IMG/VR virus record: IMGVR_UViG_3300027861_000001
Location: 62,001-126,000 of that record
Length of the DNA: 64,000 nucleotides
Source of the DNA: a virus
Strand: one strand, 5' to 3'
Shown here in pieces: positions 1 through 64,000 of the stretch. The position numbers and the translations under genes were made by a program. Position 1 is the stretch's first letter, and each line of letters starts with the position of its first letter. The notes below the pieces were generated by a model that saw only the letters and a list, made by a program, of their open reading frames with translations, was not told the origin of the DNA and made no database searches.

Positions 1-262
1 GAACTGCTTCCTCTTCTGTTAGTTTTCCTTTCTCAACATCTCGAATCAAAGGATAGAGAACCCAGTGAATATCGACACACACAGCTAATAAGTCGTTTAT
101 CTCGTCATACAACTCCTTAATGTTAGTAGACTCAGGTCGATCTGGATGCCAATTAAAGTAACCAAACCGTCTAGCTTTGCCAAGAGCTTTGAACACTTCC
201 CCTACTTCTTCCAATAACTTGTCCTGAAGTCCACCTATATTCTTATAATCTTTATGACTCAT
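1..262 (-). CDS. MazG-like nucleotide pyrophosphohydrolase, partial (C-terminus off window)
   Basis: The gene starts with ATG at 262 and runs off the left edge after 87 codons. An acidic pair of helices is visible: LLEEVGEVFKAL near residues 15-26 and ELYDEINDLLAV further on. The spacing of E-x2-E and D-E-x2-D residues fits the all-alpha NTP pyrophosphohydrolase (MazG/dUTPase-like) metal-binding pattern. Such phage enzymes usually hydrolyse (d)NTPs or alarmone-like nucleotides. It is the last gene of the tRNA region visible here, just after tRNA-Ser(TGA). The assignment rests on the acidic motif only, and the missing C-terminus prevents confirmation. Confidence 0.55.
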   Translation of the reverse strand, partial: MSHKDYKNIGGLQDKLLEEVGEVFKALGKARRFGYFNWHPDRPESTNIKELYDEINDLLAVCVDIHWVLYPLIRDVEKGKLTEEEAV

Positions 263-282
263 AATCTACTCCATTTCTTTTG

Positions 283-364
283 CGGAAGGTGAGAGATTCG
301 AACTCCCAAGGCTTTTATACCTGCTGTTTTCAAGACAGTTTACTTCACCAATAGCAGACCTTCC
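283..364 (-). tRNA. tRNA-Ser(TGA)
   Basis: The acceptor stem GGAAGGT/ACCTTCC pairs fully with discriminator G73. Anticodon loop CTTGAAA gives TGA (reads UCA). A long variable arm (class II) is present, as expected for serine. CCA is not encoded. It lies 3 nt after the stop of the ORF ending at 368. Confidence 0.95.
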
Positions 365-367
365 ATC

Positions 368-652
368 TTAACTCGTCCAACAGACAAATCTTGCAATACA
401 ATCTTCACAATCAGGACACGGTAGTTTATCTATCTTTTCATGAAAATGCCTTAGCACTTCATACTTTATACCATTCTTCACTTCTTCATGAGTTTCGTAA
501 CAATTGTTACAATCCCAGCATTCGTGTATCCAAGAGTCATAATCAACTATATCCCAAGAATTTAATTCGTTGTGTCTGTCTTTAGAAGTATAAACCCAAC
601 CCCAACACACCCAAACTGAACCACAATAGTCGCATGTTCTTAAATTATTCAT
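368..652 (-). CDS. Small Cys-rich protein with C-terminal CxxCxxRFxCWT tag
   Basis: A 94-residue protein starting at MNNLRTCDYCGSVW. I chose ATG 652 because it overlaps the stop of the preceding gene (ATGAATAA); a longer reading would run far into that gene. An N-terminal CDYC and a central CWDCNNC suggest one zinc site. The last residues, CEDCIARFVCWTS, are the recurring tag seen in twelve other proteins of this window. Function unknown. It is followed 3 nt later by tRNA-Ser. Confidence 0.75.
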   Translation of the reverse strand: MNNLRTCDYCGSVWVCWGWVYTSKDRHNELNSWDIVDYDSWIHECWDCNNCYETHEEVKNGIKYEVLRHFHEKIDKLPCPDCEDCIARFVCWTS

Positions 653-929
653 AATATAACATATCCAAGCTGTCAGTCCAGCACGGAAACTTATATTTAC
701 ATTCGTCACAATTATAAGGTACTATTTCCCACGGATACATCCACACACTAAAGAAGAATGATGGATTGCTGGTTGTAATACTTACCAAATACAATTCACC
801 TCTTGGTGCTTTAGTTTCAGCTGTTACGATTCTTACATCAAACTCTCTACTTGTAAATGTACCCTGCCAAGTCTCGTCCAAATGAACTCCATTTGGTAAA
901 CAGACCTTGTCGTCAACTTCAAACTTCAT
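645..929 (-). CDS. Small protein with CxxCxxKFxCWT tag, directly after tRNA-Thr
   Basis: A 94-residue protein, mostly predicted beta (DDKVCLPNG, GTFTSREFDVRIV), which suggests a small barrel of the kind found in RNA-binding or adaptor proteins; this fold guess is weak. The tag CDECKYKFPCWT sits near the C-terminus and is followed by a nine-residue tail. The ATG at 929 lies 4 nt beyond the 3' end of tRNA-Thr, so its leader is essentially the tRNA. The 3' end overlaps the next gene by 8 nt. Function unknown. Confidence 0.75.
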   Translation of the reverse strand: MKFEVDDKVCLPNGVHLDETWQGTFTSREFDVRIVTAETKAPRGELYLVSITTSNPSFFFSVWMYPWEIVPYNCDECKYKFPCWTDSLDMLYYE

Positions 930-933
930 TTTG

Positions 934-1006
934 AGCCCCCAGTAGGAATCGAACCCACAACCTATCGCTTACAAGGCGATTGCTCTTCCAGTTGAGCTAT
1001 GGAGGC
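934..1006 (-). tRNA. tRNA-Thr(TGT)
   Basis: Acceptor GCCTCCA/TGGGGGC pairs with one T-G wobble. Anticodon stem ATCGC/GCGAT carries loop CTTGTAA, anticodon TGT (reads ACA). The variable loop is short and CCA is not encoded. It lies 5 nt after the stop of the membrane-protein gene ending at 1012, and its 3' end is followed at once by the start of a tagged ORF. Confidence 0.96.
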
Positions 1007-1011
1007 GTAGT

Positions 1012-1257
1012 TTACTTTCCTCTTATAGCAAGTATGAACAAAACTAACCACGCTGTTGCGTTTATGCATGTTGCCACTATTGATGCCACCAATCCCATAC
1101 TACCAAATACACCAGCCAAACAAAACAAGCACAATGCTGTCATACCTGAACTAAACTTACTTACATAAATACCCTGCAAAGCCATTTTAATTTGTGGGAT
1201 TAGCATAAATCCCAAAGACATTATCAAGACAGTAGTTACATAGTCCTGCCAAATCAT
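1012..1257 (-). CDS. Three-TM protein resembling PQ-loop/SemiSWEET
   Basis: An 81-residue, almost wholly hydrophobic protein with three predicted membrane helices (about residues 5-25, 38-55 and 58-78). A Pro-Gln pair (MLIPQIKMAL) at the end of helix 1 is the signature of PQ-loop transporters, and the length equals one three-helix SemiSWEET unit, which dimerises to move small sugars. Sequence similarity is only at motif level, so a holin or another membrane effector cannot be excluded. Start ATG 1257 overlaps the upstream stop (TGATG), which shows translational coupling. Confidence 0.5.
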   Translation of the reverse strand: MIWQDYVTTVLIMSLGFMLIPQIKMALQGIYVSKFSSGMTALCLFCLAGVFGSMGLVASIVATCINATAWLVLFILAIRGK

Positions 1258-1397
1258 CACTTACCCTTCTTTTTCTTATTCCTTTTAGTAACGGCGTTTT
1301 TATACATTTCTCCTAAACCACCACCGTGCCTAGGTATATTCTCTTTTTTAGTTTTTTGTTTCCTGTCTCTTCTTTGCCACTTGTATTCGCTTGACAT
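1257..1397 (-). CDS. Short basic protein, 46 aa
   Basis: Very basic (many Lys/Arg, with a C-terminal run KRNKKKKGK) and containing a central HGGGLGEM segment. It is coupled by stop/start overlaps at both ends: TAATG with the gene upstream and TGATG with the membrane protein downstream. That coupling is the main evidence that it is translated. A nucleic-acid or membrane-surface binding role is possible. Function unknown. Confidence 0.6.
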   Translation of the reverse strand: MSSEYKWQRRDRKQKTKKENIPRHGGGLGEMYKNAVTKRNKKKKGK

Positions 1398-2215
1398 TAT
1401 GTTATCTCGTTTATAGATTCTATATTCGCTATGGTTATACCATTTATAGTGTCTGCGTGAACTAGTTGTATACCGTTCCTATAATGGTCAGCTAACGGAT
1501 TACCAACATCACCACCAGCCCAAGGATATGGTAGAAAGCAAGGTACTGGTGATTGATCATATGTTACCTCTAACGCAAACTTGGCTTTAGCAAGTACCGA
1601 AACAGAAGTACTCCATGCTACTGGTGGTTCCTGCCTTTGTGGATCACTATAAGTACTAACTTGAGATGTGAATCCAAACCCAAGAGTTGTGAACCCAGAC
1701 GTGTCAACCCAATCTGCTGCATATTGATTTCCAGTAAGCCTGTACCACTTATTTGTTGTTATTTCGTCTAAATGACAGGCTCCTATACTTAGTAGATGAT
1801 CATCACCTACAAACTGCATTGCGTTTCCGAAATTAAAAGAACCATCCAACCAACTTGGTAAGAATATACCCAAGTCACACTCATATACCCCTAAGTAAAG
1901 ATTTGGTAATGGTAAGGTTAACGTTTCAAAATTAAAAAGAAACCTAACATTTGTAATTGTAACTGAGCCTATAGTGCTTGTGTCAAAGCAGCAAACACTC
2001 CTTCTAACTCCAGTATACATCCCTGTTCTTTTAACTCCACCATATGTTGTGGCTCCTACCTCAACATAAGATTCCTCGTATTCATTAGTTGACCAAGTGT
2101 TGTGGTCAAACGATGTCCAAATATCGTAAGAATCTGTCATGTTCCCTGAACCACACTTTGCTGGATCATCTCCTGATACTGGATAATTCCAACTACCCGC
2201 TGTAAATATTCCCAT
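1397..2215 (-). CDS. Putative virion surface/fibre-type protein, 272 aa
   Basis: A beta-rich, Trp/Tyr/Thr-rich sequence with no charged coiled coils and several short aromatic turns (GSWNYPVSGDD, PYPWAGGDVGN), typical of lectin-like or jelly-roll domains on phage surface proteins. No enzyme motif is visible. It lies in the tRNA/small-gene region, well away from the tail module, together with the next gene, which has the same character. Its start at 2215 is preceded by GGAGAACAAT. A structural role is inferred from composition only. Confidence 0.45.
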   Translation of the reverse strand: MGIFTAGSWNYPVSGDDPAKCGSGNMTDSYDIWTSFDHNTWSTNEYEESYVEVGATTYGGVKRTGMYTGVRRSVCCFDTSTIGSVTITNVRFLFNFETLTLPLPNLYLGVYECDLGIFLPSWLDGSFNFGNAMQFVGDDHLLSIGACHLDEITTNKWYRLTGNQYAADWVDTSGFTTLGFGFTSQVSTYSDPQRQEPPVAWSTSVSVLAKAKFALEVTYDQSPVPCFLPYPWAGGDVGNPLADHYRNGIQLVHADTINGITIANIESINEIT

Positions 2216-2224
2216 ATTGTTCTC

Positions 2225-3340
2225 CTATGTTATATCCGTATCAGTCCAATCACCAGGTGTAAACGCCGCAGAAACACCATCAGCCTCATAACTCTCATTA
2301 CTATCACCAAAATCTCTACAAAAAGTTCCATCAGGTATCCAAAGAAGGTGGTCTTTATCTGCTGTTAATGATGGGTGACCAATTTCTATAGAGCAATCTC
2401 CAGTAAATATCGGGGTTATCGGTACTTGTGTTTCTTTATAAAATCCTTCTCCTTGTACCCCTTCCCACAACTCAATATCGTTTAAACTTGCTCCGCTCAC
2501 AAGTTTTATCGGACGATCATACACAAATCTAAGGTGTGTATTTATAGCTGGTGCTGTGGTTACACCACGACCAACAGTCCAACTTGTAAGATGCGGAGGA
2601 TCAAAATATACGTCACGATGGTACATTTGAACCTCTCCAAATGTTACATAGGGTTCAAATCTAATCCATTTTCCACTACTAGTCCACGGATCACCATAAG
2701 CTGGATACTCTATTACTTCTCTTATTCCTAAAACTAAATAAATGGTCTCTGTGTAAGATTGGCTATTAAAGATTGAAAGACCAGCAGAGTTTACGTTAAA
2801 AGTAACGTGGTTGTCGTCCACATAAGAGTCTAAGTCTATATAAGTATCACAGATTAACGTTGCGTTCTGGTTTATTGTCTTAAAGTCTGCCTCACTATGA
2901 TTAATCCCAGTAACAGTGTATAATCCTAAACTACAACCAGAGAGCCAAGAATAAGCACTATCTTTTTCACCATATACTTCCACTGCTAAACTTTGCAGTT
3001 CGTTAACACCATATCTTTCTGGATAACAAGAACCGTATCCGTATCTGTCAACTCCCCAAATAGTATGGTAACAACGAGAATACTTACTATCAGCCTCAGT
3101 AGATAATTCAACCGCTCCAGCGTAATGATAAAAAGATTGATAAGAGTCATGCCAATCTCCGCCCCAAGTGAACCAATAATAACCCCACTCGGTCTCTTCC
3201 CAGTTTCCATCTGCTTGAACTAGTTGTAATAGCGTCAATGGTGATGGGTGTGGGGAAAGAGACGTATCAAAAGCAGTCTCCGCACTAAGCACAATATTAC
3301 TAGGAGAAGCATTACTTCCGGCCCATCTTTCTGTCCACAT
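2225..3340 (-). CDS. Putative virion surface protein, 371 aa
   Basis: A second large aromatic, beta-rich protein (for example GYYWFTWGGDWHDS), with repeated Trp/Tyr and acidic residues and no catalytic motif that I recognise. Composition resembles carbohydrate-binding or DNRLRE-type surface domains. Its ATG at 3340 overlaps the stop of the preceding tagged gene (TAATG). It is paired with the 272-residue gene just downstream, and the two probably form a surface complex or are paralogues in fold. No homologue is named. Confidence 0.45.
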   Translation of the reverse strand: MWTERWAGSNASPSNIVLSAETAFDTSLSPHPSPLTLLQLVQADGNWEETEWGYYWFTWGGDWHDSYQSFYHYAGAVELSTEADSKYSRCYHTIWGVDRYGYGSCYPERYGVNELQSLAVEVYGEKDSAYSWLSGCSLGLYTVTGINHSEADFKTINQNATLICDTYIDLDSYVDDNHVTFNVNSAGLSIFNSQSYTETIYLVLGIREVIEYPAYGDPWTSSGKWIRFEPYVTFGEVQMYHRDVYFDPPHLTSWTVGRGVTTAPAINTHLRFVYDRPIKLVSGASLNDIELWEGVQGEGFYKETQVPITPIFTGDCSIEIGHPSLTADKDHLLWIPDGTFCRDFGDSNESYEADGVSAAFTPGDWTDTDIT

Positions 3341-3579
3341 TAATGTTCACCTCCAGACTCTGTCCAACAACGAAATCTTTCTTCACACTTTTTACATCTT
3401 ATTTGGTTACACCCAATACCTTTGCTTCTAACAAAGTCATAATACTCGTCACACGCACCACGTTCCCTACACATTTCCCTTCTCCATTTGTTCAAAGGAA
3501 TCCAATCACACCAAGCAGTATCATAATACGTACATTTTCGTTGTATACAAAAATTATCTCTCTTTTGTTCGTCATTCAT
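3340..3579 (-). CDS. Small Cys-rich tagged protein, directly after tRNA-Pro
   Basis: A 79-residue protein. I place the start at ATG 3579, because any longer reading would be the tRNA-Pro itself. Several cysteines precede the tag CKKCEERFRCWT, which ends 6 residues before the C-terminus. The ATG begins one nucleotide after the tRNA discriminator base (A-C-ATG), so there is no room for a Shine-Dalgarno outside the tRNA acceptor stem. After RNase Z cleavage the message would be leaderless. Function unknown. Confidence 0.75.
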   Translation of the reverse strand: MNDEQKRDNFCIQRKCTYYDTAWCDWIPLNKWRREMCRERGACDEYYDFVRSKGIGCNQIRCKKCEERFRCWTESGGEH

Positions 3580-3580
3580 G

Positions 3581-3654
3581 TCGGAGCAAAAGGATTTGAA
3601 CCTTTGACTTCTGCGCCCCAAACGCAGTGCTCTACCAAACTGAGCTATACTCCG
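3581..3654 (-). tRNA. tRNA-Pro(TGG)
   Basis: Acceptor CGGAGTA/TGCTCCG pairs, with A73. Anticodon stem CTGCG/CGCAG carries loop TTTGGGG, anticodon TGG (reads CCA). CCA is not encoded. Positions 8-10 (TAG) are the stop codon of the HNH gene upstream, so tRNA and CDS overlap by 10 nt. Confidence 0.96.
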
Positions 3655-4043
3655 TCGTACCAATTAAGTTGTTTAGCAGTTCTCCTTCTGTGACAATTAG
3701 CACACAGAACTCTACACTTATTTAGTTCCCTGCTTATCTTACCCCAAGAATAATTATTTTTTACCATATTGGAAACAGTATCAAATTTATCTATGCTTGC
3801 TCTGTGGTCAAAATCTAAGACTACAAAATCACTCTCACCACAATCCTCACATGGGTGAGTTAAACAATACTCTCTTAGTTTTAGATATTTTGTAAGTCTC
3901 CTAATCTTAGCGTTTTTATTTTTTGCTTTTTTAATTTTTTCTTTATTTTTATGATAGTAATTTCTATCATACACTTGTTTGCATGATCTACAGTATGGAC
4001 TATGTTTTAATCTATTGTTTTTACCGCACTTGTAACATTCCAT
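3645..4043 (-). CDS. HNH endonuclease with zinc clusters
   Basis: A 132-residue protein. An N-terminal CYKCGKNN...YCRSC zinc knuckle is followed by a Lys-rich linker (about 30-55). Then comes an HNH core: CEDCGESDF, LDFDHR (catalytic His), a helix, and KCRVLCANCHRR. The fold is that of phage free-standing HNH nucleases, which nick or cut DNA and are often mobile. Insertion beside a tRNA fits a selfish homing enzyme, though a packaging or repair role is possible. The stop codon TAG lies at positions 8-10 of tRNA-Pro. Start ATG 4043 abuts the upstream stop. Confidence 0.8.
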   Translation of the reverse strand: MECYKCGKNNRLKHSPYCRSCKQVYDRNYYHKNKEKIKKAKNKNAKIRRLTKYLKLREYCLTHPCEDCGESDFVVLDFDHRASIDKFDTVSNMVKNNYSWGKISRELNKCRVLCANCHRRRTAKQLNWYDGV

Positions 4044-4190
4044 TTAATCAGTCCAACATCTAAATCTTTCTTTACATTTTTCGCATTTCATTCTGAAGCA
4101 AACAGCTTTTGCTGCTGGTGGTAAGTCTCTTACAGTGTCAAGTAAAGTCTTCACTAAAACAATACAGACAATAATAAATAGTAAATCCAT
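4044..4190 (-). CDS. Membrane-anchored mini-protein with terminal CxxCxxRFxCWT tag
   Basis: A 48-residue protein found by reading the gap. Residues 3-16 (LLFIIVCIVLV) form one hydrophobic helix, a short linker follows, and the protein ends in CEKCKERFRCWTD. The tag would therefore be displayed at the membrane, probably on the cytoplasmic face. This is the clearest case of the tag forming almost the entire soluble part of a protein. It ends immediately before the HNH gene start and begins after the 80-residue ORF. Confidence 0.7.
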   Translation of the reverse strand: MDLLFIIVCIVLVKTLLDTVRDLPPAAKAVCFRMKCEKCKERFRCWTD

Positions 4191-4204
4191 CTGCTGTTAT
4201 TTAC

Positions 4205-4447
4205 TTATTGATTTTTTTCTACATAATCTTGATAACTGTCGTCCAACTCAATAGCTGTTTTTGCAGCAACAATTAGGGACGCAGCAAGCACTAGTGCTTC
4301 CTCAATTGTCAAATCAAAGCTTCCTTCTCTAACATATCCATGAGTAGCTCTATTCAAATCAATAGGATTTTCATACAGCATTACTCTAGTTCCTTCTAGA
4401 ATCACTAAAACATCAGGGCCTTCCCCCCAAGTACATTCAGCTCTCAT
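4205..4447 (-). CDS. Hypothetical protein, 80 aa
   Basis: A short alpha/beta protein with the phrase DLTIEEALVLAASLI, which resembles DLTIEEALHILISAL in the small ORF at 38844-39008, so the two may share a helical motif. No catalytic residues are evident. It overlaps the upstream zinc protein by 11 nt, showing an operon. Function unknown. Confidence 0.65.
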   Translation of the reverse strand: MRAECTWGEGPDVLVILEGTRVMLYENPIDLNRATHGYVREGSFDLTIEEALVLAASLIVAAKTAIELDDSYQDYVEKNQ

Positions 4448-4769
4448 TATATGCTCTCACTTTTCTGACCCACTCTAACCATAAGCTGTCTTCTTTTTTC
4501 TCAGCAGTGTTTCTTATGGTCATTATTTCTTCTCGTATGCTCTTTCCTAAGTCCCAACACTTTTCACAACAAAAGTTTGGGTAATCACACGTAAATCTTG
4601 GGTTATCTAGGTTACAATCATAGTCAAAAAGTACAGCACAAAACGTACAAACATCAACCTTACCACACATGACACACTCTTTAACGCTTACTCCTGTGTT
4701 GTTGCTGCGTCCACAAACATCACACACAGTTTCTGTTATTGTTATACTCTCTACTTTTTCTGTTCTCAT
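4437..4769 (-). CDS. Cys-rich zinc-binding protein, 110 aa
   Basis: Four CxxC-type pairs (CDVCG, CVMCG, CTFC, CCEKC) plus single cysteines suggest two interleaved zinc sites, similar in arrangement to small RING/B-box-like or treble-clef domains. A charged helix follows. The ORF at 12294-12503 has a comparable CDDC...CMVCGKDVCYVH arrangement, so the two may be distant relatives. It sits between the ClpP-like protease and the 80-residue ORF. Function unknown. Confidence 0.7.
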   Translation of the reverse strand: MRTEKVESITITETVCDVCGRSNNTGVSVKECVMCGKVDVCTFCAVLFDYDCNLDNPRFTCDYPNFCCEKCWDLGKSIREEIMTIRNTAEKKEDSLWLEWVRKVRAYNES

Positions 4770-4774
4770 TTTAG

Positions 4775-5347
4775 TTACTCTATGTTATCAACTAAACCCA
4801 TAAATAAAGCTTGATCCGCACTCAAAAAATTAGGATGGTCTGTTTTCATTAAATTATACCAATAGTCAGCCTTGTGATATTGTTCCTCGTCTGAAGTATT
4901 TTTTTCTGCATACACCTGAGCCGATTGAGTTGTTAACCCTTTCATGTACTCCATATATTCTTCGCTCCCCTTCATGTCTGTCTCCTGTGCAGAACGCATA
5001 CCGTGAACCATTAACCAAGAATGTTCACTAACTACTCTTTCATCGCACGTTTGAAGAATATCTAACATCATACTCATTGCGTGTCCATATACTTTACCAA
5101 CCACTCTAACACCTTTTGATTGAGCATATCTAATAGAAGCTACTATACCCAAGCCTGACTCCACATCTCCGCCAGGAGAATTCATTACTATAGTAATGTC
5201 ATTACATGCAACATCTACTTTGTTCGCTAATAGTAGAATATCTTGTGTTGCTATGGTTGCCATTACTGAGTCTACGTGTCCGGTTAGTACTATTATTCCT
5301 TGGTCACGAAGAAGTTTTCTCTCTTTGTCTTTTTCCTCAAATATCAT
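4775..5347 (-). CDS. ClpP-like serine protease
   Basis: A 190-residue protein with the ClpP/crotonase fold. NSPGG at 56-60 forms the oxyanion region. GHAMSMM contains the nucleophile Ser92 and VHG supplies His115; a late Asp is near the end (GLVDN). Length matches free ClpP. In phages such proteases usually mature the capsid, but this gene is far from the head module and lies among tRNA-region genes. A regulatory role in degrading host or phage proteins, or an interaction with host Clp ATPases, is therefore equally likely. A Shine-Dalgarno (AGGAG) precedes ATG 5347. Confidence 0.8.
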   Translation of the reverse strand: MIFEEKDKERKLLRDQGIIVLTGHVDSVMATIATQDILLLANKVDVACNDITIVMNSPGGDVESGLGIVASIRYAQSKGVRVVGKVYGHAMSMMLDILQTCDERVVSEHSWLMVHGMRSAQETDMKGSEEYMEYMKGLTTQSAQVYAEKNTSDEEQYHKADYWYNLMKTDHPNFLSADQALFMGLVDNIE

Positions 5348-5370
5348 TTACGATCTCCTACAAATTAATA

Positions 5371-5643
5371 CTAAACACACCACCCACAACAACCAAATGA
5401 GACTTTCTCTGCTACTTTCTCAGCAATTTCATTATATTCGTTTATAGTTATACCATATTTGGTTAACACATCTTCGCTAGTTGGTTTAATGTCTGCCCGC
5501 ATGTCACCACAAGCATAATCTTCAGCAAGATGAGGAGCGTGATCATACTGGTCTACAAAGTCATCCATGTCTGCATTAATGTTATTTATACTAAATTTAC
5601 GCAATGCACAAAGAGCACTATAACTTTCTATCTTCAATTTCAT
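5371..5643 (-). CDS. Hypothetical protein, 90 aa
   Basis: Contains an acidic central part (NINADMDDFVDQYDHAPH), a helical C-terminal half, and ends in GCCGWCV, where three cysteines could bind metal or form a thiol site. Start ATG 5643 follows AGGAGATCAAG. No recognised family. It lies between the tagged ORF and the ClpP-like gene. Confidence 0.6.
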   Translation of the reverse strand: MKLKIESYSALCALRKFSINNINADMDDFVDQYDHAPHLAEDYACGDMRADIKPTSEDVLTKYGITINEYNEIAEKVAEKVSFGCCGWCV

Positions 5644-5652
5644 CTTGATCTC

Positions 5653-5880
5653 CTATTCAGTATAACATTCAAACCTTACTTTACAATTATTACATTCTGA
5701 CATATCGAATTTTTTATTGTTTGTACACCAAATCCACGCACCGACGTTGTTCTTACATTTTGGACATGTGGTACAATACTTATCTACCCAAAACACATCT
5801 AAATAATCTTCATACGACAAAGGAAAACCACACTTTGGACAAGTTGCAAAAGCATATTTTTCCAACTTTTCCCTATCCAT
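5653..5880 (-). CDS. Zinc-ribbon protein with terminal tag, directly after tRNA-Glu
   Basis: A 75-residue protein. CPKCGFPLSYEDY and CTTCPKCKNNVG form a two-knuckle zinc ribbon, and the protein ends CNNCKVRFECYTE, the shared tag with Tyr in place of Trp. Its ATG at 5880 starts one nucleotide after the discriminator base of tRNA-Glu (A-C-ATG), with no independent Shine-Dalgarno. tRNA processing would leave a leaderless mRNA. Function unknown. Confidence 0.75.
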   Translation of the reverse strand: MDREKLEKYAFATCPKCGFPLSYEDYLDVFWVDKYCTTCPKCKNNVGAWIWCTNNKKFDMSECNNCKVRFECYTE

Positions 5881-5881
5881 G

Positions 5882-5954
5882 TAGTGCTAGGGGGAGTCGA
5901 ACCCACCGTTAGTAGGTTGAAAGCCTACTGTCATAACCGTTAGACCATAGCACC
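5882..5954 (-). tRNA. tRNA-Glu(TTC)
   Basis: Acceptor GGTGCTA/TAGCACT pairs with a terminal G-T wobble. Anticodon stem GTAGG/CCTAC has loop CTTTCAA, anticodon TTC (reads GAA). CCA is not encoded. First of four tandem tRNAs (5882-6206) read downstream from Leu(CAA). Confidence 0.96.
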
Positions 5955-5960
5955 TAGTTG

Positions 5961-6043
5961 TGGTAGCGGTAGGACTCGAACCCACGTAGCCCGTCGGGCG
6001 TCTGATCTACAGTCAGATGCAATTGCCACTCTGCCACACTACC
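5961..6043 (-). tRNA. tRNA-Tyr(GTA)
   Basis: Acceptor GGTAGTG/CGCTACC pairs. Anticodon stem TCTGA/TCAGA with loop CTGTAGA gives GTA. The long variable arm (CGCCCGACGGGC) is the bacterial class II type, as expected for Tyr. A73, CCA not encoded. Confidence 0.96.
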
Positions 6044-6049
6044 TTTTTG

Positions 6050-6123
6050 TACCAACGGATGGACTCGAACCATCACTAATCCAATTTTAAGTCGGACGCC
6101 TCTGCCAATTGGGCTACGCTGGC
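6050..6123 (-). tRNA. tRNA-Leu(TAA) with short variable loop
   Basis: Acceptor GCCAGCG/CGTTGGT pairs with wobbles. Anticodon stem TCCGA/TTGGA with loop CTTAAAA gives TAA (reads UUA). The D arm (3-bp stem, loop CAATTGGCAGA) is leucine-type, but the variable loop is only TTAGT (5 nt) instead of a long arm. Confidence 0.9.
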
Positions 6124-6129
6124 TTATGT

Positions 6130-6206
6130 TGGTGTCAGTGGAAGGAGTCGAACCTTCAACATTTCGGGTTTGAGCCGAACACCTCTACCAATTGGGTTAC
6201 ACTGAC
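6130..6206 (-). tRNA. tRNA-Leu(CAA) with short variable loop, CCA encoded
   Basis: Acceptor GTCAGTG/CACTGAC pairs perfectly, A73 followed by an encoded CCA. Anticodon stem TTCGG/CCGAA with loop CTCAAAC gives CAA (reads UUG). The variable loop is 5 nt (ATGTT). Positions 8-10 (TAA) are the stop codon of the CDS 6197-6598. Confidence 0.92.
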
Positions 6207-6598
6207 TCGTCTAATTCATCATCATCTTCCGACATAATGCAATGCCCTGGACAATCTTCGGGGTTTTTCCCCATCCACTTTTCCACTGCTAGTATTCTAT
6301 CTTCTCCAAAAACGGTAAAGTTATATAATCCTGCAATCATAAGGAGATTTCCTAATCCTTTACCTTCTCCTCGTCTTTCTTCGTCTACTAATTCAAATAA
6401 GAGGTCTTCTGGAATTACTAACATATTACCACTTAACGCACCTCTCAACCACAACACCTCTGCCTTATCAGTCAAATAAAGATCACTATTGTCGTAATCT
6501 TTTTCTATATATCTTTCGTCAATTGGTAACTCTCCTTCTTTATAAAACGTTTGATCGCTATATATCTGCTTCCTCAGTTCGTCAAGAAAATCATCCAT
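6197..6598 (-). CDS. Hypothetical acidic protein, 133 aa, stop inside tRNA-Leu
   Basis: I chose ATG 6598 because TTTAGGAGGTTTTCA precedes it; a longer reading would run through tRNA-Trp. The protein has a helical N-terminus (MDDFLDELRKQIY), a hydrophobic middle (GLGNLLMIAGLYNFTVFG) and a very acidic C-terminus (EDDDELDESV). The last codons GAG TCA GTG TAA are the 5' acceptor strand of tRNA-Leu(CAA); the stop is tRNA positions 8-10. RNase P cleavage would leave this mRNA without a stop codon. Function unknown. Confidence 0.75.
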   Translation of the reverse strand: MDDFLDELRKQIYSDQTFYKEGELPIDERYIEKDYDNSDLYLTDKAEVLWLRGALSGNMLVIPEDLLFELVDEERRGEGKGLGNLLMIAGLYNFTVFGEDRILAVEKWMGKNPEDCPGHCIMSEDDDELDESV

Positions 6599-6619
6599 TG
6601 AAAACCTCCTAAATTTATG

Positions 6620-6690
6620 CACACCCATAAGGATTCGAACCCCAAGTTGGTGGGCTGGAGCCACCCGTGTTACCGTTACACTATGGATGC
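6620..6690 (-). tRNA. tRNA-Trp(CCA)
   Basis: Acceptor GCATCCA/TGGGTGT pairs with wobbles, discriminator G73 as in bacterial tRNA-Trp. Anticodon stem GGTGG/CCACC with loop CTCCAGC gives CCA (reads UGG). Not a UGA suppressor. Confidence 0.95.
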
Positions 6691-6694
6691 ATAT

Positions 6695-7018
6695 TTATGT
6701 TTTATTTCTCCACTCATCATCAAAATAATCCATCAATTCGGAAATTGTTGCTGTACTAACATCACTCAACGAGGTAGGTAAATTATTGGCGGTCATAATT
6801 TTAACCCACTTGTCGTGCCCTTTTTGTGCTGCTGCTTTTGTATCATACATTTCAACTATTACCCAATCACCATCACTATACCTTGGATGTTTTACTCCAG
6901 TTTCGTAAGGTTGTCTAGAGTCTGTTACTTTACACGTGTCTACTACTAAGTCTCCATCTTTGTAATTGTCCACCACTCTTTGCTCATAAGTACCCACCAT
7001 ATCAAAATAGTCAAACAT
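6695..7018 (-). CDS. Hypothetical protein, 107 aa
   Basis: An alpha/beta protein with a beta segment (GDWVIVEMYDTK) followed by a helix (KAAAQKGHDKWVKIMTANNLP). This resembles small phage proteins in which a strand is followed by 'AAxxGHxxWV' (modification/uptake helpers of unknown role). ATG 7018 is preceded by GGGAGGGAAGG. The gene ends 4 nt before tRNA-Trp. Function unknown. Confidence 0.7.
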   Translation of the reverse strand: MFDYFDMVGTYEQRVVDNYKDGDLVVDTCKVTDSRQPYETGVKHPRYSDGDWVIVEMYDTKAAAQKGHDKWVKIMTANNLPTSLSDVSTATISELMDYFDDEWRNKT

Positions 7019-7042
7019 CCTTCCCTCCCAAATTTATTTCCG

Positions 7043-7113
7043 CGCCGTGTAGGGGTATCGATCCCCTGCTCCCACCTTGACAGGATGGCGTTCTACCTTT
7101 AAACTAACACGAC
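7043..7113 (-). tRNA. tRNA-Asp(GTC)
   Basis: Acceptor GTCGTGT/ACACGGC pairs, G73 as usual for Asp. Anticodon stem CCATC/GGTGG with loop CTGTCAA gives GTC. T loop ATCGATA. CCA not encoded. A 47-nt spacer with no recognised element separates it from the ORF upstream. Confidence 0.94.
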
Positions 7114-7160
7114 TTTCTTAGAATAAACGTTTCACCTAGCTACTGCGTTTACTCTCATTC

Positions 7161-7457
7161 TTACAAATTATACTTCTCCAAAAATTCAATAAGCTTTGGT
7201 ACATCTTCGTCTCTTAAAATAAAGTCTCCTACTTGTCCATCACGCCCGCGCAGTGCACTCCAAGCTTGTTTTATCCTCCACTTTAAGTCTGCCTTACCAG
7301 CTAAATACATATTAAAATAAATGTGTGACCTTTCTCTACCGTCTCGTTCTTTACCATCGTATATCTCTACTTCTACATCCATTGAATGTTCTTGTGCCAT
7401 ACAATCACAAGGGAACCTCACAACGTCATAATCATTACTACAGTAAATTTGTTCCAT
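7161..7457 (-). CDS. Hypothetical protein, 98 aa
   Basis: Starts with a Cys/acidic strand (VVRFPCDCMAQEHSMDVEVE) followed by beta strands and a C-terminal helix ending EFLEKYNL. The arrangement resembles small phage proteins of the kind found beside replication accessory genes (beta sheet plus HLWKRIKQAWxxLRG-type helix; here RIKQAWSALRG), but I cannot assign a family. ATG 7457 follows AAAGGAGAAAG. Confidence 0.65.
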   Translation of the reverse strand: MEQIYCSNDYDVVRFPCDCMAQEHSMDVEVEIYDGKERDGRERSHIYFNMYLAGKADLKWRIKQAWSALRGRDGQVGDFILRDEDVPKLIEFLEKYNL

Positions 7458-7486
7458 CTTTCTCCTTTATGTATTTCTTTAACAAA

Positions 7487-7591
7487 TCAAGTTACAGCGT
7501 ACTCCACAAGAATGCGTATTTCATCGGTTGTAAACTCACAACCTAGTGTACAAGTGTTATCTTCATTCTCTATTATTTCATTTATTTCCAC
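7487..7591 (-). CDS. Mini-protein with GTG start, 34 aa
   Basis: GTG at 7591 is preceded by AAAAGGAGTAGTTACA, a good ribosome site, and the frame runs 34 codons: an acidic start (EINEIIENED), then CTLGCEF and a short helix. The two cysteines four apart resemble half of a zinc site. Evidence is the ribosome site and the fit between neighbouring genes. Function unknown. Confidence 0.45.
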   Translation of the reverse strand: MEINEIIENEDNTCTLGCEFTTDEIRILVEYAVT

Positions 7592-7618
7592 TGTAACTAC
7601 TCCTTTTACTTAATATGA

Positions 7619-7846
7619 CTAAACATAATCCCACGATTTAGTCCAACACTCAAATCTTTCTTTACAAAAGTTACATTTCCTATCGTCTACTAACCTTCTT
7701 CTACACTGCCTAAAGTAAGCATCATTACCAAAAATTTGTGCTTTCATTTCTTCCCACATTTCTAATGTGAGTGCATCATCTGTTGGGCCTAGCTTTTCCC
7801 CATACACCTTTTCAAAGATTTCTTTGGTTACTACTTCTCTATCCAT
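7619..7846 (-). CDS. Small tagged protein downstream of tRNA-Cys
   Basis: A 75-residue helical protein. Its C-terminal part CNFCKERFECWTKSWDYV contains the shared tag, with an extra Cys 13 residues earlier that could be the fourth metal ligand. ATG 7846 begins 13 nt after the 3' end of tRNA-Cys with AAGGATTGATGA as the only possible ribosome site. The N-terminal 45 residues have no resemblance to the other tagged proteins. Function unknown. Confidence 0.75.
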   Translation of the reverse strand: MDREVVTKEIFEKVYGEKLGPTDDALTLEMWEEMKAQIFGNDAYFRQCRRRLVDDRKCNFCKERFECWTKSWDYV

Positions 7847-7859
7847 TCATCAATCCTTG

Positions 7860-7930
7860 AGGTAGTGGAGAGAATCGAACTCCCTTGCCTTGGGTTGCAA
7901 CCAAGTACCTAGCCAGTCGGACACACTACC
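7860..7930 (-). tRNA. tRNA-Cys(GCA)
   Basis: Acceptor GGTAGTG/CACTACC pairs perfectly, U73 typical of Cys. Anticodon stem CTTGG/CCAAG with loop TTGCAAC gives GCA. Its first G is also the last base of the TAG stop of the upstream ORF (1-nt overlap). Confidence 0.95.
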
Positions 7931-8343
7931 TAATCCCACAAATGTTGGTAATACTTACCAAACAGCTCTACTCCGGTTTGAATTCTAAGTTCAACAGCTT
8001 TTAAACCTTCACTATCTACGTCTATGCCTGTAGACACTAATCTATTCCCTTCTGTTACCATATCACCAACAACTGTGTAAAACTCATCCTCCCAATCTCT
8101 ATCTCTGATGTGGTTGAAGCACCAAATCATTTCATTCAAGGCTTCTATCCAACCTTCAAAAGTTCCAAAATCGCTAGGATACCCATGTGTTGTATCTCTT
8201 AACTGCTCCAACATAGGAACTATTATTTCAGCCAAAGTAGCGTCCATGCTCCATGTGTCTTCTGGACTCAGCTCTACTACTATGTCTCTTACACCACCTT
8301 CGTCTGGATACTCTCCCATTTCTACTTTCATTTTATTTTCCAC
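7930..8343 (-). CDS. Hypothetical helical protein, 137 aa
   Basis: Predicted to be mostly helical, with several Trp and acidic residues. The phrase LSPEDTWSMDATLAEIIVPMLEQLRDTTHGYP resembles uncharacterised phage proteins with a conserved Asp/His/Pro segment; I know no function for them. It overlaps the start of the YopX-like gene's stop by 11 nt. The TAG stop shares one base with tRNA-Cys. Confidence 0.7.
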   Translation of the reverse strand: MENKMKVEMGEYPDEGGVRDIVVELSPEDTWSMDATLAEIIVPMLEQLRDTTHGYPSDFGTFEGWIEALNEMIWCFNHIRDRDWEDEFYTVVGDMVTEGNRLVSTGIDVDSEGLKAVELRIQTGVELFGKYYQHLWD

Positions 8344-8695
8344 CTATCATTTCAGGATTTTCACAAACATTACCGATTATTGTGATAGCAAACCCAGCTC
8401 TAATACTGTCAGAAACCCACGCTAGGTTAAATCCACAACTTTCATCCCACCATTTGACAACGTGTTCATACTTATAACCTTCTCTTTGTAATATGTCACC
8501 GTTGTATATTTCTACTCCATTTCTATCTTTAAGACCGGTGTACTCTCCAACTGTTTCAGGGTCTACGGGAACAGCACCCTTATAATGGTCATAAATGTAC
8601 GTTACAGGGCCTTCTTCTTCTGATGTTGTAAAATATCCACCATATACCCACTTACCTGTTTTTAGGCACTTACCCCTGAATTTAATTTCTTTCAT
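8333..8695 (-). CDS. YopX family protein
   Basis: A 120-residue protein. Start ATG 8695 follows AAAGGATAGAT; a longer reading would enter tRNA-Met. The N-terminus KEIKFRGKCLKTGKWVYGGY and the central VGEYTGLKDRNGVEIYNGDI are diagnostic of the YopX family, a beta-rich phage protein of unknown function that is common in Gram-positive phages and prophages. No enzymatic residue is known. It is coupled to the helical ORF downstream. Confidence 0.9.
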   Translation of the reverse strand: MKEIKFRGKCLKTGKWVYGGYFTTSEEEGPVTYIYDHYKGAVPVDPETVGEYTGLKDRNGVEIYNGDILQREGYKYEHVVKWWDESCGFNLAWVSDSIRAGFAITIIGNVCENPEMIGGK

Positions 8696-8707
8696 ATCTA
8701 TCCTTTG

Positions 8708-8780
8708 TGGACTCGGTACGACTCGAACGTACAACTTACTGCTTATGAGGCAGTTGCTCTAACCCTTGAACTACGAGTCC
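8708..8780 (-). tRNA. tRNA-Met(CAT), elongator type or Ile2
   Basis: Acceptor GGACTCG/CGAGTCC is perfect, A73. Anticodon stem ACTGC/GCAGT with loop CTCATAA gives CAT. It lacks initiator features (1-72 pairs; no GGG/CCC in the anticodon stem). Whether C34 becomes lysidine (Ile, AUA) cannot be told. Positions 8-10 (TAG) are the stop of the DUF2283 gene. Confidence 0.93.
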
Positions 8781-8938
8781 TTAATTTCTGAAACATTAAG
8801 TAATTCTATTCCGACTATACCACCGTCTTCATCAATATCTATTATAATGTCTTCAGTTATCTCTGTAGTCCTAGCTATTTCTTTGTCCGATACATAGACA
8901 TAAGCCGCTTCTGCTAATTTATCATATACTATTTTCAT
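8771..8938 (-). CDS. DUF2283 protein, stop inside tRNA-Met
   Basis: A 55-residue protein. The start MKIVYDK at 8938 overlaps the upstream stop (ATGA). The pattern of an N-terminal YD, AAYVYVSD, TTEITEDIIIDIDEDGGIVGIELL matches DUF2283, a small beta-alpha-beta family of unknown role seen in bacteria, archaea and phages. The last codons GAC TCG TAG coincide with the first ten bases of tRNA-Met, so stop and tRNA positions 8-10 are the same bases. Confidence 0.85.
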   Translation of the reverse strand: MKIVYDKLAEAAYVYVSDKEIARTTEITEDIIIDIDEDGGIVGIELLNVSEIKDS

Positions 8939-9165
8939 TCTTTTGTCCAACATTTGAATCTAAGTTCACATTTACTACATTTGGTTTCATCTCGTTCTTT
9001 GTATTTACTACAATAAAAAGGACAACGAGACTGATTAGTGGAATAAATGTTTTTATCTAGCTCATAACAATACCCCAACCAGCGTGATATATACGACGAA
9101 ATTTTTCTAGGTGCTGGGTCTAGTTTTCTACAATCACCACATTGATTCCATATTTTTTCAACCAT
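8935..9165 (-). CDS. Small Cys-rich protein with terminal tag, directly after tRNA-Lys
   Basis: A 76-residue protein. An N-terminal CGDCRKLDPAPRK and later CPFYC suggest a zinc knuckle, and it ends with CSKCELRFKCWTKE. ATG 9165 starts one nucleotide after the discriminator of tRNA-Lys (A-C-ATG), and no purine-rich ribosome site is visible in the tRNA acceptor strand. Its stop overlaps the DUF2283 start. Function unknown. Confidence 0.75.
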   Translation of the reverse strand: MVEKIWNQCGDCRKLDPAPRKISSYISRWLGYCYELDKNIYSTNQSRCPFYCSKYKERDETKCSKCELRFKCWTKE

Positions 9166-9166
9166 G

Positions 9167-9240
9167 TAGACGTAGAGAGACTCGAACTCCCAACTCCCAG
9201 TTTAAAAGACTGGTACTCTACCCAGTTGAGTTATACGTCC
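9167..9240 (-). tRNA. tRNA-Lys(TTT)
   Basis: Acceptor GGACGTA/TACGTCT pairs with a terminal G-T wobble, A73. Anticodon stem CCAGT/ACTGG with loop CTTTTAA gives TTT. CCA not encoded; the 3' end is followed by CATGG, the start of a tagged ORF. Confidence 0.96.
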
Positions 9241-9249
9241 TTAATTTCT

Positions 9250-9405
9250 TTATTTAGTCCAGCATTTGAATCTTTTTATACAAGTATCGCAACCATTAAG
9301 ATTACTGTCAAGAATTGTACGACAAATACTTATAAAGCGGTCATCCATTTCTGCTTTTTGTTTATAATACAAAGCTAAATACTGAAGTTTTTCTTCTTTA
9401 GTCAT
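9250..9405 (-). CDS. Mini-protein with terminal tag, downstream of tRNA-Leu(TAG)
   Basis: A 51-residue protein. A charged helix (TKEEKLQYLALYYKQKAEMDDRF) leads to a single Cys and then the terminal CDTCIKRFKCWTK. It starts 11 nt after tRNA-Leu(TAG), with GAGGAACAAA as ribosome site, and ends 9 nt before tRNA-Lys. It is a minimal version of the tagged proteins: one helix plus the tag. Function unknown. Confidence 0.7.
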   Translation of the reverse strand: MTKEEKLQYLALYYKQKAEMDDRFISICRTILDSNLNGCDTCIKRFKCWTK

Positions 9406-9416
9406 TTTGTTCCTCG

Positions 9417-9490
9417 TACTAGCGGGAAGAGTCGAACTTCCAACACCTTGCTTCTAAGGCAAGTGCCTCTACCAATTGGGCTACGCTAGC
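9417..9490 (-). tRNA. tRNA-Leu(TAG) with short variable loop
   Basis: Acceptor GCTAGCG/CGCTAGT pairs with one wobble, A73. Anticodon stem CTTGC/GCAAG with loop CTTAGAA gives TAG (reads CUA). D arm is leucine-type (GCC/GGC around CAATTGGTAGA) but the variable loop is GTGTT only. Positions 8-10 (TAG) are the stop of the NADAR gene. Confidence 0.92.
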
Positions 9491-9948
9491 TCGCTTCTTA
9501 CCTTCATTAAAATTCTACCTAGTTTATTCTTTCCTTTTCCTTTACGCCTTACACGTTTTTCTCCAATGTATACGTAGCGAGGTGGAGGAGATACACCCCA
9601 AAACGTGTCTTTCCACCAGTTCCCTTCGTATAACCTTGCGTTACCTGTTTCCAGTAACCTTTCCTTTAAATAGGAATGATTAGTAAACTTTTGAGTAACT
9701 AAATCAGACATAACCAATAACTTAATTTCTTCCCAATCTGATCTTAACAAAACAGTTTTACCAACCTTCTTTGCTTTAGAAGCAGACTCGCAATTAAGTA
9801 TCTTTTCTCTTTCTTCCAAATCCAAAGTTTTGGCTGCTTGGTATGCATGTTCTACTGATGGATAGTTTACTCCATCTAACGTAACAACTGTTGACCAAAA
9901 ATTAGATAAAAATCTATGTTTTCCTACAAACTCTGTGATATCTTCCAT
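9481..9948 (-). CDS. NADAR domain protein (YbiA-like N-glycosidase), stop inside tRNA-Leu
   Basis: A 155-residue protein. FLSNFW (about 13-18), YPSVEHAYQAAK (29-40), the central Lys-rich helix and NWWKDTFWGV near 109-118 are the conserved blocks of NADAR/YbiA (DUF1768). The family includes a glycosidase acting on damaged riboflavin intermediates and enzymes that remove ADP-ribose from guanine in nucleic acids, reversing DarT-type modification. A counter-defence role is therefore plausible here but is inference. The stop TAG is at positions 8-10 of tRNA-Leu(TAG). Confidence 0.9.
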   Translation of the reverse strand: MEDITEFVGKHRFLSNFWSTVVTLDGVNYPSVEHAYQAAKTLDLEEREKILNCESASKAKKVGKTVLLRSDWEEIKLLVMSDLVTQKFTNHSYLKERLLETGNARLYEGNWWKDTFWGVSPPPRYVYIGEKRVRRKGKGKNKLGRILMKVRSELA

Positions 9949-10158
9949 TTATAAAGTCTCTCCATTAACTAGTGGTAAATACTTGGCTGCATCTTCAATG
10001 TCTACTACTGGTCTGAGTAACACGTCAATTGTATAAGAATCAAACTTGAGTGAGTAACCTCTTACACATTTTTTATCGTGCCACATAACTCTGTGTATTT
10101 TAGCATCTACTTTAACTGGGTTATTATTTTTATCATATATACTATATACAGCTTGCAT
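9949..10158 (-). CDS. Hypothetical protein, 69 aa
   Basis: Start MQAVYSIYDK at 10158 follows AAAGGAGAATT. It is a beta-rich protein (VYSIYDKNNNPVKVDAKIHR, YSLKFDSYTIDVLL) without motifs, likely a small barrel. It begins soon after tRNA-Arg(TCG) and its stop abuts the NADAR start, so they form one unit. Function unknown. Confidence 0.65.
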   Translation of the reverse strand: MQAVYSIYDKNNNPVKVDAKIHRVMWHDKKCVRGYSLKFDSYTIDVLLRPVVDIEDAAKYLPLVNGETL

Positions 10159-10176
10159 AATTCTCCTTTCTTTCTG

Positions 10177-10251
10177 CATCCTCGGAGAGACTCGAACTCT
10201 CAGCCTTTGGTTTCGAAGACCACTGCTCTAAATCCATTGAGCTACGAGGAT
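10177..10251 (-). tRNA. tRNA-Arg(TCG)
   Basis: Acceptor ATCCTCG/CGAGGAT is perfect, G73. The anticodon arm TGGT/ACCA with loop CTTCGAA gives TCG (reads CGA and other CGN by wobble). One G-A mismatch at 27-43. CCA not encoded. Confidence 0.93.
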
Positions 10252-10259
10252 TCCTATGT

Positions 10260-10418
10260 CTATTTTCTACGTACTTGTTTACTGCTATGTGGTTTTTGTG
10301 AACCTTTACCGTGACTGTAGGAACGTCCAGCTTTATTCTTTCTTGCCATCCAAGCACTACGAGAACGAACTTCGCTTCCATTTTTACAGTAAGGACAACC
10401 ACATTTCGTGTTGAACAT
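10260..10418 (-). CDS. Basic mini-protein with CxxC start, 52 aa
   Basis: ATG 10418 is preceded by AGGAGGTGACAC, an ideal ribosome site. The protein begins MFNTKCGCPYCKNGSE and continues with a Ser/Lys/Arg-rich, disordered tail. It may bind RNA or ribosomes; that is inference from charge. A longer overlapping reading in another frame lacks a ribosome site and crosses tRNA-Arg, so I reject it. Confidence 0.65.
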   Translation of the reverse strand: MFNTKCGCPYCKNGSEVRSRSAWMARKNKAGRSYSHGKGSQKPHSSKQVRRK

Positions 10419-10428
10419 GTGTCACCTC

Positions 10429-10443
10429 CTAGTGCGCCATCAT
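10429..10443 (-). promoter_or_regulatory. Four-codon mini-ORF between two perfect ribosome sites
   Basis: TTTAGGAGGTGGAAC precedes ATG ATG GCG CAC TAG. The TAG is itself the start of the next Shine-Dalgarno (TAGGAGGTGAC) for the 52-residue ORF. It could be a leader that positions re-initiating ribosomes or a remnant of a lost gene. Confidence 0.35.
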
Positions 10444-10473
10444 GTTCCACCTCCTAAAAATTTAATATCCACT

Positions 10474-10551
10474 TTACCTTCTCCTAAAGAACCAATATAG
10501 GAACCCTAGTAGTGAGAGTAGTAAAGCACCAATTCCAATTACTTTTTTCAT
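10474..10551 (-). CDS. Single-TM mini-protein, 25 aa
   Basis: The sequence is one hydrophobic helix (VIGIGALLLSLLGFLYWFF) flanked by KK and a C-terminal RRR. ATG 10551 is one base after the upstream stop (TAAAATG). It looks like a small membrane peptide. A holin-like or membrane-stress effect is possible but unsupported. Confidence 0.5.
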   Translation of the reverse strand: MKKVIGIGALLLSLLGFLYWFFRRR

Positions 10552-10552
10552 T

Positions 10553-10714
10553 TTACATATCTTCAACTTGTTCTACTCTCCATGAGTTACCACACTCAGG
10601 ACAGATAACTTGGTCAGACGCTAACAATAATAAAGCACACTGGTGAAGACAATCATGATGATTATAGTCCTCAATACAATCATGAAATTCACCGCACCGA
10701 CATTTTTCTTCCAT
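10553..10714 (-). CDS. Cys/His-rich mini-protein, 53 aa
   Basis: The N-terminal CRCGEFHDC and HHDCLHQC segments and a C-terminal CPECGNSW provide enough Cys/His for two metal sites. ATG 10714 directly follows the stop of the kinase-like gene (1-nt gap), so it is coupled to it. Not part of the CWT-tag family. Function unknown. Confidence 0.6.
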   Translation of the reverse strand: MEEKCRCGEFHDCIEDYNHHDCLHQCALLLLASDQVICPECGNSWRVEQVEDM

Positions 10715-10715
10715 C

Positions 10716-11429
10716 TTAACTCCCCCATCGACTTTGAGACTCCACCAAAATTCTTCCTTCTATGATAAAATCTTCCAAGTCATTTTCCACTAACCATTCC
10801 TTAATCCGAAGCATTCTTTGTTTTCTGTCAGTTTCTTCAACAAGAATAGCATCCCCCGAATCAACGTGTTTCTTTCCAAGTGCCAAGAACTCGTCCCTAA
10901 CTGTGCTTAAATAGTTAAAGTTCATCTCACACCACTTAGCTTTCTCCCCTTTGTCCCATCTCTCTTTTATTCTCTCGATATTCCAATCAAGTGGTGGTAA
11001 AAGAATGACAAACTTCTTTGGTTGTGGAGTATTTGATTTCTTATAAAGGTCTTTTGTCATCTTTACGATATTCTTATACTCTTTCTTTGATAACCAACCT
11101 AACTTTTCAAACGCTGACATATAAACAAGGTCATCAAAGCAACATCTGTCTCCAATAACGACAGAACTATCCGATTGAGTTTGAACGTATGCTAGATTTT
11201 CTCTATGTTCAACGCAATGAAGACCCATTCTCCATACCTGCCTAGTTACTTCATCATCTATGCTTTCCATATGAGCAATTTGCTCATTTACTTTGTGTGG
11301 GTCATATGCTTTCAAATCCTCAATTAGTGTAGACTTCCCAACACCATGAGGGCCACACAAATACAAAACCCTGTTGTTATCTTCAGTATTAAATATGTAC
11401 GGGTCTGGTGGAAACATTACCGGTGTCAT
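10716..11429 (-). CDS. P-loop nucleoside/nucleotide kinase-like protein
   Basis: A 237-residue protein. Walker A GPHGVGKST at 26-34, a GDRCCFDD segment (DR-type motif of deoxynucleoside/thymidylate kinases), and an Arg-rich lid region (NIERIKERWDKGEKAKW) point to the NMP-kinase fold. Substrate cannot be deduced; AAA_28-type or RNA 5'-kinase relatives are alternatives. The ATG overlaps the upstream stop (ATGA). Confidence 0.75.
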   Translation of the reverse strand: MTPVMFPPDPYIFNTEDNNRVLYLCGPHGVGKSTLIEDLKAYDPHKVNEQIAHMESIDDEVTRQVWRMGLHCVEHRENLAYVQTQSDSSVVIGDRCCFDDLVYMSAFEKLGWLSKKEYKNIVKMTKDLYKKSNTPQPKKFVILLPPLDWNIERIKERWDKGEKAKWCEMNFNYLSTVRDEFLALGKKHVDSGDAILVEETDRKQRMLRIKEWLVENDLEDFIIEGRILVESQSRWGS

Positions 11430-11746
11430 ATGAACTTCCTCACTTTGTTAAAGTTTATTTGCACTTTCTTGTTTCGGCTTGTATCCTCCCTGATACTCAC
11501 CTTAATAGTTGGTGTTAAGTAATTCGCAACTATTTCTGCACTTAAGTTATTACCGTTTTTCAAATTTAAATCTTTGAGATTTATAACCAGTGCTTCATCG
11601 CTAGTAAAACATTCGTAACGATGAGTACAATCGCTACAAACTTCTTCAGCATTTTTAGCTCCATGACAGTAAAATTCTTTTCTCCAGTTGTCAGTACGAC
11701 TAGTGTCTTTTACGAGGATTGTTTTCAATTTCTCCCTTCCTTTCAT
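11426..11746 (-). CDS. Tagged protein with internal CxxCxxRYxCFT
   Basis: A 106-residue protein. The tag CSDCTHRYECFT is near residues 37-48, not terminal; a hydrophobic/beta C-terminal domain follows (LSAEIVANYLTPTIKVSI). It overlaps the preceding tagged gene by 47 nt, so two tagged proteins are translated from interleaved frames. Internal placement shows the tag is a mobile domain rather than a fixed terminus. Function unknown. Confidence 0.7.
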   Translation of the reverse strand: MKGREKLKTILVKDTSRTDNWRKEFYCHGAKNAEEVCSDCTHRYECFTSDEALVINLKDLNLKNGNNLSAEIVANYLTPTIKVSIREDTSRNKKVQINFNKVRKFI

Positions 11747-11984
11747 GACAATCTAATATTGTACCTGTATAACATGTAAAACGATTAGGACACACTTCAC
11801 AACTTTCTATTCTAAGTAAACTTTCAGAAGGATAAGTTAGAGTAGTGCGATATGAGTTTAAAGGATAAACATAATAATTGTTATAATTTTTTTCTCCGAT
11901 TATAAGCCCCATATCCCCAGCGTGTGAGCTTTGATACCCATGTGTATCTATAATCATTACTACATCATTCTTTTTTAATTCCAT
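11700..11984 (-). CDS. Small beta-barrel-like tagged protein after tRNA-Arg(TCT)
   Basis: A 94-residue protein. The N-terminal half (KKNDVVMIIDTHGYQSSHAG, DMGLIIGEKNYNNYYVYPL) looks like an SH3/KOW-type barrel. The tag CEVCPNRFTCYTG lies at about 62-74 and is followed by a charged tail. ATG 11984 lies 7 nt after the 3' end of tRNA-Arg(TCT). A KOW-like barrel could bind RNA or a ribosome/RNA polymerase partner; that is inference. Confidence 0.7.
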   Translation of the reverse strand: MELKKNDVVMIIDTHGYQSSHAGDMGLIIGEKNYNNYYVYPLNSYRTTLTYPSESLLRIESCEVCPNRFTCYTGTILDCHERKGEIENNPRKRH

Positions 11985-11991
11985 CTCTACG

Positions 11992-12067
11992 CGCCCCTGG
12001 AGGGACTCGAACCCCCGACGGTCTGCTTAGAAGGCAGATGCTCTGAATCCAACTGAGCTACAGGAGC
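11992..12067 (-). tRNA. tRNA-Arg(TCT)
   Basis: Acceptor GCTCCTG/CAGGGGC pairs with one wobble, G73. Anticodon stem TCTGC/GCAGA with loop CTTCTAA gives TCT (reads AGA). CCA not encoded. Confidence 0.96.
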
Positions 12068-12099
12068 ACAATGCAGACTAAGTGGGCAGAAAAGTTAAC

Positions 12100-12231
12100 T
12101 TAGCAGTTACCCTTTCCTCCACCTTTTCTAGGCCCAATTCCAGGGCCGCTTCTGTTTCCTCCTCCTCTTCCTCTTCCATCTCTCGGACCTCTTGAACCTT
12201 TCGTAGGCCCTGTTCCATCTCTTCCTGGCAT
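12100..12231 (-). CDS. DUF5320-like Gly-rich mini-protein, 43 aa
   Basis: The start MPGRDGTGPTKG at 12231 follows ACAGGAGGAACTAAG. The Gly/Pro/Arg repeats (GPRDGRGRGGG, GPGIGPRKGGGKGNC) match the DUF5320 pattern MPGxDxTGPxGxGPxTGRGxGxC found beside metal- and redox-linked genes in anaerobes. Function unknown. The presence in a phage suggests acquisition from such a host, but the repeat-rich sequence makes similarity easy to over-read. Confidence 0.65.
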   Translation of the reverse strand: MPGRDGTGPTKGSRGPRDGRGRGGGNRSGPGIGPRKGGGKGNC

Positions 12232-12293
12232 CTTAGTTCCTCCTGTAAAAAATAGATAATGGATAATTCCAATATCTTTCAACACAAATTAAT

Positions 12294-12503
12294 CTACACT
12301 TGGTTATTACTGTCTACTAACATTTGTATACAATATCTACATAAAACTAAGACAGGTAATTTATCATTTGTATAATTATAATATTTTATCGCGTGTACAT
12401 AACACACGTCTTTTCCGCACACCATGCAAATTTCTTTCCCTTCAAACTGATCATCCTCACAATCATCACAAATCACTTTTTCTTTTGTAATAAACTTCTT
12501 CAT
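12294..12503 (-). CDS. Cys-rich zinc protein, 69 aa
   Basis: Start MKKFITKEK at 12503 overlaps the stop of the upstream tagged gene (TAATG). Cysteine pairs CDDC, CMVCGKDVCYVH and CRYC can make two cross-braced zinc sites like a short B-box or treble clef. It resembles the 110-residue protein at 4437-4769. Function unknown. Confidence 0.65.
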   Translation of the reverse strand: MKKFITKEKVICDDCEDDQFEGKEICMVCGKDVCYVHAIKYYNYTNDKLPVLVLCRYCIQMLVDSNNQV

Positions 12504-12754
12504 TAAACCCCTGATGTTATGCACTTAAACCTGTGTTCGCAAAAACCGCATTTAGGATATGTACCAGCTGGTTGTTTGTATCTTTCTCTATGAATAACAC
12601 ACAAGATTCGCATCTTATTACGACAATTAGTACAATGCACTAATACTGCGTAACCGCTGGTATCTCTACAAAACCTATTTCTAGTAATTATGTTGCAATT
12701 TAAACATTGAAACAACGCACTATCATACGACCAATTAAATTCGTTATATTTCAT
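12503..12754 (-). CDS. Zinc-finger protein with terminal tag, after tRNA-Ser(GCT)
   Basis: An 83-residue protein. CLNCN and CTNCRNKMRILC give one zinc site, then a helix and the terminal CGFCEHRFKCITSGV (tag with Ile in place of Trp). ATG 12754 starts 11 nt beyond tRNA-Ser(GCT). It is coupled by TAATG to the Cys-rich ORF downstream. Function unknown. Confidence 0.72.
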   Translation of the reverse strand: MKYNEFNWSYDSALFQCLNCNIITRNRFCRDTSGYAVLVHCTNCRNKMRILCVIHRERYKQPAGTYPKCGFCEHRFKCITSGV

Positions 12755-12765
12755 TTAAACTTTTG

Positions 12766-12850
12766 CGGAAGCAACAGGATTCGAACCTGTGAGGCTTTTA
12801 CACCTAGTTAGTTAGCAACCAACCTCCTTAAACCACTCGGACATACTTCC
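12766..12850 (-). tRNA. tRNA-Ser(GCT)
   Basis: Acceptor GGAAGTA/TGCTTCC pairs, G73. Anticodon stem GTTGG/CTAAC with loop TTGCTAA gives GCT (reads AGC/AGU). A long variable arm is present (class II). Confidence 0.95.
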
Positions 12851-12854
12851 AATG

Positions 12855-12926
12855 TGGAGCAGGAGAGATTTGAACTCTCTTTTCCAGTGTGCAAGACTGG
12901 TGTTTTCCCAAGTAAACTACAACCCC
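12855..12926 (-). tRNA. tRNA-Ala(TGC)
   Basis: Acceptor GGGGTTG/CTGCTCC contains G3-U70, the alanine identity pair, and one T-T mismatch at 6-67. Anticodon stem CCAGT/ACTGG with loop CTTGCAC gives TGC (reads GCA). A73. The mismatch is tolerable. Confidence 0.92.
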
Positions 12927-12929
12927 TAA

Positions 12930-13277
12930 TTACACCTTTAACAAACTAAAAAACGGTATTATAATAGCGTTTGGTAAAGCTGCCTTCATATTATTTACTC
13001 CTGCTGGATTCATACTGTGCAAAAATATTGCTGGTGGTTGTTTGTTAGGATGTCGTTCCAACCACTTTGCTACTTCGTAACCTGACTTTTCATCTGATGG
13101 ACAAAACGCTTCACCACCAAGGTCATGATCTAACCATAAACTGTCCCACACTCCCTCGGTAAGTTTAAGGATACAATCATCCACCGTTTCCACACAAACT
13201 ATTTTTTCTTCGCTGAACTTTCTTTTAAAGTAAGTGTGCCTAGTTGTATCATCATCTAAAACAAGAATTCTTTCCAT
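12930..13277 (-). CDS. Cyclic-phosphate processing receiver domain protein
   Basis: A 115-residue protein. Start MERILVLDDDTTRH at 13277 has an AGAGGTAATC ribosome site. An N-terminal LDDD, a Lys/Arg-rich helix, WDSLWLDHDLGGEAF and a late FLHSMNP segment match the cpREC receiver-like family, predicted to process cyclic phosphates formed in RNA repair or ADP-ribose metabolism. It lacks the usual Thr/Lys of signalling receivers, so it is unlikely to be a response regulator. It lies between tRNA-Val and tRNA-Ala. Confidence 0.75.
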   Translation of the reverse strand: MERILVLDDDTTRHTYFKRKFSEEKIVCVETVDDCILKLTEGVWDSLWLDHDLGGEAFCPSDEKSGYEVAKWLERHPNKQPPAIFLHSMNPAGVNNMKAALPNAIIIPFFSLLKV

Positions 13278-13288
13278 GATTACCTCTG

Positions 13289-13360
13289 TAGGAACGGTAG
13301 GAATCGAACCTACAACTTCCGGTATGTAACACCGAAGCTCTACCACTGAGCTACCGAGGC
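13289..13360 (-). tRNA. tRNA-Val(TAC) with mispaired acceptor stem
   Basis: Anticodon stem TCGGT/ACCGG with loop GTTACAT gives TAC (reads GUA). D arm GCTC/GAGC and T arm GTAGG/CCTAC are intact. But the 5' strand GCCTCGG and 3' strand CGTTCCT pair at one or two positions only. Positions 8-10 (TAG) end the CDS 13351-13548. It may be a chimeric or decayed gene. Confidence 0.75.
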
Positions 13361-13548
13361 TTATCTTTCTTTAGTATTTCTAAATCTTCTGGTCTACAAG
13401 CTGCTGAAGTATCACCATTTCCAAAGTTAACAAATACATACCAGTCATTCTTACTAGTTACTACTCCATGTTCAACATCTTTGAATGAACTTGCATGCTG
13501 TGGAATATACATAACCCTATCTCCAGCATCAAAACCTTCTGTTTCCAT
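13351..13548 (-). CDS. Small beta-barrel-like protein, 65 aa, stop inside tRNA-Val
   Basis: ATG 13548 (METEGFDAGDRVMYI) follows AGAGGATGATATT and starts shortly after tRNA-Asn. The sequence looks like a small SH3/KOW-type barrel (GDRVMYIPQHA, HGVVTSKNDWYVFVNFGNGD). The last codons CCT CGG TAG are the 5' acceptor strand of tRNA-Val, and the stop coincides with tRNA positions 8-10. Here the ORF end and the tRNA acceptor are in conflict, since the acceptor does not pair. Confidence 0.72.
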   Translation of the reverse strand: METEGFDAGDRVMYIPQHASSFKDVEHGVVTSKNDWYVFVNFGNGDTSAACRPEDLEILKKDKPR

Positions 13549-13560
13549 AATATCATCCTC

Positions 13561-13635
13561 TGGCACCTACGGTTGGATTCGAACCAACATGTCACCGGTT
13601 AACAGCCGGACGCTTTACCCATTAGCTACATAGGT
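13561..13635 (-). tRNA. tRNA-Asn(GTT), CCA encoded
   Basis: Acceptor ACCTATG/CGTAGGT pairs with one wobble, G73 and encoded CCA. Anticodon stem CCGG/CCGG with loop CTGTTAA gives GTT. It is the first transcribed unit after the promoter at 13663-13691. Confidence 0.95.
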
Positions 13636-13662
13636 ATTATCCACTAGACCCCTCCACTATAT

Positions 13663-13691
13663 ATAATATCATACGCCTAGCATTTTGTCAA
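13663..13691 (-). promoter_or_regulatory. Sigma70-type promoter of the tRNA region
   Basis: TTGACA (13691-13686), a 17-bp spacer and TATTAT (13668-13663) with a TG at the extended -10. The spacer end CTAGGCGTATGA is almost the same as in the promoters at 19038-19066 and 33870-33898, so all three belong to one family. It drives tRNA-Asn and downstream genes. Confidence 0.88.
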
Positions 13692-13722
13692 GCACTTTTC
13701 ATCGTCAATTTTTAGTGCCTAT

Positions 13723-13797
13723 TGGGGTGAAATAGCGGAATCGAACCGCTGCCTCCTGGGCCACAACCAAACGTTCTACCATTAAACTAATAACACC
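13723..13797 (-). tRNA. tRNA-His(GTG) with G-1:C73, CCA encoded
   Basis: Anticodon stem TTTGG/CCAGG with loop TTGTGGC gives GTG. Acceptor GTGTTAT/ATTTCAC pairs except for two adjacent T-T oppositions; an extra G at -1 faces C73, the histidine identity pair, and CCA is encoded. It lies between the terminator and the promoter, so it needs readthrough or an unseen promoter. Confidence 0.88.
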
Positions 13798-13801
13798 ACG
13801 A

Positions 13802-13850
13802 CAAAAAAGGCTAGTACTTTGTTTGAACCTCAGTGACAAAGACTAGCCGT
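13802..13850 (-). terminator. Rho-independent terminator ending the replication operon
   Basis: On the minus strand GGCTAGT (13848-13842) pairs with ACTAGCC (13815-13809), extended inward by CTTTGT/ACAAAG, and is followed by TTTTTT at 13808-13803. It lies after the last small ORF and before tRNA-His. Confidence 0.85.
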
Positions 13851-13875
13851 TTTAACTACTCATAACTGTTTGTCA

Positions 13876-14046
13876 CTACTCTTCTTCTTGTTTCTCAACC
13901 TCTCGCATTTTAAACGTATCTTCCCAGCTAGGTCTCTTGTTTGGAGCAAATGGTCTTTTGAGAGGTTTTCCCCATTGATCTACTTGAGGTCTACTGTCCG
14001 GTTTCTTTTCTTCAATCTGTTTCTCTTCAGGGGTTTCTTCCACCAT
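13876..14046 (-). CDS. Acidic/basic disordered mini-protein, 56 aa
   Basis: Sequence begins MVEETPEEKQIEEKKPDSRP, has a central WGKPLKRPFAPNKRPSW segment, and ends EKQEEE. It is predicted to be disordered with a Trp/Pro core that could be a binding peptide. The ATG overlaps the upstream stop (TAATG). Last gene before the terminator. Function unknown. Confidence 0.6.
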   Translation of the reverse strand: MVEETPEEKQIEEKKPDSRPQVDQWGKPLKRPFAPNKRPSWEDTFKMREVEKQEEE

Positions 14047-14255
14047 TACTTAACCTCCAAAAACTTGCTAGTAAGGTCTTCTTTGGTATACATATTACTT
14101 ATGCTTATATTCTTTAAGAGGGCACCATGTTCTTCTAAGAACTTACTAACTCCGTGCTCTGTGTTAAGATGTTGTTTTATGCTTGTTCCACTTCTTCTGT
14201 TCCAAGTACCATCAGGATTAAGAACCAACCCCCACTCTGCATTAATTTCAAACAT
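14046..14255 (-). CDS. Hypothetical protein, 69 aa
   Basis: Contains WGLVLNPDGTWNRRSGTSIKQHL and a helical C-terminus. A small alpha/beta protein with no family I recognise. It overlaps by one base with the genes on both sides, so it is part of a tightly coupled operon. Confidence 0.6.
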   Translation of the reverse strand: MFEINAEWGLVLNPDGTWNRRSGTSIKQHLNTEHGVSKFLEEHGALLKNISISNMYTKEDLTSKFLEVK

Positions 14256-14533
14256 TATAACCCCCTATAAACATCCCCATGAAGGAGCTTTTTCCTGTCT
14301 TCATAAGGTGCTGCCTTTCTTCTATAATACTCATTTTCCACACAATTAATAACCCCTACAACACGATTAATAGTAAAATAATTAATGTCATCATAAGTTA
14401 ATTCTAGTAATCTTGTAATAGTATAATTCAAAGCTCCATCAACTTTCCCATCGTCAAACGTCTTTAATTGCTTAACCAGTTCATCGATTTGATCATCAAT
14501 CTCTGCCCTATCTTCTCGCTTTATATACGGCAT
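14255..14533 (-). CDS. Hypothetical helical protein, 92 aa
   Basis: Strongly helical and acidic; [29 protein letters not shown] suggests a short coiled coil, with a YY and basic end. It overlaps the bS21 gene by 26 nt. Similar short helical ORFs are common in phages of Gram-positive bacteria; function unknown. Confidence 0.65.
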
Positions 14534-14750
14534 CCTTATTCTCCTTTTTCCTCTGCTTCAACCTTTTTTGGTATATCTTTCTTCTACGTTTAATTGACGG
14601 TTTCTCGTAAAACTCTCTTACTTTTAATTCTCGTAGTATACCAGAATTATGCACAGCACGATTAAACCTACTCAACATAGAATCGAACCCAGTCATCCTG
14701 CATTCAGCTTCTCTTCTTCTTTCTGTATCAGTCAATTTTACTTCCGTCAT
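14508..14750 (-). CDS. rpsU: Ribosomal protein bS21 homologue
   Basis: An 80-residue protein. Residues about 22-62, [18 protein letters not shown], then the run [15 protein letters not shown] and a Lys/Arg-rich helix, match bS21, including the conserved REFYEKPS. bS21 is the last small-subunit protein to join and sits by the anti-Shine-Dalgarno, and it is the ribosomal protein most often carried by phages. It could exchange into host ribosomes and bias initiation to phage mRNAs. It overlaps the endonuclease-like gene by 23 nt. The N-terminal 20 residues are unlike cellular S21. Confidence 0.9.
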
Positions 14751-15135
14751 CTTCTACTGTTATTAATTTCCACTCGAAATTGCCAGCTTTAATTGCCTTC
14801 TTAATGCTGTTCTGACGAGCAGTCGTCTTACTCTTTCCTTTCTTTATTTCAACAATTACCACTCTTTCAACTCTATTTTTAGACAACCCATCAAATACCA
14901 CAAAGTCAATCGGACTACCTAAGAACCTAGCGTCGCTAGGGTCAAACTCCCAACCAGGAAGATGTGGTACTAATTGTTCATAAACCTTACCTTCAATGGT
15001 GGCTCTACTCCTCTTAATTGCGTCCTGTCTAGCAAACTCTACTTTATCTTTCCAACGATGTTCTCTAACCAGTAGTAACACTAGCAAAAATAAAATTACG
15101 CAAACTCCAACTATCCCAAACATTAATTCAATCAT
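14728..15135 (-). CDS. Membrane-anchored Holliday-junction-resolvase-like endonuclease
   Basis: A 135-residue protein. An N-terminal membrane helix (5-23) and then a PD-(D/E)xK core: E49, [11 protein letters not shown] (Asp77) and VVIVEIKKG (E96-x-K98). This fits the Endonuc_Holl (PF10107) family, secreted or membrane-tethered endonucleases distantly related to archaeal Hjc. Membrane location would place it at incoming or host DNA. It overlaps both neighbours. Confidence 0.8.
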
Positions 15136-16085
15136 TACTTGTTTTTTAACCTCTCTATCCTAGGAAGAAACCAGCGTGTTTCCCAATAGTTGGTTAATTC
15201 ACCAAAAGACTTAGAAGGTAAAGGAAGTAATGTATTATCCTTTTCGCATAAAAACTCTTGATAGTTATAAGATAGGGGGATTACATACACCCCACGCAAG
15301 TTTTCCATCCTCTGTGCCTTTGCATGTTTACCAAGTTTCTGAAATGTCTTTACAACTCCGTACCTATCTTTTACTGTACCGTCCTCGTTGTAATAAATTT
15401 CAGAATGTTTACCATGTGTCTTCTTATATTCTTCTCTAACCTTATCCTTCACACTTAGTGGGACAAGTACGGAAGAATAACCCTTTGTCGTGCCTAAGTA
15501 TTTAAACCCTTCTAATCTGTTATAAATACTCGACTTCCCGTACAAAGAAGTTACTGTATATAGTGCTAACTTGTGACCATACTTTTTCTCAAAATAAACC
15601 TGTACTTCTTCACTTTTTACAGACAACGCTGCAAGTTTACCGGTTAAATAGTTATTTAGTGGTGGAGTAGCAATACAATGTTGAACGTTCATTAGATAGT
15701 TTATTTTTTTATGCGTCCATTTATTCTCTTTCGTCCACCCTATATGTTTATCTCTAATCGGTATTGTCAAATCAGAAGAAAGACCTACGATTCCTAATAC
15801 AAATCCAGTTTCCTTATCCCTTATTAGGTAGTGAAATCTTCTTCCTACTTCTCCGCTAAGTGGGGCTGTTGACGTTATAACCCTTCCGTACCACCACAAA
15901 TCTTGTAGGTTTCCTGTATCACAAAAATCTATATAAGGTTGTATAGAACCTAAAGCAGGTACATTCATCTGCACTGTTTCCCAAACAGGTTTAATCTTTT
16001 GTAATCTGTCACTGTGTTTTACTAAATACTCTTCTTTGACTTCAGTTAATTTCTCTTTCAACTCATCTTTAGTAAATTCACTCAT
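15135..16085 (-). CDS. DUF4338 (DruA-like) protein
   Basis: A 316-residue protein. GRRFHYLIRDKETGFVLGIV, a RDKHIGW segment, ATPPLNNYLTGKLAAL and a later VTSLYGKSSIYNRL match DUF4338, the family of DruA from the Druantia defence system. Its biochemical activity is not established. Such proteins also occur outside Druantia. No DruB-E is nearby, so this is not a complete defence system. It overlaps the FmdB-like gene by 8 nt and adjoins the endonuclease. Confidence 0.8.
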   Translation of the reverse strand: MSEFTKDELKEKLTEVKEEYLVKHSDRLQKIKPVWETVQMNVPALGSIQPYIDFCDTGNLQDLWWYGRVITSTAPLSGEVGRRFHYLIRDKETGFVLGIVGLSSDLTIPIRDKHIGWTKENKWTHKKINYLMNVQHCIATPPLNNYLTGKLAALSVKSEEVQVYFEKKYGHKLALYTVTSLYGKSSIYNRLEGFKYLGTTKGYSSVLVPLSVKDKVREEYKKTHGKHSEIYYNEDGTVKDRYGVVKTFQKLGKHAKAQRMENLRGVYVIPLSYNYQEFLCEKDNTLLPLPSKSFGELTNYWETRWFLPRIERLKNK

Positions 16086-16323
16086 TCTTTTCTAAATCAC
16101 TAGCATATCCAACTTTTATATCCGGTTTCCTTTTTCTCCCAGTAATTCCTCTCTCCTCAGTAATATAAAATCCCGCACCTTTGTAGTGGCTGTGCCACAT
16201 AGATACAGTCTTATCTGCTTCACGTCCACATTTAGGACATTTATAAGTAGGTTTAGGTTCAAATTCCTTCTGACGGACTTCAAACTTACTTCCACAAGTA
16301 CAACGATACTCGTATATCGGCAT
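16078..16323 (-). CDS. FmdB-type zinc ribbon protein
   Basis: An 81-residue protein. Start MPIYEYRCTCG at 16323. CTCG...CPKCG with the FEVRQ linker is the FmdB/CxxC-CxxC-SSSS domain, a one-zinc ribbon of regulatory proteins. The C-terminus is basic and Gly-rich. Role unknown; many small phage transcription adaptors have this ribbon. Confidence 0.85.
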   Translation of the reverse strand: MPIYEYRCTCGSKFEVRQKEFEPKPTYKCPKCGREADKTVSMWHSHYKGAGFYITEERGITGRKRKPDIKVGYASDLEKNE

Positions 16324-16325
16324 AA

Positions 16326-16577
16326 TTATGTTCCTTCGGATAAACAACGTCCACTAAACAGCTCGCTCACGTCGTAAATTGGTATTGTGTCCTTAAACTC
16401 TACACCGTCATCCAGTATTACATTATATATTTCCCAATAAATAGGGTCTACTGAAACGTCTGTAGTATCAATCCAGTTTGTTTCTTTTAGATTCTCTGAA
16501 CCACAAAATGGACACGAACTTGTACTTGTTTTTATTACGGACACTAAATGCCCTCTTTCACAAAACTTAGCTATCAT
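16326..16577 (-). CDS. Zinc-knuckle hypothetical protein, 83 aa
   Basis: An N-terminal CERGHLVS followed by CPFCGSENL forms a treble-clef or rubredoxin-like knuckle. The rest is acidic with beta character. ATG 16577 lies 20 nt after tRNA-Ile with AAAGGATG as ribosome site. Function unknown. Confidence 0.7.
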   Translation of the reverse strand: MIAKFCERGHLVSVIKTSTSSCPFCGSENLKETNWIDTTDVSVDPIYWEIYNVILDDGVEFKDTIPIYDVSELFSGRCLSEGT

Positions 16578-16597
16578 TTGTCACATCCTTTCTTTTG

Positions 16598-16672
16598 TAG
16601 TAGGAAGTGGACTCGAACCACTGAATCACGAGCTTATCAGACCCGTCGCTTAACCAACTTGCGTATCCTACA
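16598..16672 (-). tRNA. tRNA-Ile(GAT)
   Basis: Anticodon stem CGGGT/GCTCG with loop CTGATAA gives GAT. Acceptor positions 2-7 GTAGGA/TCCTAC pair; 1-72 is a T-T opposition, A73. The 3-bp D stem CGC/GCG is intact. The upstream MTase-like stop TAG lies at tRNA positions 3-5, a 5-nt overlap. Confidence 0.88.
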
Positions 16673-17240
16673 TCGATATTACACTACCCCACTGCTCTGC
16701 CATACCTTTTGCTATCCCTAGGAACGTCTTACTTCTCATCTTCGCCCTTTCAGGAGATGGTGCCATCCTCCACACTCTTTGTTCTCTGCCATCAACTATG
16801 TTGGTAGGTTGTAATAGTGGAAGATTTTTTAACCACAAACATGTGGCTTTTGTTTCACCGTGACCAAACTGCCAAGGTTGTATAATTTGATTTGGTTTTC
16901 TCCACTTAGTAGACATAATACCGATAGGATTTTCTATAGCTACAAACTTACATTGCGAATTAGCAAAAGACATAAAAAAGTCTATAGCTTGTTGTTGACT
17001 CCCATCAACTTGTTTTTCTTTAAACCACCTTGCTCCACTAACCGCTAAATGAGTACATGGAGGAAAAGCTATTATCATTTCCCACTTATTGTCTAATAAT
17101 AAACCTACATCCTGTTGTAAATGCCACTCAGGATGTCCTCCAGAGCATGGTTCTAAATCACAAGAAAACGCTTCAAAACCTAATCTTCTAAATTCTATTG
17201 TTACAGCTTGACTTTCTTCACACGCTATTAAGATTGACAT
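16668..17240 (-). CDS. DNA cytosine methyltransferase-like protein
   Basis: A 190-residue protein. Start MSILIACEESQ at 17240 is two bases after the 3' end of tRNA-Met, with no ribosome site outside the tRNA. CEESQAVTIEFRRLGFEAF is the SAM-binding motif, FPPCTHLAVSG the catalytic PC, and VAIENPIG motif VI-like. It is short (no separate target-recognition domain), as in phage C5-MTase-like proteins. It may methylate phage DNA against host restriction. The stop overlaps tRNA-Ile. Confidence 0.8.
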   Translation of the reverse strand: MSILIACEESQAVTIEFRRLGFEAFSCDLEPCSGGHPEWHLQQDVGLLLDNKWEMIIAFPPCTHLAVSGARWFKEKQVDGSQQQAIDFFMSFANSQCKFVAIENPIGIMSTKWRKPNQIIQPWQFGHGETKATCLWLKNLPLLQPTNIVDGREQRVWRMAPSPERAKMRSKTFLGIAKGMAEQWGSVISM

Positions 17241-17242
17241 TG

Positions 17243-17314
17243 TAACGGGGGTGGGGATCGAACCCACGTGGTCAAGTTTATGAGACTTGATGAGTAACCA
17301 ACAACTTCCCCGCT
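17243..17314 (-). tRNA. tRNA-Met(CAT), irregular D arm
   Basis: Anticodon stem CAAGT/ACTTG with loop CTCATAA gives CAT. Acceptor AGCGGGG/CCCCGTT pairs. The T arm GTGGG/CCCAC is intact. The D arm (GTTG...CTCA) barely pairs, and A8-A9 replaces U8-A9. It could be an initiator-like, Ile2 or decaying gene. Confidence 0.8.
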
Positions 17315-17319
17315 TCACT

Positions 17320-17556
17320 TTAATTCATATAAAATTTAAATACGTCTGGTTTATAAAGTTCAGAGTTTGCTTCATTAAACACATCTTGTATATCAGCAGG
17401 TGTATAATTACTTCCTTCTTCTAGGTTAATAAGTACACACTCAGATTGAATTATTGGATGCCAAAAACCATTTATCAATCCAAATGGAACGTAGTGCAAC
17501 CTTGCCCACTCTACATAACTATCTTTTTCTTCTTCGTCTAGGTGTTTCCACATCAT
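17320..17556 (-). CDS. Hypothetical protein, 78 aa
   Basis: ATG 17556 overlaps the upstream stop (ATGATG). Sequence is acidic with WKHLDEEEKDSYVEWARL and a helical C-terminus. No family recognised. It ends 5 nt before tRNA-Met. Confidence 0.62.
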   Translation of the reverse strand: MMWKHLDEEEKDSYVEWARLHYVPFGLINGFWHPIIQSECVLINLEEGSNYTPADIQDVFNEANSELYKPDVFKFYMN

Positions 17557-17819
17557 TTCCACTCTGTTGTCCAACACTTATATCGTTCGTCACAATAATC
17601 ACACTTTTTTGTATTTTTAGTTCTTTTTCTACAATCAGAAAAAAACATATCATCTTCAACTGGAGCAGCTAGATCACTACCTATAAACATAATTTGCTCC
17701 ATAGACACTGTTGAAGGACAACCATTTGCACAGATAGAAAGCCCACTACCAGCACTAACGTTAATAGTAGTACCATTACCACGATTAGCTGAATAAAGAT
17801 AATCGTCTGTTTTCCGCAT
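17553..17819 (-). CDS. Small tagged protein with C-terminal CxxCxxRYxCWT
   Basis: An 88-residue protein. Start MRKTDDYLYS at 17819 follows AAGGAAAGTTATAGA; the upstream stop is one base away. A Gly/Thr/Ser-rich beta segment (GNGTTINVSAGSG) and CANGC precede the terminal tag CDYCDERYKCWTTEWK, with an extra Cys 11 residues earlier. This tagged gene is outside the tRNA cluster proper but is in the same operon as tRNA-Met. Function unknown. Confidence 0.72.
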   Translation of the reverse strand: MRKTDDYLYSANRGNGTTINVSAGSGLSICANGCPSTVSMEQIMFIGSDLAAPVEDDMFFSDCRKRTKNTKKCDYCDERYKCWTTEWK

Positions 17820-17820
17820 T

Positions 17821-18072
17821 CTATAACTTTCCTTGAGGTCCACTAAACTCTTTTTTCTTTCTACGTGTTTTAGGTTTTTCCATGTATCCATCATCCATTA
17901 ACCACTTACACTTGTTTTTGTTTATCTCTTGGCAGGGTTGATCGCAAGGTATTTCTACAAAATTTTTGTTAACTATTTTTCCTTCTGCGTTAATATTAGC
18001 TGTAGTACAATACCAAGCCCCATCTCTGTACTCGCAATACTCACATTTATTAGCAATTTGTCTCTGTTTCAT
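17821..18072 (-). CDS. Cys-rich protein, 83 aa
   Basis: The N-terminal CEYCEYRDGAWYC, then CDQPC and a late Cys followed by a basic tail (KPKTRRKKKEF). It may be a distant zinc-site protein; the CEYC start resembles the tag but lacks RF and WT. ATG 18072 follows AGAGGGTGAGCT. Function unknown. Confidence 0.65.
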   Translation of the reverse strand: MKQRQIANKCEYCEYRDGAWYCTTANINAEGKIVNKNFVEIPCDQPCQEINKNKCKWLMDDGYMEKPKTRRKKKEFSGPQGKL

Positions 18073-18391
18073 AGCTCACCCTCTTTGTATAGCTCGACAT
18101 GACAGCCAGTGGTGGTTGGTTTCCCAAGAGCAAGACACACCAGTTCTGGTTTTTTCCTTTTTCTTCACTCTTATTGTCGTAAAGCTTAAACTTGAAGGAA
18201 TATTTATTCACGCCCTTCAATCGTGTTAGTCGTACTGTTCTTTAGTCTTAAGTCTGTAAATCAAAGACGGATTTCAGTCCGTTACAGTCATAGAATAGAT
18301 ATAATTCTATTGTTGTACACACCATCACTTCGCAGATAGTACTCGGCTACTTGTTTTCCAGCGTTTACGTCACACAAGCTATTTATTTTTT
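18073..18391 (-). ncRNA. Gene-free 320-nt segment with several hairpins (possible structured RNA)
   Basis: No ORF with good coding signals. Four short inverted repeats follow each other: TTGAAGG/CCTTCAA (18192-18220), ACGGA/TCCGT within CTGTAA/TTACAG (18254-18287), and ATAGAAT/ATTCTAT (18290-18310). A weak GTG-initiated frame of about 50 codons is possible at the 3' side. It could be a processed phage RNA or a long leader for the Cys-rich ORF. Confidence 0.35.
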
Positions 18392-18904
18392 TTAGTCTAC
18401 AAGATCAGTTGTTGCGTTTATTACTTCTAAACGCATTTCAATCTCGTCTAGAAGATCAATCCACTCCTTCATTCCAGCATTTTTAACTTTCTCATCGTAG
18501 AGTCTTACTACTGTTGGTGTTTTACCTTCCGTAACTCTACTGGTAAAGTTTCTAAGTCTAATTTGTCCGGTGTTGTCGTTCAAGGCTTTATACGTATTAA
18601 TCATTGTTTTTGCCAAACTTCTTCGAAGAATAAGAAGATCAGCAATGGTGTAGGTATCTTTCCCTACTGTTACTTCTATCGTAAGGTTGGTTCTATCTAC
18701 CTGTTTCTTCAACTCACGATACTCCACACCCAAATCCATATTTGCTTGAACTAGTGCCATTATTTCCTTTTTCTGTGTGTCCTCTGATTCAAATAAAGGT
18801 CTCTCAGTTGATACCATTGAAGCGTAGTCCTCAATTCTTTTTCGGTTTGCTTCCATCCTTTTTTCTACGACCTTCAGTTGTTTCAATCCTTGAATGACTT
18901 TCAT
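18392..18904 (-). CDS. Coiled-coil protein, 170 aa
   Basis: Start MKVIQGLKQLKVVEK at 18904 with AAGGAGAATAAC. Long charged helices dominate (EKRMEANRKRIEDYASMV, DLGVEYRELKKQVDRT) with a central LTIEVTVGKDTYTIADLL beta element. This looks like DIP1984-type septicolysin-like proteins (Tyr/ILRRSLAKTMINTYKAL segment), but I cannot confirm the family. First CDS after tRNA-Gly. Function unknown. Confidence 0.65.
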   Translation of the reverse strand: MKVIQGLKQLKVVEKRMEANRKRIEDYASMVSTERPLFESEDTQKKEIMALVQANMDLGVEYRELKKQVDRTNLTIEVTVGKDTYTIADLLILRRSLAKTMINTYKALNDNTGQIRLRNFTSRVTEGKTPTVVRLYDEKVKNAGMKEWIDLLDEIEMRLEVINATTDLVD

Positions 18905-18932
18905 GTTATTCTCCTTCTTTTTAATCTTGATG

Positions 18933-19004
18933 AGCGTCTGACAGGACACGATCCCGTACCCCCAGTTTGGAAAACTAGTATGCTACCAATTACACCACAG
19001 ACGC
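18933..19004 (-). tRNA. tRNA-Gly(TCC)
   Basis: Acceptor GCGTCTG/CAGACGC is perfect, U73 as in Gly. Anticodon stem CTAGT/ACTGG with loop TTTCCAA gives TCC (reads GGA). T loop starts ATCG rather than TTCG. First gene after the promoter at 19038-19066. Confidence 0.92.
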
Positions 19005-19037
19005 GTATTTAATTGTATGTTGTTCCCTTACTATTAA

Positions 19038-19066
19038 ATTGTATCATACGCCAAGAAATTTGTCAA
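19038..19066 (-). promoter_or_regulatory. Sigma70-type promoter upstream of tRNA-Gly
   Basis: TTGACA (19066-19061), 17-bp spacer and TACAAT (19043-19038) with extended TG. The spacer end CTTGGCGTATGA is shared with the other two promoters of the family, and GGC precedes the -35 in two of the three. Confidence 0.88.
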
Positions 19067-19091
19067 GCCTTTGCCTAAATTAATCCAATAC

Positions 19092-19274
19092 CTAGCTGTC
19101 TTTTTCTGCCAATTGTAGTGCTAATGTAGCCAACGCACCTACACAAGTACCGGCTATTGTATACAACCCCTCTCCACTATCTACTGTAGTCCCCAAATAA
19201 GCCGTCAGTATAGCTATAACAATCAGTCCGAAACAAATAACCAAAACCTGTGGTCGCAAAAGCCTCTTCTGCAC
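19092..19274 (-). CDS. Two-TM small protein, 60 aa (GTG start)
   Basis: GTG 19274 is preceded by GGGAGGTTGTA. Two hydrophobic helices (about 11-27 and 38-54) flank a short DSGEG loop, a holin-like topology, but no lysis gene is adjacent. Last gene of the replication transcript before the internal promoter. Function unknown. Confidence 0.6.
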   Translation of the reverse strand: MQKRLLRPQVLVICFGLIVIAILTAYLGTTVDSGEGLYTIAGTCVGALATLALQLAEKDS

Positions 19275-19367
19275 TACAACCTCCCTTTAGTCTCAAAGTC
19301 TCACCCATCTCGAAACGCGTGAGATCACCTCGAAACACTTAAAATTTTACCCTGAAAATTTACCTGG

Positions 19368-19523
19368 TCAACTCGTGATTTTTGCGTTTTTCGTCAGGCA
19401 CATAGAGCATACATACTGGGCAGGTTTTATTTTTTTACCGGCTTGGTCTCTTACCCTTACTAACTGAAACTCAGCCTCACCGCAGTTACTACACACCGTT
19501 CTTTTTAAACCGTCCTTCATCAT
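19368..19523 (-). CDS. Zinc-ribbon mini-protein, 51 aa
   Basis: CSNCGEAEF and CSMCLTKNA form a two-knuckle zinc ribbon around a basic beta segment. It starts ATG ATG at 19523, two bases after the metallophosphoesterase stop. The 90-nt gap below (19275-19367) holds two CTCGAAAC direct repeats and a TCTCAC/GTGAGA hairpin. Function unknown. Confidence 0.6.
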   Translation of the reverse strand: MMKDGLKRTVCSNCGEAEFQLVRVRDQAGKKIKPAQYVCSMCLTKNAKITS

Positions 19524-19525
19524 GC

Positions 19526-20116
19526 TTATATCCTTATTATCTGCTTACCCTTCTTTAAAGTAATTTCCAAATTGGTTAATTTCTTCTCTTCAAAATAAGC
19601 AACTCCATAACCTTTATGAATCATTGGTAGTGAAATACAAAACGTATTCTTGTGAAATTTTGTTTTGTAAGCATGGACGTGCCCAAAGACATAAATACTG
19701 GGACTGATATAGTTTAATAAATCCCTCAGAACAAGCTCACCTTTTCCTTCAAACATACCATAAGGTGCCTGATGGGTTACTAGGATATCTACATTAATCA
19801 TATGTGAAATATTAAGAACGCTACGAAAAGTTTTCTTATTTAATAATCCATTTAACCCAGCTATCGCTAATCCATTTATTACTTGATAAGACACTAACCT
19901 AGTAAAGAACTCAGCATTGTCATGATTACCTTTAACAAAGTAACCTTCTTTTTGCCACTTATCTATTATCTTAATGTTCTCTGGTGTTACATCCTCAGTA
20001 GTACCAACGTCTCCAACCGAGATAAAGAAATCAAACGGTTTTTCTGCTTCCAGAACAGCGTCTAATTCTTCAAACTTACCATGAACATCACCTATTAACA
20101 GTATCTTCGTCATCAT
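19526..20116 (-). CDS. Metallophosphoesterase (calcineurin-like)
   Basis: A 196-residue protein. Motifs in order: GDVHGKFEEL, SVGDVG, GNHDNAEFF, a THQAP block and FGHVHAYK. These are the five metal-binding blocks of calcineurin-like phosphoesterases in the YfcE/MJ0936 range. Probably a phosphodiesterase or phosphatase acting on nucleotides or RNA ends. It overlaps the sigma-like gene by 29 nt. Confidence 0.88.
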   Translation of the reverse strand: MMTKILLIGDVHGKFEELDAVLEAEKPFDFFISVGDVGTTEDVTPENIKIIDKWQKEGYFVKGNHDNAEFFTRLVSYQVINGLAIAGLNGLLNKKTFRSVLNISHMINVDILVTHQAPYGMFEGKGELVLRDLLNYISPSIYVFGHVHAYKTKFHKNTFCISLPMIHKGYGVAYFEEKKLTNLEITLKKGKQIIRI

Positions 20117-20534
20117 CTAATTTAACCTTACCGTCAGAACCAAACACAAAGTTGAATATATTAATTTGTCGATTGATTCTGTACCCTGAGCGTGTTATCA
20201 CATACTCGCAAAACTTTTTTTCTTCTTCTGTAACTTCTCTTTTAAGCTTCTCTTCTACTAAAGAAATCACTTGTGCGTCGTCCATACCCATAGCGCAAGA
20301 AAGCTTCTCCACTAACGAATTAAAGCTTCTATACAACGTAGCGAGATGGATGTCAAGCATCTGGGCAACCTCTTTAGGGGTGTACTGCTCTTTGAACAAA
20401 TCCAATATTTGCTGTTCCTTTTTTGTTAATAAATCTTGTTTATACAACGTTGAAGCTGCAATATCCAAGTCTAACCTATCATCTTCGCTTACTTTATAAT
20501 AATTCTTAATAATGAATTTAACAATAACTGACAT
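20088..20534 (-). CDS. Sigma-factor-like HTH protein
   Basis: A 148-residue protein. The centre, LTKKEQQILDLFKEQYTPKEVAQMLDIHLATLYRSF, fits sigma70 region 4 / LuxR-type HTH. A charged N-terminus and an acidic C-terminus (DDDEDTVNR) flank it. There is no region 2, so it is not a complete sigma factor. A late-gene activator or anti-sigma-type adaptor is plausible, which would explain why the structural genes lack the TTGACA-type promoters. Confidence 0.7.
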   Translation of the reverse strand: MSVIVKFIIKNYYKVSEDDRLDLDIAASTLYKQDLLTKKEQQILDLFKEQYTPKEVAQMLDIHLATLYRSFNSLVEKLSCAMGMDDAQVISLVEEKLKREVTEEEKKFCEYVITRSGYRINRQINIFNFVFGSDGKVKLDDDEDTVNR

Positions 20535-20537
20535 TAC

Positions 20538-21281
20538 TTATCGCATCCACGGCTCTAGTTTCCTCGTCTTATCTAAGCAATGTTCTAAGAAGAAGCAGCG
20601 AGAACAGTCTCTTCCAAGGTGTCTAACATATACACCCGACCTCATTTTTTTCTCTAGCTTATCTAGCTCACCAGCCAGCATTTCAAAATCTTTCTCTGTC
20701 CTAGTAGTAACTAAATCCTTCATAGTTCCTAAGTGCCTAAGAATCAGACTACTTTCTGGTTCACCAAACAATTTACGATACGCATAACTATACATAGTAA
20801 ATTGTAAATCAAAGTCTAGTTGAAGTTGTGTAGGTTTCACACCAGTTTTATAATCTATTACTCTTTTTCTATCATCTATTTGGTCTATAACACCGATAAG
20901 TGTATGATTACCTATTGGTAATCCACCACCTGAAAAACCAAAGCGATACTCAAGCTCTTTTGGTGCTTTTATGCCTTTTACAAAGTTATCATAGTATGTA
21001 CCAAGCATTTCTTGACCTTTATCCAACTTTTTTATATACTCATTATTAACTGTATAACTGATGTTGGCTTGTGCATTAGCAGTAATCCACTCAGTCTTAA
21101 ACAGCTTTATCCAAGCATCTCTTGGTAAGTCATTAACATAACCTAAATGAATTGCTTTATGAACAGCTGTACCAAAAACAGATGCGGCTGTTTCTTGTAG
21201 TTGAACTTTCTTTATGTATCGCAAGTAGTATTGATACTCGCAAGCCATAAAACTATTCACCATTGTATACGAAAACCTCAT
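20538..21281 (-). CDS. PD-(D/E)XK nuclease, RecB/Cas4 type
   Basis: A 247-residue protein. FGTAVHKAIH (active His), LIGVIDQIDD and VIDYKTG (D...DxK), then a Gln-containing QFTMYSYAY motif. CEYQYYL near residue 14 and CSRCFFLEHC at the C-terminus provide four Cys for an iron-sulphur cluster, as in AddB/Cas4. It is likely a 5'-3' exonuclease for recombination, consistent with RecA downstream. Confidence 0.88.
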   Translation of the reverse strand: MRFSYTMVNSFMACEYQYYLRYIKKVQLQETAASVFGTAVHKAIHLGYVNDLPRDAWIKLFKTEWITANAQANISYTVNNEYIKKLDKGQEMLGTYYDNFVKGIKAPKELEYRFGFSGGGLPIGNHTLIGVIDQIDDRKRVIDYKTGVKPTQLQLDFDLQFTMYSYAYRKLFGEPESSLILRHLGTMKDLVTTRTEKDFEMLAGELDKLEKKMRSGVYVRHLGRDCSRCFFLEHCLDKTRKLEPWMR

Positions 21282-21643
21282 TATACTCCTTTTTCAGTGG
21301 TTGGAATACCACCGGCTCTGCTTATGTGATAATTATCACTTACATAAAATTCTTTGGTTGCTTTCCACACATCCATATCGTTGTACACTTGTCGCATCTC
21401 TCGTTTCTTTTCCTTTATATCTAATCTATACTGGACTAGTGCCAACTTCTGCTCTTCGTTGTTACCAATTATTTTTACTTGGTCTACTATTTTTCCCTTT
21501 TTCTTTGCGTTTAATGCCTCCATAACACACTCTGCCTCATACAACCTCAAATCATCTTCCATTCCTTCACATTCAGCCCTAAGATCAGTTACCCTTCTTA
21601 ACAGCCTCGCATATTCGTCAGTGTCTGGTCTGCTAACTATCAT
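21281..21643 (-). CDS. Coiled-coil protein, 120 aa
   Basis: Heptad-like helices (LLRRVTDLRAECEGMEDDLRLYEAECV and a second Lys/Glu-rich helix) dominate. No known domain. It is placed between the nuclease and RecA, so it may be a recombination accessory factor; inference from context only. Confidence 0.65.
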   Translation of the reverse strand: MIVSRPDTDEYARLLRRVTDLRAECEGMEDDLRLYEAECVMEALNAKKKGKIVDQVKIIGNNEEQKLALVQYRLDIKEKKREMRQVYNDMDVWKATKEFYVSDNYHISRAGGIPTTEKGV

Positions 21644-21652
21644 AAATCCCCT

Positions 21653-21835
21653 TTACGTTTTTATTATACTTCTACTAAGCATCGGGAGGCCACCAAGGTT
21701 GTTCTTTGGTGTCCAATTTGCATATAACCATTTAAGTCCATCATAAACAGTAAGTTCTGGTCTAACCTCTTCATCTACCATATTCCAAAGCTCAAAACAA
21801 GCCTCAAACCACGCGTCCGATAAATTGCTATCCAT
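21653..21835 (-). CDS. Hypothetical protein, 60 aa
   Basis: Start MDSNLSDAWFEACF at 21835 overlaps the end of recA by 8 nt; a longer reading would sit inside recA. Contains two Trp-rich helices. Function unknown. Confidence 0.55.
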   Translation of the reverse strand: MDSNLSDAWFEACFELWNMVDEEVRPELTVYDGLKWLYANWTPKNNLGGLPMLSRSIIKT

Positions 21836-22847
21836 CTGATTCATCAACCTCGTCATCTTGATTTTGTTCAATAGAAACGATGGACTCCGCAAGATATTTT
21901 ACCTTCAACTCTTCTTCAAACTCAGGATGTTCTAATACATAATCAGCAACTTTGCTCAAACCTTGCCACCTTAACTCAGTGCCATAATTATACCATGCTC
22001 CAGACTTTTCTAATATATTTGATTCTACACAAACCCTAAGTAAATCTTTAGTTTTATCAATACCTGTTAAATGACAAACATCAAACTCGGTAGTTCCGTG
22101 CGGTGTTACGTCGTCAAATTTAGCTTTCTGAACAATAACATCACTTATATGTCTTGCGTTTACTTTATCCACATCATGCTTATTCATTCTAATTTTCAAG
22201 TCTGTGTAATACTGTAACGCTCTACCACCAATGGGTTTTTCATATGCCATGAAGCTAGACCCCGACATGTCTATTCTTAAATGATTAACAACGATTAAAA
22301 TAGCCTCTCTAGTCCTAAGAACAATATTATTTTTATCCAAAAATCTACTTATTAATCTAGCTTTAGCACCTATCGCGTTATCGTCCGGTGTTAAACCACC
22401 TATAGAATCAACTATAAATACCTTAGCGTCTGAGTTTCTTAAAAGTTCGCTAAGAACATCAAGAGTGTCTTCTCCGTTGTCTGTCCTCCAAACAACCCAA
22501 TTATCAGAATTAACATCTACTCCGATAGATGTTGCATGCTCTGCTGAGTATGTTTCTAACGGAATTAAAACAGTCTCTAATCCTGCCCCTAAAGCACTTG
22601 CAGATATATGATAAGAAAGAGTAGTTTTTCCTGCCCCCTCTGGGCCATATACCTGAACAATAGTACCACCAGGAATACCACCGCCTAGAATTCTGTCTAG
22701 GCTTAAAATACCAGTAGGTAGCTTCCAACTAGCTTTACCTGTTGGAATATCAACACCAATCTTCTTTTTCTTTTTGTCTTTAGATGCCGGTTTAGCATCA
22801 TTCTCCTTTTTTATGGTTTGAACTATATCTCTTGCACTTTTCCCCAT
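21828..22847 (-). CDS. recA: RecA-like recombinase
   Basis: A 339-residue protein. Walker A GPEGAGKTT at 68-76, Walker B KVFIVDSIGG near 140, VVNHLR in place of the usual NQIR, PIGGRALQYYTDLKIRM, and a C-terminal ILEKSGAWYNYGTELRWQG block typical of RecA. The Lys-rich N-terminus (KDKKKKK) is phage-specific. It performs homologous strand exchange. It overlaps the dCMP deaminase by 25 nt. Confidence 0.93.
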   Translation of the reverse strand: MGKSARDIVQTIKKENDAKPASKDKKKKKIGVDIPTGKASWKLPTGILSLDRILGGGIPGGTIVQVYGPEGAGKTTLSYHISASALGAGLETVLIPLETYSAEHATSIGVDVNSDNWVVWRTDNGEDTLDVLSELLRNSDAKVFIVDSIGGLTPDDNAIGAKARLISRFLDKNNIVLRTREAILIVVNHLRIDMSGSSFMAYEKPIGGRALQYYTDLKIRMNKHDVDKVNARHISDVIVQKAKFDDVTPHGTTEFDVCHLTGIDKTKDLLRVCVESNILEKSGAWYNYGTELRWQGLSKVADYVLEHPEFEEELKVKYLAESIVSIEQNQDDEVDESDG

Positions 22848-23386
22848 ATCCTATCCTCCGAAATAACTTCGACTTTTACTCCTGCATCCCTTAACATGTC
22901 CTTACTTTTTAATCCTACTTTCCAAGCCTCAGTCCACTCTACACAAACTATCCTAGCTATTTTTGCGTTAATTAACTCTTTAGCACAATTAGGACATGGT
23001 ACAGGACAATAACAATAAAGTGTTGATCCCTCTATAGAAACTCCGAATCTGGCTGCTTGACAAATTACATTTGCTTCAGCGTGTACTGCTGGACAATGCT
23101 CCATCCCCTCTCCAGATGCGTATCCCATTTCTCTCCTAGGACAAATATCACTTTGTTTTGTAGGTTTGTAATCACCCTTACTGTCTCTGTACTCACAATG
23201 AGTAATACCAGAAGCAGGTCCATTATACCCAGTAGAAACTATGTGATTGTCTTTAACCGCAACAGCCCCTATTTTCCTAGATAAACACTTACTGTGCTCT
23301 GAAACTAAATTAGCTACCTTTAAAAAATGAATATCTAGTATTAACTGTCTTTGTCTTTCTTCTGCTACTGTTCTGTTACTAGTCAC
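22823..23386 (-). CDS. Deoxycytidylate deaminase (dCMP deaminase)
   Basis: A 187-residue protein with GTG start (GGAG ten bases before). CKIG-like N-part, GYNGPASGITHC, HAEANVI (zinc His and catalytic Glu) and PCPNC (zinc Cys pair) are the ComEB/T4 gp cd family signature, with the extra Cys/His structural zinc. It makes dUMP for ThyA (27325-27963), consistent with the nucleotide pathway in this cassette. Confidence 0.93.
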   Translation of the reverse strand: MTSNRTVAEERQRQLILDIHFLKVANLVSEHSKCLSRKIGAVAVKDNHIVSTGYNGPASGITHCEYRDSKGDYKPTKQSDICPRREMGYASGEGMEHCPAVHAEANVICQAARFGVSIEGSTLYCYCPVPCPNCAKELINAKIARIVCVEWTEAWKVGLKSKDMLRDAGVKVEVISEDRIWGKVQEI

Positions 23387-23405
23387 TTATTACCGTCTCC
23401 AATCA

Positions 23406-25340
23406 TTATTTTGGTATTAAATATAACTGTTGCCTATCTGTATTATCTTCGGGGTGGTTTTCTCCACCCCACGCATCTTTAATTTCCAAATCCACTAATA
23501 TAGGAACTTGTTTAAGGAATTTCCTTGCACCTTCAATCATGGTATCATTAACAATGCGAGCCGCTATTATTGCATTTTCTTCAGGAACCTCAACGCACAC
23601 CTCATCATGAATTGTGTTTACAAGTCTACCACCAATTTTTTGTAGTGGATAGAACATTAGAATAATGGCTGTTTTCGTCATGTCAGCACTTGTACCTTGA
23701 ATTGGATGATTTTTTCCAACTCTTATATAATAATTTTCCAACCTTCTACGCTCTTTAAAGTCAATGTCCCTTTTACTAAGGTCTGGAAACCACCTACAAC
23801 GCCCACCAACAGTTCTAGTTAATCCTTTCTCTAAAGCCTTATTACCTGCGTTAGTTAAGTACTCAATCAGAACACTGTAAGTATTTTTATATCTTTCCAA
23901 ATGTTCAGCAGCCACACTTAAACTACAACCTATTCTTTCGGACAAGGTTTTAACTTCCATTCCATAAATGATTCCAAAGTTCAAAGTTTTTGCTGCCCTA
24001 CGAAGATCATCATCAACGTCCTCAGTATCATACATGTCTCTGGCTGTTGACCAATGCAAGTCTTCACCTTTAGCAAGAGCAGCTAGCATTAATGGATCAC
24101 CACTCAACTCAGCGGCTAATCTAAGCTCTATTTGAGAATAGTCAGCCACAATAAACTTACAACCTTTCTCTGGAACAAAACACGCTCTCAAGATTTTTCC
24201 GTCTTTTCCCTTCTTCTTTATATTCTGAAGATTTGGGTCTGAGCTGCTAAGTCTACCACTATCTGTCCCAGTTTGATGAAATCTGGCGTGTATCCTCCCA
24301 TCTTTAGCAATGTGCCCAAGCAAGCTCTCTCCGAATGTCTTTTCAACCTGCTTAACTTCCCTATAATCAACCAAGCTTTTTATAATTTGTTTCTTTTTAT
24401 CGTCATCACACATAGATATAGCATAAAGCAAAGTAGCGTTATTGGTCAATCCTTTTCTAGTTACTTTATTAGCTCTATTTAAGTCAATTCCTACCGCATC
24501 AAATGCTTCATTTACTTGTTGCCAACTATCTAGATTAAGAACTGGTGGTGGTTTAGGAACAGCGTTATTTTTGTACGGTGTTCCATCCTTCTTTATCCTC
24601 ACAGGTTTTGGTGGAGGTGGTAATGGAGCAGGAAGCTCATCACGTAAGAACCGACTCAAATTAAACACTCTCTCATTAATTTGTACTAATGTTTTTCTCC
24701 ACTTAACAGCATCAAGCTTTATACCAGCAATCTCCATATGAGCAATAGGTTCTATTAACCTAAACTCTAGGTTCGATATGGCAGTCATCTTAAACTCTTT
24801 TATATACCTTTGCTGATTCTTCATGATATCAATTAGATACCAAACATCCAGCGCGGAATACTCTAACTGCTCGTCAGTAAAAACACCATTCTCGTGGTCG
24901 AAGTCAACAAACGTTTGCCTTACCTGCTTATCAAGAGTAACATCACAATACTTCTTAACTAGCTGTAATAAGTTTGTGCGAACATTGTACATACCAGCAT
25001 GTAGTAATTTCTCAGCAATTTGTGTATCATATATTCCCTTTACTGATATGCCAGCTTTAACATATAACATTTTGTAATCAAAATTTGCATTTTGAATAAT
25101 TTTAGTATATGCTCTATCTTCTAACACTTCCTTAAGTGGGGATAAATCAACCTTCCTTGCATCAATTACGTATGCCACATCACCAACCAACAACTGAACA
25201 AGCAACAGTTTAACGTTATCATCTAAATAATCTAGTCCAGTAGTTTCTGTATCTAGAGGAATAAATTGTTGTTTCTTTGCTTCTTCAACTATATTAGGAA
25301 CGTCTTCTTGTTTAATAATATATTTGTATATTAAGTCCAT
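23406..25340 (-). CDS. Family A DNA polymerase with 3'-5' exonuclease
   Basis: A 644-residue protein. Exo I LDTETTGLD (about 28-36), exo II NANFDYKML, exo III YSALDVWYL; polymerase motif A DYSQIELR near 399, motif B RRAAKTLNFGIIYG and motif C IHDEVCVE near 576. There is no 5'-3' exonuclease, so it is a phage replicative Pol A. Pro-rich insert (PAPLPPPPKP) between exo and pol. The stop overlaps the ATG of nothing; ATG 25340 overlaps the upstream stop (TAATG). Confidence 0.95.
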   Translation of the reverse strand: MDLIYKYIIKQEDVPNIVEEAKKQQFIPLDTETTGLDYLDDNVKLLLVQLLVGDVAYVIDARKVDLSPLKEVLEDRAYTKIIQNANFDYKMLYVKAGISVKGIYDTQIAEKLLHAGMYNVRTNLLQLVKKYCDVTLDKQVRQTFVDFDHENGVFTDEQLEYSALDVWYLIDIMKNQQRYIKEFKMTAISNLEFRLIEPIAHMEIAGIKLDAVKWRKTLVQINERVFNLSRFLRDELPAPLPPPPKPVRIKKDGTPYKNNAVPKPPPVLNLDSWQQVNEAFDAVGIDLNRANKVTRKGLTNNATLLYAISMCDDDKKKQIIKSLVDYREVKQVEKTFGESLLGHIAKDGRIHARFHQTGTDSGRLSSSDPNLQNIKKKGKDGKILRACFVPEKGCKFIVADYSQIELRLAAELSGDPLMLAALAKGEDLHWSTARDMYDTEDVDDDLRRAAKTLNFGIIYGMEVKTLSERIGCSLSVAAEHLERYKNTYSVLIEYLTNAGNKALEKGLTRTVGGRCRWFPDLSKRDIDFKERRRLENYYIRVGKNHPIQGTSADMTKTAIILMFYPLQKIGGRLVNTIHDEVCVEVPEENAIIAARIVNDTMIEGARKFLKQVPILVDLEIKDAWGGENHPEDNTDRQQLYLIPK

Positions 25341-25681
25341 TAAAGTGTCCCATCAGCACTAGTATATGTATAAGGCCCAGTTGTTGTTATAGTTGTCGTA
25401 TCGTAAGTAGGGTTGCTTGTTGTAGCCCAAGAACTCCCACCGTCCGAATACGTATACGGAATATTCCAAGCAGGTGTACTAGGATTAAGATTATCTTTTA
25501 GATGTTCTACTATTTGAATCAATGCAGCTTCTCTGCCTAACCCTTGTGCCATAAGAGCCTCAAACATTCCTTGAAGATTGTCATCTGAGAATATCTTCTC
25601 TTGCGTAAAACATTGAAATCTTTGATCACAAGTCTCACACAAACATTTTTTGGTTCCAGCTTTACTTTTGTGGTTTATCAT
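25340..25681 (-). CDS. Tagged protein in replication operon (CxxCxxRFxCFT near N-terminus)
   Basis: A 113-residue protein. Start MINHKSKAGTKK at 25681, overlapping the upstream gene by 20 nt. The tag CETCDQRFQCFTQ is at about 15-27, followed by a helix and a Ser/Thr/Tyr/Gly-rich disordered tail (repeats of TYT/GPYTYT). Only tagged protein beside DNA polymerase, and with the tag N-terminal. It may link the tag's partner with the replisome; inference. Confidence 0.7.
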   Translation of the reverse strand: MINHKSKAGTKKCLCETCDQRFQCFTQEKIFSDDNLQGMFEALMAQGLGREAALIQIVEHLKDNLNPSTPAWNIPYTYSDGGSSWATTSNPTYDTTTITTTGPYTYTSADGTL

Positions 25682-26030
25682 TCTTTTCACACTCACAATT
25701 AGTACAAGAGTCAGCGTCTTCACTACACCCAAACGCCAAGTCAATATAGTTGTGTGCATCAAAAATAGTGTCTTTAACAGACTCGTTCTCAGGTGTTTTA
25801 CCTTGACTTTTAAGATTGTTCCATCTATCCATCTTCAGCATCAATAAGAACATTGCGCAATCTTGAGAACTTCGACGTGGATCGATGTCTAAAGTCTTAC
25901 AAAGAACATGCATCCTCTTAAAGTTACTCAGAACATCTGTTGTCGCATAATCGTGACTCTTTCCTATTAATAATTTTTGTCTTTCCTTCTCAATATCTTT
26001 TACTAATTTCTCAAATTCCTTTCCTTCCAC
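25662..26030 (-). CDS. DUF1599-type protein (nucleotide modification associated)
   Basis: A 122-residue protein. KSHDYATTDVLSNFKRM, a MLKMDRWNNL segment, and a late DTIFDAHNYIDLAF match DUF1599/NMAD1, a helical MazG-like family often found with modified-base genes. It ends with a CTNCEC cluster. It could bind or hydrolyse nucleotides; unproven. Confidence 0.75.
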   Translation of the reverse strand: MEGKEFEKLVKDIEKERQKLLIGKSHDYATTDVLSNFKRMHVLCKTLDIDPRRSSQDCAMFLLMLKMDRWNNLKSQGKTPENESVKDTIFDAHNYIDLAFGCSEDADSCTNCECEKNDKPQK

Positions 26031-26041
26031 TGCTAGTTCTC

Positions 26042-26380
26042 CTAATTATTTATTACTGGTACTATGTTTGGTAAAAATATGCTGCTAACTTCTAGTGTAG
26101 GATGATAATCTTTACTTATAACCACCCTAAAGGACTGAACACCACGAAGCATAGACTCACCCGCAAATAAAAGTGTATTTTCTGGAGTACCATCACTTAA
26201 AAGCGTATATTCACCAAGTAAAGCGATGTTTCCCAAACCTTCTACCAGCTCGCTATTTATAACCACAGCGATTTTATCCAAGTCTGCCCATATCTCTATC
26301 AACTTAATGTCTTTAACCTCGTTATCATCAATAAAAACTTTTGTGTTTTGATATGAACCATCACCTTTTATTATTAACAT
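26042..26380 (-). CDS. Hypothetical protein, 112 aa
   Basis: Begins MLIIKGDGSYQNTKVFIDDNE and is mostly beta (LLGEYTLLSDG, ESMLRGVQSFRVVI). No family recognised; such short beta proteins sit in replication operons as virion or inhibitor proteins. TAATG coupling to the exonuclease gene. Confidence 0.6.
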   Translation of the reverse strand: MLIIKGDGSYQNTKVFIDDNEVKDIKLIEIWADLDKIAVVINSELVEGLGNIALLGEYTLLSDGTPENTLLFAGESMLRGVQSFRVVISKDYHPTLEVSSIFLPNIVPVINN

Positions 26381-27315
26381 TACCTTGCCACCGAAATTAA
26401 AGTTGCAGACTTACTACCTTTTCTAACTCTATTGACAGCACCACAAGCTTCACATCTATATGTTTGATAAATATTAACTGTAGCCCTATACGGTTTAGTA
26501 AGTTCTGTCAGTTTCAAACCACCACAATTAGCACAAACTTTCTCATCCGTGTCTAGGTACATTCCCATATTAGGGTGACTCTTAACCCAAGGACGTAATT
26601 TTATGTATACTTCCTCTAGTAGTTGAACATCTTGCCTATTATATACAACCATATTATCAAGAGACTCTTGGTCACCATTCATACATCCAGACCACAGCGC
26701 AAAAGAAGTTTTTATCTTGCTGTCACCAACAAGTTGAAACCCTAACCAATCTAGTTTGCGACTCGTAAAGTACATTTTTTTAGTCACTTTTAGTGTGTCT
26801 ATGCTCTGGTACGGTGATGGAGGTAGCATATCGTACATCATGAACCTTCCGTTCACCCAAGGTAAATCAAAGTTATCTCCATTGTGTGATATTATAATAT
26901 CTGCCTCGTCAATCAGCTCCCACAATGCTTTCACAACTTGTTTGTCGTTACCAGCTTTAGCATCCTTTGGTGATATACAAGCACTCATTACTGTGTCACT
27001 GAACAACCACTTCGCAGACCAACATATAATGTACGCCGGTCTAACAATTTGGTCAATACTAATGTTCTGTTTAAACAACCCCCAAGAATAAACTACGTTC
27101 GGGGCTGTCTCTATGTCAAATACCAGAATTTTAGCTTCTTTTTTCTCTGTTAAGGTCGTCATCAACCTAGTTATTTTGTTGTGAACAGCGTCCCTAGAGA
27201 AATTTTCCGAAAATTCGTTAGTCATCATTTCAGCAATTTTTGATTCGCTGAAACGTTGCTCATCAGCATGTAGGCTAACAAGCTTACTTACTTTTGGTTG
27301 TGTCCAATCAATCAT
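26380..27315 (-). CDS. RNase H-like 3'-5' exonuclease (YprB-like) with zinc ribbon
   Basis: A 311-residue protein. An N-terminal HTH-like helix bundle (about 1-55); then exo motif I LVFDIETAP, IISHNGDNFDLPW, and YNRQDVQLLEEVY (motif III), the DnaQ-like YprB family. The C-terminus has CANCGGLKL and CEACGAVNR, a zinc ribbon. Probably a DNA exonuclease used in recombination or repair. Between DUF1599/beta protein and ThyA. Confidence 0.85.
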   Translation of the reverse strand: MIDWTQPKVSKLVSLHADEQRFSESKIAEMMTNEFSENFSRDAVHNKITRLMTTLTEKKEAKILVFDIETAPNVVYSWGLFKQNISIDQIVRPAYIICWSAKWLFSDTVMSACISPKDAKAGNDKQVVKALWELIDEADIIISHNGDNFDLPWVNGRFMMYDMLPPSPYQSIDTLKVTKKMYFTSRKLDWLGFQLVGDSKIKTSFALWSGCMNGDQESLDNMVVYNRQDVQLLEEVYIKLRPWVKSHPNMGMYLDTDEKVCANCGGLKLTELTKPYRATVNIYQTYRCEACGAVNRVRKGSKSATLISVAR

Positions 27316-27324
27316 GTTTTCTCC

Positions 27325-27963
27325 TTACAACTCTCTTGCCCAATCCCAAGCATATTCGTATAAATGTAATCCTTTACTAGTTGCTATCAGTTCACCATCA
27401 TCAACACCTATAGCTTTTGCCATAGACTCTTTTAGCAACTGTAATCCACCTAGGTTCACAGGGAATCCTCCCCACAAATCCCATGAACGAAAATAAACAA
27501 AAAAGTTCAACTTACCTTCTTTTATTCTTGTATCAACAACACGCAGACATGGTGGATGTTCTTGATAAATAGAACCAACATCACCAATGTTCATCGTAAG
27601 TTGATTACACTCATGCCCGTCTCTGTCATACCTTAACAACACTTCAGTAAGTTGAGGAACCAAGTATTGCCCATAAGTATAAATCTCATTTGCTTCTAAG
27701 CAATTCCTAAGAAGCTCTTCACTGTGGTAATGTTCAATTTCCTTATCAGTGCAAGGGCTTGGAATTCCGTCTGGAATATCTGGTGCTAATGGTTTTGTAG
27801 ATGGTTGTTTAATTTGAACAGTTACAAAATCAAATTCCAATCTTCTTGTCCCTTCAAAACTCCCCTTATCAATAGTGTATATATTTCCTTTCTTTAAAAT
27901 CTCTCTGTTGCACAGAAAGAACGCTTCCGACAAGTCTCTTGCTTCAATTGTTGTTATGTTCAC
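27325..27963 (-). CDS. thyA: Thymidylate synthase ThyA-type
   Basis: A 212-residue protein with GTG start (TAGTG coupling). PPCLRVVD provides the catalytic Cys (near residue 138), FRSWDLWGGFPVNL the dUMP site, and LHLYEYAW the C-terminal signature. It is shorter than E. coli ThyA (264), as in phage and archaeal forms, and the N-terminal Arg loop is divergent. It could also be a dUMP/dCMP hydroxymethylase, since those share these motifs. Works with the dCMP deaminase. Confidence 0.85.
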   Translation of the reverse strand: MNITTIEARDLSEAFFLCNREILKKGNIYTIDKGSFEGTRRLEFDFVTVQIKQPSTKPLAPDIPDGIPSPCTDKEIEHYHSEELLRNCLEANEIYTYGQYLVPQLTEVLLRYDRDGHECNQLTMNIGDVGSIYQEHPPCLRVVDTRIKEGKLNFFVYFRSWDLWGGFPVNLGGLQLLKESMAKAIGVDDGELIATSKGLHLYEYAWDWAREL

Positions 27964-28469
27964 TACTTATTCTTTCCTTTTTTAAGTCTATCATTTTCTG
28001 CTTGTAAAGCAAAAATTTGATCTTTTAGCTCCTTGTTTTCCATAGCTACTTGTGTAGCGTTTGAAATAAGACCATCTACTCTTTTGTAATCTATATACAA
28101 ATCATTTACTTCTTCTAATAGTGTAGACATTACCTCGAACGGGATTATAAGGTACTTTTCGTTGGTAAACTTAAGTTTCATTGCCCAAAACGGAAGAAAC
28201 TCCATTTGTTTAGATTGCTCTTTGTGCTTATCGAACCATTCTCTTTTTAAGGTCATTGATTTGGCTCTTGCGTCTGGTCTAGAGTAACCGTGTTTACACT
28301 CACCAACCATTAATTTTGATAACCACGGAAAGTCCCATCTACAATCTCCAGCCAACCTAGTTATCCCCTCAGTAGTACCATAAGCTCCTGACCTAGGAAC
28401 TCTCTTTCCATAACTACCAGCTAAATCAGCTGTTTCTCTTTCGAACTCTTGTCCTTTTTTGGTTGCCAT
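27963..28469 (-). CDS. PD-(D/E)XK-type endonuclease with coiled-coil end
   Basis: A 168-residue protein. KGQEFERETADLAG, RRVPRSGAYG-like basic turn (KRVPRSGAYG), GDCRWDF and VGECKHG make a D...E-x-K catalytic centre of Holliday-junction-resolvase or VRR-like nucleases. The C-terminus is a coiled coil (KDQIFALQAENDRLKKG). Likely a resolvase or structure-specific nuclease for phage recombination. Lies between DnaB and ThyA. Confidence 0.78.
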   Translation of the reverse strand: MATKKGQEFERETADLAGSYGKRVPRSGAYGTTEGITRLAGDCRWDFPWLSKLMVGECKHGYSRPDARAKSMTLKREWFDKHKEQSKQMEFLPFWAMKLKFTNEKYLIIPFEVMSTLLEEVNDLYIDYKRVDGLISNATQVAMENKELKDQIFALQAENDRLKKGKNK

Positions 28470-28483
28470 AAACTCCTCACTTA

Positions 28484-30001
28484 CTAAGTCGCACTACTGA
28501 ATCCACCATTATGCTTTTTAATCCCTTCCACTGTGTTCTTCTCAACATTTTCATACTCATCAGTAGCTTCGTCTAAAAAGTCTTCTACATCTTCCTCTGG
28601 AGGATCAGTCTCAGAAAATTTCAAACAAACTTCATCAAAATTAAGCTCCACTTTGTCTGTTGTCTTACCACCTCTGTTCTTGGCAATTGAGTACCACCCA
28701 ATATTTCTTTCTCTTAATTTTGTAGTACTGTTTCTGTGAAGTAGAACAACAGCATCAGCTTTGTTTTCAATGTCTCCGCTCTCTTTTAGATCATGTAATT
28801 CCGGTTCAGCACTTTCTGTTCTTCTTAACTGGCTAACTACAATGAAAGCAATGTTATTAGCTTTAGCAAAAGAAAAGAACTTGTTGACTATATCTGTTAT
28901 AGCTTTTCTTGTGTCCCCAAAATATTTCAAAGTTTGAAGATAATCAACCACGACAACATCAACAGGGTGATTTAACATGTGTCGTTTAACACTGTTAACT
29001 ATAAAATTACACGTCTGGTCACCCCTATCTTCTATCCATAAACCATCTGGTACTTCACTTATGAACATTTGTTGTGTATTAGCAATCTTCTTCAGTTCAT
29101 GGTTAGTAACAAGTGCTTTTTTCCAATCGTCTATTGATACACCCGCCTCAGCGCAAACTAGACGGTCAATGTACTGACCTTTTGTCATTTCTGGAGTAAA
29201 AACAAGAACTTTATCACCGTTTAAAATAAAATTAGTTACCATATTAGAAACCATAATTGACTTGCCTATATTAGTCTTAGCACCTAGTACCGTCAATTTC
29301 TGTTTACAAATCGCATCGTTCTTATCCAACCAGTAAAATCCTGACTTAACACCTTTATATTTAATTGGGTTTTCCTTCCTGTCCTTAAATCTATCATAAG
29401 CATCTGCCAATAAGGTATCTAACCTAACCAACCCATGAGTACTTAAAGTATTATCTAAAAGAACATTCTGCATCTGTGAAACTACCTCAATCAATTTAGT
29501 TTCATCAAAGCGTTTAGTTGTTTGTATTTTACTCGCTGCGTCTTTAAACTTGTTTAGTCTGTATCGTTCGAAAACTAATTTTACATACTCTTCCGTAATT
29601 TGTAGGCTAATGATACCTTCTGCTGCATGGAGTAGCTTCATTATGGTAGCTGGACCTCCAATATAATCAATAACCTGTGTACCATCTGGCATTGGGTCTT
29701 GCTTCTCAATCTCGTCTACTACTAACTCGTAAGTACAAACCCTTCTGGTCATACGAACGTTAGTTAAAATAGGAAAAATGATTCGATTTCTTTTCAGCGA
29801 AAAGTGTTCCTCAGTAAGTCCACTCTTTACTATTAAAGAAGCACAATCATCGTCCTGCATAAATATGCCAAGAACTGCATTCTCTGCGTCTTGATAAGAT
29901 ACAGAAACAACTTCTTCGTCTTCGTTTTCTATAGAAACAATGTCAGCTTGCGGTTCTGGATTATTAGCAAAGTCACTAAAACTACTACCTTCTCTTTCCA
30001 T
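28484..30001 (-). CDS. dnaB: DnaB-type replicative helicase
   Basis: A 505-residue protein. N-terminal helical domain (EDAVLGIFM-type; NAVLGIFMQDD), linker, and RecA-like C-domain with Walker A GAKTNIGKS near 240, Walker B VVVVDYLQTLK and a late SKNRGGKTT-like region (IAKNRGGKTTDKVEL). The SF4 helicase unwinds the fork. Overlaps the primase by 17 nt. Walker A lacks the usual PG (TNIGKS). Confidence 0.93.
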   Translation of the reverse strand: MEREGSSFSDFANNPEPQADIVSIENEDEEVVSVSYQDAENAVLGIFMQDDDCASLIVKSGLTEEHFSLKRNRIIFPILTNVRMTRRVCTYELVVDEIEKQDPMPDGTQVIDYIGGPATIMKLLHAAEGIISLQITEEYVKLVFERYRLNKFKDAASKIQTTKRFDETKLIEVVSQMQNVLLDNTLSTHGLVRLDTLLADAYDRFKDRKENPIKYKGVKSGFYWLDKNDAICKQKLTVLGAKTNIGKSIMVSNMVTNFILNGDKVLVFTPEMTKGQYIDRLVCAEAGVSIDDWKKALVTNHELKKIANTQQMFISEVPDGLWIEDRGDQTCNFIVNSVKRHMLNHPVDVVVVDYLQTLKYFGDTRKAITDIVNKFFSFAKANNIAFIVVSQLRRTESAEPELHDLKESGDIENKADAVVLLHRNSTTKLRERNIGWYSIAKNRGGKTTDKVELNFDEVCLKFSETDPPEEDVEDFLDEATDEYENVEKNTVEGIKKHNGGFSSAT

Positions 30002-32021
30002 AAATTCTCTTATCCTCTATCCTTAAATAATCCTCTACGTTTAAGGCTCCTTTTACCGCAATTTCAAACTTTCGAAGACCTTCTACCTCAAGAAAAGTAT
30101 CAAGGTCTGTTTTATCAGCACCACGTAAAGGTAGAAAAGCAACTTTCAAGTTCTTTATTACCTCACCTATAGAACGAGCCATAATAAATCCTGGCTTTCT
30201 TTTACCTGGTGATGCTTCATTGTCTGGAATTAAAATTACCTCTTTACCTTTTAACTCTTCTACCCATCGATCATCCCATCTACCAATACCTGCGGTAGCA
30301 ACACATGGAAATCCGTTCTGAACAGCTGCCATAGCTTTGAACTCACCCTCAGTTATAAGAACTGTGCTGCTATTTTTTATAACGTCATGGTTGAACAAAA
30401 AATTAGCTCCTCTAGCAGAGTAGTTGCCAGACAAGCTTAAGTACTTTGGTGTATTCGTTTTGTAAGAAAAAAGTGTCTCCAACATTCTACCTCTTATATC
30501 AGTAACTTCATCACCTACTATATAAGGAATAGTTACACGATTAGAGAGTAGTGGATACTGTTGAGAAATAACACCCGCATCACTGGCAATCGAATTAGCA
30601 TACTCACTATAATAATCTGCTGAACAGAAACCAATCCTAAAGTCATTTAAGGTTTTTTCCTTAAATCCTCTAGCTTTTAAGTACTCCAAAGCAACAGGTA
30701 AGTTACTGTGGAACTTATCTGTTAACTCTTTATAAAACTCTCTTATTTTTGGTACGTCAAGAACCTTCTGTTCAACTTCTTTTACTACATAACCTTCTTC
30801 TGGTATTATTCTCCCCTTACCGTTATAACAATGCCAACAGTTGTGTACAAGTACACCATTAACCGTATATTTATGTGAGTCCTCAATAGCCAAGTCATAG
30901 AAGTAGTCTTCACAATCTTCTAAAACTACAGTATCTACTTTTATACCATTAAACCAAGTATTTAAGCGTCTTGATATGCTGTAAGTGCTATTATTACTAC
31001 ACGCATCAGAAATCCAATTAATATATGTAGGTTTTTTTGTGTCTTTATAATAATTTTTAGCAAGATAACCCGAACAACTGTACCCACAATATGAAGCTAT
31101 TTCCTTTACTTGCATACACAATATTTCTGATGTTTGCCCTAGTCTATTGGATTTAACGCTATCGTTAGACGTATTATAACCGTCACCATCAAGAATACCT
31201 TTTAACAATATTTTAGCTCTATTTATAGGTAATGTCATTAATCCTAGTGGTATTTTTTTATTAGTACAACCATACCCAAACATTGAACCAAACAAGTAGG
31301 ACAAATAAACACTACTTATAGTTACTTTAGTGCAAGTTTTAGTTTTACTCATATATCTCCTAGGAGAAAAACCTTTTCTTGAAAAATAGTCTTCTACAAA
31401 TTTTATATAATCCTTTTCATTAGAGTTAAAAGCAAAACTTATTTGCCCGTAAGACGCACTACCTTCAGCAATATACAACCCTGACACTCTTAAGAACTCG
31501 TCGTCAGTATCAACTACAAAATATTTTACTATGTCACCAAAATATTTACTCAATAATGAAGCATCTACCACGATTTCTCTACGATCTTGTAAGTCATTTA
31601 TAACTGGATATACGAGTATGTCACCTTTTTTTAACTCTTCCGCACATTTTTCTTTTATATCAGTACCGTCTTGAACATACAGTATATGATCAGGAGTACA
31701 TATTATCGGTCTAGTCAATTGTTTAGAAATTATGGTAGCTTTTTTGTATACTTTATTCTTGAATGTTTTTACTACCTTATTAAACTTACCAAATTCGGAC
31801 AAAACCATGTCACCTTCGAGTACAGTATCTATGGTTTTATATCCTTCTCTAGTAAGTATCAAACTTGATTTATCAAAGCAACGCCAAACTAGTTTTTCTG
31901 TGTTGAAGTTAGCATCAGAACAACCGCAACAAGGACAAACACCTAAAAATTCTCCTCTATGCCGTTGCTTAATGACAAGGTCATCTACCATGCTCATTCG
32001 TACGTTCACGTGCCCTTCCAT
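29985..32021 (-). CDS. dnaG: DnaG-type primase interrupted by an intein
   Basis: A 678-residue precursor. Residues 29-47 contain a CHC2-type zinc motif start (CPCCGCSDANF...WR), the intein covers residues 48-394, and CWHCYNGKGR completes the zinc motif. After the intein come the helical part and Toprim (TEGEFKAMA near 554, PDNEAS). Mature primase is 331 residues. It synthesises primers and pairs with DnaB. Start ATG 32021 has AGAGG; it overlaps the upstream gene by 41 nt. Confidence 0.9.
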   Translation of the reverse strand: MEGHVNVRMSMVDDLVIKQRHRGEFLGVCPCCGCSDANFNTEKLVWRCFDKSSLILTREGYKTIDTVLEGDMVLSEFGKFNKVVKTFKNKVYKKATIISKQLTRPIICTPDHILYVQDGTDIKEKCAEELKKGDILVYPVINDLQDRREIVVDASLLSKYFGDIVKYFVVDTDDEFLRVSGLYIAEGSASYGQISFAFNSNEKDYIKFVEDYFSRKGFSPRRYMSKTKTCTKVTISSVYLSYLFGSMFGYGCTNKKIPLGLMTLPINRAKILLKGILDGDGYNTSNDSVKSNRLGQTSEILCMQVKEIASYCGYSCSGYLAKNYYKDTKKPTYINWISDACSNNSTYSISRRLNTWFNGIKVDTVVLEDCEDYFYDLAIEDSHKYTVNGVLVHNCWHCYNGKGRIIPEEGYVVKEVEQKVLDVPKIREFYKELTDKFHSNLPVALEYLKARGFKEKTLNDFRIGFCSADYYSEYANSIASDAGVISQQYPLLSNRVTIPYIVGDEVTDIRGRMLETLFSYKTNTPKYLSLSGNYSARGANFLFNHDVIKNSSTVLITEGEFKAMAAVQNGFPCVATAGIGRWDDRWVEELKGKEVILIPDNEASPGKRKPGFIMARSIGEVIKNLKVAFLPLRGADKTDLDTFLEVEGLRKFEIAVKGALNVEDYLRIEDKRIYGKRR
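30840..31880 (-). mobile_element. Intein with LAGLIDADG homing endonuclease in the primase gene
   Basis: Residues 48-394 of the primase. It starts with Cys (CFDKSSLILTREGYKTI, block A), has TPDHILY block B, and ends VHN before Cys+1. Two LAGLIDADG-like motifs are present: VSGLYIAEGS (~180) and LLKGILDGDG (~273). So it can splice and probably home. It sits in the zinc-binding motif, next to a conserved Cys. Confidence 0.92.
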
Positions 32022-32523
32022 TCCTTTCCTCTTTTATCTTTCTCTGCTTTTGACATGTAGTGCATATTCCTGTCTTGTTTGTTTTCCTTATTTTCTCACC
32101 ACATATAGAACAAGCAGAACTTTTAAAGTTATATGGTCTAAGACTTTCAACCAACTCTAGCGAAGCAGGTTTTCCTCTTTTTTGCTTAGGTTCTGTATGA
32201 TAAGTTCTTTGTTGAATTTGGGCTAATACACGATTCTTTAGGTTCTTTAAAAAGATACTCTTTAGCGCAAACTTATTAAACCTATTACGTTCTGGAATAG
32301 CCCACAAGTCCAACAAAGCCTCAAAAACATCCATAGTGCTTGTAGCTTTCATAGCATCTCGTATTTCTTTGTCAGTGAAATACACATCTACCATCTCGAT
32401 GAAACATTGCTGCCATCGCTTAACAAACTCTTGTTTAACTGGAGCTTTTAGAGAACTCCAATCATCGCTTTCTTTTAACCTAGACCACCACCAAAGTAAT
32501 CTTTGATCACTCCTAGCGTTCAC
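31981..32523 (-). CDS. Hypothetical protein with C-terminal zinc site, 180 aa
   Basis: GTG start. N-terminal helical (LLWWWSRLKESDDW, KQEFVKRWQQCF), then a basic C-terminal half with CSICGEKIRKTNKTGICTTC. Its position between the SSB-like and primase genes suggests a helicase loader or primase accessory, but no motif confirms it. Overlaps the primase by 41 nt. Confidence 0.65.
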   Translation of the reverse strand: MNARSDQRLLWWWSRLKESDDWSSLKAPVKQEFVKRWQQCFIEMVDVYFTDKEIRDAMKATSTMDVFEALLDLWAIPERNRFNKFALKSIFLKNLKNRVLAQIQQRTYHTEPKQKRGKPASLELVESLRPYNFKSSACSICGEKIRKTNKTGICTTCQKQRKIKEERNGRARERTNEHGR

Positions 32524-33272
32524 TACTCATCCTTTTTGCCAACAACGTTGTAAAAAGTTTCACCATCAAGAATTCTTTTAGTATCTGCTGGTGCCAGTGG
32601 AGTAGTAACTTCTTTTACATCGTACAGTTGTTCTTTCCAATTGTCACCCAAAATATCAGCAACGCTTTCGCTGCTAGGTTTAGGAATACAAGTGGTTACT
32701 GAGTCCTTACCTGTACCACGTGTATCAAATTTAACATCGTAGCCGCTTAAGTCACCTAAGTCGTCATCTTGCTCAAAAGTTGCCAACTGCTTTATAACAG
32801 TTATCCCTTTCTGCATAATTTGAACTTTATCTTTTGGTGCACTAACCACGCTAGTTAAGTCTGCCCCACAAGTAGGACAATCTTCTACCCACGTATCATT
32901 CTCATAATACGCTACGTAACCACAATCCTCTGTTGGGCAAGCTTTAACTGGTGTTCTATCTATCACATTAAACGAATACACCGGTCTCACTTTCAGTAAT
33001 CCTGAATCATCTGTCGGTAAACTTTTGTTCCAAGCGCACACTGGACATGTATTCTGTCCTGAACACATAACACCTATACCATTACCATTATTTGCATTCG
33101 GAAATCCTTTATGTCCTTTAGGTACAAAGTGTTGCCAACTCTTTGTTGGTGCATCATCAACTACCCGCAATACTGTTTGATGCTGTGAGGTAATCCTTAC
33201 ATAGTCAGACCCAAAAGTTACTTTTGGTTTAGGTTTTGATTCCTCTGTTACTGTGTCATTAAAACTTGTCAT
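32523..33272 (-). CDS. Single-stranded DNA binding protein-like, zinc-containing
   Basis: A 249-residue protein. The FGSDYVRITSQHQTVLRVVDD start, an OB-like beta region around SWQHFVPKGH and RPVYSFNVIDRT, two zinc pairs (CPVC; CPTED...CPTCG), and an acidic end (VVGKKDE) resemble zinc-containing phage SSBs of the gp32/T4-like and related types. First essential gene after promoters with the small ORF upstream. Likely coats ssDNA; inferred. Confidence 0.7.
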   Translation of the reverse strand: MTSFNDTVTEESKPKPKVTFGSDYVRITSQHQTVLRVVDDAPTKSWQHFVPKGHKGFPNANNGNGIGVMCSGQNTCPVCAWNKSLPTDDSGLLKVRPVYSFNVIDRTPVKACPTEDCGYVAYYENDTWVEDCPTCGADLTSVVSAPKDKVQIMQKGITVIKQLATFEQDDDLGDLSGYDVKFDTRGTGKDSVTTCIPKPSSESVADILGDNWKEQLYDVKEVTTPLAPADTKRILDGETFYNVVGKKDE

Positions 33273-33290
33273 TTCCTCTCCTTCGCTTTC

Positions 33291-33665
33291 CTATTCTTTA
33301 TTTTGTGCTTCAGTTAAAATAATGCTTTCAGCATCCCTAATTCTACTTAGGAATTCAATCATAGTTTCAGGTAATCCAATTAAGCAATCATAACATCTTC
33401 GAACATGAGCCATTTGCTCTTTGTCAAGAATTATAAATCCAGACTTTTCATCTCTAACTGCGTCTGCAATATCTTTTGCTTTGAACATTTCTTCAGGTTT
33501 AAGTTTTAAATCTGGATGAAAACAGATAGTAGCTAAATTCTCTTGTACACTAACTGTCGTCATACCATCACCTGGTTGCCCTAGTCTATTTTCAACTCTG
33601 TACTCTCTAATGTCAATCTTAAACCCAGTCAATCCAATTTTGTCAACTCCGTCTTTCTTTTCCAT
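33291..33665 (-). CDS. First gene of the replication operon, hypothetical, 124 aa
   Basis: Start ATG 33665 with GGGAGAGATAATAT. Sequence is alpha/beta with a central FIILDKEQMAHVRRCYDCL and no known motif. It is about 140 nt downstream of the P33804-33833 -10, so an early protein is expected. Function unknown. Confidence 0.65.
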   Translation of the reverse strand: MEKKDGVDKIGLTGFKIDIREYRVENRLGQPGDGMTTVSVQENLATICFHPDLKLKPEEMFKAKDIADAVRDEKSGFIILDKEQMAHVRRCYDCLIGLPETMIEFLSRIRDAESIILTEAQNKE

Positions 33666-33803
33666 ATATTATCTCTCCCTTTCCTATTCATTAACTCTTT
33701 GTCTAAATTAGTTAATATTTGCTTTGGCATTTATTGCTATTTGTCACACTTGTCTTTTCTATTTCATACTGAACCTTTCCCCTTATTTTTAATCTATACT
33801 TAT

Positions 33804-33833
33804 ATTATACCACACCCACCCAACGGTTGTCAA
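33804..33833 (-). promoter_or_regulatory. Sigma70 promoter of replication operon (proximal)
   Basis: TTGACA (33833-33828), 18-bp spacer, TATAAT (33809-33804), TG extended. The spacer is GC-rich and unlike the shared family spacer, so it is independently evolved. Near-consensus, so expected to be very strong. Confidence 0.9.
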
Positions 33834-33869
33834 GCCTTTCACCCAACTTCCATATTTTCTACCATACTA

Positions 33870-33898
33870 ATGATATCATATGCCTAGAAATTTGTCAA
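33870..33898 (-). promoter_or_regulatory. Sigma70 promoter of replication operon (distal)
   Basis: TTGACA (33898-33893), 17-bp spacer, TATCAT (33875-33870), TG extended. Spacer end CTAGGCATATGA belongs to the family seen at 13663 and 19038. Tandem arrangement with the proximal promoter gives two start points for the replication operon. Confidence 0.88.
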
Positions 33899-33926
33899 GC
33901 CTTTTGACTAGTATTTCGTAGCTTCA

Positions 33927-34181
33927 TTACTCTTTATGTTTTATTGGTTTTGGAATATCTTCCTTCTTGTCAGTCTCCCAATCGTACTTCGCTTTCGGAA
34001 AGGTAACTTTACCTAAATAGGTTGTACCGTCATCGTCGTATGAATCTTTCCTCTCCTCAAGCGTAACCTCAGCTTGAAACCCAGCAGCTTTGTACCCTGC
34101 TGCAATAGCCTCAAGTGCATCAAACGCCTCCGCCTCATCCTCAATCCCAGTCTTGAAATTTGCTACTTTTAATATAAACAT
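33927..34181 (-). CDS. Small acidic protein, 84 aa
   Basis: A beta-alpha-beta sketch (MFILKVANFKTGIEDEAEAFDAL, AGYKAAGFQAEVTLEER) with an acidic loop. It is last in the tail transcript after the fibre gene. Possibly a fibre chaperone by position; inference. No terminator is visible before the tandem promoters. Confidence 0.6.
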   Translation of the reverse strand: MFILKVANFKTGIEDEAEAFDALEAIAAGYKAAGFQAEVTLEERKDSYDDDGTTYLGKVTFPKAKYDWETDKKEDIPKPIKHKE

Positions 34182-34196
34182 GACTTCCTCCTATGT

Positions 34197-37100
34197 TTAA
34201 TTTGGTATTCTCAAATATTTGAAACCTGCTCCACCGCTATCATTTGCTCCGACTGACACGAGCTCTAATGCTCCATCAGCATTTATATAGACTCCATCCG
34301 TCCCGTCCAATTGGAGCATCTCAGTATCAACACCACCATCCATAACATAGAATCGCAACCTCGACTGCTCTGAACCGTCAGTCACTACCCTGAGTCCACA
34401 ATCAATATGGGCATACTGGATTTCCTCGGTAGCATCATTCTCGCCAGCAAACCGAATCTTCGCTGGTATATCAGCAGCAGCAGGTGAAGCTGAGTTCGTG
34501 TAAATGTCTAGTAAAGCACCGGAAACTCCATCGGTAGCACACTGAATCCGAAGTCCATAATTGGAGTCAGAAGCATAGAGGATGTTTTGTCCGCTACCTG
34601 TCAACTTCAGCTTCGAAACAGGGGTGCTACCGTGTTCGGTTACTTGAAAATCAAGCAATCCGTCTGAGTCCCCCCATGAATTATCTAATATGCTACATAG
34701 TATTTGTGAATAGGTTACTGCTCCAACGGTGTCATTGCCTTTGATAACAATGCTGGCGACTGCATCATTAATTGCTGGAGAAGCGGAATCGGTATATAAG
34801 GTCAGTGTTGCTCCAGTTGCCCCGTCCTGAGTATTAGTGATGTAAAGCCCTGTTTCTGCTGTGGTGGTATAGAAATAATTTTCAGTGTCATCGAGCCGGA
34901 ACTTCCTGAGCATTGAGCCATCGTGTATGACATAGAAAGACATTCGTCCATCTTCCGCACCATTCGCAGGATTAGCTATAACACCATCAATCCTTACAAA
35001 ATCATGGTTAGCAGAAGCATCATTCTCCCCACGCCACTCAATAGACCCTATGACATCACCGGCGGCTGGAGAAGCAGAGTTCTGATAAAGAGTTAAATAT
35101 GCCCCAGTAGCTCCATCCTGAGTGTTGGTGATATAAAGTCCAGTGTTTGCTGCCGTGGTATAGAGGTAATTGTCTCCGCCACCATACATTTGGAACCTTT
35201 GCTTTTCAGCACCAGCTTCCATCAAATAGATGCTTACACCGCCATCTTCCGCACCATTTGTAGGATCATAAATGTATCCTACAATGTATGCATATACGTG
35301 GTTATTCGAAGCACTATCTTCACCACGAAAAGATACCTTGCCTATATTATCCCAAGCTGCGGGACTAGCTGAATTTTGATATAAAGTAAGTATTGCACCA
35401 CCAGAAGAATCTTGGGTATTGGTGATATAAAGACCGGTATTTGCTATTGTGGTATAGAGGTAGTTGTCTCCGCCACCATCCATTCTGAACTTCTCAACCC
35501 AACCACCATCCTCAGTAACATACATCCTAATGCGACCATCTTCGGAGCCATTTGTTGGGTCACCAATCTGTCCATAAATAGCAGCATAATTAAGAGTATT
35601 GTCTCCGCTATCTTTACCAGAGAAAGCCAGATAGCCGACACTATCATTAGTTGCTGGTGAAGCTGATACCTGCCTTAATGTCAAGGAACATCCTGTTGCT
35701 CCATCCTCGGTATTCTGGATTACCATACCTAAACCAGAACCAGCAGTATAAAAATAATGAGTCCAACTTGCCCCAAGTCGTGCAGCGAGGGTGATTGCTC
35801 CATCTTTCATGGCGTAAAAGTCAAGCAATCCATCCTCAGAACCATTGGACGAGTCATAAATAAGTCCTTCAATCTTAGCGTAAATAGTTTGATTCGAGGC
35901 ATCATCTTCACCCTTGAAATCAATCCGCCCGACAGTATCCCACGTAGCAGGAGAAGCTGAGTCTTGCCTGAGAATAAGTATTGCACCCGTAGTTCCGTCC
36001 TGTGTGCTGATAATATCAACACCGACACCACCAGTTACTGTCAATACTTGCAAACTTTGAGTTAAGGTTGGAGTAATTTGGTCTATATTGATTATACCAT
36101 TACCCTGCATATCTATGTCTTTTGTTACATACATTCCAGAGAACGTTGGAGTTGCTCCAATTGTTACATCTTGATCTATATACGTGTGGTCAGAACCATC
36201 ACTTGACACGTGTGTATAGGCAGCATCCCACTCTGTTTGTAGTACATGAGCTGGAATAGTTCCTGACAAAGCTGCTGCTGATAAGTTATCACCAGTATTC
36301 CATTGTGTAGACCCTACAGCAAAGTTTTGTCCTGTTGGTAATGTTAAAGCACCAGCAGCACCAAGTGTTACGTTATCAAGCCAACCTGTTAGCTCTGTAT
36401 GTTCGCTGTTTGTTAGGTGATAATACTCATTAGCAGTACCACCATCTAAACCTCCTAAACCATTATGCACGGTAACACCGGCAGACACCACACCACCGTT
36501 CCAAGGAGTACTAATATTTGTAAAACTAGATGTTTCGTTCTTTGCTATAGTTATTCTAGCTATTAATAACCCAACTGAAATTACTTTATTAGGTAACCCT
36601 TCAGGAACTGTTGAGTCAAGAGCGTCTGCCAATGTATAACTATCTTGTCCCATTATAACGTGAACATCACCATCATCATGTTGATATACCCAAAATACAC
36701 CATATTTGTTATTATCTAATGTTGCAGGAGTTCCACTATCATCATCGTATACTGTGTTTGGTATTTGTGTTTCCCCTGTAGACTCAGTCCAACCTGTACC
36801 ACCGTCTCTATACCACAAAGAAAATGTGTCAGTGTCTGACGTGTCTGTAGCTACTGTAACGTGCCTTTTTTGTGCTATATACATCACACCAGCAGTTATG
36901 TCTAGATTACGATCTCCTGTTTCTGTTAAAACCATTCCAGAAGCTCTTTGTAATCCGTAAAGTTCCCACATTCTATAACCAAGAATGTGTGGATTATTCA
37001 TATAATATTGCCCTGCTGCTACTATATGAAGCTCATTATCGTCCCTATAAACACGACCAATAATAAATTCATCATTAAAGCTTACGCTGTTTAAATCAGT

Positions 37101-38816
37101 TGTTGAAGACACTACTGGAGTACCACCACTATAACCAACATATATCCAGTTGGCAGCATTGTTAGTTAAGTCTATATTATCAGCACCAGCAAAGTCGAAA
37201 TTAACAAGATCACCTATTTCATTGTCTGTTGTTCTAATTAAACCAGTACCAGAGGCTACAGCAATTTGACCAGAATCAGAGTCTGTAATTTCAAAACCAG
37301 TAATAACACCGGCTGAAAAAGTATTACTTATATGTGCTTGTACACTGTCGAACGAAGGAGTACCAATACCATCAAGACCTATGAGAGACGCCCCAGCTGA
37401 TCCATATGTTGTAGAGTTTAACTCTGTTTGTCTATAATAAATATCATCTTTTACTTTAAGAGTATCAGACTCTATTTCTATAGTATCATCATCAACATTT
37501 ACTGATATTGTTCTATTCTCTGCTATTGTTCCTCCACCAGTAAGACCATCACCAGCAGATATTGTTACTGTAGTATGATCAATATGTTCATCAGCAACAA
37601 AATTGGCTAAGTCATTATGATCTATTTCATTATCAACAGTAGAAATTAATACGGTATCACCAGCATCAGTCTCTACTAAGATTCCACCATTACCTTCAAT
37701 TGTAAGTGTATCACCATGTTCAATTACTTGATCTGTTCCAGATTCGGCAGCTACAGTAAAGTAATAAATCCCGCTTGGTGCAGCATTTACCCAATAACCT
37801 GTTGCTGAATCATATTGAAGAAAGTCGTTGTCAGCCACACTAATAATACTTACATCTCTAAGTTCATTAATATCTGTATTTGCAGCAACAGTGTCTGCCA
37901 ACCCTGATAGTGTAGTATTTACCCACTGACCTCCGCTGTACATTATAAGCTCACCAGTGATAGGTGAATCTATAGCTACATCGTTTAAGTCATCTAAACT
38001 ACCACTACCAGACACAGTAATCATAGTTCCATCTGCTGCAACGCTAACAAAACCAATACCAGATACAGTAAGTTCTCCTGTTAAATCATTTACTTTATTA
38101 ACGATTGATTCATAATTCCATTTGGTATTGGAATCTTTGTAAATTAAAGCATCACCGTCTGCCAAAGTACCAGACATTACATAGTGATTCAATATTTGCT
38201 CTGCGTTCCAATGGGCGGTTTCTGACCCAACCATATAGTATTCCACGTCATGTGGATTTGTAGTATCTAATATGTGAGTATCAATATCGTCATGGCTATA
38301 CAAACCAATATTTTGTAGTAAATCGTGATCTATTTCCGTATCAACGAATGTTAAGTTAACATTATTATCACTACCGGAGACTGAGATAACTGAGTCTCCA
38401 AGTATTTTCTTGAACTCTAGGTCTACTCCAGCTTTTTGCTTGAAGATTCCGACACCACTAACACCAACGTTTGAGGCAGTATTGTCCTCACCAACTTCAT
38501 CAGGACTAAATCCTGAGACAGTTATGGTTTGTCCATCTTCACTTATAGTTACACCACCAGACCCTGCTAGCGTGGCAACACCAGCAACGCTGTTAATGGT
38601 TTGTACATAAACACCACTCAATCCACCTGGAGCAGAAGAAAACTCTAAACCGTCTTCTCCAGCTGTAACCCTAACAAATTGCATTGCTGCACCACTATAA
38701 CTATCAGGTGTATCTTCTAAACCAGTAAAATCATACCCACTAACTGTGTGCCCAGATACAGCTTCATACAATTGTCGTGTTAATATCGGACCTACCGAAT
38801 CATGATAAACTAACAT
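34197..38816 (-). CDS. Tail fibre protein, 1539 aa
   Basis: Length and composition (Ser/Thr/Gly/Asp-rich beta repeats) are typical of a long tail fibre. The N-terminal third has tail-attachment-type segments and repeated LDDLNDV-like and QYDSATGYWVN-like blocks, the centre a trimeric-fibre region, and the C-terminal ~590 residues consist of six ~98-residue repeats carrying the phrase SASPA. The repeats likely give length or receptor variants. Strong ribosome site GGAGGTAAGTGA before ATG 38816. Confidence 0.85.
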   Translation of the reverse strand: MLVYHDSVGPILTRQLYEAVSGHTVSGYDFTGLEDTPDSYSGAAMQFVRVTAGEDGLEFSSAPGGLSGVYVQTINSVAGVATLAGSGGVTISEDGQTITVSGFSPDEVGEDNTASNVGVSGVGIFKQKAGVDLEFKKILGDSVISVSGSDNNVNLTFVDTEIDHDLLQNIGLYSHDDIDTHILDTTNPHDVEYYMVGSETAHWNAEQILNHYVMSGTLADGDALIYKDSNTKWNYESIVNKVNDLTGELTVSGIGFVSVAADGTMITVSGSGSLDDLNDVAIDSPITGELIMYSGGQWVNTTLSGLADTVAANTDINELRDVSIISVADNDFLQYDSATGYWVNAAPSGIYYFTVAAESGTDQVIEHGDTLTIEGNGGILVETDAGDTVLISTVDNEIDHNDLANFVADEHIDHTTVTISAGDGLTGGGTIAENRTISVNVDDDTIEIESDTLKVKDDIYYRQTELNSTTYGSAGASLIGLDGIGTPSFDSVQAHISNTFSAGVITGFEITDSDSGQIAVASGTGLIRTTDNEIGDLVNFDFAGADNIDLTNNAANWIYVGYSGGTPVVSSTTDLNSVSFNDEFIIGRVYRDDNELHIVAAGQYYMNNPHILGYRMWELYGLQRASGMVLTETGDRNLDITAGVMYIAQKRHVTVATDTSDTDTFSLWYRDGGTGWTESTGETQIPNTVYDDDSGTPATLDNNKYGVFWVYQHDDGDVHVIMGQDSYTLADALDSTVPEGLPNKVISVGLLIARITIAKNETSSFTNISTPWNGGVVSAGVTVHNGLGGLDGGTANEYYHLTNSEHTELTGWLDNVTLGAAGALTLPTGQNFAVGSTQWNTGDNLSAAALSGTIPAHVLQTEWDAAYTHVSSDGSDHTYIDQDVTIGATPTFSGMYVTKDIDMQGNGIINIDQITPTLTQSLQVLTVTGGVGVDIISTQDGTTGAILILRQDSASPATWDTVGRIDFKGEDDASNQTIYAKIEGLIYDSSNGSEDGLLDFYAMKDGAITLAARLGASWTHYFYTAGSGLGMVIQNTEDGATGCSLTLRQVSASPATNDSVGYLAFSGKDSGDNTLNYAAIYGQIGDPTNGSEDGRIRMYVTEDGGWVEKFRMDGGGDNYLYTTIANTGLYITNTQDSSGGAILTLYQNSASPAAWDNIGKVSFRGEDSASNNHVYAYIVGYIYDPTNGAEDGGVSIYLMEAGAEKQRFQMYGGGDNYLYTTAANTGLYITNTQDGATGAYLTLYQNSASPAAGDVIGSIEWRGENDASANHDFVRIDGVIANPANGAEDGRMSFYVIHDGSMLRKFRLDDTENYFYTTTAETGLYITNTQDGATGATLTLYTDSASPAINDAVASIVIKGNDTVGAVTYSQILCSILDNSWGDSDGLLDFQVTEHGSTPVSKLKLTGSGQNILYASDSNYGLRIQCATDGVSGALLDIYTNSASPAAADIPAKIRFAGENDATEEIQYAHIDCGLRVVTDGSEQSRLRFYVMDGGVDTEMLQLDGTDGVYINADGALELVSVGANDSGGAGFKYLRIPN
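34270..36030 (-). repeat. Six tandem ~294-bp repeats in the fibre gene
   Basis: The SASPA-encoding segment recurs near 34482, 34772, 35065, 35360, 35653 and 35950, a spacing of 290-297 bp. Each unit is about 98 residues and ends in a YFYTT/NYLYTT-like phrase. Units differ by many substitutions, so they are old and in frame. They may recombine and change fibre length. Confidence 0.85.
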
Positions 38817-38843
38817 TCACTTACCTCCAACCAACTCCGATGG

Positions 38844-39008
38844 TTATTCAACCACCTCTTCTTCCTTTTCTCTACTCTCTATCTGTCTGACTTGAGATGC
38901 TAAAGCACTAATAAGTATATGCAGGGCTTCTTCTATAGTTAAATCTCCTGCAAAGTTAATGCTCCCATCTGCTTGATCAAGCGCAAACGAAAAAAATCTT
39001 GTATTCAT
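38844..39008 (-). CDS. Small helical protein, 54 aa
   Basis: Found by reading the gap: ATG 39008, GGAGAGGAAATA upstream. Sequence FSFALDQADGSINFAGDLTIEEAL followed by a Glu-rich helix. DLTIEEAL also occurs in the 80-residue ORF at 4205. It lies between two fibre genes, so it may be a trimerisation or chaperone peptide. Function unknown. Confidence 0.6.
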   Translation of the reverse strand: MNTRFFSFALDQADGSINFAGDLTIEEALHILISALASQVRQIESREKEEEVVE

Positions 39009-39022
39009 TATTTCCTCTCCTA

Positions 39023-40264
39023 TTAAGTAACATCTGACCCTAAAACCATCCAGTCACTGCTTGGATTAACTACAATAGTTTTATCACCGTAACTATATCC
39101 AATCATTCTAACAAGCTCACCTTGTAATGAAGGTGCTGTTTCCGAAAATTCACCATCAACCCCAAGATATAAAGGTTCTCCGTAGTTCAAGTCACCATAT
39201 TCTGCTCTTACATACCCGACCAAAACTATGTGAGTTTGTGTCCCGTCAACTACAGCAACCCCAAGTAAACTTTTTCCTCTTTCATAATCATACTCGTCTG
39301 CGTTAGATGCTGGTAACCACGTACCACTATCACAAAAGCAAACCATACCTGTAGATATAGAACCAGAAGTAGTTACATTATAAACAACTGTTCCACCATA
39401 CAAGTTTGAATCATTAATAGAGTAACCATCACCTTTAAGTTGAATAAAGTTTCTAGTGTCTGGGCCTGTTGTAACATACATCCATGACCATAATTCCAAC
39501 GGAACAGAACCATGAATCCACATCTTATAACCTGTTCCTGTGTACGTATTTGTACCACACCCAACAGTTCCACCGACACCGTCTACACTACTTAAAATAG
39601 ATAGTCTACCAGCTCCACCGCAAACTGTTATGCCATCCTCATCTAAAACTACATCACCACCAGCTGCATAAAAATGGCCATCCACTGTGCTTAACTCTAC
39701 TTGTAACTCATTGTTGTGGTATCCCTGTAATCCAAGGTAAGACATGTCCATTCGACTGCTACCTTCTGTCCGAACACCGTTCTCATCAATGATAAATCCT
39801 CTTGCCGATAACCTAATTTTTCCAGGTTCAAACTCACTCATCTGTGTCCAGTGAACCTTTTTCCAGTGTGTACCATCACCTAGGTCGTCTAAACTCTTCC
39901 CACCAAAAAACGTATGATATGCACCTTCTGGAATCTTGTCACTTGTAAAGCTACCATCAACATACGTTCTTTCTGTTAATTGAATATAACCAGCCGTAAT
40001 CTCTGTTGATAAAAGCTTGGCATAAAGAGTTCCATCATCAATATTATCAAGGTTACCAACTCCAATCCATGTTAAATCGATTAGTCCTTCTACAGTCAAT
40101 CCAGCTACATTTAGATGTTTGGCTTTTAAATGTCCAACTAAGTAGTTGTCTAAATTAAGCCAATTATCTAATTTAAAAGACTTTTCTGCCTCGGTTATCG
40201 AATCTACAACATATTTTGAAACGTCTTGCGAATCTTTAGTAGTAAGTGTTCTTCGTTTTACCAT
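39023..40264 (-). CDS. Tail fibre/appendage protein, 413 aa
   Basis: Beta-rich with an N-terminal coil (SQDVSKYVVDSITEAEKSF), a central turn with LSARGFIIDENGVR, and a C-terminal beta domain (GVAVVDGTQTHIVLVGYVRA). It is typical of a baseplate-proximal fibre or spike. Precedes the long fibre. Exact role not shown. Confidence 0.75.
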   Translation of the reverse strand: MVKRRTLTTKDSQDVSKYVVDSITEAEKSFKLDNWLNLDNYLVGHLKAKHLNVAGLTVEGLIDLTWIGVGNLDNIDDGTLYAKLLSTEITAGYIQLTERTYVDGSFTSDKIPEGAYHTFFGGKSLDDLGDGTHWKKVHWTQMSEFEPGKIRLSARGFIIDENGVRTEGSSRMDMSYLGLQGYHNNELQVELSTVDGHFYAAGGDVVLDEDGITVCGGAGRLSILSSVDGVGGTVGCGTNTYTGTGYKMWIHGSVPLELWSWMYVTTGPDTRNFIQLKGDGYSINDSNLYGGTVVYNVTTSGSISTGMVCFCDSGTWLPASNADEYDYERGKSLLGVAVVDGTQTHIVLVGYVRAEYGDLNYGEPLYLGVDGEFSETAPSLQGELVRMIGYSYGDKTIVVNPSSDWMVLGSDVT

Positions 40265-40273
40265 TATTCACCA

Positions 40274-43084
40274 TTAAATCATTGGGTCAACCCACGTAAA
40301 AGAGTTTCCTATAACACCAAAGGAAGGATTCCATCCTGTTGTTAAAACATGACTATTGTTGGTATAAGTTAGTGTACAACCTTCTGATACTTTAATCCAA
40401 TACTCCCAACCTGGTTCTATTGCTACTAAATCCCTCAGCGTAATGTCTGGATCGTAGAGCAACCATTCTGTACCAGTCCAAGCCCAAACAATTTCTAAGT
40501 AATCTGATATGCTAGCTGTTTGTACTGTTATAGAGTCATATCCAGGTGCAGGATTAATTTCTCCTTCATCGTCGATAGCTACTGTATAGTTAAAACCAGC
40601 AGCCACATTAGAGAAATTTTCATTCCTTATCTTTAATGCAGTCTTACCCCAATCCGATGTGACATATAACCCTGAAGCAGTACCAACCAAAGCAAAACTA
40701 GAGTAAACATCAGTATCTATTGACTGAACTGCTCCATCTAAAGATGCCCCCGTAGTAAAGTTAAATCTACCAGAGCTAGCTTGCCCATCGTAAACTAAAA
40801 GGTCACTACCAGAACTGAGTACAGTGTCTTCTGAATCGTATACGTTGAATCCTACTCTTTTATTACCACCAGTCGGAACACTACTTCCTGTATACCAATC
40901 AGTACTAGTACCAAACTCTGAATTGCGAGCAAATCCATTGTCACCCCACACAATTTGAATCTCTGTATCTCTCACAAACAAGTCAGTAATCGTACCGCTT
41001 ACCGCATAACTAAGATGCCAGTTCCAAATGTTACTTTCAGTGTTAGTCCAAACGCTACCACCCTCAGCTACAACAGCACTGTACAAACCAGTGCTGAATG
41101 TACTGGCGTTTATATCAGTTATAATGTTATCAAATGTATGTGCTGGTATTGTTAGAAGATTTGTTGATCCTGTAGCAATTACATTTTTGTGTAACAATAA
41201 ACTTGCCCCAGATGCGACCCAGAACCATGCTGTATCTCCTTCCCAAGACTGTTTAAAACCTCTACCTGGAACAATAGCTACTGCCCAGACAGACGCTGTA
41301 TGAGTATAAACTTCAACAATTGTAGTGGATACCCCAACCTCTGGTACAGTGTAAACTCTACCGTCCGATAACCCTACTACTCCAACATTAGTTTCTCTGT
41401 CTGCATCTAAAGCTGTAACAGTTGCAGGAAATACAGAAGTAAACCACGTATCACCACCATTTTTTGTGTGATATACATTAGAACCAGATGCTGCCATTAT
41501 AACAGCGGCTGTAATGTCCACTGGTGTATCAGGAAGAACGTTAAAAAGAGAAATGCTAATAGTCTCTGTGTCTGTAGTTCCATGAATATCCGTAACCGTT
41601 AATGTTACAGGTAAAGTTGTTTGGGCTATATTTGTAACAGTATAAGAATTCTTAACTGTGGTAGCATCAGAGTAACCATCGCATTCCCACAAATAAGTTA
41701 AAGATGTTCCGTCAGGAGATACTGAACCACTAGCATCTACATAAACCACTTTAACATAATCAGAATCGGTCTTGACCATATTAATGTACCATTGGAATGT
41801 AGCAATAGGTTTCCAATACATAGCTGCCGGAGCTTCTGAACCTAATCCACCAGCTAAGTCAATATCTGTAATCCAAGATACCCCATTAAAATTGTGGTTA
41901 TACCCACCTACCACATAGTTTCTTCCACCAGGTGCCGAGTAGTCATCAACTATCTTTATAGTTCTACCAACCTCTATCCTAGAATCTCCTTCAATTCGTA
42001 CACTCCCAGTATATTGAAGTCTATTTAAGTCATCATAAACTCTTGTAGCTATATCTGTAACAATATCAATACCATCAAGATAATCAGACTTTATTTCTGC
42101 TCGTCTATATTCTGGTGGAGTAGTAACAAACTTAGATTCCCCGAAAACTACAACACGTTCTTCAGCTCCTTCAACAACAATATAATTCCTCGTTCCGTCA
42201 TCCGATACGGTAGTGGAAACCTCTATGATGCTTCCTTGTGAATAAAGTTCAGGGCTTTGATTATCAAAGAATATAGGAAAAGCATATTCCTCACTGTTCC
42301 ATGTTCTGGCATTTCTGGTTGCACCAGCATTCTTATACACAAGGTTTGTTTCGCTTATAGCAATATTTTGGATAAGTTGACACCTAACTTGACCAGAAGG
42401 GTCAGCCCATATCCTGTACCCAGTCTTACCACAAATCTGATCAATAATGTCTATGGCGGACATGTAATAAAACTCTGCTGGGTTGTTATTACCTATTATT
42501 GGACACAATCCTTGCCCGTAATCTGGGAAGTCTAAAGTGTAACGAGAAGAAGGAATTCCACTTTCTTCTAATGCAGTAGAAATAATAACCTCAGCTGTCC
42601 GTTCACTTTCTGGTTGCCCACCATACCCATCTGCATCCACAGTAATGTGATACACTTTCTTGTTCTCTTCAAGATAGTAATTCATCTCACACAGTTTTAA
42701 TATGTCTTGACACGCAACCTCAGTTATACCAGGTTCGTCTGTCATAGTTATCTTTTGAATAAAACCATAAAAGGTTGTCTTTAAAGTATTTAACTTGTTC
42801 CAACCTTGCCTAACTCTAACACGATCCATCGGTTTCCAATCAATCTTATTCAGAAATTCATCATAAGCATCTATAACTTGAAAAGTACACATACCAGAAC
42901 GTTGATTAGCACCGTATGTAATTTTACAATTAACTACATCAGGTTTATACTCTATTCCAGCATAGGCATCAGGAGTTCTAAGAGACTCAACCCCCAAAGC
43001 ATTTTTCCAAATACTTATCTCTATTAAAGGAGTTTTTACCCTTTTGTCGTACTCTTCTGCAATATACTCGTCAACTTCTGCCAT
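40274..43084 (-). CDS. Baseplate/tail tip protein with PKD-like and beta-propeller segments, 936 aa
   Basis: N-terminal part (about 1-420) has late-control-like features: tail-hub barrel (TYGANQRSGMCTFQVIDAYDEF, RVRQGWNKL). Then a PKD-like domain (YVDASGSVSPDGTSLTYLWECDG) and a BNR/propeller-like region (SSGRFNFTTGASLDGAV). Possibly a hub with sugar-binding domains. Lies between distal tail protein and fibres. Confidence 0.8.
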   Translation of the reverse strand: MAEVDEYIAEEYDKRVKTPLIEISIWKNALGVESLRTPDAYAGIEYKPDVVNCKITYGANQRSGMCTFQVIDAYDEFLNKIDWKPMDRVRVRQGWNKLNTLKTTFYGFIQKITMTDEPGITEVACQDILKLCEMNYYLEENKKVYHITVDADGYGGQPESERTAEVIISTALEESGIPSSRYTLDFPDYGQGLCPIIGNNNPAEFYYMSAIDIIDQICGKTGYRIWADPSGQVRCQLIQNIAISETNLVYKNAGATRNARTWNSEEYAFPIFFDNQSPELYSQGSIIEVSTTVSDDGTRNYIVVEGAEERVVVFGESKFVTTPPEYRRAEIKSDYLDGIDIVTDIATRVYDDLNRLQYTGSVRIEGDSRIEVGRTIKIVDDYSAPGGRNYVVGGYNHNFNGVSWITDIDLAGGLGSEAPAAMYWKPIATFQWYINMVKTDSDYVKVVYVDASGSVSPDGTSLTYLWECDGYSDATTVKNSYTVTNIAQTTLPVTLTVTDIHGTTDTETISISLFNVLPDTPVDITAAVIMAASGSNVYHTKNGGDTWFTSVFPATVTALDADRETNVGVVGLSDGRVYTVPEVGVSTTIVEVYTHTASVWAVAIVPGRGFKQSWEGDTAWFWVASGASLLLHKNVIATGSTNLLTIPAHTFDNIITDINASTFSTGLYSAVVAEGGSVWTNTESNIWNWHLSYAVSGTITDLFVRDTEIQIVWGDNGFARNSEFGTSTDWYTGSSVPTGGNKRVGFNVYDSEDTVLSSGSDLLVYDGQASSGRFNFTTGASLDGAVQSIDTDVYSSFALVGTASGLYVTSDWGKTALKIRNENFSNVAAGFNYTVAIDDEGEINPAPGYDSITVQTASISDYLEIVWAWTGTEWLLYDPDITLRDLVAIEPGWEYWIKVSEGCTLTYTNNSHVLTTGWNPSFGVIGNSFTWVDPMI

Positions 43085-43090
43085 TATATA

Positions 43091-43507
43091 TTAATCCATC
43101 TTTAAAATGGTCATTGTAACGTCCCAAGAATCTTCCCCATCTCCCACTGAAGCTGTAGCTAATACTGGCCGAAAAACTGCACTAAAATCAATAATTAAGC
43201 ACTGAAACGGTTCAGTAACAGAACTGCCAGGGTCTCCAGGGTAGTAAAGATGATCCCAACATGTATCTATTATGTTTCTAGCATAATATAAGGTTTCTAA
43301 TTCCCTCATCATACTACCAGCTATTGCCGTAAATTTTAACACACGCGTAGCACCATCGAAACCACCAATTTGAACGCTTGGAACAGTCGAACCTACAAAG
43401 TTAATTTGTTCATGTCTTAATGACCGTACCCAGTAAGTATCTCCTCCAGCCCTGTCTGGATTACGTACAAATGTATAATCACCAAGAACCCATCTATTTA
43501 CAGCCAT
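43091..43507 (-). CDS. Tail protein between tape measure and hub, 138 aa
   Basis: Short beta protein (WVLGDYTFVRNPDRAGG, WDVTMTILKMD). Position directly after the tape measure suggests a distal tail or baseplate wedge/LysM-type connector; no motif proves it. Starts at 43507 with ACGAGGTAAAAAATGG-type ribosome site. Confidence 0.7.
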   Translation of the reverse strand: MAVNRWVLGDYTFVRNPDRAGGDTYWVRSLRHEQINFVGSTVPSVQIGGFDGATRVLKFTAIAGSMMRELETLYYARNIIDTCWDHLYYPGDPGSSVTEPFQCLIIDFSAVFRPVLATASVGDGEDSWDVTMTILKMD

Positions 43508-43510
43508 TTT

Positions 43511-46500
43511 TTACCTCGAATTTGTTAAACTCTTACCCCTACTTTTTTGACCAGCCCTTGAAGTTAAATTAAAGTTATCAGGATCACCAACTAACATTGC
43601 TTTCATATTAGTAAGAAGCTGACCCATCTTAACGTTAAGATTATCCATTTGCCCCTCTATACTAATTAATGTACCATTACTTTGAGTTAGAATGTTATCC
43701 GTAGAACTAGTATCAACAATTAAAGGAGCACCAGGTTCTGTTCCTAACATAGGTGTTGTTGGTTGAGCTTGTAGTGGTTGAGACATTGGTACACCAGCCA
43801 ACATTTGATTAGTCATATTAGGAATTAAAGCAGCTTGAGTTTCATTCCACCAAGCACGTTTACCAACGTGATAACCTGTAGGAACATTATACTCAACTTC
43901 AACCATAGCTTGAGTATTTTTTTCTATTTCTCCTGTTAGTGCATTAAGCGCAAACGTGTTAGCTTCTTCACTATAAATAGCATTTTTATCAAGACTAGGA
44001 TCATAGAAAGAAAAGACACCTTTTTCTGTTTTACCAAACAACTGAGCAATTCCAAGTAAAGATTGATATCTTTGTCCCCATTTAGAACTAGAGTCTGTAA
44101 GCCCTTGTTGTATCTTATTAATTATATCAAGAGGTTTACTTTGAATATCACCCCAATTGATAAAGGAAGTTACCCTTTTAACTGCCCCCTGAGCTATAAG
44201 GTTAACATTTTCTAGTTTTACTAAGTCATCACTAAGTGTAGAAACTGTCTTTATTATCTCGTTTAACGAAGCCAGAGTTTCCGCATCGTTGGTAAGTTCC
44301 AACTTTTTGTTTAGGTGTTCTAAAACATCACCAAGATTTTCTTGTGTTATCTCGCCAAACACATCTGGGAGAAACCCTTTAGCATCTTTTGCTTGTTGAC
44401 CGGTTATAAATGAATTCCAGCTTGTGTTAAATGTAGTAATCGTTCCTGTAACACTTTGTAATTCCTCTAGCAGTTCAGGAGCATATTTTTTTACTTGCAA
44501 AAACTGTTCTAGAGGAATAGCTTCACCTAAAGCAGTATATTCTTCACCCAACCTTGACACTTCTTCTAAATGTGTAGCATATGATAAAGCAAGACCACCA
44601 TAAACGTCCTTTAACATTTCAAAGTCTTCGGCAGACATGGTTGATCTACCCTCTAAAAGTTCTTGCATTAACTCTCTTTCTATTGCTAATAAGCTCTTAC
44701 CACCAGTAGTTATTCCACCAACCTCTGAAGCAATTACACCAGGATATGTAGTGGAAAGACCAATCTGTCCGGCTTGCATTGATTCACCTAATTTACCAGT
44801 CATAAGACCAAACGGTGCTCTGAAGTCAAGGTTAGCTACTGACGATAAAATTTGGAACATTTTTTCAGTTCCTACTATTTGTCGTTCAGTATACTCAACA
44901 TTTCTTTCTAAAATAGAGCTAACTTCTGCTTGGATTACAGCATACGCATTACCAGCTACCGTTACAGCTTTTTGAGTTTCAGCATACTCCTCAGCCCACT
45001 CTACAGCTAATCTATAGGTTTCAGCATCTTCTTTATATCTATCAGGAACTATTCCACCTTCATCAGTTAAGGCTTTTAATCCTCTCATAGCCGCAACAGT
45101 CCACTGAACTTCATCGCTTATGTTCTGCCACTCAACAAAACCATGTTTAGTTGCTTCGTTTAGTTCTTCTTGGCTTATTAAACCTAACTCTCTTGCTCTC
45201 TCAAGCTCAGGTAATGCACCAAGACCTTCTTTCCACGCTTTTTTTGCTTCATAGTTTTGTTTAAGAAGCTCAGCCGAATGTTGTATTTCTCGTGGAGCAA
45301 AATATTCAGCATATTTAGCTTGTCTACCACTACCAATTTTAGGATATTCTTTCTTAGCTTCTTTCCTTAATTCCTTTATTTGCTCTTCTACAGTAAATAC
45401 ACTACCTTCGTCTACATCAGTAGGATGATAAACTTCTTGTATAATCTCTTGAACTTTAGTAGCAAAATCGGTAGAGACATCATCAAATATGTTCTTAAAC
45501 ATACCCTTCATTTTGTCTTCTGAAGATATCATACTTTTAACAATGGTATCCGCAATAAATCCACCAACTGCACCACCAGCAGCCATTCCTATAGGGCCTC
45601 CTAGAGCTAATCCAACACCACCACCAAGTCCCATTCCTGCCGATTGCCAACCACCCATACCAAGTCCTTGTCCTACCATACCGAGCATCATACCACCCAT
45701 CATACCACCACCAGCGCCAGCACCACTAGTACCCCAACTAGCAGCACCTCTACCTACTCCTGCCCATGCTTGTTTAGGTCCACTCCAATCCCAACCTCTT
45801 GGGCTGTACCAAGCACCACCAGTTGCCGGTGCGGGTGGAACAGCTGATACTCTTCTCGTCATAGCTTCTCTATACCCGCGCGGGTCTTTTGGGTCAAGAA
45901 CTAGAGTCTGTAATGCTGGAGTAGCTGCTCTACCAGCAAAAGCTGGTCTAGCAGTATCCCTAACCGGTAAAAATCGTCCAAAACCTTGTCGCATAGCTTG
46001 CATCCGTGTAGTACCAACCGATGCTGTTGTCACTAATGCTAATCTATTTTGCGCTGCTGTTAAGTTAACTGCTGCCATTTGTTGATTAGCTGTTGCTTTT
46101 AGTAATCCATTTTTTAATACTATTTCACGTCTTGTTAAAGAGGCCATTCTGTTAGTGTTTGTAGTAAGTAACTGATCAGAACGAACTCTAGCTAGATTAG
46201 CACTAGTCCTTTGTTGTTGTTGCTTAGCAAAAGCTGCTCTATTGGCAGCATCAGATACACCTAGCTTAGCAGCTGAAATTTGAGCACCCGAACCCCTCAA
46301 AGAAGCGGCTGGAACACCAGCAAACCCGGCAATACTAGCATCCATCATAGGTAGTTTTCTAGCAACACCAGCCAAACCACCTAACCAACCTCCTGCCGCT
46401 TTAGCTATCTTTAATCCAACAAATGCTGCTGCTAATATAGTTAATGTTTTGGCTAGAGTTAGTAATGGGCCATTTATACCAGATATCTTATCAAAAACAG

Positions 46501-47704
46501 TAGCTAATCCTTGCATCATGTTTGTCAAAGAACCAATTGCACCAGACTCTTTACCAATAGTCATAAGAGCTTTATTTTGAGCAGCTGTAAATTTGTCCCA
46601 AGTATTCGCCAAAGTATTAACAATTTTTGCATTAGCATCAATAGCTTGTCCATTAGCATTAGCAGAAATAGTAGACGTTGCTATTGCTTGATCAAAGTTA
46701 TTTAACAAAGCAATAAATTGAGCATACCTTCTCTGCCCTGCACCAGCTGCTTTTGCTATTTCTAACCATGCAGACTCGTCCAACACATCTTGTTGTTTCA
46801 TCGCTGATAGTTGAGACATAATGTCCCAATAGTTCCTTACTTCCCCAGCAGAGTCTCTAACAGCCACACCAAATCGTGACAATGTTTTTATAGACTCTTG
46901 GTTATATAAAGTAGACATCAATGCTCGAATCGCATTACCAACTTCTACTGGACCTAATGTTACAGCCTCACTTAAAGCTGCAACAAGACCGTTAACTTGG
47001 TCAACATTTAATCCTGCTGAAGCCGCAGCACCTGACATTATAGCAAAACCCTGTGCTAAATCATTAACAGATGTTGCTGCGTTCTGCGAAACAGCTACCC
47101 ACTTATCAAGCAGCATCATACCTTGGTCTAACTCCAACCCCGTCTGTCGTAAAGAACCAACTAAGATATCCATAGATTGTGAGTAATCCATTCCAGTAAT
47201 ATTAGCCAAAATAGAAGAATCACGTAACATTACAGTTGCTGTAGCCAGTCTCTTCGTCTCATTAGTAAGACTAGCTGTAGCTCGTAAAGCTAAATCCATA
47301 CCCCTTAAGGTTCTTTCAATGGGCATACCAAATTCAATCGCCACGTCAGCTACTTGTTTGAAGTATGTATAAAGTTCATCACCTACTTTTCCAGTAGTGA
47401 TGCTTATTCTTGCTAATGAAAGTTCTAAGTCTTTCCAAACTTCTACAGTTTCTGCAAGCTTCTTAAATACTCCATAAACACCGAAAATCGCTGCTTGCCA
47501 AATAAGAACTTTCTTAGTAGCAATAGCAGCTTGGTTACCAAAATTTTCTAGTGTTATAGCACCACGAACACCTTCAGAACTAAAATTCATCATAGCTCTG
47601 TTTGTATGTCCCACAGCAGTACCCATAGATTGTATACCGCTGGTTGTTGCTGCTAATTGTTGCCCATACCCTTGGCTGGTAATTGGACCTGTAGTATATG
47701 CCAT
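43511..47704 (-). CDS. Tail tape measure protein, 1397 aa
   Basis: The N-terminal ~400 residues are Ala/Gln-rich helices with the TP901-type pattern (DLARISITTGKVGDELYTYF and repeated TSVNDLAQGFAIMSGAA), then long coiled coils and a Gly/Ala/Met-rich hydrophobic stretch around residues ~660-740 that forms the membrane-penetrating segment. Length sets tail length (about 1400 residues suggests a long tail). Preceded by the chaperone genes and start AGAGGTATAATTT. Confidence 0.93.
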   Translation of the reverse strand: MAYTTGPITSQGYGQQLAATTSGIQSMGTAVGHTNRAMMNFSSEGVRGAITLENFGNQAAIATKKVLIWQAAIFGVYGVFKKLAETVEVWKDLELSLARISITTGKVGDELYTYFKQVADVAIEFGMPIERTLRGMDLALRATASLTNETKRLATATVMLRDSSILANITGMDYSQSMDILVGSLRQTGLELDQGMMLLDKWVAVSQNAATSVNDLAQGFAIMSGAAASAGLNVDQVNGLVAALSEAVTLGPVEVGNAIRALMSTLYNQESIKTLSRFGVAVRDSAGEVRNYWDIMSQLSAMKQQDVLDESAWLEIAKAAGAGQRRYAQFIALLNNFDQAIATSTISANANGQAIDANAKIVNTLANTWDKFTAAQNKALMTIGKESGAIGSLTNMMQGLATVFDKISGINGPLLTLAKTLTILAAAFVGLKIAKAAGGWLGGLAGVARKLPMMDASIAGFAGVPAASLRGSGAQISAAKLGVSDAANRAAFAKQQQQRTSANLARVRSDQLLTTNTNRMASLTRREIVLKNGLLKATANQQMAAVNLTAAQNRLALVTTASVGTTRMQAMRQGFGRFLPVRDTARPAFAGRAATPALQTLVLDPKDPRGYREAMTRRVSAVPPAPATGGAWYSPRGWDWSGPKQAWAGVGRGAASWGTSGAGAGGGMMGGMMLGMVGQGLGMGGWQSAGMGLGGGVGLALGGPIGMAAGGAVGGFIADTIVKSMISSEDKMKGMFKNIFDDVSTDFATKVQEIIQEVYHPTDVDEGSVFTVEEQIKELRKEAKKEYPKIGSGRQAKYAEYFAPREIQHSAELLKQNYEAKKAWKEGLGALPELERARELGLISQEELNEATKHGFVEWQNISDEVQWTVAAMRGLKALTDEGGIVPDRYKEDAETYRLAVEWAEEYAETQKAVTVAGNAYAVIQAEVSSILERNVEYTERQIVGTEKMFQILSSVANLDFRAPFGLMTGKLGESMQAGQIGLSTTYPGVIASEVGGITTGGKSLLAIERELMQELLEGRSTMSAEDFEMLKDVYGGLALSYATHLEEVSRLGEEYTALGEAIPLEQFLQVKKYAPELLEELQSVTGTITTFNTSWNSFITGQQAKDAKGFLPDVFGEITQENLGDVLEHLNKKLELTNDAETLASLNEIIKTVSTLSDDLVKLENVNLIAQGAVKRVTSFINWGDIQSKPLDIINKIQQGLTDSSSKWGQRYQSLLGIAQLFGKTEKGVFSFYDPSLDKNAIYSEEANTFALNALTGEIEKNTQAMVEVEYNVPTGYHVGKRAWWNETQAALIPNMTNQMLAGVPMSQPLQAQPTTPMLGTEPGAPLIVDTSSTDNILTQSNGTLISIEGQMDNLNVKMGQLLTNMKAMLVGDPDNFNLTSRAGQKSRGKSLTNSR

Positions 47705-47717
47705 ATAAATTATACCT

Positions 47718-47993
47718 CTACTCTATACTGGATTCATCAGTAGGAATTACAAACTCTGTTTGTATATTGTCACCATAGACGCGATCAAACCATTCTGAAA
47801 TTTTTGAGGGTTTATCCCAAATACTTCTAGGAGGTCTTTTGTCCTCTGGTAATTCCATATAAGAGTCTATCTGTATTCTTCTCTTTATAACAAAAGATAC
47901 AGTATAAGGATACTCACTGACCCCGAAACCATCTAAAGATTTATGAAGCGGTTGTTCAAGCTTTCTGACAACGTGCCACCAACCAGTGAACAC
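47718..47993 (-). CDS. Tail assembly chaperone GT extension (-1 frameshift partner)
   Basis: In the -1 frame relative to the upstream chaperone. From 48008 the frame reads L-A-E-D-S-V-F-T-G-W-W and continues to 47718 (96 codons after the slip). Its only separate start would be the GTG at 47993, with no good ribosome site, so it is most likely made as a fusion with the upstream product (about 325 residues). Hydrophilic C-part (DKPSKISEWFDRVYGD). Location upstream of the tape measure matches lambda GT. Confidence 0.75.
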   Translation of the reverse strand: MFTGWWHVVRKLEQPLHKSLDGFGVSEYPYTVSFVIKRRIQIDSYMELPEDKRPPRSIWDKPSKISEWFDRVYGDNIQTEFVIPTDESSIE

Positions 47994-48004
47994 GCTGTCC
48001 TCAG

Positions 48005-48694
48005 CTAATTTTTTAAGTCTTCACCCATAAGTTCTAGTTTGTTGTAGGCATCAGATAGTTGTGTTTTCAAATTAATGTTACTAGAAAGATACTCTTCAAA
48101 AGAATCAAACGCAAGCGTTTTATAGTTTGTATCTTTATATGTTCCTTTATAAATACAAAAATCTCTAAACATATTTGCAAACACTCTTGAACTCTCTATA
48201 TCAATTACTGCTGTAACATATAATTTCTTTATATCTTTTGCAGCATCTTTCTCCAGCTCTTTCCTTCTTTCTTTTGACCTTTTTTCCATGTAGTCCGTCA
48301 ATTGTTTTATACGAGATGTCTTTGCCTCATCTTGAGCAGCAGTATATTCTTCTTGTTCCTCTAGTGTTGGAGTATCTGACAACTCTGGTATAGCTACTTC
48401 CTTTATATGAAGCAACCCTTCCTCACTATAGCTAGGAGTCTCAGAAGCAACAACGCTATCAATCATGTCTTCTTTTTTCAAAGATTCCAAATCGATAAAT
48501 GAAGCCATATACTCTTCTGTGGTGTTGTCTCTCAGCTTCATTCGCTGTTCACGACTCTTTCTTAAAGCAACAGTTCTTGCTTCTTGATAATCTAAGTCAC
48601 CGACTACTCTTACATACACAGTAGCCTTTATATCATCTCTGTGCATAAGTTCGACCTTTGTTTTCCATCTAAAAAGATCAGCTAAATTACTCAT
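48005..48694 (-). CDS. Tail assembly chaperone G
   Basis: A 229-residue protein. Start MSNLADLFRW at 48694 follows AGAGGAAAGGAA; a longer reading enters the terminator. A long acidic/basic helical middle (EEQEEYTAAQDEAKTSRIKQL, KRSKERRKELEKDA) matches tape-measure chaperones. Its end GAC TTA AAA AAT TAG contains a slippery A-AAA-AAT heptamer at 48008-48014, allowing a -1 shift into the next ORF. Confidence 0.8.
   Translation of the reverse strand: MSNLADLFRWKTKVELMHRDDIKATVYVRVVGDLDYQEARTVALRKSREQRMKLRDNTTEEYMASFIDLESLKKEDMIDSVVASETPSYSEEGLLHIKEVAIPELSDTPTLEEQEEYTAAQDEAKTSRIKQLTDYMEKRSKERRKELEKDAAKDIKKLYVTAVIDIESSRVFANMFRDFCIYKGTYKDTNYKTLAFDSFEEYLSSNINLKTQLSDAYNKLELMGEDLKN
48008..48014 (-). 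other. Probable -1 ribosomal slippery site A-AAA-AAT
   Basis: Heptamer in the X-XXY-YYZ register just before the TAG stop (48007-48005). A -1 slip gives a continuous frame into the downstream GT ORF. Confidence 0.75.
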
Positions 48695-48711
48695 TTCCTT
48701 TCCTCTCTTTA

Positions 48712-48760
48712 CAAAAATAGGGGAACCCCAAGACATATAAATGCCAATTGAGGTTCCCCT
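48712..48760 (-). terminator. Terminator between tube and chaperone genes
   Basis: Minus-strand GGGGAACCTCAA pairs with TTGGGGTTCCCC (12 bp, one wobble) around a 16-nt loop, followed by TATTTTTG. A second small hairpin AGTCGT/ACGACT lies just upstream (48765-48779). It would lower chaperone and tape-measure expression relative to the tube protein. Confidence 0.85.
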
Positions 48761-48819
48761 TTATTAGTCGTTATACGACTGTTCCTTTTTTAACCTATTT
48801 AATTGTTAGTCTTTATCTA

Positions 48820-50016
48820 TTATGTAGGGCCATTACCGCTATACACAATACACTGTGAATCATCAGACGCGAAATTAAACGTTTGTGTCAGTTGTCCACC
48901 AACATTAGTAGTAGTTCCATCAGACGTAATCCTCATTGATGGGATAGTTACCGTCTTAAGGACTGTGGAGTTATCGGCTGGGTCTTTAACTTCAACCTGC
49001 AACTGCAAAGTACGAGTGTCATATTGATCAACACCATACTCTTCGTAAGCATCTCCATCTTTATCACCAGTTGTAAGCAAAGCCACAACTTCATTGTCTA
49101 CGTCTAATACACTAATATCACCTGTAACGTCAGGTGGTTCTGTTATGTAACCAACTAGAGAAGTATTTCCCATCTCCTTAATAGGAGTATTAGGGAACGA
49201 ACCTCGAATTGTTACACTTTGTACCCTATACTGAGTTTCCTTAGTATCGTCTGATGCAAAAATATAAACAGGAATGTTCTTACCTTTGATAGCTGCTGGA
49301 ACTGTACCATCTGAAATTTCACTCCAAGCCATAGTAGATGTACTTGAATGGTACACAACTAGTGTTTTATCCGCAGGGTCACCGTAACTACCGCTAACGG
49401 TAACTGTTGTACCAGCAATTGAACATTCTGGGCCTTCCTCAAGCCAATCACCAGCAATAATTACGCTAAGAGCGTAATCACCATTTCTTAATTGTTTTGG
49501 TGTTTCAGATAGCTCAAACTCATTAGAACCATCTAGTACACCAGAGTCAACCACGACGTCATTACTAAGGTATCTCTTTTCGCTACCCCCAACTGTGTAC
49601 TCTTCTGTACTCTCACCGTCAACTGAATAAGTAAAATTAAAGTCAGTAATTTGAGCATACTTTACGTGAATACACTTCAAATGCTGGGCAACATCTGCTT
49701 GCTTAATGTAAGCAATCAAGTCACAAAATCCAAGATTTACAACATCCACACCAGCACCAGGATATGCTTCATAATCTGTACCAGTCAAAACTGAATAAAT
49801 TCTGTGTGACACATCAAAAGCCTGAAATGTTGCTGTTACCTCTGGAATATCGGTAACAACACCAGCTCTTCCTGAGTTACCCAACTCATTAATAGTTGTG
49901 TTTGGAATGTTTACAGGTATATCAAGACGCTGAACACGATGTGCAAAAAAGTTGTCTACTGGACCTACAATCCTTAATTCTGTATCCTGATACGGAATCG
50001 CTACTCTTTTTGTCAT
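48820..50016 (-). CDS. Major tail (tube) protein with duplicated domain
   Basis: A 398-residue protein. Two homologous blocks: residues 27-79 (RVQRLDIPVNIPN...INELGNSGRAG) and 264-317 (RVQSVTIRGSFPN...IKEMGNTSLVG). Each looks like a tube domain edge. So the gene fused two tube-domain copies, and the ring may be made of dimeric subunits. It is the best candidate for the most abundant tail protein, being before the terminator. Confidence 0.82.
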   Translation of the reverse strand: MTKRVAIPYQDTELRIVGPVDNFFAHRVQRLDIPVNIPNTTINELGNSGRAGVVTDIPEVTATFQAFDVSHRIYSVLTGTDYEAYPGAGVDVVNLGFCDLIAYIKQADVAQHLKCIHVKYAQITDFNFTYSVDGESTEEYTVGGSEKRYLSNDVVVDSGVLDGSNEFELSETPKQLRNGDYALSVIIAGDWLEEGPECSIAGTTVTVSGSYGDPADKTLVVYHSSTSTMAWSEISDGTVPAAIKGKNIPVYIFASDDTKETQYRVQSVTIRGSFPNTPIKEMGNTSLVGYITEPPDVTGDISVLDVDNEVVALLTTGDKDGDAYEEYGVDQYDTRTLQLQVEVKDPADNSTVLKTVTIPSMRITSDGTTTNVGGQLTQTFNFASDDSQCIVYSGNGPT

Positions 50017-50143
50017 TCTACAACCCTCTTATTTATTTTCCCTCTCTCAATATACTAACATTACCTTTTCTACCTAAATAACCTTTTTTATTCCGCACCT
50101 TTTTTACCGAAAAAATTTCTCCTTCCCTGAGAGAGTATCTCCA

Positions 50144-50623
50144 TTATTGCGCTTTAGTAGACTTAGTACTAAAACTAACATTTACACGCCAATATTTATT
50201 TTTGTTTCCGAAACCAAACCCATACGTGGGTTTTAACGTTCTGTCCTCTGGACTTACATATTCAATAATTCTTAAGTCTACACCAATTATGCTTTTCCCT
50301 GTGTCAGCATTAAATCCAGAAGAATAATCTCTTATTGGAATGGCGTTATCTAACGCAGCATATAACAAGTCACCCAAGTCGTCACGTTGGGTATCTGTCG
50401 ATGCAAAAATATCTACAGACCAGTCTCTTTCGAACCAAGCTGCGCCAAGCTCACCACCTATTTCAGCCGTTAACTTATGTTCAATAGAAGCTGATGGAAC
50501 TATTAATGTTCCAGTTTCAATTTCATTATAAGGATAGCTATCAACAACGCTGGTTACATAGGAACCTATAATATTTTTCACAAAGAAATATACGCTTAAG
50601 TCTTCGTTTCTAAGTTTACCCAT
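50144..50623 (-). CDS. Tail terminator/completion-like protein, 159 aa
   Basis: Alpha/beta with long beta segments (YNEIETGTLIVPSASIEHKL, GFGFGNKNKYWRVNVSF). In tail operons this position, just before the tube gene, is held by the tail-terminator or neck protein. No motif proves it. Confidence 0.62.
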   Translation of the reverse strand: MGKLRNEDLSVYFFVKNIIGSYVTSVVDSYPYNEIETGTLIVPSASIEHKLTAEIGGELGAAWFERDWSVDIFASTDTQRDDLGDLLYAALDNAIPIRDYSSGFNADTGKSIIGVDLRIIEYVSPEDRTLKPTYGFGFGNKNKYWRVNVSFSTKSTKAQ

Positions 50624-50626
50624 TAT

Positions 50627-50815
50627 CTACATACCCAAACCAACTCCGAGAAGTACACCACCAAGCGCAAATACCCAAGCAGTAATCTTCATAAGTATCA
50701 TCCAAATTGGTTCCTTATAAATAATTTCAAGAGCTACCGCACCTCCGGTAGCAACTGTTCCTCCAGCCATCAATATTATCCCCGCCAAGCAGAACGCTAC
50801 TTCTATTCCTGCCAT
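50627..50815 (-). CDS. Two-TM small membrane protein, 62 aa
   Basis: Two long hydrophobic helices (about 5-30 and 37-60) separated by YKEPIW. Ser/Gly/Ala-rich helices are holin-like, but no endolysin is adjacent. Could be a virion membrane protein or holin. Placed in the tail module with good coupling to neighbours. Confidence 0.55.
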   Translation of the reverse strand: MAGIEVAFCLAGIILMAGGTVATGGAVALEIIYKEPIWMILMKITAWVFALGGVLLGVGLGM

Positions 50816-50827
50816 TTTTTCTCCTTT

Positions 50828-51715
50828 CTATTTTGGAATTCTCCCTGTAAACCTTCTTATTAAATTACCAAGTCTATCAAATATTGCACCACGTCCCATC
50901 AATACATTCATTGAACCAAACTTAACTACCTTCTCACTACCAGCTATGACAAACACCATGTTTCCTTTTTTTGACTTCCACTGATAACCAAGGTGTCGTC
51001 TATCGTCTATGGTCATTACAGCAGCTTCAGTTTGTGCAAACCCTATTGTAACATTTATCAAAGCTAATAGTCTAGCCAACACTACACTTCGTTCAAAAGC
51101 TCTTAACATCTCTTTTTTGTAGGTGTGACCAAACGATCTTAATAAATGCTTTGATTGAAATCCGACTACTGGTTGAGAATTACCCCACTCAATCAGCTCC
51201 CAAAACGGTGCTATCTCTTCGTCTATCATAAGGCTACATTTAGCATCTGTCAACCGACTGTAGGTGTCATTTTTATCTCTACCTTGTAGAAAAGCAATAT
51301 ACATACCAGTAAATCCTTCAAGAGTACCTGCATAATCACGAACCCTGTTCTGAATTCTTTGTAAGTCAGCTAAGTCACCAAGCAACCTTAAATCAATATA
51401 CTTAGCTTGATAAAGACCAGACTCATCAATGTAAACACCTGTGTGCCCGTTTCTTGCAAAAGCAGACTCTAACACTTCCATGTAAATAGGTGAGTTACTG
51501 TACTCATGAATATCATACATTGCTTTTAGAAACTCTTCTTTTAATTGTTCGTTCAGTGTAAAAGCTGATATTTTTAGTTGTTGATAAATGATGGTAGAAA
51601 CTTCACCTAACATAAAGGCAATGTTTAGTGGTGAAACTACTAATCCAGCCGCAGCAATTACACCTGGCGGATTAAAAGCGACGATACTGTGTGTATGCAC
51701 TAATGATCTATTCAT
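50828..51715 (-). CDS. Neck/tail-completion-region protein of unknown role, 295 aa
   Basis: An alpha-helical protein with hydrophobic start (IVAFNPPGVIAAAGLVVSPLNIAFMLG) and no known motif. The N-terminal Pro/Gly/Ala segment is membrane-like. Position between head-tail joining genes and tube suggests a tail or neck part. Coupled to the small ORF at 51708 by an 8-nt overlap. Confidence 0.55.
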   Translation of the reverse strand: MNRSLVHTHSIVAFNPPGVIAAAGLVVSPLNIAFMLGEVSTIIYQQLKISAFTLNEQLKEEFLKAMYDIHEYSNSPIYMEVLESAFARNGHTGVYIDESGLYQAKYIDLRLLGDLADLQRIQNRVRDYAGTLEGFTGMYIAFLQGRDKNDTYSRLTDAKCSLMIDEEIAPFWELIEWGNSQPVVGFQSKHLLRSFGHTYKKEMLRAFERSVVLARLLALINVTIGFAQTEAAVMTIDDRRHLGYQWKSKKGNMVFVIAGSEKVVKFGSMNVLMGRGAIFDRLGNLIRRFTGRIPK

Positions 51716-51938
51716 TTACTCCTTCAACACTTATACCAACCACTGTAAAAATACCACGAGTGAAAGAGTTCATGTTGTCCAACACTATCTTTCGTACTTT
51801 TTTAAACTGCTCTTGGTCTTGTATTTCCTCTTCTAATTCTCCCAAAGCAATCGCGCAATATTTCTTTTTCTTTTTGTCAATCATTCTTACAATTTCCAGT
51901 TCTGTAAGACCACCCTCTAATTCCTGTTTTCTTTCCAT
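51708..51938 (-). CDS. Small helical protein, 76 aa
   Basis: Helices rich in Lys/Glu (MERKQELEGGLTELEIVRMIDKKKKKY, ELEEEIQDQEQFKKVRKIV). No motif. Part of the head-tail operon, ending inside the next gene's start region. Function unknown. Confidence 0.6.
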   Translation of the reverse strand: MERKQELEGGLTELEIVRMIDKKKKKYCAIALGELEEEIQDQEQFKKVRKIVLDNMNSFTRGIFTVVGISVEGVNE

Positions 51939-51981
51939 AATTAATTCCTTACCTATTTTTAAGTTCCACAGCTCTTAACAT

Positions 51982-52434
51982 TTAACTCTTCTCAAACTCT
52001 GTACATAAGAAACGAATTCTGTCTCTAGTTGGTACTCCTCTGTATATTTTCTGCGTGGGATTAAGTTTTCTGGAATCAGCAATTATGTATTTTATACTTG
52101 ATATTTGGTCACTTGTTAAAACGTCTATGTCAATAGTAATTGAACAATCACCAACAAACGATTCACCCGCTGTGTCTTTGTCAGAGATGTCTTGGGAGTT
52201 CCACCTCACGTGTGCCGTAGTGGTTACCACGTCATCAGTAAATAGATAATATGCACCAGAACACTCGCTACACAACGAATTCAAACTCGTTTTATTAATT
52301 CCATCCAACAAATTAGCACCGGAACAAAGCGAACACTCAGTATATGATCCTTCTAAATAGAACGATACAGTTTGTCCAATTGCTGCTCTAATGCTGTCTT
52401 TAGTAGATTTTGTTGACGGAAATTCAATAGCCAC
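51982..52434 (-). CDS. Head-tail joining-like protein with zinc knuckle, 150 aa
   Basis: CSLCSG and CSECSG in the N-terminal half form a zinc knuckle; C-terminal part (QKIYRGVPTRDRIRFLCTEF) resembles small head-tail connectors. Position between connector and GT gene supports a connector role; sequence alone does not. Confidence 0.6.
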   Translation of the reverse strand: MAIEFPSTKSTKDSIRAAIGQTVSFYLEGSYTECSLCSGANLLDGINKTSLNSLCSECSGAYYLFTDDVVTTTAHVRWNSQDISDKDTAGESFVGDCSITIDIDVLTSDQISSIKYIIADSRKLNPTQKIYRGVPTRDRIRFLCTEFEKS

Positions 52435-52445
52435 GAAAAAACCTC

Positions 52446-53651
52446 TTATGACTCGTATTTTTGAGACGTTAAAGATGAATTAAGTGTTTCAACAACTAAC
52501 GAATCAAATTGGTTAGCAATATAATCCCACGTAAATTCTTCTCTTTGAGTATATTTATATGCTGTTTTAGCATATTCAGCTAGTTTTATTCTATCAAAAT
52601 ATAATTCGTCTAAAATCTCAACTAAGTGCTCTATACTAATTACCCCACCTTCTGTGTTAACACCACCAGTCAAAACGTCCCAGTGGTCAACATCAATTAG
52701 CGGAGCATACCCTGTCCACAATTCTTTACAAGCTGAATGGTTAGGAACAATTTGTGCAACACCACATGCTGCGCTTTCGAACGGGCTTAAACCAAACCCT
52801 TCACCCATCGATGTCATTACTTGTACATCAGCACAGTTATAAACTTTGCAAAGATTTTGAATTGTTACCCCTTCTGCTGCTGTCATGTCCGATTGATCAG
52901 TTATATATAACTTGTCGTCTATACCCCACCTTTGTGATAAAGAAACTAAGTTCCAACCAACATCATTTAAGACCCCATGATAATAAAAAGCAATATTTTT
53001 ACGGTCACTTGGACTCTTTCTTTCCAACCAAACCGACATTGCTTTCAAAAATAAATCTAAACGTTTTCTAGGTTGGTTTCTATTAACGTTCTGAACAATG
53101 AATAACTCGTCTGGAATATTCTGAAGAAGATGCCTAGCGTCTTCCATTGGATAAAACTCGTCAGTGTCTACTCCGTGACCAATAATTTTTATGCTGTGTG
53201 GATATACTTGCTCAATGGCTTTCTTTCCAAACTCAGTATACGCTGTTACTTGTGCACCAACCTCACGTATAACTCTTAACCATTCTTCCTGAACAGGTAA
53301 AGCGTCTACTGGAGAGTATATAATAACTTTTTGCCCTTCTGGCATGTGGCTTAAATACTCTTTAACAATCCACAAATCATTATTAATAATAATAACGTCT
53401 GGTTTCTCTTTACGTATGATCTCTTCTACCCTGTTAAACCCATACAAATTTCCAGTTGTTCTGGCTGGATAAATCCTAATTAACCCTTCATATCTATGTG
53501 GATCACCTATTGGATGGTTAATACCCAGCACAGAAATTTCATATTTACCTGTCCTAAGTAACCCTTCCAGCACTCCCTGAGAAACTCTCCCAAACCCCGT
53601 AGTTACGGCAGGCGAATCTCCGATCCAAAATAATTTTGTTTTGTTTCCCAT
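52446..53651 (-). CDS. GT4-type glycosyltransferase (GT-B), in the head-tail region
   Basis: A 401-residue protein. Start MGNKTKLFWIGDSPA at 53651 after AAAGGAGAGGAC. N-domain GRVSQGVLEGLLR; C-domain GHGVDTDEF, RNQPRKRLDL, EGFGLSPFESAACG (the E-x7-E donor-site motif). A retaining GT-B enzyme, probably using a nucleotide-sugar to glycosylate phage structural proteins or host glycans. It sits inside the head-tail operon. Confidence 0.88.
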   Translation of the reverse strand: MGNKTKLFWIGDSPAVTTGFGRVSQGVLEGLLRTGKYEISVLGINHPIGDPHRYEGLIRIYPARTTGNLYGFNRVEEIIRKEKPDVIIINNDLWIVKEYLSHMPEGQKVIIYSPVDALPVQEEWLRVIREVGAQVTAYTEFGKKAIEQVYPHSIKIIGHGVDTDEFYPMEDARHLLQNIPDELFIVQNVNRNQPRKRLDLFLKAMSVWLERKSPSDRKNIAFYYHGVLNDVGWNLVSLSQRWGIDDKLYITDQSDMTAAEGVTIQNLCKVYNCADVQVMTSMGEGFGLSPFESAACGVAQIVPNHSACKELWTGYAPLIDVDHWDVLTGGVNTEGGVISIEHLVEILDELYFDRIKLAEYAKTAYKYTQREEFTWDYIANQFDSLVVETLNSSLTSQKYES

Positions 53652-53728
53652 GTCCTCTCCTTTGCTATCCTTTTTTATCCTACATTCAAAATTAATACAC
53701 TTGACCAAGTTACTATAGTATCACCCAA

Positions 53729-53881
53729 CTAAACTGTCTTTACGGCACCAGTACTATCAACATCTACGACAGTCCATTTCTCACTAGAACTATCCCAACC
53801 CACTAAAACACAAATTTTTACATTTAAATTCTCAACTAAATCAGCTACTTCTTCTAAAGTATCAAATGTTCTTACTACCAT
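53729..53881 (-). CDS. Mini-protein, 50 aa
   Basis: ATG 53881 after GGTAGGAGAGATAAT. A small beta protein (VVRTFDTLEEVADLV, SEKWTVVDVDST) found by reading the gap. Acidic. It is followed by the 77-nt gap before the GT gene. Function unknown. Confidence 0.58.
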   Translation of the reverse strand: MVVRTFDTLEEVADLVENLNVKICVLVGWDSSSEKWTVVDVDSTGAVKTV

Positions 53882-53891
53882 ATTATCTCTC

Positions 53892-54593
53892 CTACCAAGC
53901 TGTTTGCTTCGCTGTTACTATTATTGGAGCATGAAGTATCCTATCATCTTCCCCTACAAGAATAAGTGAATAACTAGCATTACCATGAAAGTTTACCGGT
54001 ATACAACTAAATCCTTGGTCAAACCATGACATCGGTTTATTATACACGAAGTGTATCATTTCAGCAGCACGAAGATGACCAGAGTAAAGTCCTCTAACAT
54101 TGTTTGTTAAATATTTATCACAACTACTGCTAGTTTTTATCCATATTGGGTGGTGTGAAAATATCAAATGAAATCTACCATCATAATTAAGACTTTCTTT
54201 CAACCATTTGTGTTGTTTCTTATCATAGTTTTCTAATGTCGCTCCCCAACCAACAGAGAACTTACTTCCTAAGTATGAGGTATCTAAGAAGTTTAAACAG
54301 TAATTCTTTATACTTTTTGATTTGTAAGTACTGTCTCCGAAATACTGAGTCCATAGCGTACCACAGTCGTGTTCGCCAGGGATAATAACTACCTCAGATT
54401 CAATTTTTTTAATAGATTTACTTGCAAGCTCGAACGATACCTCATCATCTTTATCATGAACAGTATCCCCTGCAATAATGACTAAATCTACTTCGTCTTT
54501 ATTTATTCTATCAACCATAAGGTCTAAATTATTTTTAAAAGGTTTGATATGCAAATCAGCAAGAAGTGCTAATTTAAATTTAATTTCATCCAT
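53892..54593 (-). CDS. Metallophosphoesterase, 233 aa
   Basis: Motifs: ALLADLHIKPF (D-x-H), IIAGDTVHDK (GD), IPGEHDCG in place of GNHD, FSHHPIW (HH-like) and a late SGHLRAAE (GHxH-like). A calcineurin-like enzyme. It differs from the one at 19526. Position in the head operon is unusual; role unknown. Confidence 0.85.
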   Translation of the reverse strand: MDEIKFKLALLADLHIKPFKNNLDLMVDRINKDEVDLVIIAGDTVHDKDDEVSFELASKSIKKIESEVVIIPGEHDCGTLWTQYFGDSTYKSKSIKNYCLNFLDTSYLGSKFSVGWGATLENYDKKQHKWLKESLNYDGRFHLIFSHHPIWIKTSSSCDKYLTNNVRGLYSGHLRAAEMIHFVYNKPMSWFDQGFSCIPVNFHGNASYSLILVGEDDRILHAPIIVTAKQTAW

Positions 54594-54613
54594 TGTTTAC
54601 TCCTATCCTTTCC

Positions 54614-55096
54614 TTATTCCCAATCTTTTGTTTGCCCATAAAGGCGACCATAAGCTGGTCTTGCCAATTTTTTAGGTAATAACATGTTTAATTCATCTAC
54701 ATCGTCTTGAAGAGCCGAAGATCGCTGCTTAGCAGACTCAATATTAGAATAAGATATTTCTTCATCTCTCCAACTCACAGCCGAACTAACCGACGAAAAC
54801 TTCGAACCGCTTTTTATCATAATAGCAGCTTGAAGAACAATTGGTCTATTGTCTTGTCTTTGTATTACTGGTGGAGAAGAAAAATCAAAAGTAACTCCTG
54901 TCCCTGTATTTCGCAAAGCTACTCCATCATTATCAAGATAATATCTGTTAGACCATCTTGGCATTAGCGCATTTACTGCGTGTCTTAAGATATTATGCAA
55001 TAACTCATCAGTATACGTATACGGTTCAGTAGTATCACCTATGTGAACTCTAAGAGGTATCAAAATTTCCTCAAGATTTGATTGTGTAAAAGTCAT
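54614..55096 (-). CDS. Head-tail connector-like protein, 160 aa
   Basis: Begins MTFTQSNLEEILIPLRVHIGD and contains the helix-loop pattern of gp6/gp15-type head completion adaptors (a DELLHNILRHAV helix and a YYLDNDG loop). Next gene by coupling. Confidence from context and fold resemblance. Confidence 0.65.
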   Translation of the reverse strand: MTFTQSNLEEILIPLRVHIGDTTEPYTYTDELLHNILRHAVNALMPRWSNRYYLDNDGVALRNTGTGVTFDFSSPPVIQRQDNRPIVLQAAIMIKSGSKFSSVSSAVSWRDEEISYSNIESAKQRSSALQDDVDELNMLLPKKLARPAYGRLYGQTKDWE

Positions 55097-55371
55097 TATA
55101 TTGTGCCCTTAACCTCAATATATTTTCTATCTCGCTTAGTTTCAGTCCCAAGAACATAATCAACATCAGCTATGTACCCACCTGTTGTGGTAGGTGCCCA
55201 TAAGAAATAAGCATAAACACCAGAAACTGTAGCTTGTCCACTAGTAACCACATCCTCAGTTGCAATATCATAAATAGTATAAACAGCTGATGATGGATTA
55301 GTTACTGAAGAAACCTCTGCCGAATCAGCAGAAGTTACGACAAACCTAGTTTCACCTACATACCATATCAT
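55096..55371 (-). CDS. Small beta protein in head operon, 91 aa
   Basis: Ig-like beta pattern (VVTSADSAEVSSVTNPS, ATVSGVYAYFLWAP). Small Ig-like proteins beside connectors often decorate the head or neck. Stop overlaps the start of the connector-like gene. Role inferred from pattern. Confidence 0.6.
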   Translation of the reverse strand: MIWYVGETRFVVTSADSAEVSSVTNPSSAVYTIYDIATEDVVTSGQATVSGVYAYFLWAPTTTGGYIADVDYVLGTETKRDRKYIEVKGTI

Positions 55372-55390
55372 ACTGACACCTACCTACAAA

Positions 55391-55903
55391 TTATATTGTT
55401 TTTACAGAGGTTGTACCATCGTCTACTGAGGTAACACCTGTAATATCACCACGCTCCTTTTCCTCAAGGTTTTCGGCTGCTTTTCTTATAAAAGTAACAG
55501 TTTTAATTGCTTTATTATCTTCTTCAGCAAGCACCAACAGTCTCCTAATTGGTGTTGATGAAGTGAACTCACCCACACTCTTTTTCATTTTTGGGTAAGG
55601 TTGTTTCAAAAGGTCTTTCAAGAAACCATCGCTAACGGCATTTGTCTCATCAATCTCAACGTTATGTGTTTCTAATTGCATTAAATACCCGTTCTTAATA
55701 GCTCCTTTGTTTTTCTTCATGAAGAACTTTTCACCTTCCTCATCAAATATCTCCAATGTAATATCATCAATATCTGTTTCAGAATTATTTGGATCACCTT
55801 TTAAAATATATTCGTCAAGGTCACCTCTTTTGGTTAAGCAAAGTCCACTAACTGCCCCTTTGACTACTTTCCGATAAAATATCGGATACGTCTTATCGTT
55901 CAT
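55391..55903 (-). CDS. Head-region protein, 170 aa
   Basis: Start MNDKTYPIFYRK at 55903 after AAAGGAGAAAATA. Alternating charged segments and an acidic end (EKERGDITGVTSVDD) with no known domain. Between the hairpin after the capsid gene and the Ig-like ORF. Possibly a head decoration or completion protein. Confidence 0.6.
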   Translation of the reverse strand: MNDKTYPIFYRKVVKGAVSGLCLTKRGDLDEYILKGDPNNSETDIDDITLEIFDEEGEKFFMKKNKGAIKNGYLMQLETHNVEIDETNAVSDGFLKDLLKQPYPKMKKSVGEFTSSTPIRRLLVLAEEDNKAIKTVTFIRKAAENLEEKERGDITGVTSVDDGTTSVKTI

Positions 55904-55965
55904 TTTATTTTCTCCTTTTAACTTTATTTTACATCGAAATTTTAATCCTCTCACTCTTCCGATGT

Positions 55966-56018
55966 GTTAGATTTATATAATCTAACGTTTTAAAGGGGAG
56001 GAGAGTTACTCCTCCCCT
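55966..56018 (-). terminator. Paired hairpins after the capsid gene
   Basis: On the minus strand AGGGGAGGAG pairs with CTCCTCCCCT (10 bp, 55994-56018), then TTTAAAA, then a second hairpin GTTAGATT/AATCTAAC (55966-55986). The U-tract is short, so it may only stabilise the capsid message or attenuate. Confidence 0.55.
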
Positions 56019-56024
56019 GAAAAA

Positions 56025-56942
56025 TTAGGCATCAGTTCTTATAATTACGATGTTGTCCATACCATCAAGAATCATACCAAACTGTTGATATATTCTTATA
56101 TGCCATGTTGGAGGAGCAGTAGCCATTTCTGTCCACTGATCTTCTCTAACATCACCATAAGTTATAAACTCACCAACGTTGTCTCCAATAACGCAAATCA
56201 TATCGTCTTGTATTAACTTGTTTCTATCATATACGTTATCATAAATTTGCTCTAAAGCTACAAAGTTTGCACCATAGTAACCCCCAAACCAACCAGTTCT
56301 TCGAATTTCTTCTAAAGCTGATGGTACTGGAAGAGCACAAGTAGGTGAAGCAATGTCAGCAGTTATTGGTAATCTATACCCAGCAAACTTAGTAATAGGA
56401 GCCAAGGCTGTTCTTCTACCAACTACGCTGCGAACACCGCCTGATACGTCAGCTATCTGATCGATAGCGTCTTCCAGAGCAGTTCGTGTTAGCGAGCTTG
56501 CGTAATAGAAATTGACTGAGTCATTGATTGTTGCCAATGTATACAATGCACCTACTACTTTTGCTACATAGAAATCAGAAAGTTTAGCCATCATCTCTGC
56601 ACGAATTGAATCGACTGTACCAATCTCTCCAGACTCTACTTCCCACTCATTATGGGAAACTTCTGCATATGCTTGATCTAAGTTCCAAGTCACATTATCT
56701 TTGATTGTGATTTGACTTGCCAGTGTGTTCTGACCAGGAACCAACTGACGAACCTCGATACCTCTTCGAACTTTCTTCACTAAAGCATCACCAGGTTTCA
56801 ATGATCGTGTATTTAAAAACATTCCTACCACATCTCTCGATACGTGGTTAGGATCGATATATTCCACAATCAACTCTGCCAAAGCTCGTCTATCGGTCTT
56901 AGCAACTTCGGCATAAGCTTCTTTAAATTTCTCCTGTTCCAT
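56025..56942 (-). CDS. Major capsid protein candidate, 305 aa
   Basis: ATG 56942 (MEQEKFKEAYAEV) follows GGAGAGTGAAAAA; the in-frame ATG at 56957 has no ribosome site. N-terminal helices, then a beta/helical HK97-like core (VTWNLDQAYAEVSHNEWEVES, DGMDNIVIIR). It follows scaffold-like and decoration-like genes, and hairpins flank it, consistent with very high expression. Length about 300 is normal for HK97-fold capsids. Confidence 0.75.
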   Translation of the reverse strand: MEQEKFKEAYAEVAKTDRRALAELIVEYIDPNHVSRDVVGMFLNTRSLKPGDALVKKVRRGIEVRQLVPGQNTLASQITIKDNVTWNLDQAYAEVSHNEWEVESGEIGTVDSIRAEMMAKLSDFYVAKVVGALYTLATINDSVNFYYASSLTRTALEDAIDQIADVSGGVRSVVGRRTALAPITKFAGYRLPITADIASPTCALPVPSALEEIRRTGWFGGYYGANFVALEQIYDNVYDRNKLIQDDMICVIGDNVGEFITYGDVREDQWTEMATAPPTWHIRIYQQFGMILDGMDNIVIIRTDA

Positions 56943-56960
56943 TTTTTCACTCTCCATGTA

Positions 56961-56980
56961 GGGAGGGTTTTACCCCTCCC
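56961..56980 (-). other. Hairpin upstream of the capsid start
   Basis: GGGAGGG/CCCTCCC around a 6-nt loop, 19 nt before the capsid ATG, no U-tract. It may protect the 5' end of a processed capsid mRNA or limit read-in from the gene upstream. Confidence 0.45.
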
Positions 56981-56996
56981 CACAAGTTAATTAAAT

Positions 56997-57557
56997 TTAT
57001 TGACCAGTTTTAACGGTCAGTGTGGCGTTAGCTTGACTATACTCAAAAACAACACCAGTTTTCTCTGACGCTGTGGCTGTGTATGCCCACTTTCCACCTG
57101 CTTCGCATGTCACATAATTACCAACTGCTAAGTTATCGCTATAAGTAAAGCAACCAGATGTAACAGCATAAATACCATCATCATAAGCTAGCATCAAAGC
57201 ACCAGAAACGATTGTTTCCTCTTCTTTCAAGCGAGGTACAACCATTCTTAGTGTAACGTCAGCAGGAAGGTTCTCACTCCCCTCAATAAAACCACGTAAT
57301 GTATACGGTTGAGAAGTTGTATTACCAGTTTCATCAAGCGTAGGAAGGGTTTCATATAGCGGAGGTTTTTCGTTGTAAACTCTGAAAGCTGCCACGAAAT
57401 GAGCATCGGTGTCTGCACCAGCAGTAGGAAGCAAAGCACCTTGAACTACGTCAGGCGAAGATTTTCCAAGGGCTGGTGTAAGTTTTACAGCGAGTCCTGC
57501 TACTATTGCTTGTTGTGCAACGCATGGGATAGCTGTTCCCTGTAATTTGATTTCCAT
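56997..57557 (-). CDS. Head decoration-like protein, 186 aa
   Basis: Beta-rich, Ala/Thr/Gly-rich (EIKLQGTAIPCVAQQAIVAG, GALMLAYDDGIYAV). Position between scaffold and capsid fits a decoration or stabilisation protein (gpD-like). The CVAQQAI-type N-end resembles DUF2190-like capsid-linked proteins. Confidence 0.65.
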   Translation of the reverse strand: MEIKLQGTAIPCVAQQAIVAGLAVKLTPALGKSSPDVVQGALLPTAGADTDAHFVAAFRVYNEKPPLYETLPTLDETGNTTSQPYTLRGFIEGSENLPADVTLRMVVPRLKEEETIVSGALMLAYDDGIYAVTSGCFTYSDNLAVGNYVTCEAGGKWAYTATASEKTGVVFEYSQANATLTVKTGQ

Positions 57558-57573
57558 ATTTTCTTACCTCATA

Positions 57574-57591
57574 TTAGTTGTTGACAACTAA
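57574..57591 (-). other. Perfect hairpin before the decoration gene
   Basis: TTAGTTGT/ACAACTAA (8 bp, CA loop) between the scaffold-like stop and the ribosome site of the decoration gene. No U-tract, so probably an mRNA-stability or processing element rather than a terminator. Confidence 0.4.
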
Positions 57592-57592
57592 T

Positions 57593-58240
57593 TTATTTTT
57601 CTTCTTTATGTTCTTGCAGTCCCTTTCTCAACCTATCAGTAGCGGTTCCTTCTTCATCAGAGCTGTCTGACTTGATTGGGGGAACTGTTATACTCGCCGA
57701 TGCGCTTGCACCTTCTTTTTTCATCTCACTCATTTTATTTAAAGTGAATTCGAATACCTCATCGGACATGGCAAGCCAGTTATCGTCACTTTCGAGATCA
57801 ATATCAAGCTCTGCCTCCTCGACCTTTTGTTTTCTAGCAGCTAGAGTAGCTACCCTCTTATCTTGCTCCTCTTTCATTGCTTCAATTGTTTCTTTGTATG
57901 TTTGAAGCTCCTTTACTGTTTCTTCGATTGCTACTTTTTCAGTTGTTACTGCTTCTGTTTGAGATACTTGAGCCTGAAGTTCACCCACTTTTTCGTCTAA
58001 TTTGGCAACCGTAGACTCAAGTTTTGCTTTTGTTTCAGTCAATTCATCTCGCAGCACTTGAATTTCTTTCTCGTCCATATTTTTTACCTCTTCTTTAGCT
58101 TTTGCCTGTTCAGGGTCAAGCTCTTCTTCTATATTTTCTATCCTTTCCTCTGCTTCTGCTACAGCTAATTGGTTTCGTTCACTGAGAATCCCCCGAACTT
58201 CTTGTAATAAAAACTCAGTGTACTTCTTATTCGTCATCAT
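57593..58240 (-). CDS. Scaffold-like coiled-coil protein, 215 aa
   Basis: Continuous charged coiled coil (RDELTETKAKLESTVAKLDEK, EKVAIEETVKELQTYKETI) with an acidic, Asp/Ser-rich C-terminus. Such proteins upstream of capsid genes guide assembly and are removed. Overlaps the upstream gene by 14 nt. Confidence 0.75.
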   Translation of the reverse strand: MMTNKKYTEFLLQEVRGILSERNQLAVAEAEERIENIEEELDPEQAKAKEEVKNMDEKEIQVLRDELTETKAKLESTVAKLDEKVGELQAQVSQTEAVTTEKVAIEETVKELQTYKETIEAMKEEQDKRVATLAARKQKVEEAELDIDLESDDNWLAMSDEVFEFTLNKMSEMKKEGASASASITVPPIKSDSSDEEGTATDRLRKGLQEHKEEK

Positions 58241-58835
58241 GATTAGCCACCTCTTCTGCTAACGCAAGTTCAAGCTCTTTCAACTCTTTTGTAGGTAAAC
58301 ACTTCAACCATGTTGAACTGATTGTAAGAAGAGAAGTTCGACCCTCATAAGCAGGGTCTTGAACAGCTGTAATTGCTTTCGTAGTGGTATCTTTAAGCCA
58401 TTCTACATCATCAGCTACTTCAGCTTCTCGGTAACGAATCTCCCAAGAAAAGTCTATTGCTCTTCCTTCGTTAACTTCGCTTTTAAAGTAGTCTATAATG
58501 TTAGGATACTCGTCTTTGTATAAAGCACCCTGAGCCACAAGCTTATTTCCGTCTCTTACTCCGTTTTTTATTAATCCAATAATGGTAGCATCAGCATGAC
58601 CACCTAATCCAGCCTCTGAATCGAAATTCGCTTTAATCGGCATGAACTTCATTGACCTTAACAAATTATCAAATTCGTCTTGGCTTATACCTTGGCTATT
58701 GGCGTTTGGTTGATCATCAGTAAAAACTAGCTCTACTGGACTTAATAAGGGATTAGTATACTCATCCCCAAGTTCAGCTGCTGCTGCTTTATCTAAAAAA
58801 TTTAAACTTAAATTAAATTTGGCTTCTTTATCCAT
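58227..58835 (-). CDS. Candidate prohead protease, 202 aa
   Basis: Start MDKEAKFNLSLNF at 58835 after GGAGGATGTACG. A GGHADATIIG segment with His, a central YKDEYPNII and a late DPAYEGRTSL Ser-containing turn fit the arrangement of phage prohead proteases, located just before the scaffold-like gene. The catalytic residues are not clear, so this is a context-based call. Confidence 0.5.
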   Translation of the reverse strand: MDKEAKFNLSLNFLDKAAAAELGDEYTNPLLSPVELVFTDDQPNANSQGISQDEFDNLLRSMKFMPIKANFDSEAGLGGHADATIIGLIKNGVRDGNKLVAQGALYKDEYPNIIDYFKSEVNEGRAIDFSWEIRYREAEVADDVEWLKDTTTKAITAVQDPAYEGRTSLLTISSTWLKCLPTKELKELELALAEEVANHDDE

Positions 58836-58948
58836 CGTACATCCTCCATCGACCAAGTCACAGATTTGCTAAACTAGCACATACTATCCCTCTAGTATAT
58901 ATAGTACATGTTCTGCCCCATAACGTCGCATTTTACGTACGTTGCATA

Positions 58949-59410
58949 CTATACAGTTTTATACCCTCTAGTTATTATCCTCGTATCTTTCTTAGCTTCG
59001 GTTACTTCTTTCCAGTCTTCTACTTTTGTAACTTTAACTGAATTGCTCCAATCAAATGTAACAGCATCTTCTGTCATTTGATAAGGTACTTTGAAGTAAT
59101 CATTTCCTTTGCTTATAATTACGTGTGTTTCAAAAACATCAGATATCCACATAGATGAGGTTAATTCTGGTTGTGGACGATTACTATCAAGTGCATCGTA
59201 TATCTTCCTCTCAATCTCTCTAAGACTGGTTTCACTTATAGCCTCGCTAGTACCTTTCTTTGAAAGTTGTACTTTGCAAATTGCTACTTTCTCTCCTTTA
59301 GTATAAGGTTTACCAGTACGTTTACTTTTTCCGCTTATACCACTAACGCACTTCTCCATCCACGTATTGTTTTTAGGTGTATCTAAATTTTTAGGTAATC
59401 CATAAGGCAT
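58949..59410 (-). CDS. Head-region hypothetical protein, 153 aa
   Basis: N-terminal MPYGLPKNLDTPKNNTWMEKCV with GKSKRTGKPYTKGEKVAICK reads like the C-terminal tail of phage 'DUF6582/prohead' proteins; the C-terminal half is a beta domain (WISDVFETHVIISKGNDYFKV). Coupled one base after the GT2 gene. Function unknown. Confidence 0.6.
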   Translation of the reverse strand: MPYGLPKNLDTPKNNTWMEKCVSGISGKSKRTGKPYTKGEKVAICKVQLSKKGTSEAISETSLREIERKIYDALDSNRPQPELTSSMWISDVFETHVIISKGNDYFKVPYQMTEDAVTFDWSNSVKVTKVEDWKEVTEAKKDTRIITRGYKTV

Positions 59411-59411
59411 A

Positions 59412-60326
59412 TTATTCTCCTCCGACTAGCCTCCAAAAGGCAATTATTTTTTCCTCGTCGTCCCTTGTTTCTATATTAAGTGTTGGGTACAATACCACCT
59501 CGTTACCTAATGCTGCACTATTGTCATTAAACGGTAGTGTGTAAGCCTCTTGACCAAAGTCACCACCCCACTTCGCCAAATAAAATTCTCTGTTTTTCCT
59601 AAAGTATCCATGATGTTTATTTGTGTCTATTTGCTGTTCATGTATTGTCCTGCTCCAGAAATGAAAATACCACGAATTGCCTGAAGTACATGATTTTATG
59701 TCTCCTGAGTTTACTGCTCTTCGACAATAATCATTATCCGAGTAGTATGCGGGATAAAAGTTAACATCAATATACCCCAACTTCTCCATTACAGACTTCT
59801 TATACAGTGTAAAATTGTGAACATCACCCATCGGTACTGGTTGTATGTCTACTTCTTCAGAGTGTTGATCAAACTTTTCCCAACACCTGTGATCTAAAGA
59901 AAGCGGACTGAAGCTATGCTCTGCAAAATATTGGTTACACTCAGGATAAGTAATACATAAATCTCTAACATCTACTTGCTTGGCACATACCCACTCATAA
60001 CCAGCGTCAGAAATTTCTATCATAGAAGCTATAGCATAAGGATAAACAATAGTATCGTTACCCATAACTATTAAATTTTCATAGTCGTTCTCTTTCCATG
60101 CAAAATCGTACATATCATTTATTGAGTATGGAAATCCCTTATTATACTCATGAACTACGTAACTTAATCCGTTTTGTTCGGCATAATCTATAGTCTCAAC
60201 ATCTGTATTTTTTCCTATTACCAAGAAAACATCACACGCATCTGATGTTTCAAATACTGACTCTACTGCTAGTTTAGTAAAAGGAAAGTTACCAAACGCA
60301 GCTATCCCTACCAGCGTATTACGCAT
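59412..60326 (-). CDS. Glycosyltransferase family 2-like, 304 aa
   Basis: GT-A fold: VFLVIGKNTDVETIDYAEQ, IVMGNDTIVYPY (DxD-like), GYIDVNFYPAYYSDNDYCRR (catalytic/acceptor block). Inverting GT2 pattern, with a divergent C-part (IHEQQIDTNKHHG). Transfers a sugar to a phage or host acceptor; donor unknown. Overlaps the GT9-like gene by 8 nt. Confidence 0.85.
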   Translation of the reverse strand: MRNTLVGIAAFGNFPFTKLAVESVFETSDACDVFLVIGKNTDVETIDYAEQNGLSYVVHEYNKGFPYSINDMYDFAWKENDYENLIVMGNDTIVYPYAIASMIEISDAGYEWVCAKQVDVRDLCITYPECNQYFAEHSFSPLSLDHRCWEKFDQHSEEVDIQPVPMGDVHNFTLYKKSVMEKLGYIDVNFYPAYYSDNDYCRRAVNSGDIKSCTSGNSWYFHFWSRTIHEQQIDTNKHHGYFRKNREFYLAKWGGDFGQEAYTLPFNDNSAALGNEVVLYPTLNIETRDDEEKIIAFWRLVGGE

Positions 60327-61185
60327 AAATCTTCTCCATCTGTTCTTTTATATCAGAAAAAACTAGTTGTAACTCAGTATTAGGAGACCAAACTTTGTTA
60401 GCAGGAAGTGTATTTACATACACGAAATGAGAGGCTATCCTCTTGTATGTAAAAGACATTATTGTTTTTGTCTCATCCATCCAAGTATCATAGTTCTGGC
60501 AAAATACCTGCGGACCTGAGTTTCTCCCTATTATAAGCTTACAACTTTTTCCTAAATAAGCTATTTCATTTAAATCAAACATTCCTTTATTTATTATATC
60601 ACTAGTTGTGAACAGGTTGTCCTTTTCAAAATCCACTCCCTGCGTAACCACAAAAGTTATGTCTTTGTACTCATCACACAGCAAAGAAACTACTGCGTTT
60701 AAGTCAAAGTTCTCAGCTTGACATGATTGTACTGGACCGTTCGATATAAGAACAATTTTTTCCCTGTCTTTTACAAACTTGTCTATAGTATCTGTTTTAT
60801 AGTATTCAAAGTTAATTTTTGGTATGTAGTCATGCGGTTGATTAGGAAGAGTACCCAACCCCAAAACACTCAACATATCACTATGCATCTCATATAATTT
60901 CTCTACAACACAACCTATTCCTGGTAAAACATATCTACCATCCCTACCTATCCAAGTATTTATGTAAATCGTGTCTTTGTCTATAACAAACATAGCCATA
61001 GAGTGCATAATCTCTGTCACTTCGATTGATGTTATATTTGGTATATCTTTAATTATTTCTTTGTCTTTGCCGTGAGCATAGTAGAAAGAAGACGTTGGGA
61101 AGCACTTCATCCAGTACTTAACGAACTCTCTTGATTCATAAATATCTCCAGCCCCAAAATGATTATAAAAAACAACTTTATTCAT
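60319..61185 (-). CDS. GT9/heptosyltransferase-like protein, 288 aa
   Basis: MNKVVFYNHFGAGDIYESREFVKYW is the GT-B N-terminal start (GxGDxxxS/R) as in ADP-heptose transferase-like proteins; a late IIGRNSGPQVFCQNYD resembles the sugar-nucleotide donor site (SGP). ATG 61185 overlaps the DUF4254-like stop. GT9-like proteins pair with DUF4254-like ones in glycan clusters. Confidence 0.75.
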   Translation of the reverse strand: MNKVVFYNHFGAGDIYESREFVKYWMKCFPTSSFYYAHGKDKEIIKDIPNITSIEVTEIMHSMAMFVIDKDTIYINTWIGRDGRYVLPGIGCVVEKLYEMHSDMLSVLGLGTLPNQPHDYIPKINFEYYKTDTIDKFVKDREKIVLISNGPVQSCQAENFDLNAVVSLLCDEYKDITFVVTQGVDFEKDNLFTTSDIINKGMFDLNEIAYLGKSCKLIIGRNSGPQVFCQNYDTWMDETKTIMSFTYKRIASHFVYVNTLPANKVWSPNTELQLVFSDIKEQMEKIYA

Positions 61186-61426
61186 CACTATATGTTTTGG
61201 ATGTAGGACTTATAGTTTCTTCACCCAACCTTTTATCTATTGCTCTAATTAGAGCATTTCTTTTTGCGTTTAGTTCTTGAGCTTGCTTCGCTGCTACACA
61301 TAATTCCTTATCACTAGCAGGGTTCATCACCACTTCCTGCGCCAGAAAGCACTTGATATCAACTGTACAAAGCTCGTCTAGGAGCATGCCGATGCTCTTA
61401 ACTTCAATTTCGATTTTATCTTCCAT
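61178..61426 (-). CDS. DUF4254-like small protein, 82 aa
   Basis: Start MEDKIEIEVKS at 61426. CFLAQEVVMN, then KQAQELNAKRNALIRAIDKRLGE matches the C-terminal helix of DUF4254 (ID-x-N-x2-RN-x3-I-x2-ID). It is half the usual length. It overlaps both neighbours. Usually with a GT9-like gene; role unknown. Confidence 0.65.
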   Translation of the reverse strand: MEDKIEIEVKSIGMLLDELCTVDIKCFLAQEVVMNPASDKELCVAAKQAQELNAKRNALIRAIDKRLGEETISPTSKTYSDE

Positions 61427-62387
61427 TATTTTGCACCTGTTCATTAATCCAAGCATATGTTTTATTCATACCATCAACTAGTAGAGCAGTTGGTCTCCAC
61501 CCTAACTTCTCTTCTATTAAAGCATTATCTGAGTTACGTCCTAATACACCTAACGGACCTAGAATGTTTTTAATTACCAAAGTCTTACCTGATATATCAA
61601 TAACCATCTTAGCTAAGTTGTTAATAGAAATCATCTCATCAGACCCAATGTTAACTGGCCCAGTGAAGTCAGAATCCATCAACCTACGAACAGCTTCAAG
61701 GCACTCATCAATATAAAGGAATGACCTTGTTTGTGTCCCATCACCCCAAACCTCAATAGTCCCTCCATCATTAGTTTGAGCTACTTTTCTACACATAGCT
61801 GCTGGAGCTTTTTCCCTTCCACCGTCCCAAGTACCTAAGATTCCAAATATATTATGAAACCTAGCAATTGCTACATTTAATCCGTAGTTCCTGTTATAAG
61901 CCAAATAAACCCTCTCACTGAACAACTTTTCCAACCCGTAGTCACTGTCTGGGTCAGCTGGATAAGCAGAGTCTTCCTTACAGTTAGGATTATCTGGGTC
62001 TAGTTGATTATATTGTGGATATACACAAGCCGAAGATGAAAAGAATACTTTTCCTACTTTAAACTCAGCACACAGCTTTGCTACGTTTAAATTTATCGTT
62101 GCTGAGTTATGTACGATGTCTGCATCGTTCTCACCGGTGAACACAAACCCAGCACCACCCATATCGGCTGCTAGTTGGTATACTTCGTCATATTCACCAC
62201 ATTCAAATGCTTTATAACAAGCATTAAGGTGCCTTAAATCCCCTATAAAAAATACATCGGCTTTAGTGTGTTCATATTCTGGATATTTTATATCAACACC
62301 GACAACAAAGTAATCTCTCTCCTTTAAATAGTTAACTAAGTGATGTCCTATGAAACCACCAGCTCCGCAAACTAATGCCTTTCTCAT
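61416..62387 (-). CDS. GDP-mannose 3,5-epimerase-like NAD-dependent enzyme
   Basis: A 323-residue SDR. CGAGGFIGHHL (NAD site), SSSACVYPQYN (catalytic Ser/Tyr region), YGLEKLFSERVY (YxxxK), RFHNIFG and GDGTQTRSFLYIDE, VNIGSDEMISINNLAKM match GDP-D-mannose 3',5'-epimerase closely. Epimerises GDP-mannose to GDP-L-galactose/gulose, giving unusual sugar donors for the nearby transferases. Length is normal. Confidence 0.92.
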   Translation of the reverse strand: MRKALVCGAGGFIGHHLVNYLKERDYFVVGVDIKYPEYEHTKADVFFIGDLRHLNACYKAFECGEYDEVYQLAADMGGAGFVFTGENDADIVHNSATINLNVAKLCAEFKVGKVFFSSSACVYPQYNQLDPDNPNCKEDSAYPADPDSDYGLEKLFSERVYLAYNRNYGLNVAIARFHNIFGILGTWDGGREKAPAAMCRKVAQTNDGGTIEVWGDGTQTRSFLYIDECLEAVRRLMDSDFTGPVNIGSDEMISINNLAKMVIDISGKTLVIKNILGPLGVLGRNSDNALIEEKLGWRPTALLVDGMNKTYAWINEQVQNNGR

Positions 62388-62396
62388 ATTTCCTCC

Positions 62397-63686
62397 TTAC
62401 ATTCCGTATAACAAATCTTTAGCAATATCCCAACGATATTCTTGTAGTTTATCCATCTGCTCGTCGGGGATGGGAATCTCTAACAGTATCTTAACTAACT
62501 CTATAGGAAGTTGATGTTTAACGGCAAAAAACCACCACTTATGCAACCTATCTATCTTTTCAGGGTCTGGAATCTTTAATTGCGTACCAGAGTAAAAAGT
62601 TTTAGCTTGAGTATCCTCCTCTATTATCCCAGTGTCTAAGCAATACTTCCACAAATCTGTTTTAGGAAACGGTTGAAATATTGCTGACCAAGAGTCAGTA
62701 GGATTTATTTTTATATTATATTCCAACGTTTCTAAAGCGTCGGCTAGCGGGTCATCAACTGGAAGACCTATCATATTTTGTAATCTAACCTTTATCCCTA
62801 ATTCATCACAATATCTACAGGCTGCTTCTACTTGTTCATTAGTAATGTTGCCTCTCCGCAAAAACTTTTGTGTAGTTGGGTTGGCTGATTCAAGTGCAAT
62901 ATTTAAAAAATCGCATCCTGTAATTGCCATATAGTTCAAAATATTGAAATCAACGCTGCTGGCTCTGATAGAACCGCAGTATGGAATATTTACCTCTTTT
63001 GCGTATATGTCACCGAACTCAAACAACCAATCCTTGCTGGCTGCCAAGTCGTCATCATTAAAGTATGTTAACTCTAACCCATATGTGTCTTTCACTTGTT
63101 TTATCTCATCAACCATTTTTCTAGGTGTTAGATGCTGCTTAAATTTATCTTTCTCATCTTTATACAAGCTTTTGAACAAATGATTAAAACAGTACTTACA
63201 GCTGTGTAGACAATATCTAGTAGCAATAAACCGTTTCATTCTTGCTTTGCCGAACTCGTCATACTTATACAACAGTGAACGATCTGGTGCTGGAAAGCTA
63301 TTAACGTCCGGTAGTGAACCTACAACTTGCCTAGGTAACTTACCACCAACTAAATCAAGAATGATGTTTTCACCTGGACCTTGAACCACATAATCAACAT
63401 AAGGATTATCTAATCCTTGCTCAGGGAAAAATGTAAAATGCGGACCTCCCATAACTGACTTGAACCTGTGTTCCTTTTTTAGTTCCATGTTCTTTTCTAG
63501 AAACCACTCATGATCACCAGTCATAACAGAGTACATTATGAAATCAGTTGGAAAGTAACTGTCTATAGACTCTACACCAACTTGGCAAAAATCAACTTTA
63601 TGCCCAGCTTCTTTTAATATGCTTGCTAAGTATAAAAAACCAATCTTATCAGTCCTTAGTTTGTCTTCAACAAATAATACTCTCAT
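62397..63686 (-). CDS. B12-binding radical SAM enzyme, 429 aa
   Basis: Start MRVLFVEDK at 63686 (TAATG coupling). N-terminal cobalamin-binding-like domain (MGGPHFTFFPEQ, VVQGPGEN), RYCLHSCKYCFN (CxxxCxxC iron-sulphur), then a TIM-barrel with GCDFLNIALES and IGLPVDD. Likely B12-dependent methylase or similar acting on a sugar, lipid or peptide. In a glycan cassette, it could methylate or otherwise modify sugars. Confidence 0.88.
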   Translation of the reverse strand: MRVLFVEDKLRTDKIGFLYLASILKEAGHKVDFCQVGVESIDSYFPTDFIMYSVMTGDHEWFLEKNMELKKEHRFKSVMGGPHFTFFPEQGLDNPYVDYVVQGPGENIILDLVGGKLPRQVVGSLPDVNSFPAPDRSLLYKYDEFGKARMKRFIATRYCLHSCKYCFNHLFKSLYKDEKDKFKQHLTPRKMVDEIKQVKDTYGLELTYFNDDDLAASKDWLFEFGDIYAKEVNIPYCGSIRASSVDFNILNYMAITGCDFLNIALESANPTTQKFLRRGNITNEQVEAACRYCDELGIKVRLQNMIGLPVDDPLADALETLEYNIKINPTDSWSAIFQPFPKTDLWKYCLDTGIIEEDTQAKTFYSGTQLKIPDPEKIDRLHKWWFFAVKHQLPIELVKILLEIPIPDEQMDKLQEYRWDIAKDLLYGM

Positions 63687-64000
63687 TAAAACACTCTTTG
63701 ATAACACTCAAACGCTTTCAACGCTTCTGGTGTTAAGTACTGCCTAAAGTTATCTATGTCTTCCAACATTGATTTGGTGTGCTTGTATCCAAAGATTTCT
63801 CTTTCAAGATTTACTATTAACGACTGCTCGTTTCTGTCTTGATAAACACTTGGTTTACAAAAAACAGGTCTAACACCACATAAATGTTGAACAACGTAAC
63901 CACCCCATATATCATCCATTCTTCCTACGTGTGGTAGCACCATATAGCTAGGAATAAGTTGCCTAGACAAAAAAGTATTCTGGCTATCGAATGGAGTAAT
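63686..64000 (-). CDS. STELLO-like glycosyltransferase, partial (N-terminus off window)
   Basis: The frame is open at 64000 and continues upstream. FDSQNTFLSRQLIPSYMVLPH, then HVGRMDDIWGGYVVQ matches the SQNT...LP...DIWxxY block of the STELLO/DUF288 family. C-part is helical (NFRQYLTPEALKAFECY). Likely a glycosyltransferase on phage structural proteins; substrate unknown. Confidence 0.78.
   Translation of the reverse strand: MTPFDSQNTFLSRQLIPSYMVLPHVGRMDDIWGGYVVQHLCGVRPVFCKPSVYQDRNEQSLIVNLEREIFGYKHTKSMLEDIDNFRQYLTPEALKAFECYQRVF

Follow-up and report, generated by a model that had tools for sequence, protein, structure and literature searches.

A 12-residue cysteine tag, C-x2-C-x2-[RK]-[FY]-x-C-[WYFI]-T, is carried by dozens of otherwise unrelated small proteins of one phage lineage, and it behaves, as the earlier note on this DNA had argued, as one portable element on unrelated bodies and not as the mark of a paralogous family. 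Large phages have dozens of small accessory genes of obscure role, which may act singly or in an organised way; if so many unrelated proteins of a single phage do share a label, this would speak for organisation. To our knowledge the tag is new as a system, with a putative function.

Tagged proteins in the window

The window, 64,000 nucleotides long, covers positions 62001-126000 of a virus record of 149,053 bases. Each of the 13 window ORFs in which the tag was originally noticed has exactly one match to the pattern, all on the minus strand, and the tags sit where they had been described: ten are followed by a tail of one to nine residues, two are internal and one is N-terminal. The C-terminal tags are CEDCIARFVCWT (374..409; ORF 368-709, with a tail of one residue), CEKCKERFRCWT (4050..4085; ORF 4044-4190, behind a hydrophobic helix), CNNCKVRFECYT (5659..5694; ORF 5653-5880, behind a Cys-rich body), CSKCELRFKCWT (8944..8979; ORF 8935-9165) and CDTCIKRFKCWT (9256..9291; ORF 9250-9405). 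Near the C-terminus are CDECKYKFPCWT (675..710; ORF 645-929, with a tail of nine residues), CKKCEERFRCWT (3361..3396; ORF 3340-3663, likely start 3474), CNFCKERFECWT (7640..7675; ORF 7619-7846), CGFCEHRFKCIT (12515..12550; ORF 12503-12754, also behind a Cys-rich body) and CDYCDERYKCWT (17568..17603; ORF 17553-17894). The internal tags are CSDCTHRYECFT (11603..11638; ORF 11426-11746, which has tagged orthologues in G001, G002 and G003) and CEVCPNRFTCYT (11766..11801; ORF 11700-11984). The N-terminal tag, CETCDQRFQCFT (25604..25639), belongs to ORF 25340-25762, which lies beside the DNA polymerase gene and represents a core tagged family, found in all eight contigs described below, in which the tag is followed by FSDPxxQGLFEALMAxG.

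Chance accounts for none of these matches: when the residues of the window's six-frame translations were shuffled, 200 replicates yielded 0.0 matches each, and half-matches that would hint at a fuzzy pattern are absent from the coding ORFs of the window. With the tag masked, the bodies of the 13 proteins have no pairwise BLAST similarity at E<0.03. As for the additional Cys that most of them were said to have 5-14 residues before the tag, 10 of the 13 have one upstream at a distance of 2-11 residues; in ORF 12503 it is at -17, ORF 645 has one only at -64, and ORF 11700 has none. This last ORF, the sole one in the window with no upstream Cys, has instead one Cys six residues downstream of the tag.

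Spread of the tag and diversity of its carriers

The 13 ORFs are only a part of the tagged set. Over the complete record, all six frames together gave 69 loose matches, nearly all within real ORFs, and by the working pattern 65 ORFs of the record are tagged, roughly a fifth of the genes predicted in this genome. When 2.9 million viral contigs were scanned twice for the pattern, many copies of the tag turned up in seven others, which are 55-153 kb long and have 16-48 matches apiece (the reversed pattern gave zero matches in each of these seven). Together the eight contigs have 295 tagged ORFs. These counts depend on simple ORF calling, and many genes of G005 are almost the same as those of G006, which leaves fewer independent cases than 295; the safer figure is the number of body families into which the 295 ORFs fall by BLAST clustering with the tag masked, namely 181, of which 131 have a single member. 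By the same clustering the 65 tagged proteins of the studied genome form 54 body families. An ordinary paralogous family is rejected by these cluster numbers and by the dissimilarity of the window bodies.

The carriers are small (median 94-118 aa in five large genomes), and 171 out of 172 ORFs of at least 300 aa have no tag; the lone exception is a SWIM-finger-like protein (E=0.033) enlarged by an intein-like insertion. No tag was found in the structural modules; the tagged genes lie outside them, some among tRNA genes. None of the 295 ORFs has two full tags. The tag is kept in both members of 179 out of 200 cross-genome homologous pairs. Its position is free over evolution, as is seen from the tail lengths: 38 of the 65 tags in the studied genome have a tail of at most three residues, as against 3-8 tags per genome in its relatives.

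Constraint on the peptide

In the 295 copies the cysteines C1, C4 and C10 are fixed by the search definition. Position 7 is Arg in 265 copies and Lys in 30, position 8 is Phe in 277 and Tyr in 18, position 11 is Trp, Tyr or Phe in 245, and position 12 is Thr in 267. To escape the circularity of the search definition we counted the ORFs that depart from the pattern at a single position. Full matches number 239 in this comparison (0.05 in shuffled proteins). There are no departures at C4, C10 or F8, two at C1 and three at R7 (these three from one protein family); at position 11 there are 50 and at position 12 ten. One homologue has C4 replaced by Tyr and retains R-F-x-C-x-T. R7 and F8 are thus held about as tightly as the cysteines, which is more than a mere metal clip would need.

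Selection acts on the peptide and not on the DNA. All six Arg codons are in use at position 7, in the same proportions as in the bodies, and codon choice for the Cys, Phe and Thr of the tag is likewise that of the bodies. Genome-wide synonymous identity between tags is 0.586, against 0.574 expected; only in the 24-36 kb cluster, where the genes are partly paralogous, is there a slight excess (0.614 versus 0.550 expected). A DNA- or RNA-level element, one DNA segment that spread recently, or one paralogous family that diverged is therefore a very improbable origin of the motif. The excess in that cluster, and the paralogy of some bodies within it, are what can be said for such an origin; masked BLAST clustering, with 54 families among 65 proteins, the free variation of codons at the fixed positions and the synonymous identity over the genome contradict it.

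A putative metal site

The spacing of the tag cysteines, an additional Cys in the carriers and some weak profile and structure hints indicate that the tag is probably metal-binding. The earlier note had suggested a possible fourth Cys ligand, and the larger set makes one probable: 293 of the 295 tagged ORFs have a Cys outside the tag, while ∼261 would be expected (and 34 would be expected to have none) from the Cys content of untagged small ORFs. The additional Cys is usually 2-17 residues upstream, with an excess at -4, -5, -8 and -10 (8-14% per position versus a background of 2.5%), and the first 15 positions downstream of the tag are Cys-poor. There is no fixed spacing to the fourth Cys, and in some carriers it is far off. 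Three tag cysteines plus one carrier Cys would be the simplest reading of the site; the metal may be an iron-sulfur cluster, and zinc is also possible. AlphaFold2 models of the tag, built from a tag-fragment alignment and from the core-family alignment, show CxxC followed by a short helix, but pLDDT over the tag is low (about 58 in one and 60-70 in the other), so they give no evidence of a compact site.

Comparison with known families

The tag matches no described family, in agreement with the earlier note. Profile scans of 67 tagged proteins against Pfam, PHROGs and NCBIfam found no family covering the tagged set, only weak Cys-motif matches; there was no match to the tag in the PDB; the literal motif is in no open-access paper, and broader literature queries were likewise without a relevant match. 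Neither a known domain with a set function nor full-length paralogy was found for the set. A pattern scan of 85,000 bacterial/archaeal genomes gave two matches, about chance level, one of which sits within an ABC-transporter-like gene. We know of no phage-proteome-wide tag, although the Cys spacing itself is of a known kind.

C-x2-C-x5-C plus one more Cys is the arrangement of the [4Fe-4S] site in endonuclease III, WhiB and Cas4/AddB-type nucleases. Cas4/AddB/Dna2-type PD-(D/E)XK nucleases share with the tag this spacing (295 out of 295 tags) and one Cys elsewhere (293). In these nucleases, however, the first ligand is at the opposite end of the nuclease domain and the motif occurs once per genome, whereas the phage tag is free and has no nuclease residues; no PD-(D/E)XK domain was found on the 67 tagged proteins in the Pfam, PHROGs and NCBIfam scans, and membership is rejected. 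Cas4-domain exonucleases (PHROG, 6e-35) of unrelated phages have the full 12-residue pattern as their C-terminal Cys segment; as these were found by the pattern itself, they show compatibility with the tag, not descent. The PDDEXK_1 nuclease of the studied phage has CSRCFFLEHC at its C-terminus. The endonuclease III/MutY loop, C-x6-C-x2-C-x5-C, has the same spacing, is often terminal and has its upstream Cys nearby, and two tag fragments match EndIII_4Fe-2S weakly (E 0.064). But R-F-x-C-[WYF]-T is absent from the loop, the carriers have no glycosylase domain, and the upstream Cys spacing of the tag is variable (2 to >15), which excludes membership of the endonuclease III/HhH-GPD family. With WhiB the tag has C...C-x2-C-x5-C in common (one tagged protein matches at E 0.035 and one tag fragment at E 0.01), but only this Cys segment is alike: the carriers have no WhiB body, and the best score, 15.1 bits, is below the Pfam cut-off of 23.6. 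Nor is the tag a zinc ribbon or zinc finger: its single CxxC is joined by a Cys at +6 and by no second knuckle, although some bodies have their own.

In organisation the tag may be likened to the address domains of effector sets, such as MIX, a marker for type VI effectors that is described (PMC4549250, PMC6267618) as one conserved element on many unrelated effectors, with the role of a label. The phage tag is likewise one shared element on unrelated bodies (295 ORFs, 181 families). MIX differs in that it is longer, sits at the N-terminus and belongs to bacterial toxins that are secreted, while the phage tag is a 12-residue Cys tag on phage proteins.

Possible role of the tag

Our favoured explanation, which we hold to be about evenly poised between right and wrong, is that the tag is a portable, metal-held address label and that one common partner binds its constant surface. 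The tag would be a mini-domain of 12-13 residues in which the three tag cysteines and one carrier Cys hold a metal and R7, F8, the aromatic residue at position 11 and T12 are displayed; in each genome about 30-65 accessory proteins would carry it, in one copy each. The partner, probably a conserved phage protein, would bind this surface and so bring the tagged proteins together, within the infected cell, at a single site or complex. A label is favoured over a working domain because the tag occurs once per protein, on unrelated bodies and at a free position, with R7 and F8 as tight as the ligands. That the label has stayed constant in a clade whose core proteins, such as the DNA polymerases, are ∼50% identical suggests either a phage-encoded partner, among the ∼70 genes common to the clade, or a very conserved host partner. 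No partner stood out among these shared genes, and nothing in this analysis pointed to the ribosome, RNA polymerase or a tRNA-processing enzyme, the partners proposed earlier; docking and the identity of the partner are the least certain part of the explanation. More tentatively, one may think of proteome-wide addressing, in which about one fifth of the genes would bear a metal-bound label and a single partner, by reading it, would assemble or position the whole set of accessory proteins. The 12-residue peptide offers one handle for finding the partner of all carriers at once, and the regular expression a means of finding and grouping such genes in metagenomes.

The constancy of R7 and F8 could also reflect a need of folding instead of docking, and the tag may be a private structural or nucleic-acid-binding knuckle that binds metal and stabilises tiny proteins with separate functions and no common partner. 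We consider such a knuckle rather unlikely, although the 3+1 Cys pattern fits it, several bodies are zinc-ribbon-like, one carrier family is the SWIM-finger-like one (E=0.033), and tag fragments weakly match zinc fingers and Fe-S domains. Two full tags never occur in one protein, unlike zinc fingers, which often come as repeats; moreover, a knuckle would explain neither residues about as constant as the ligands, nor a position that varies from N- to C-terminus, nor the lack of tags on large and structural proteins. An improbable alternative is that the tag is recognised by an enzyme that modifies or cleaves the carriers (e.g. one of the radical SAM type, or a protease of phage or host origin for which the tag is a degron), so that these would be switched or removed together. 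The studied genome encodes three radical SAM enzymes, one of them directly behind a cluster of proteins that bear another shared leader, and cross-links could form at the conserved Cys, Thr and aromatic residues. But the neighbours of that radical SAM gene have this other leader and not the tag; G002, a contig that may be incomplete, keeps 47 tags with no orthologue of that enzyme and no ORF passing a crude radical SAM screen; and internal tags are conserved as well as terminal ones, unlike typical C-degrons. Slightly less probable again is docking to the capsid or scaffold, by which the carriers would be packaged in the virion and delivered together with the DNA. A short signal that stays constant while the small proteins bearing it differ does resemble the cargo-loading peptides of encapsulins and T4 internal proteins; against this, the tagged genes are outside the structural module, partly among tRNA genes, and nothing points to late expression. 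A promoter scan did not discriminate: sigma-70-like sites exceeded the shuffled expectation neither in the tagged region nor in the structural one.

The phage lineage

A search of viral contigs for relatives of the capsid-like protein matched the eight-contig clade and a few fragments, and there was no relative among 50,697 annotated phage records or 85,000 bacterial/archaeal genomes, from which we conclude that the lineage is uncultured. Two of the source metagenomes, 3300017963 and 3300017971, are listed in PMC7449369 as data of D. Valentine. The clade genomes encode a tape-measure protein, a UvsX-like recombinase, a polA-type DNA polymerase with the exonuclease as a separate gene, and a DnaB-like helicase, and the window has 22 tRNAs.

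Candidate readers of the Cys tag and other conserved genes

DruA, three small unknown genes and their arrangement as a block (window 14511-16347) are kept in seven contigs of the clade, and on conservation alone these genes are candidate readers of the Cys tag, i.e. the proposed common partner protein that would bind it. The gene for the DruA-family protein (window 15138-16085; Pfam match 7e-28) ranks among the best conserved in the clade, at 58-69% identity, and its ORF is about twice as long in G002, G005 and G007, perhaps due to an insertion.

Two other loci of the whole phage record (G000) are also kept across the clade. One is a gene pair adjoining the tag-rich cluster (G000 36464-39269; L010:16464-19266), in which the first gene encodes a MoxR-like AAA ATPase and the next a DUF2201 VWA-like metallopeptidase-like protein. 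The other encodes a CCA-adding/poly(A) polymerase-like enzyme with an HD domain (G000 31892-33229); the window also carries 22 tRNA genes.

A shared N-terminal leader

Outside the window, seven tandem genes (G000 42822-45558; L011:2822-5555) encode different small proteins with a common N-terminal leader, with a consensus of MK[IVT]RxGFVSNSS(S/T)xSF; the leader is also found in G001, G003, G005, G006 and G007, and three proteins carry both leader and Cys tag. The leader string was not found in the open-access literature (PMC). The gene following this cluster encodes a radical SAM/SPASM enzyme (G000 45570-46589), one of three radical SAM enzymes in G000 (the others at 15497-16078 and 20975-21937).

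The Cys pattern in other proteins

Cas4-type exonucleases of unrelated phages have a C-terminal Cys segment with the identical CxxCxxRFxCWT pattern (L024:878-1735, L043:6453-7349 and L071:223-1074). Among the tagged proteins of the clade, the G002 copy of the core family present in all eight contigs (103891-104286; L034:735) has no ATG, GTG or TTG ahead of the tag, so its start codon may be unusual. In G006, the tagged SWIM-finger-like protein (L159:9695-11125) contains an intein that splits it and that includes a LAGLIDADG domain.

Follow-up and report, generated by a model that had tools for sequence, protein, structure and literature searches.

Five genes of a tRNA-rich phage take their stop codon from the tRNA that follows them, each ending exactly at tRNA nucleotides 8-10 (U8-A9-R10). 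This overlap recurs in unrelated phages and is not unique to the genome studied here, and stops at nt 8-10 are preferred over stops lying deeper within tRNAs. We regard this as a real and general packing rule; a regulatory switch at these sites is not demonstrated.

The window analysed is a stretch of 64,000 nt comprising bases 62001-126000 of a 149,053-base virus record (G000). ARAGORN called 22 tRNAs, all on the minus strand and within window positions 282-19004, and Infernal added a 23rd, a Val-like element of which only the core was matched (13354-13296). Spacers of 0-12 nt or overlaps are numerous at the tRNA/gene borders of this array, on both sides of the tRNAs, and overlaps of a few bases are frequent at its gene-gene borders. 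Because promoter-like and terminator-like sites showed no excess over shuffled sequence, the transcript borders could not be inferred. Most of the window tRNAs (16/22 by our own count) carry CA rather than CCA after the discriminator, and CCA is encoded by many tRNAs of the related phages.

Genes that end inside tRNAs

Of the 22 called tRNAs, 14 hold a stop codon at nt 8-10. The first-pass annotation had reported that five minus-strand genes stop there, each overlapping its tRNA by 10 nt, and a frame-by-frame check agreed with this: all five use the frame in which the codons are tRNA nt 2-4, 5-7 and 8-10. These genes and their tRNAs, together with two further genes whose stops would also be lost by an RNase P cut, are as follows.

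3645..4043, minus strand: HNH endonuclease gene (phrog_2255, E 6.7e-27); stop TAG 3647-3645 at nt 8-10 of tRNA-Pro
3580..3654, minus strand: tRNA-Pro (TGG); 5′ end overlapped by 10 nt, acceptor stem 7/7 paired
6197..6598, minus strand: orphan gene, 133 aa from ATG, AGGAGG site before the ATG; stop TAA 6199-6197 at nt 8-10 of tRNA-Leu-CAA
6130..6206, minus strand: tRNA-Leu (CAA); overlapped by 10 nt, acceptor stem 7/7 paired
8771..8953, minus strand: DUF2283 gene (PF10049, E 2.2e-15); stop TAG 8773-8771 at nt 8-10 of tRNA-Met
8707..8780, minus strand: tRNA-Met (CAT); overlapped by 10 nt, acceptor stem 7/7 paired
9481..9948, minus strand: NADAR gene (PF08719, E 5.1e-28); stop TAG 9483-9481 at nt 8-10 of tRNA-Leu-TAG
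9416..9490, minus strand: tRNA-Leu (TAG); overlapped by 10 nt, acceptor stem 7/7 paired counting G-U
13351..13548, minus strand: 65-aa gene, phrog_18065; stop TAG 13353-13351 at nt 8-10 of the Val-like element
13286..13360, minus strand: tRNA-Val-like element; core intact, acceptor stem unpaired
7930..8331, minus strand: gene whose TAG uses G1 of tRNA-Cys (7859-7930)
16668..17240, minus strand: DNA methyltransferase gene (phrog_757), between tRNA-Met and tRNA-Ile

Four of the five overlapping genes are members of known families (HNH, DUF2283, NADAR and phrog_18065), and the orphan at 6197-6598 has no relative yet a good codon-use score; there is no evident common function among them. The C-terminal residues at the five overlaps, which would be foreign to the proteins under the packing reading given below, are GV, SV, DS, LA and PR, and the paired acceptor stem is kept in every overlapped tRNA except the Val element. 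The methyltransferase gene starts at nt 76 of tRNA-Met and stops at nt 3-5 of tRNA-Ile, so that in total seven window genes have a stop partly or wholly within a tRNA. At other tRNAs of the array, the upstream stop lies 1-5 nt outside the tRNA.

The proposal that an upstream mRNA would lose its stop if RNase P cut at nt 1 of the tRNA follows from this geometry and was upheld. Such a cut would remove the last two codons and the stop, as had been stated, and it would also take one base of the preceding codon.

The fifth site requires a correction: the TAG does stand at nt 8-10, but the element is not the normal tRNA-Val that had been assumed, and ARAGORN makes no call there. The Infernal match is limited to model positions 7-64. 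The element keeps intact D, anticodon and T arms, but GCCTCGG, the seven bases that precede U8, does not pair with the 3′ strand CGTTCCT; the tRNA-Val genes of the related phages have paired acceptor stems. A shifted 3′ partner for the 5′ strand was tried and gave no convincing acceptor pairing. The element is probably a decayed or recombined tRNA. In the simplest reading, an upstream gene was fused to the tRNA around position 7/8, and the fusion ruined the tRNA but preserved its stop. With no acceptor stem able to pair, this element is unlikely to be cut by RNase P in the normal way.

Recurrence of the overlap and probable turnover of its gene partners

Because the stop codon stands at nt 8-10, a gene that enters such a tRNA in the corresponding frame must end there, and one third of the entering genes are expected to do so. 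We surveyed 229 phage loci and 111 cellular loci, with genes predicted by a simple codon-use caller and tRNAs by ARAGORN. The phage loci contained 1298 tRNAs, and for 195 of them the end of an upstream gene fell in the range -60 to +75. Among these 195 genes, 38 ended anywhere within the tRNA and 16 ended at nt 8-10, which is by far the commonest position for a stop inside a tRNA (16/38). When the tRNA holds a stop at nt 8-10, 16 of the 24 genes entering it end there, as do 7/11 in the relatives of the window phage and 5/5 in the window itself, where none runs deeper. Pooled, 23/35 genes end at nt 8-10 without the window genome (p = 9e-5) and 28/40 with its five genes (p = 2e-6), although the survey entries are partly non-independent and the preference could stem in part from the simple gene caller. 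The window is richer than other phages in such ends (5/14 compared with 16/195, Fisher p = 0.007). In the cellular loci, genes are seldom near tRNAs (16/292) and one ends at nt 8-10; in the annotated phages P59 and Wakanda, the stretches inspected contained no overlap between a CDS and a tRNA.

Relatives of the window phage were reached only by means of a DNA pattern for a cysteine motif described below. Searching IMG/VR with one protein at a time (polymerase, RecA-like protein or 6197 protein) returned no usable relatives. When known phages were searched by BLAST, the DNA matches were confined to short tRNA stretches and the polymerase matches stayed below about 31% identity. The polymerases of G001, G002, G005 and G006 are 50-55% identical to that of the window phage; G004 seems near-identical to G002 in the tRNA array and was not counted separately, and G007 is a fragment without the polymerase whose core genes are up to 59% identical. 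The relatives carry 26-35 tRNAs each, adjoining a conserved gene block (window 14046-16323).

Comparison with these relatives showed that the gene/tRNA pairs are poorly conserved, contrary to what a conserved switch would predict. In the array stretches compared, tblastn recovered homologues of neither the 6197 nor the DUF2283 gene and matched the HNH gene only partially (in G002); searches of five relatives for the window NADAR and Val-side genes, run without a positive control, came back empty. Other genes end at nt 8-10 in the relatives, namely at Lys and Trp in G002, Leu-TAA and Pro in G006, and Pro and Trp in G007, and by eye they include HNH-like, phosphatase-like and HAD-like genes. The tRNA-Pro is overlapped at nt 8-10 by differing genes in 3/6 genomes. 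Because the position recurs while the genes change, the pattern fits a tRNA that supplies a stop to any gene landing upstream of it.

The NADAR gene allowed the overlap to be followed beyond the relatives. Its family match reaches residue 154 of 155, so the natural gene end lies inside the overlap; the family-typical C-terminal E-L is encoded by two pre-tRNA bases and tRNA nt 1-4. For 74 of 80 NADAR homologues on other viral contigs, the gene ends with no tRNA next to it. This outcome, which the first-pass annotation had itself named as refuting, speaks mostly against a conserved switch, as the reading frame is kept without the overlap. The six tRNA-adjacent homologues stop at -3, 8, 16, 22, 23 and 23 relative to tRNAs for Gly, Val, Val, Leu, Ser and Ser, respectively, and the sole case with a stop at nt 8-10 is L035 (tRNA-Val, TAA). 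Considered as a possible functional link, the position of NADAR directly upstream of a tRNA is only weakly enriched in unrelated phages relative to other genes (6/27 loci, p = 0.018; L020, L026, L035, L044, L050 and L084).

A separate feature of this genome is the motif CxxCxx(R/K)(F/Y)xC(W)T, found in 63 otherwise dissimilar reading frames of the complete record. It lies at most four residues from the C-terminus in 39/63 and near the N-terminus in 7/63; examples are 3340-3579, 4044-4190, 5653-5880, 8935-9165 and 9250-9405 in the window, and L004 4974-15333. A stricter DNA pattern gave 37 matches in G000 and 4-10 per record in six related records, its reversed control gave zero, and the motif was absent from 2.87 Mb of survey phage loci and 0.87 Mb of cellular loci. 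The members tested had no Pfam or PHROG match. The motif looks like a metal-binding mini-domain, or a tag, that numerous small proteins share, and these proteins may be a more unusual feature of the genome than the tRNA overlaps. By eye, the window also contains a primase-like gene (29985-32021) with an apparent intein, the insert running from about CFDKSSLILTREG to VNGVLVHNC, and a radical-SAM-like gene (CLHSCKYC; 62397-63707) adjoining sugar epimerase-like and glycosyltransferase-like genes.

Packing, punctuation or switch

The reading we favour, with a probability of about 0.7, is that a turnover-prone gene/tRNA array is packed seam-tight and the upstream gene obtains its stop from the tRNA; U8-A9-R10 is best read as the first stop available in a compact array. 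The geometry, its recurrence, the preference for nt 8-10 and the poor conservation of the pairs are shown by the sequences; the steps that follow are ones that we infer. The tRNAs and small accessory genes would be swapped repeatedly at their borders, and a gene without its own stop would survive most easily when its frame meets U8-A9-R10, at the price of two or three foreign C-terminal residues. Gene and tRNA would be transcribed jointly, and a ribosome on the precursor RNA would melt the acceptor stem, terminate at the UAR and depart, whereupon the tRNA would refold and be excised later by RNase P and a 3′ processing enzyme. Excision would end the use of that molecule as mRNA for the upstream gene, and the leftover non-stop fragment would pass to ordinary ribosome rescue and decay; a dedicated switch would be unnecessary.

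The packing reading may extend to the 3′ side of the tRNAs. In the relatives, 30/48 downstream genes start with an ATG placed at nt 73-79 of the tRNA, and the A of CCA is often part of this ATG; window genes start at these positions after Pro, Glu, Met (17242), Thr and Lys. They include three that encode cysteine-motif proteins.

3340..3579, minus strand: 79-aa Cys-motif protein; ATG one base past the tRNA-Pro discriminator, no Shine-Dalgarno
5653..5880, minus strand: 75-aa Cys-motif protein; ATG one base past the tRNA-Glu (5881-5954) discriminator
8935..9165, minus strand: 76-aa Cys-motif protein; ATG one base past the tRNA-Lys (9166-9240) discriminator

In the window genome and its relatives, a Shine-Dalgarno-like site precedes 0/17 genes at tRNA 3′ ends compared with 133/284 others, although this lack is partly forced, the upstream bases being tRNA; window genes that start farther from a tRNA have such a site in 7/7 cases. 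Messages beginning at tRNA 3′ ends would be leaderless after 3′ processing, and these starts suggest a mitochondria-like punctuation by tRNAs. The gene at 12930-13277 also points this way, but as a single instance: its homologue comes immediately after tRNA-Asn in two of the relatives and after tRNA-Met in a third, while in the window, where the Val element before it is decayed, the gene has an AGAGG site. We hold it possible, if tentatively, that tRNA excision also yields leaderless mRNAs for the genes at tRNA 3′ ends, the 5′ overlap being a tolerated cost. It appears rather doubtful that in this phage lineage excision has both effects in a mitochondria-like manner, ending upstream expression by removal of the stop and freeing a leaderless downstream mRNA. 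As a separate observation, this gene encodes a small receiver-like protein (homologues in L558, L561, L562 and L564) and lies directly after a tRNA in every genome examined, the tRNA itself varying (Val remnant, Asn or Met).

An RNase P-dependent switch, in which processing and translation compete and tRNA maturation silences the upstream gene through a non-stop mRNA, is improbable. It shares the stop-inside-tRNA geometry with the packing reading, and the enrichment of overlaps in the window genome could hint at a function, as could the use of the tRNA-Pro site by differing genes, but the packing rule accounts for the recurrence at tRNA-Pro as well. The pairs and their overlap would be expected to persist among relatives under a switch, and in the relatives and array stretches compared they do not; the overlapping genes are functionally mixed, RNase P is unlikely to accept the Val element as a normal substrate, and other tRNAs of the same array have the upstream stop just outside. 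The first-pass annotation held that one transcript can give either the tRNA or the protein, not both; this was too strong, because a ribosome may read a molecule before it is processed, which yields both products. Pure chance, with overlapping frames happening upon the universal U8-A9-R10 without preference, would explain one frame in three since most tRNAs hold the stop, but it is disfavoured by the pooled counts given above and by proteins of known families that extend near the overlap, and we give it little credence.

Comparison with known systems

The packing rule is simple and can be applied to any tRNA-rich phage: the tRNA supplies a stop at U8-A9-R10, which is favoured over deeper ones. 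A gene that ends inside a tRNA is easy to mis-call, and in this arrangement the termination of translation and the maturation of the tRNA share ten nucleotides. Together, the 5′ stops and 3′ starts raise the testable question of whether some phages punctuate their messages by tRNAs, as mitochondria do. Our literature search, conducted mostly without subscription journals, returned mitochondrial parallels and no phage paper on the stop at nt 8-10, and such a paper may still exist.

Stop/start overlaps of a few nucleotides between phage or bacterial genes arise from compaction. The tRNA overlaps resemble them in being short and compaction-derived, and many borders of the window array are of this kind; unlike in gene-gene overlaps, one of the two partners is a structured RNA, which has to be excised from the transcript. 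Bacteria also have mRNA-tRNA cotranscripts that are processed by RNase P, such as secG-leuU of E. coli, in which, as here, the tRNA lies downstream of a gene and is matured from the same RNA; to our knowledge, the stop in cotranscripts of that type is outside the tRNA.

A further parallel involves mitochondria. In the mouse, the annotated stops of nad1 and nad2 overlap the downstream tRNA by 2 bp, and the authors of that study, referring to RNA data from a related rodent, argue that overlaps of this kind would be at odds with tRNA punctuation (PMC4624183). As in mitochondrial punctuation, the phage genes abut tRNAs on both sides and their stops can enter the next tRNA, and excision would truncate the upstream mRNA in the phage array too. 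A mitochondrial-type arrangement in which tRNA excision spares the upstream frame does not hold in the window, where seven genes would be truncated. Unlike in mitochondria, where the overlap is 2 bp and polyadenylation can complete stops, the phage overlap spans 10 nt and contains a full stop codon at U8-A9-R10.
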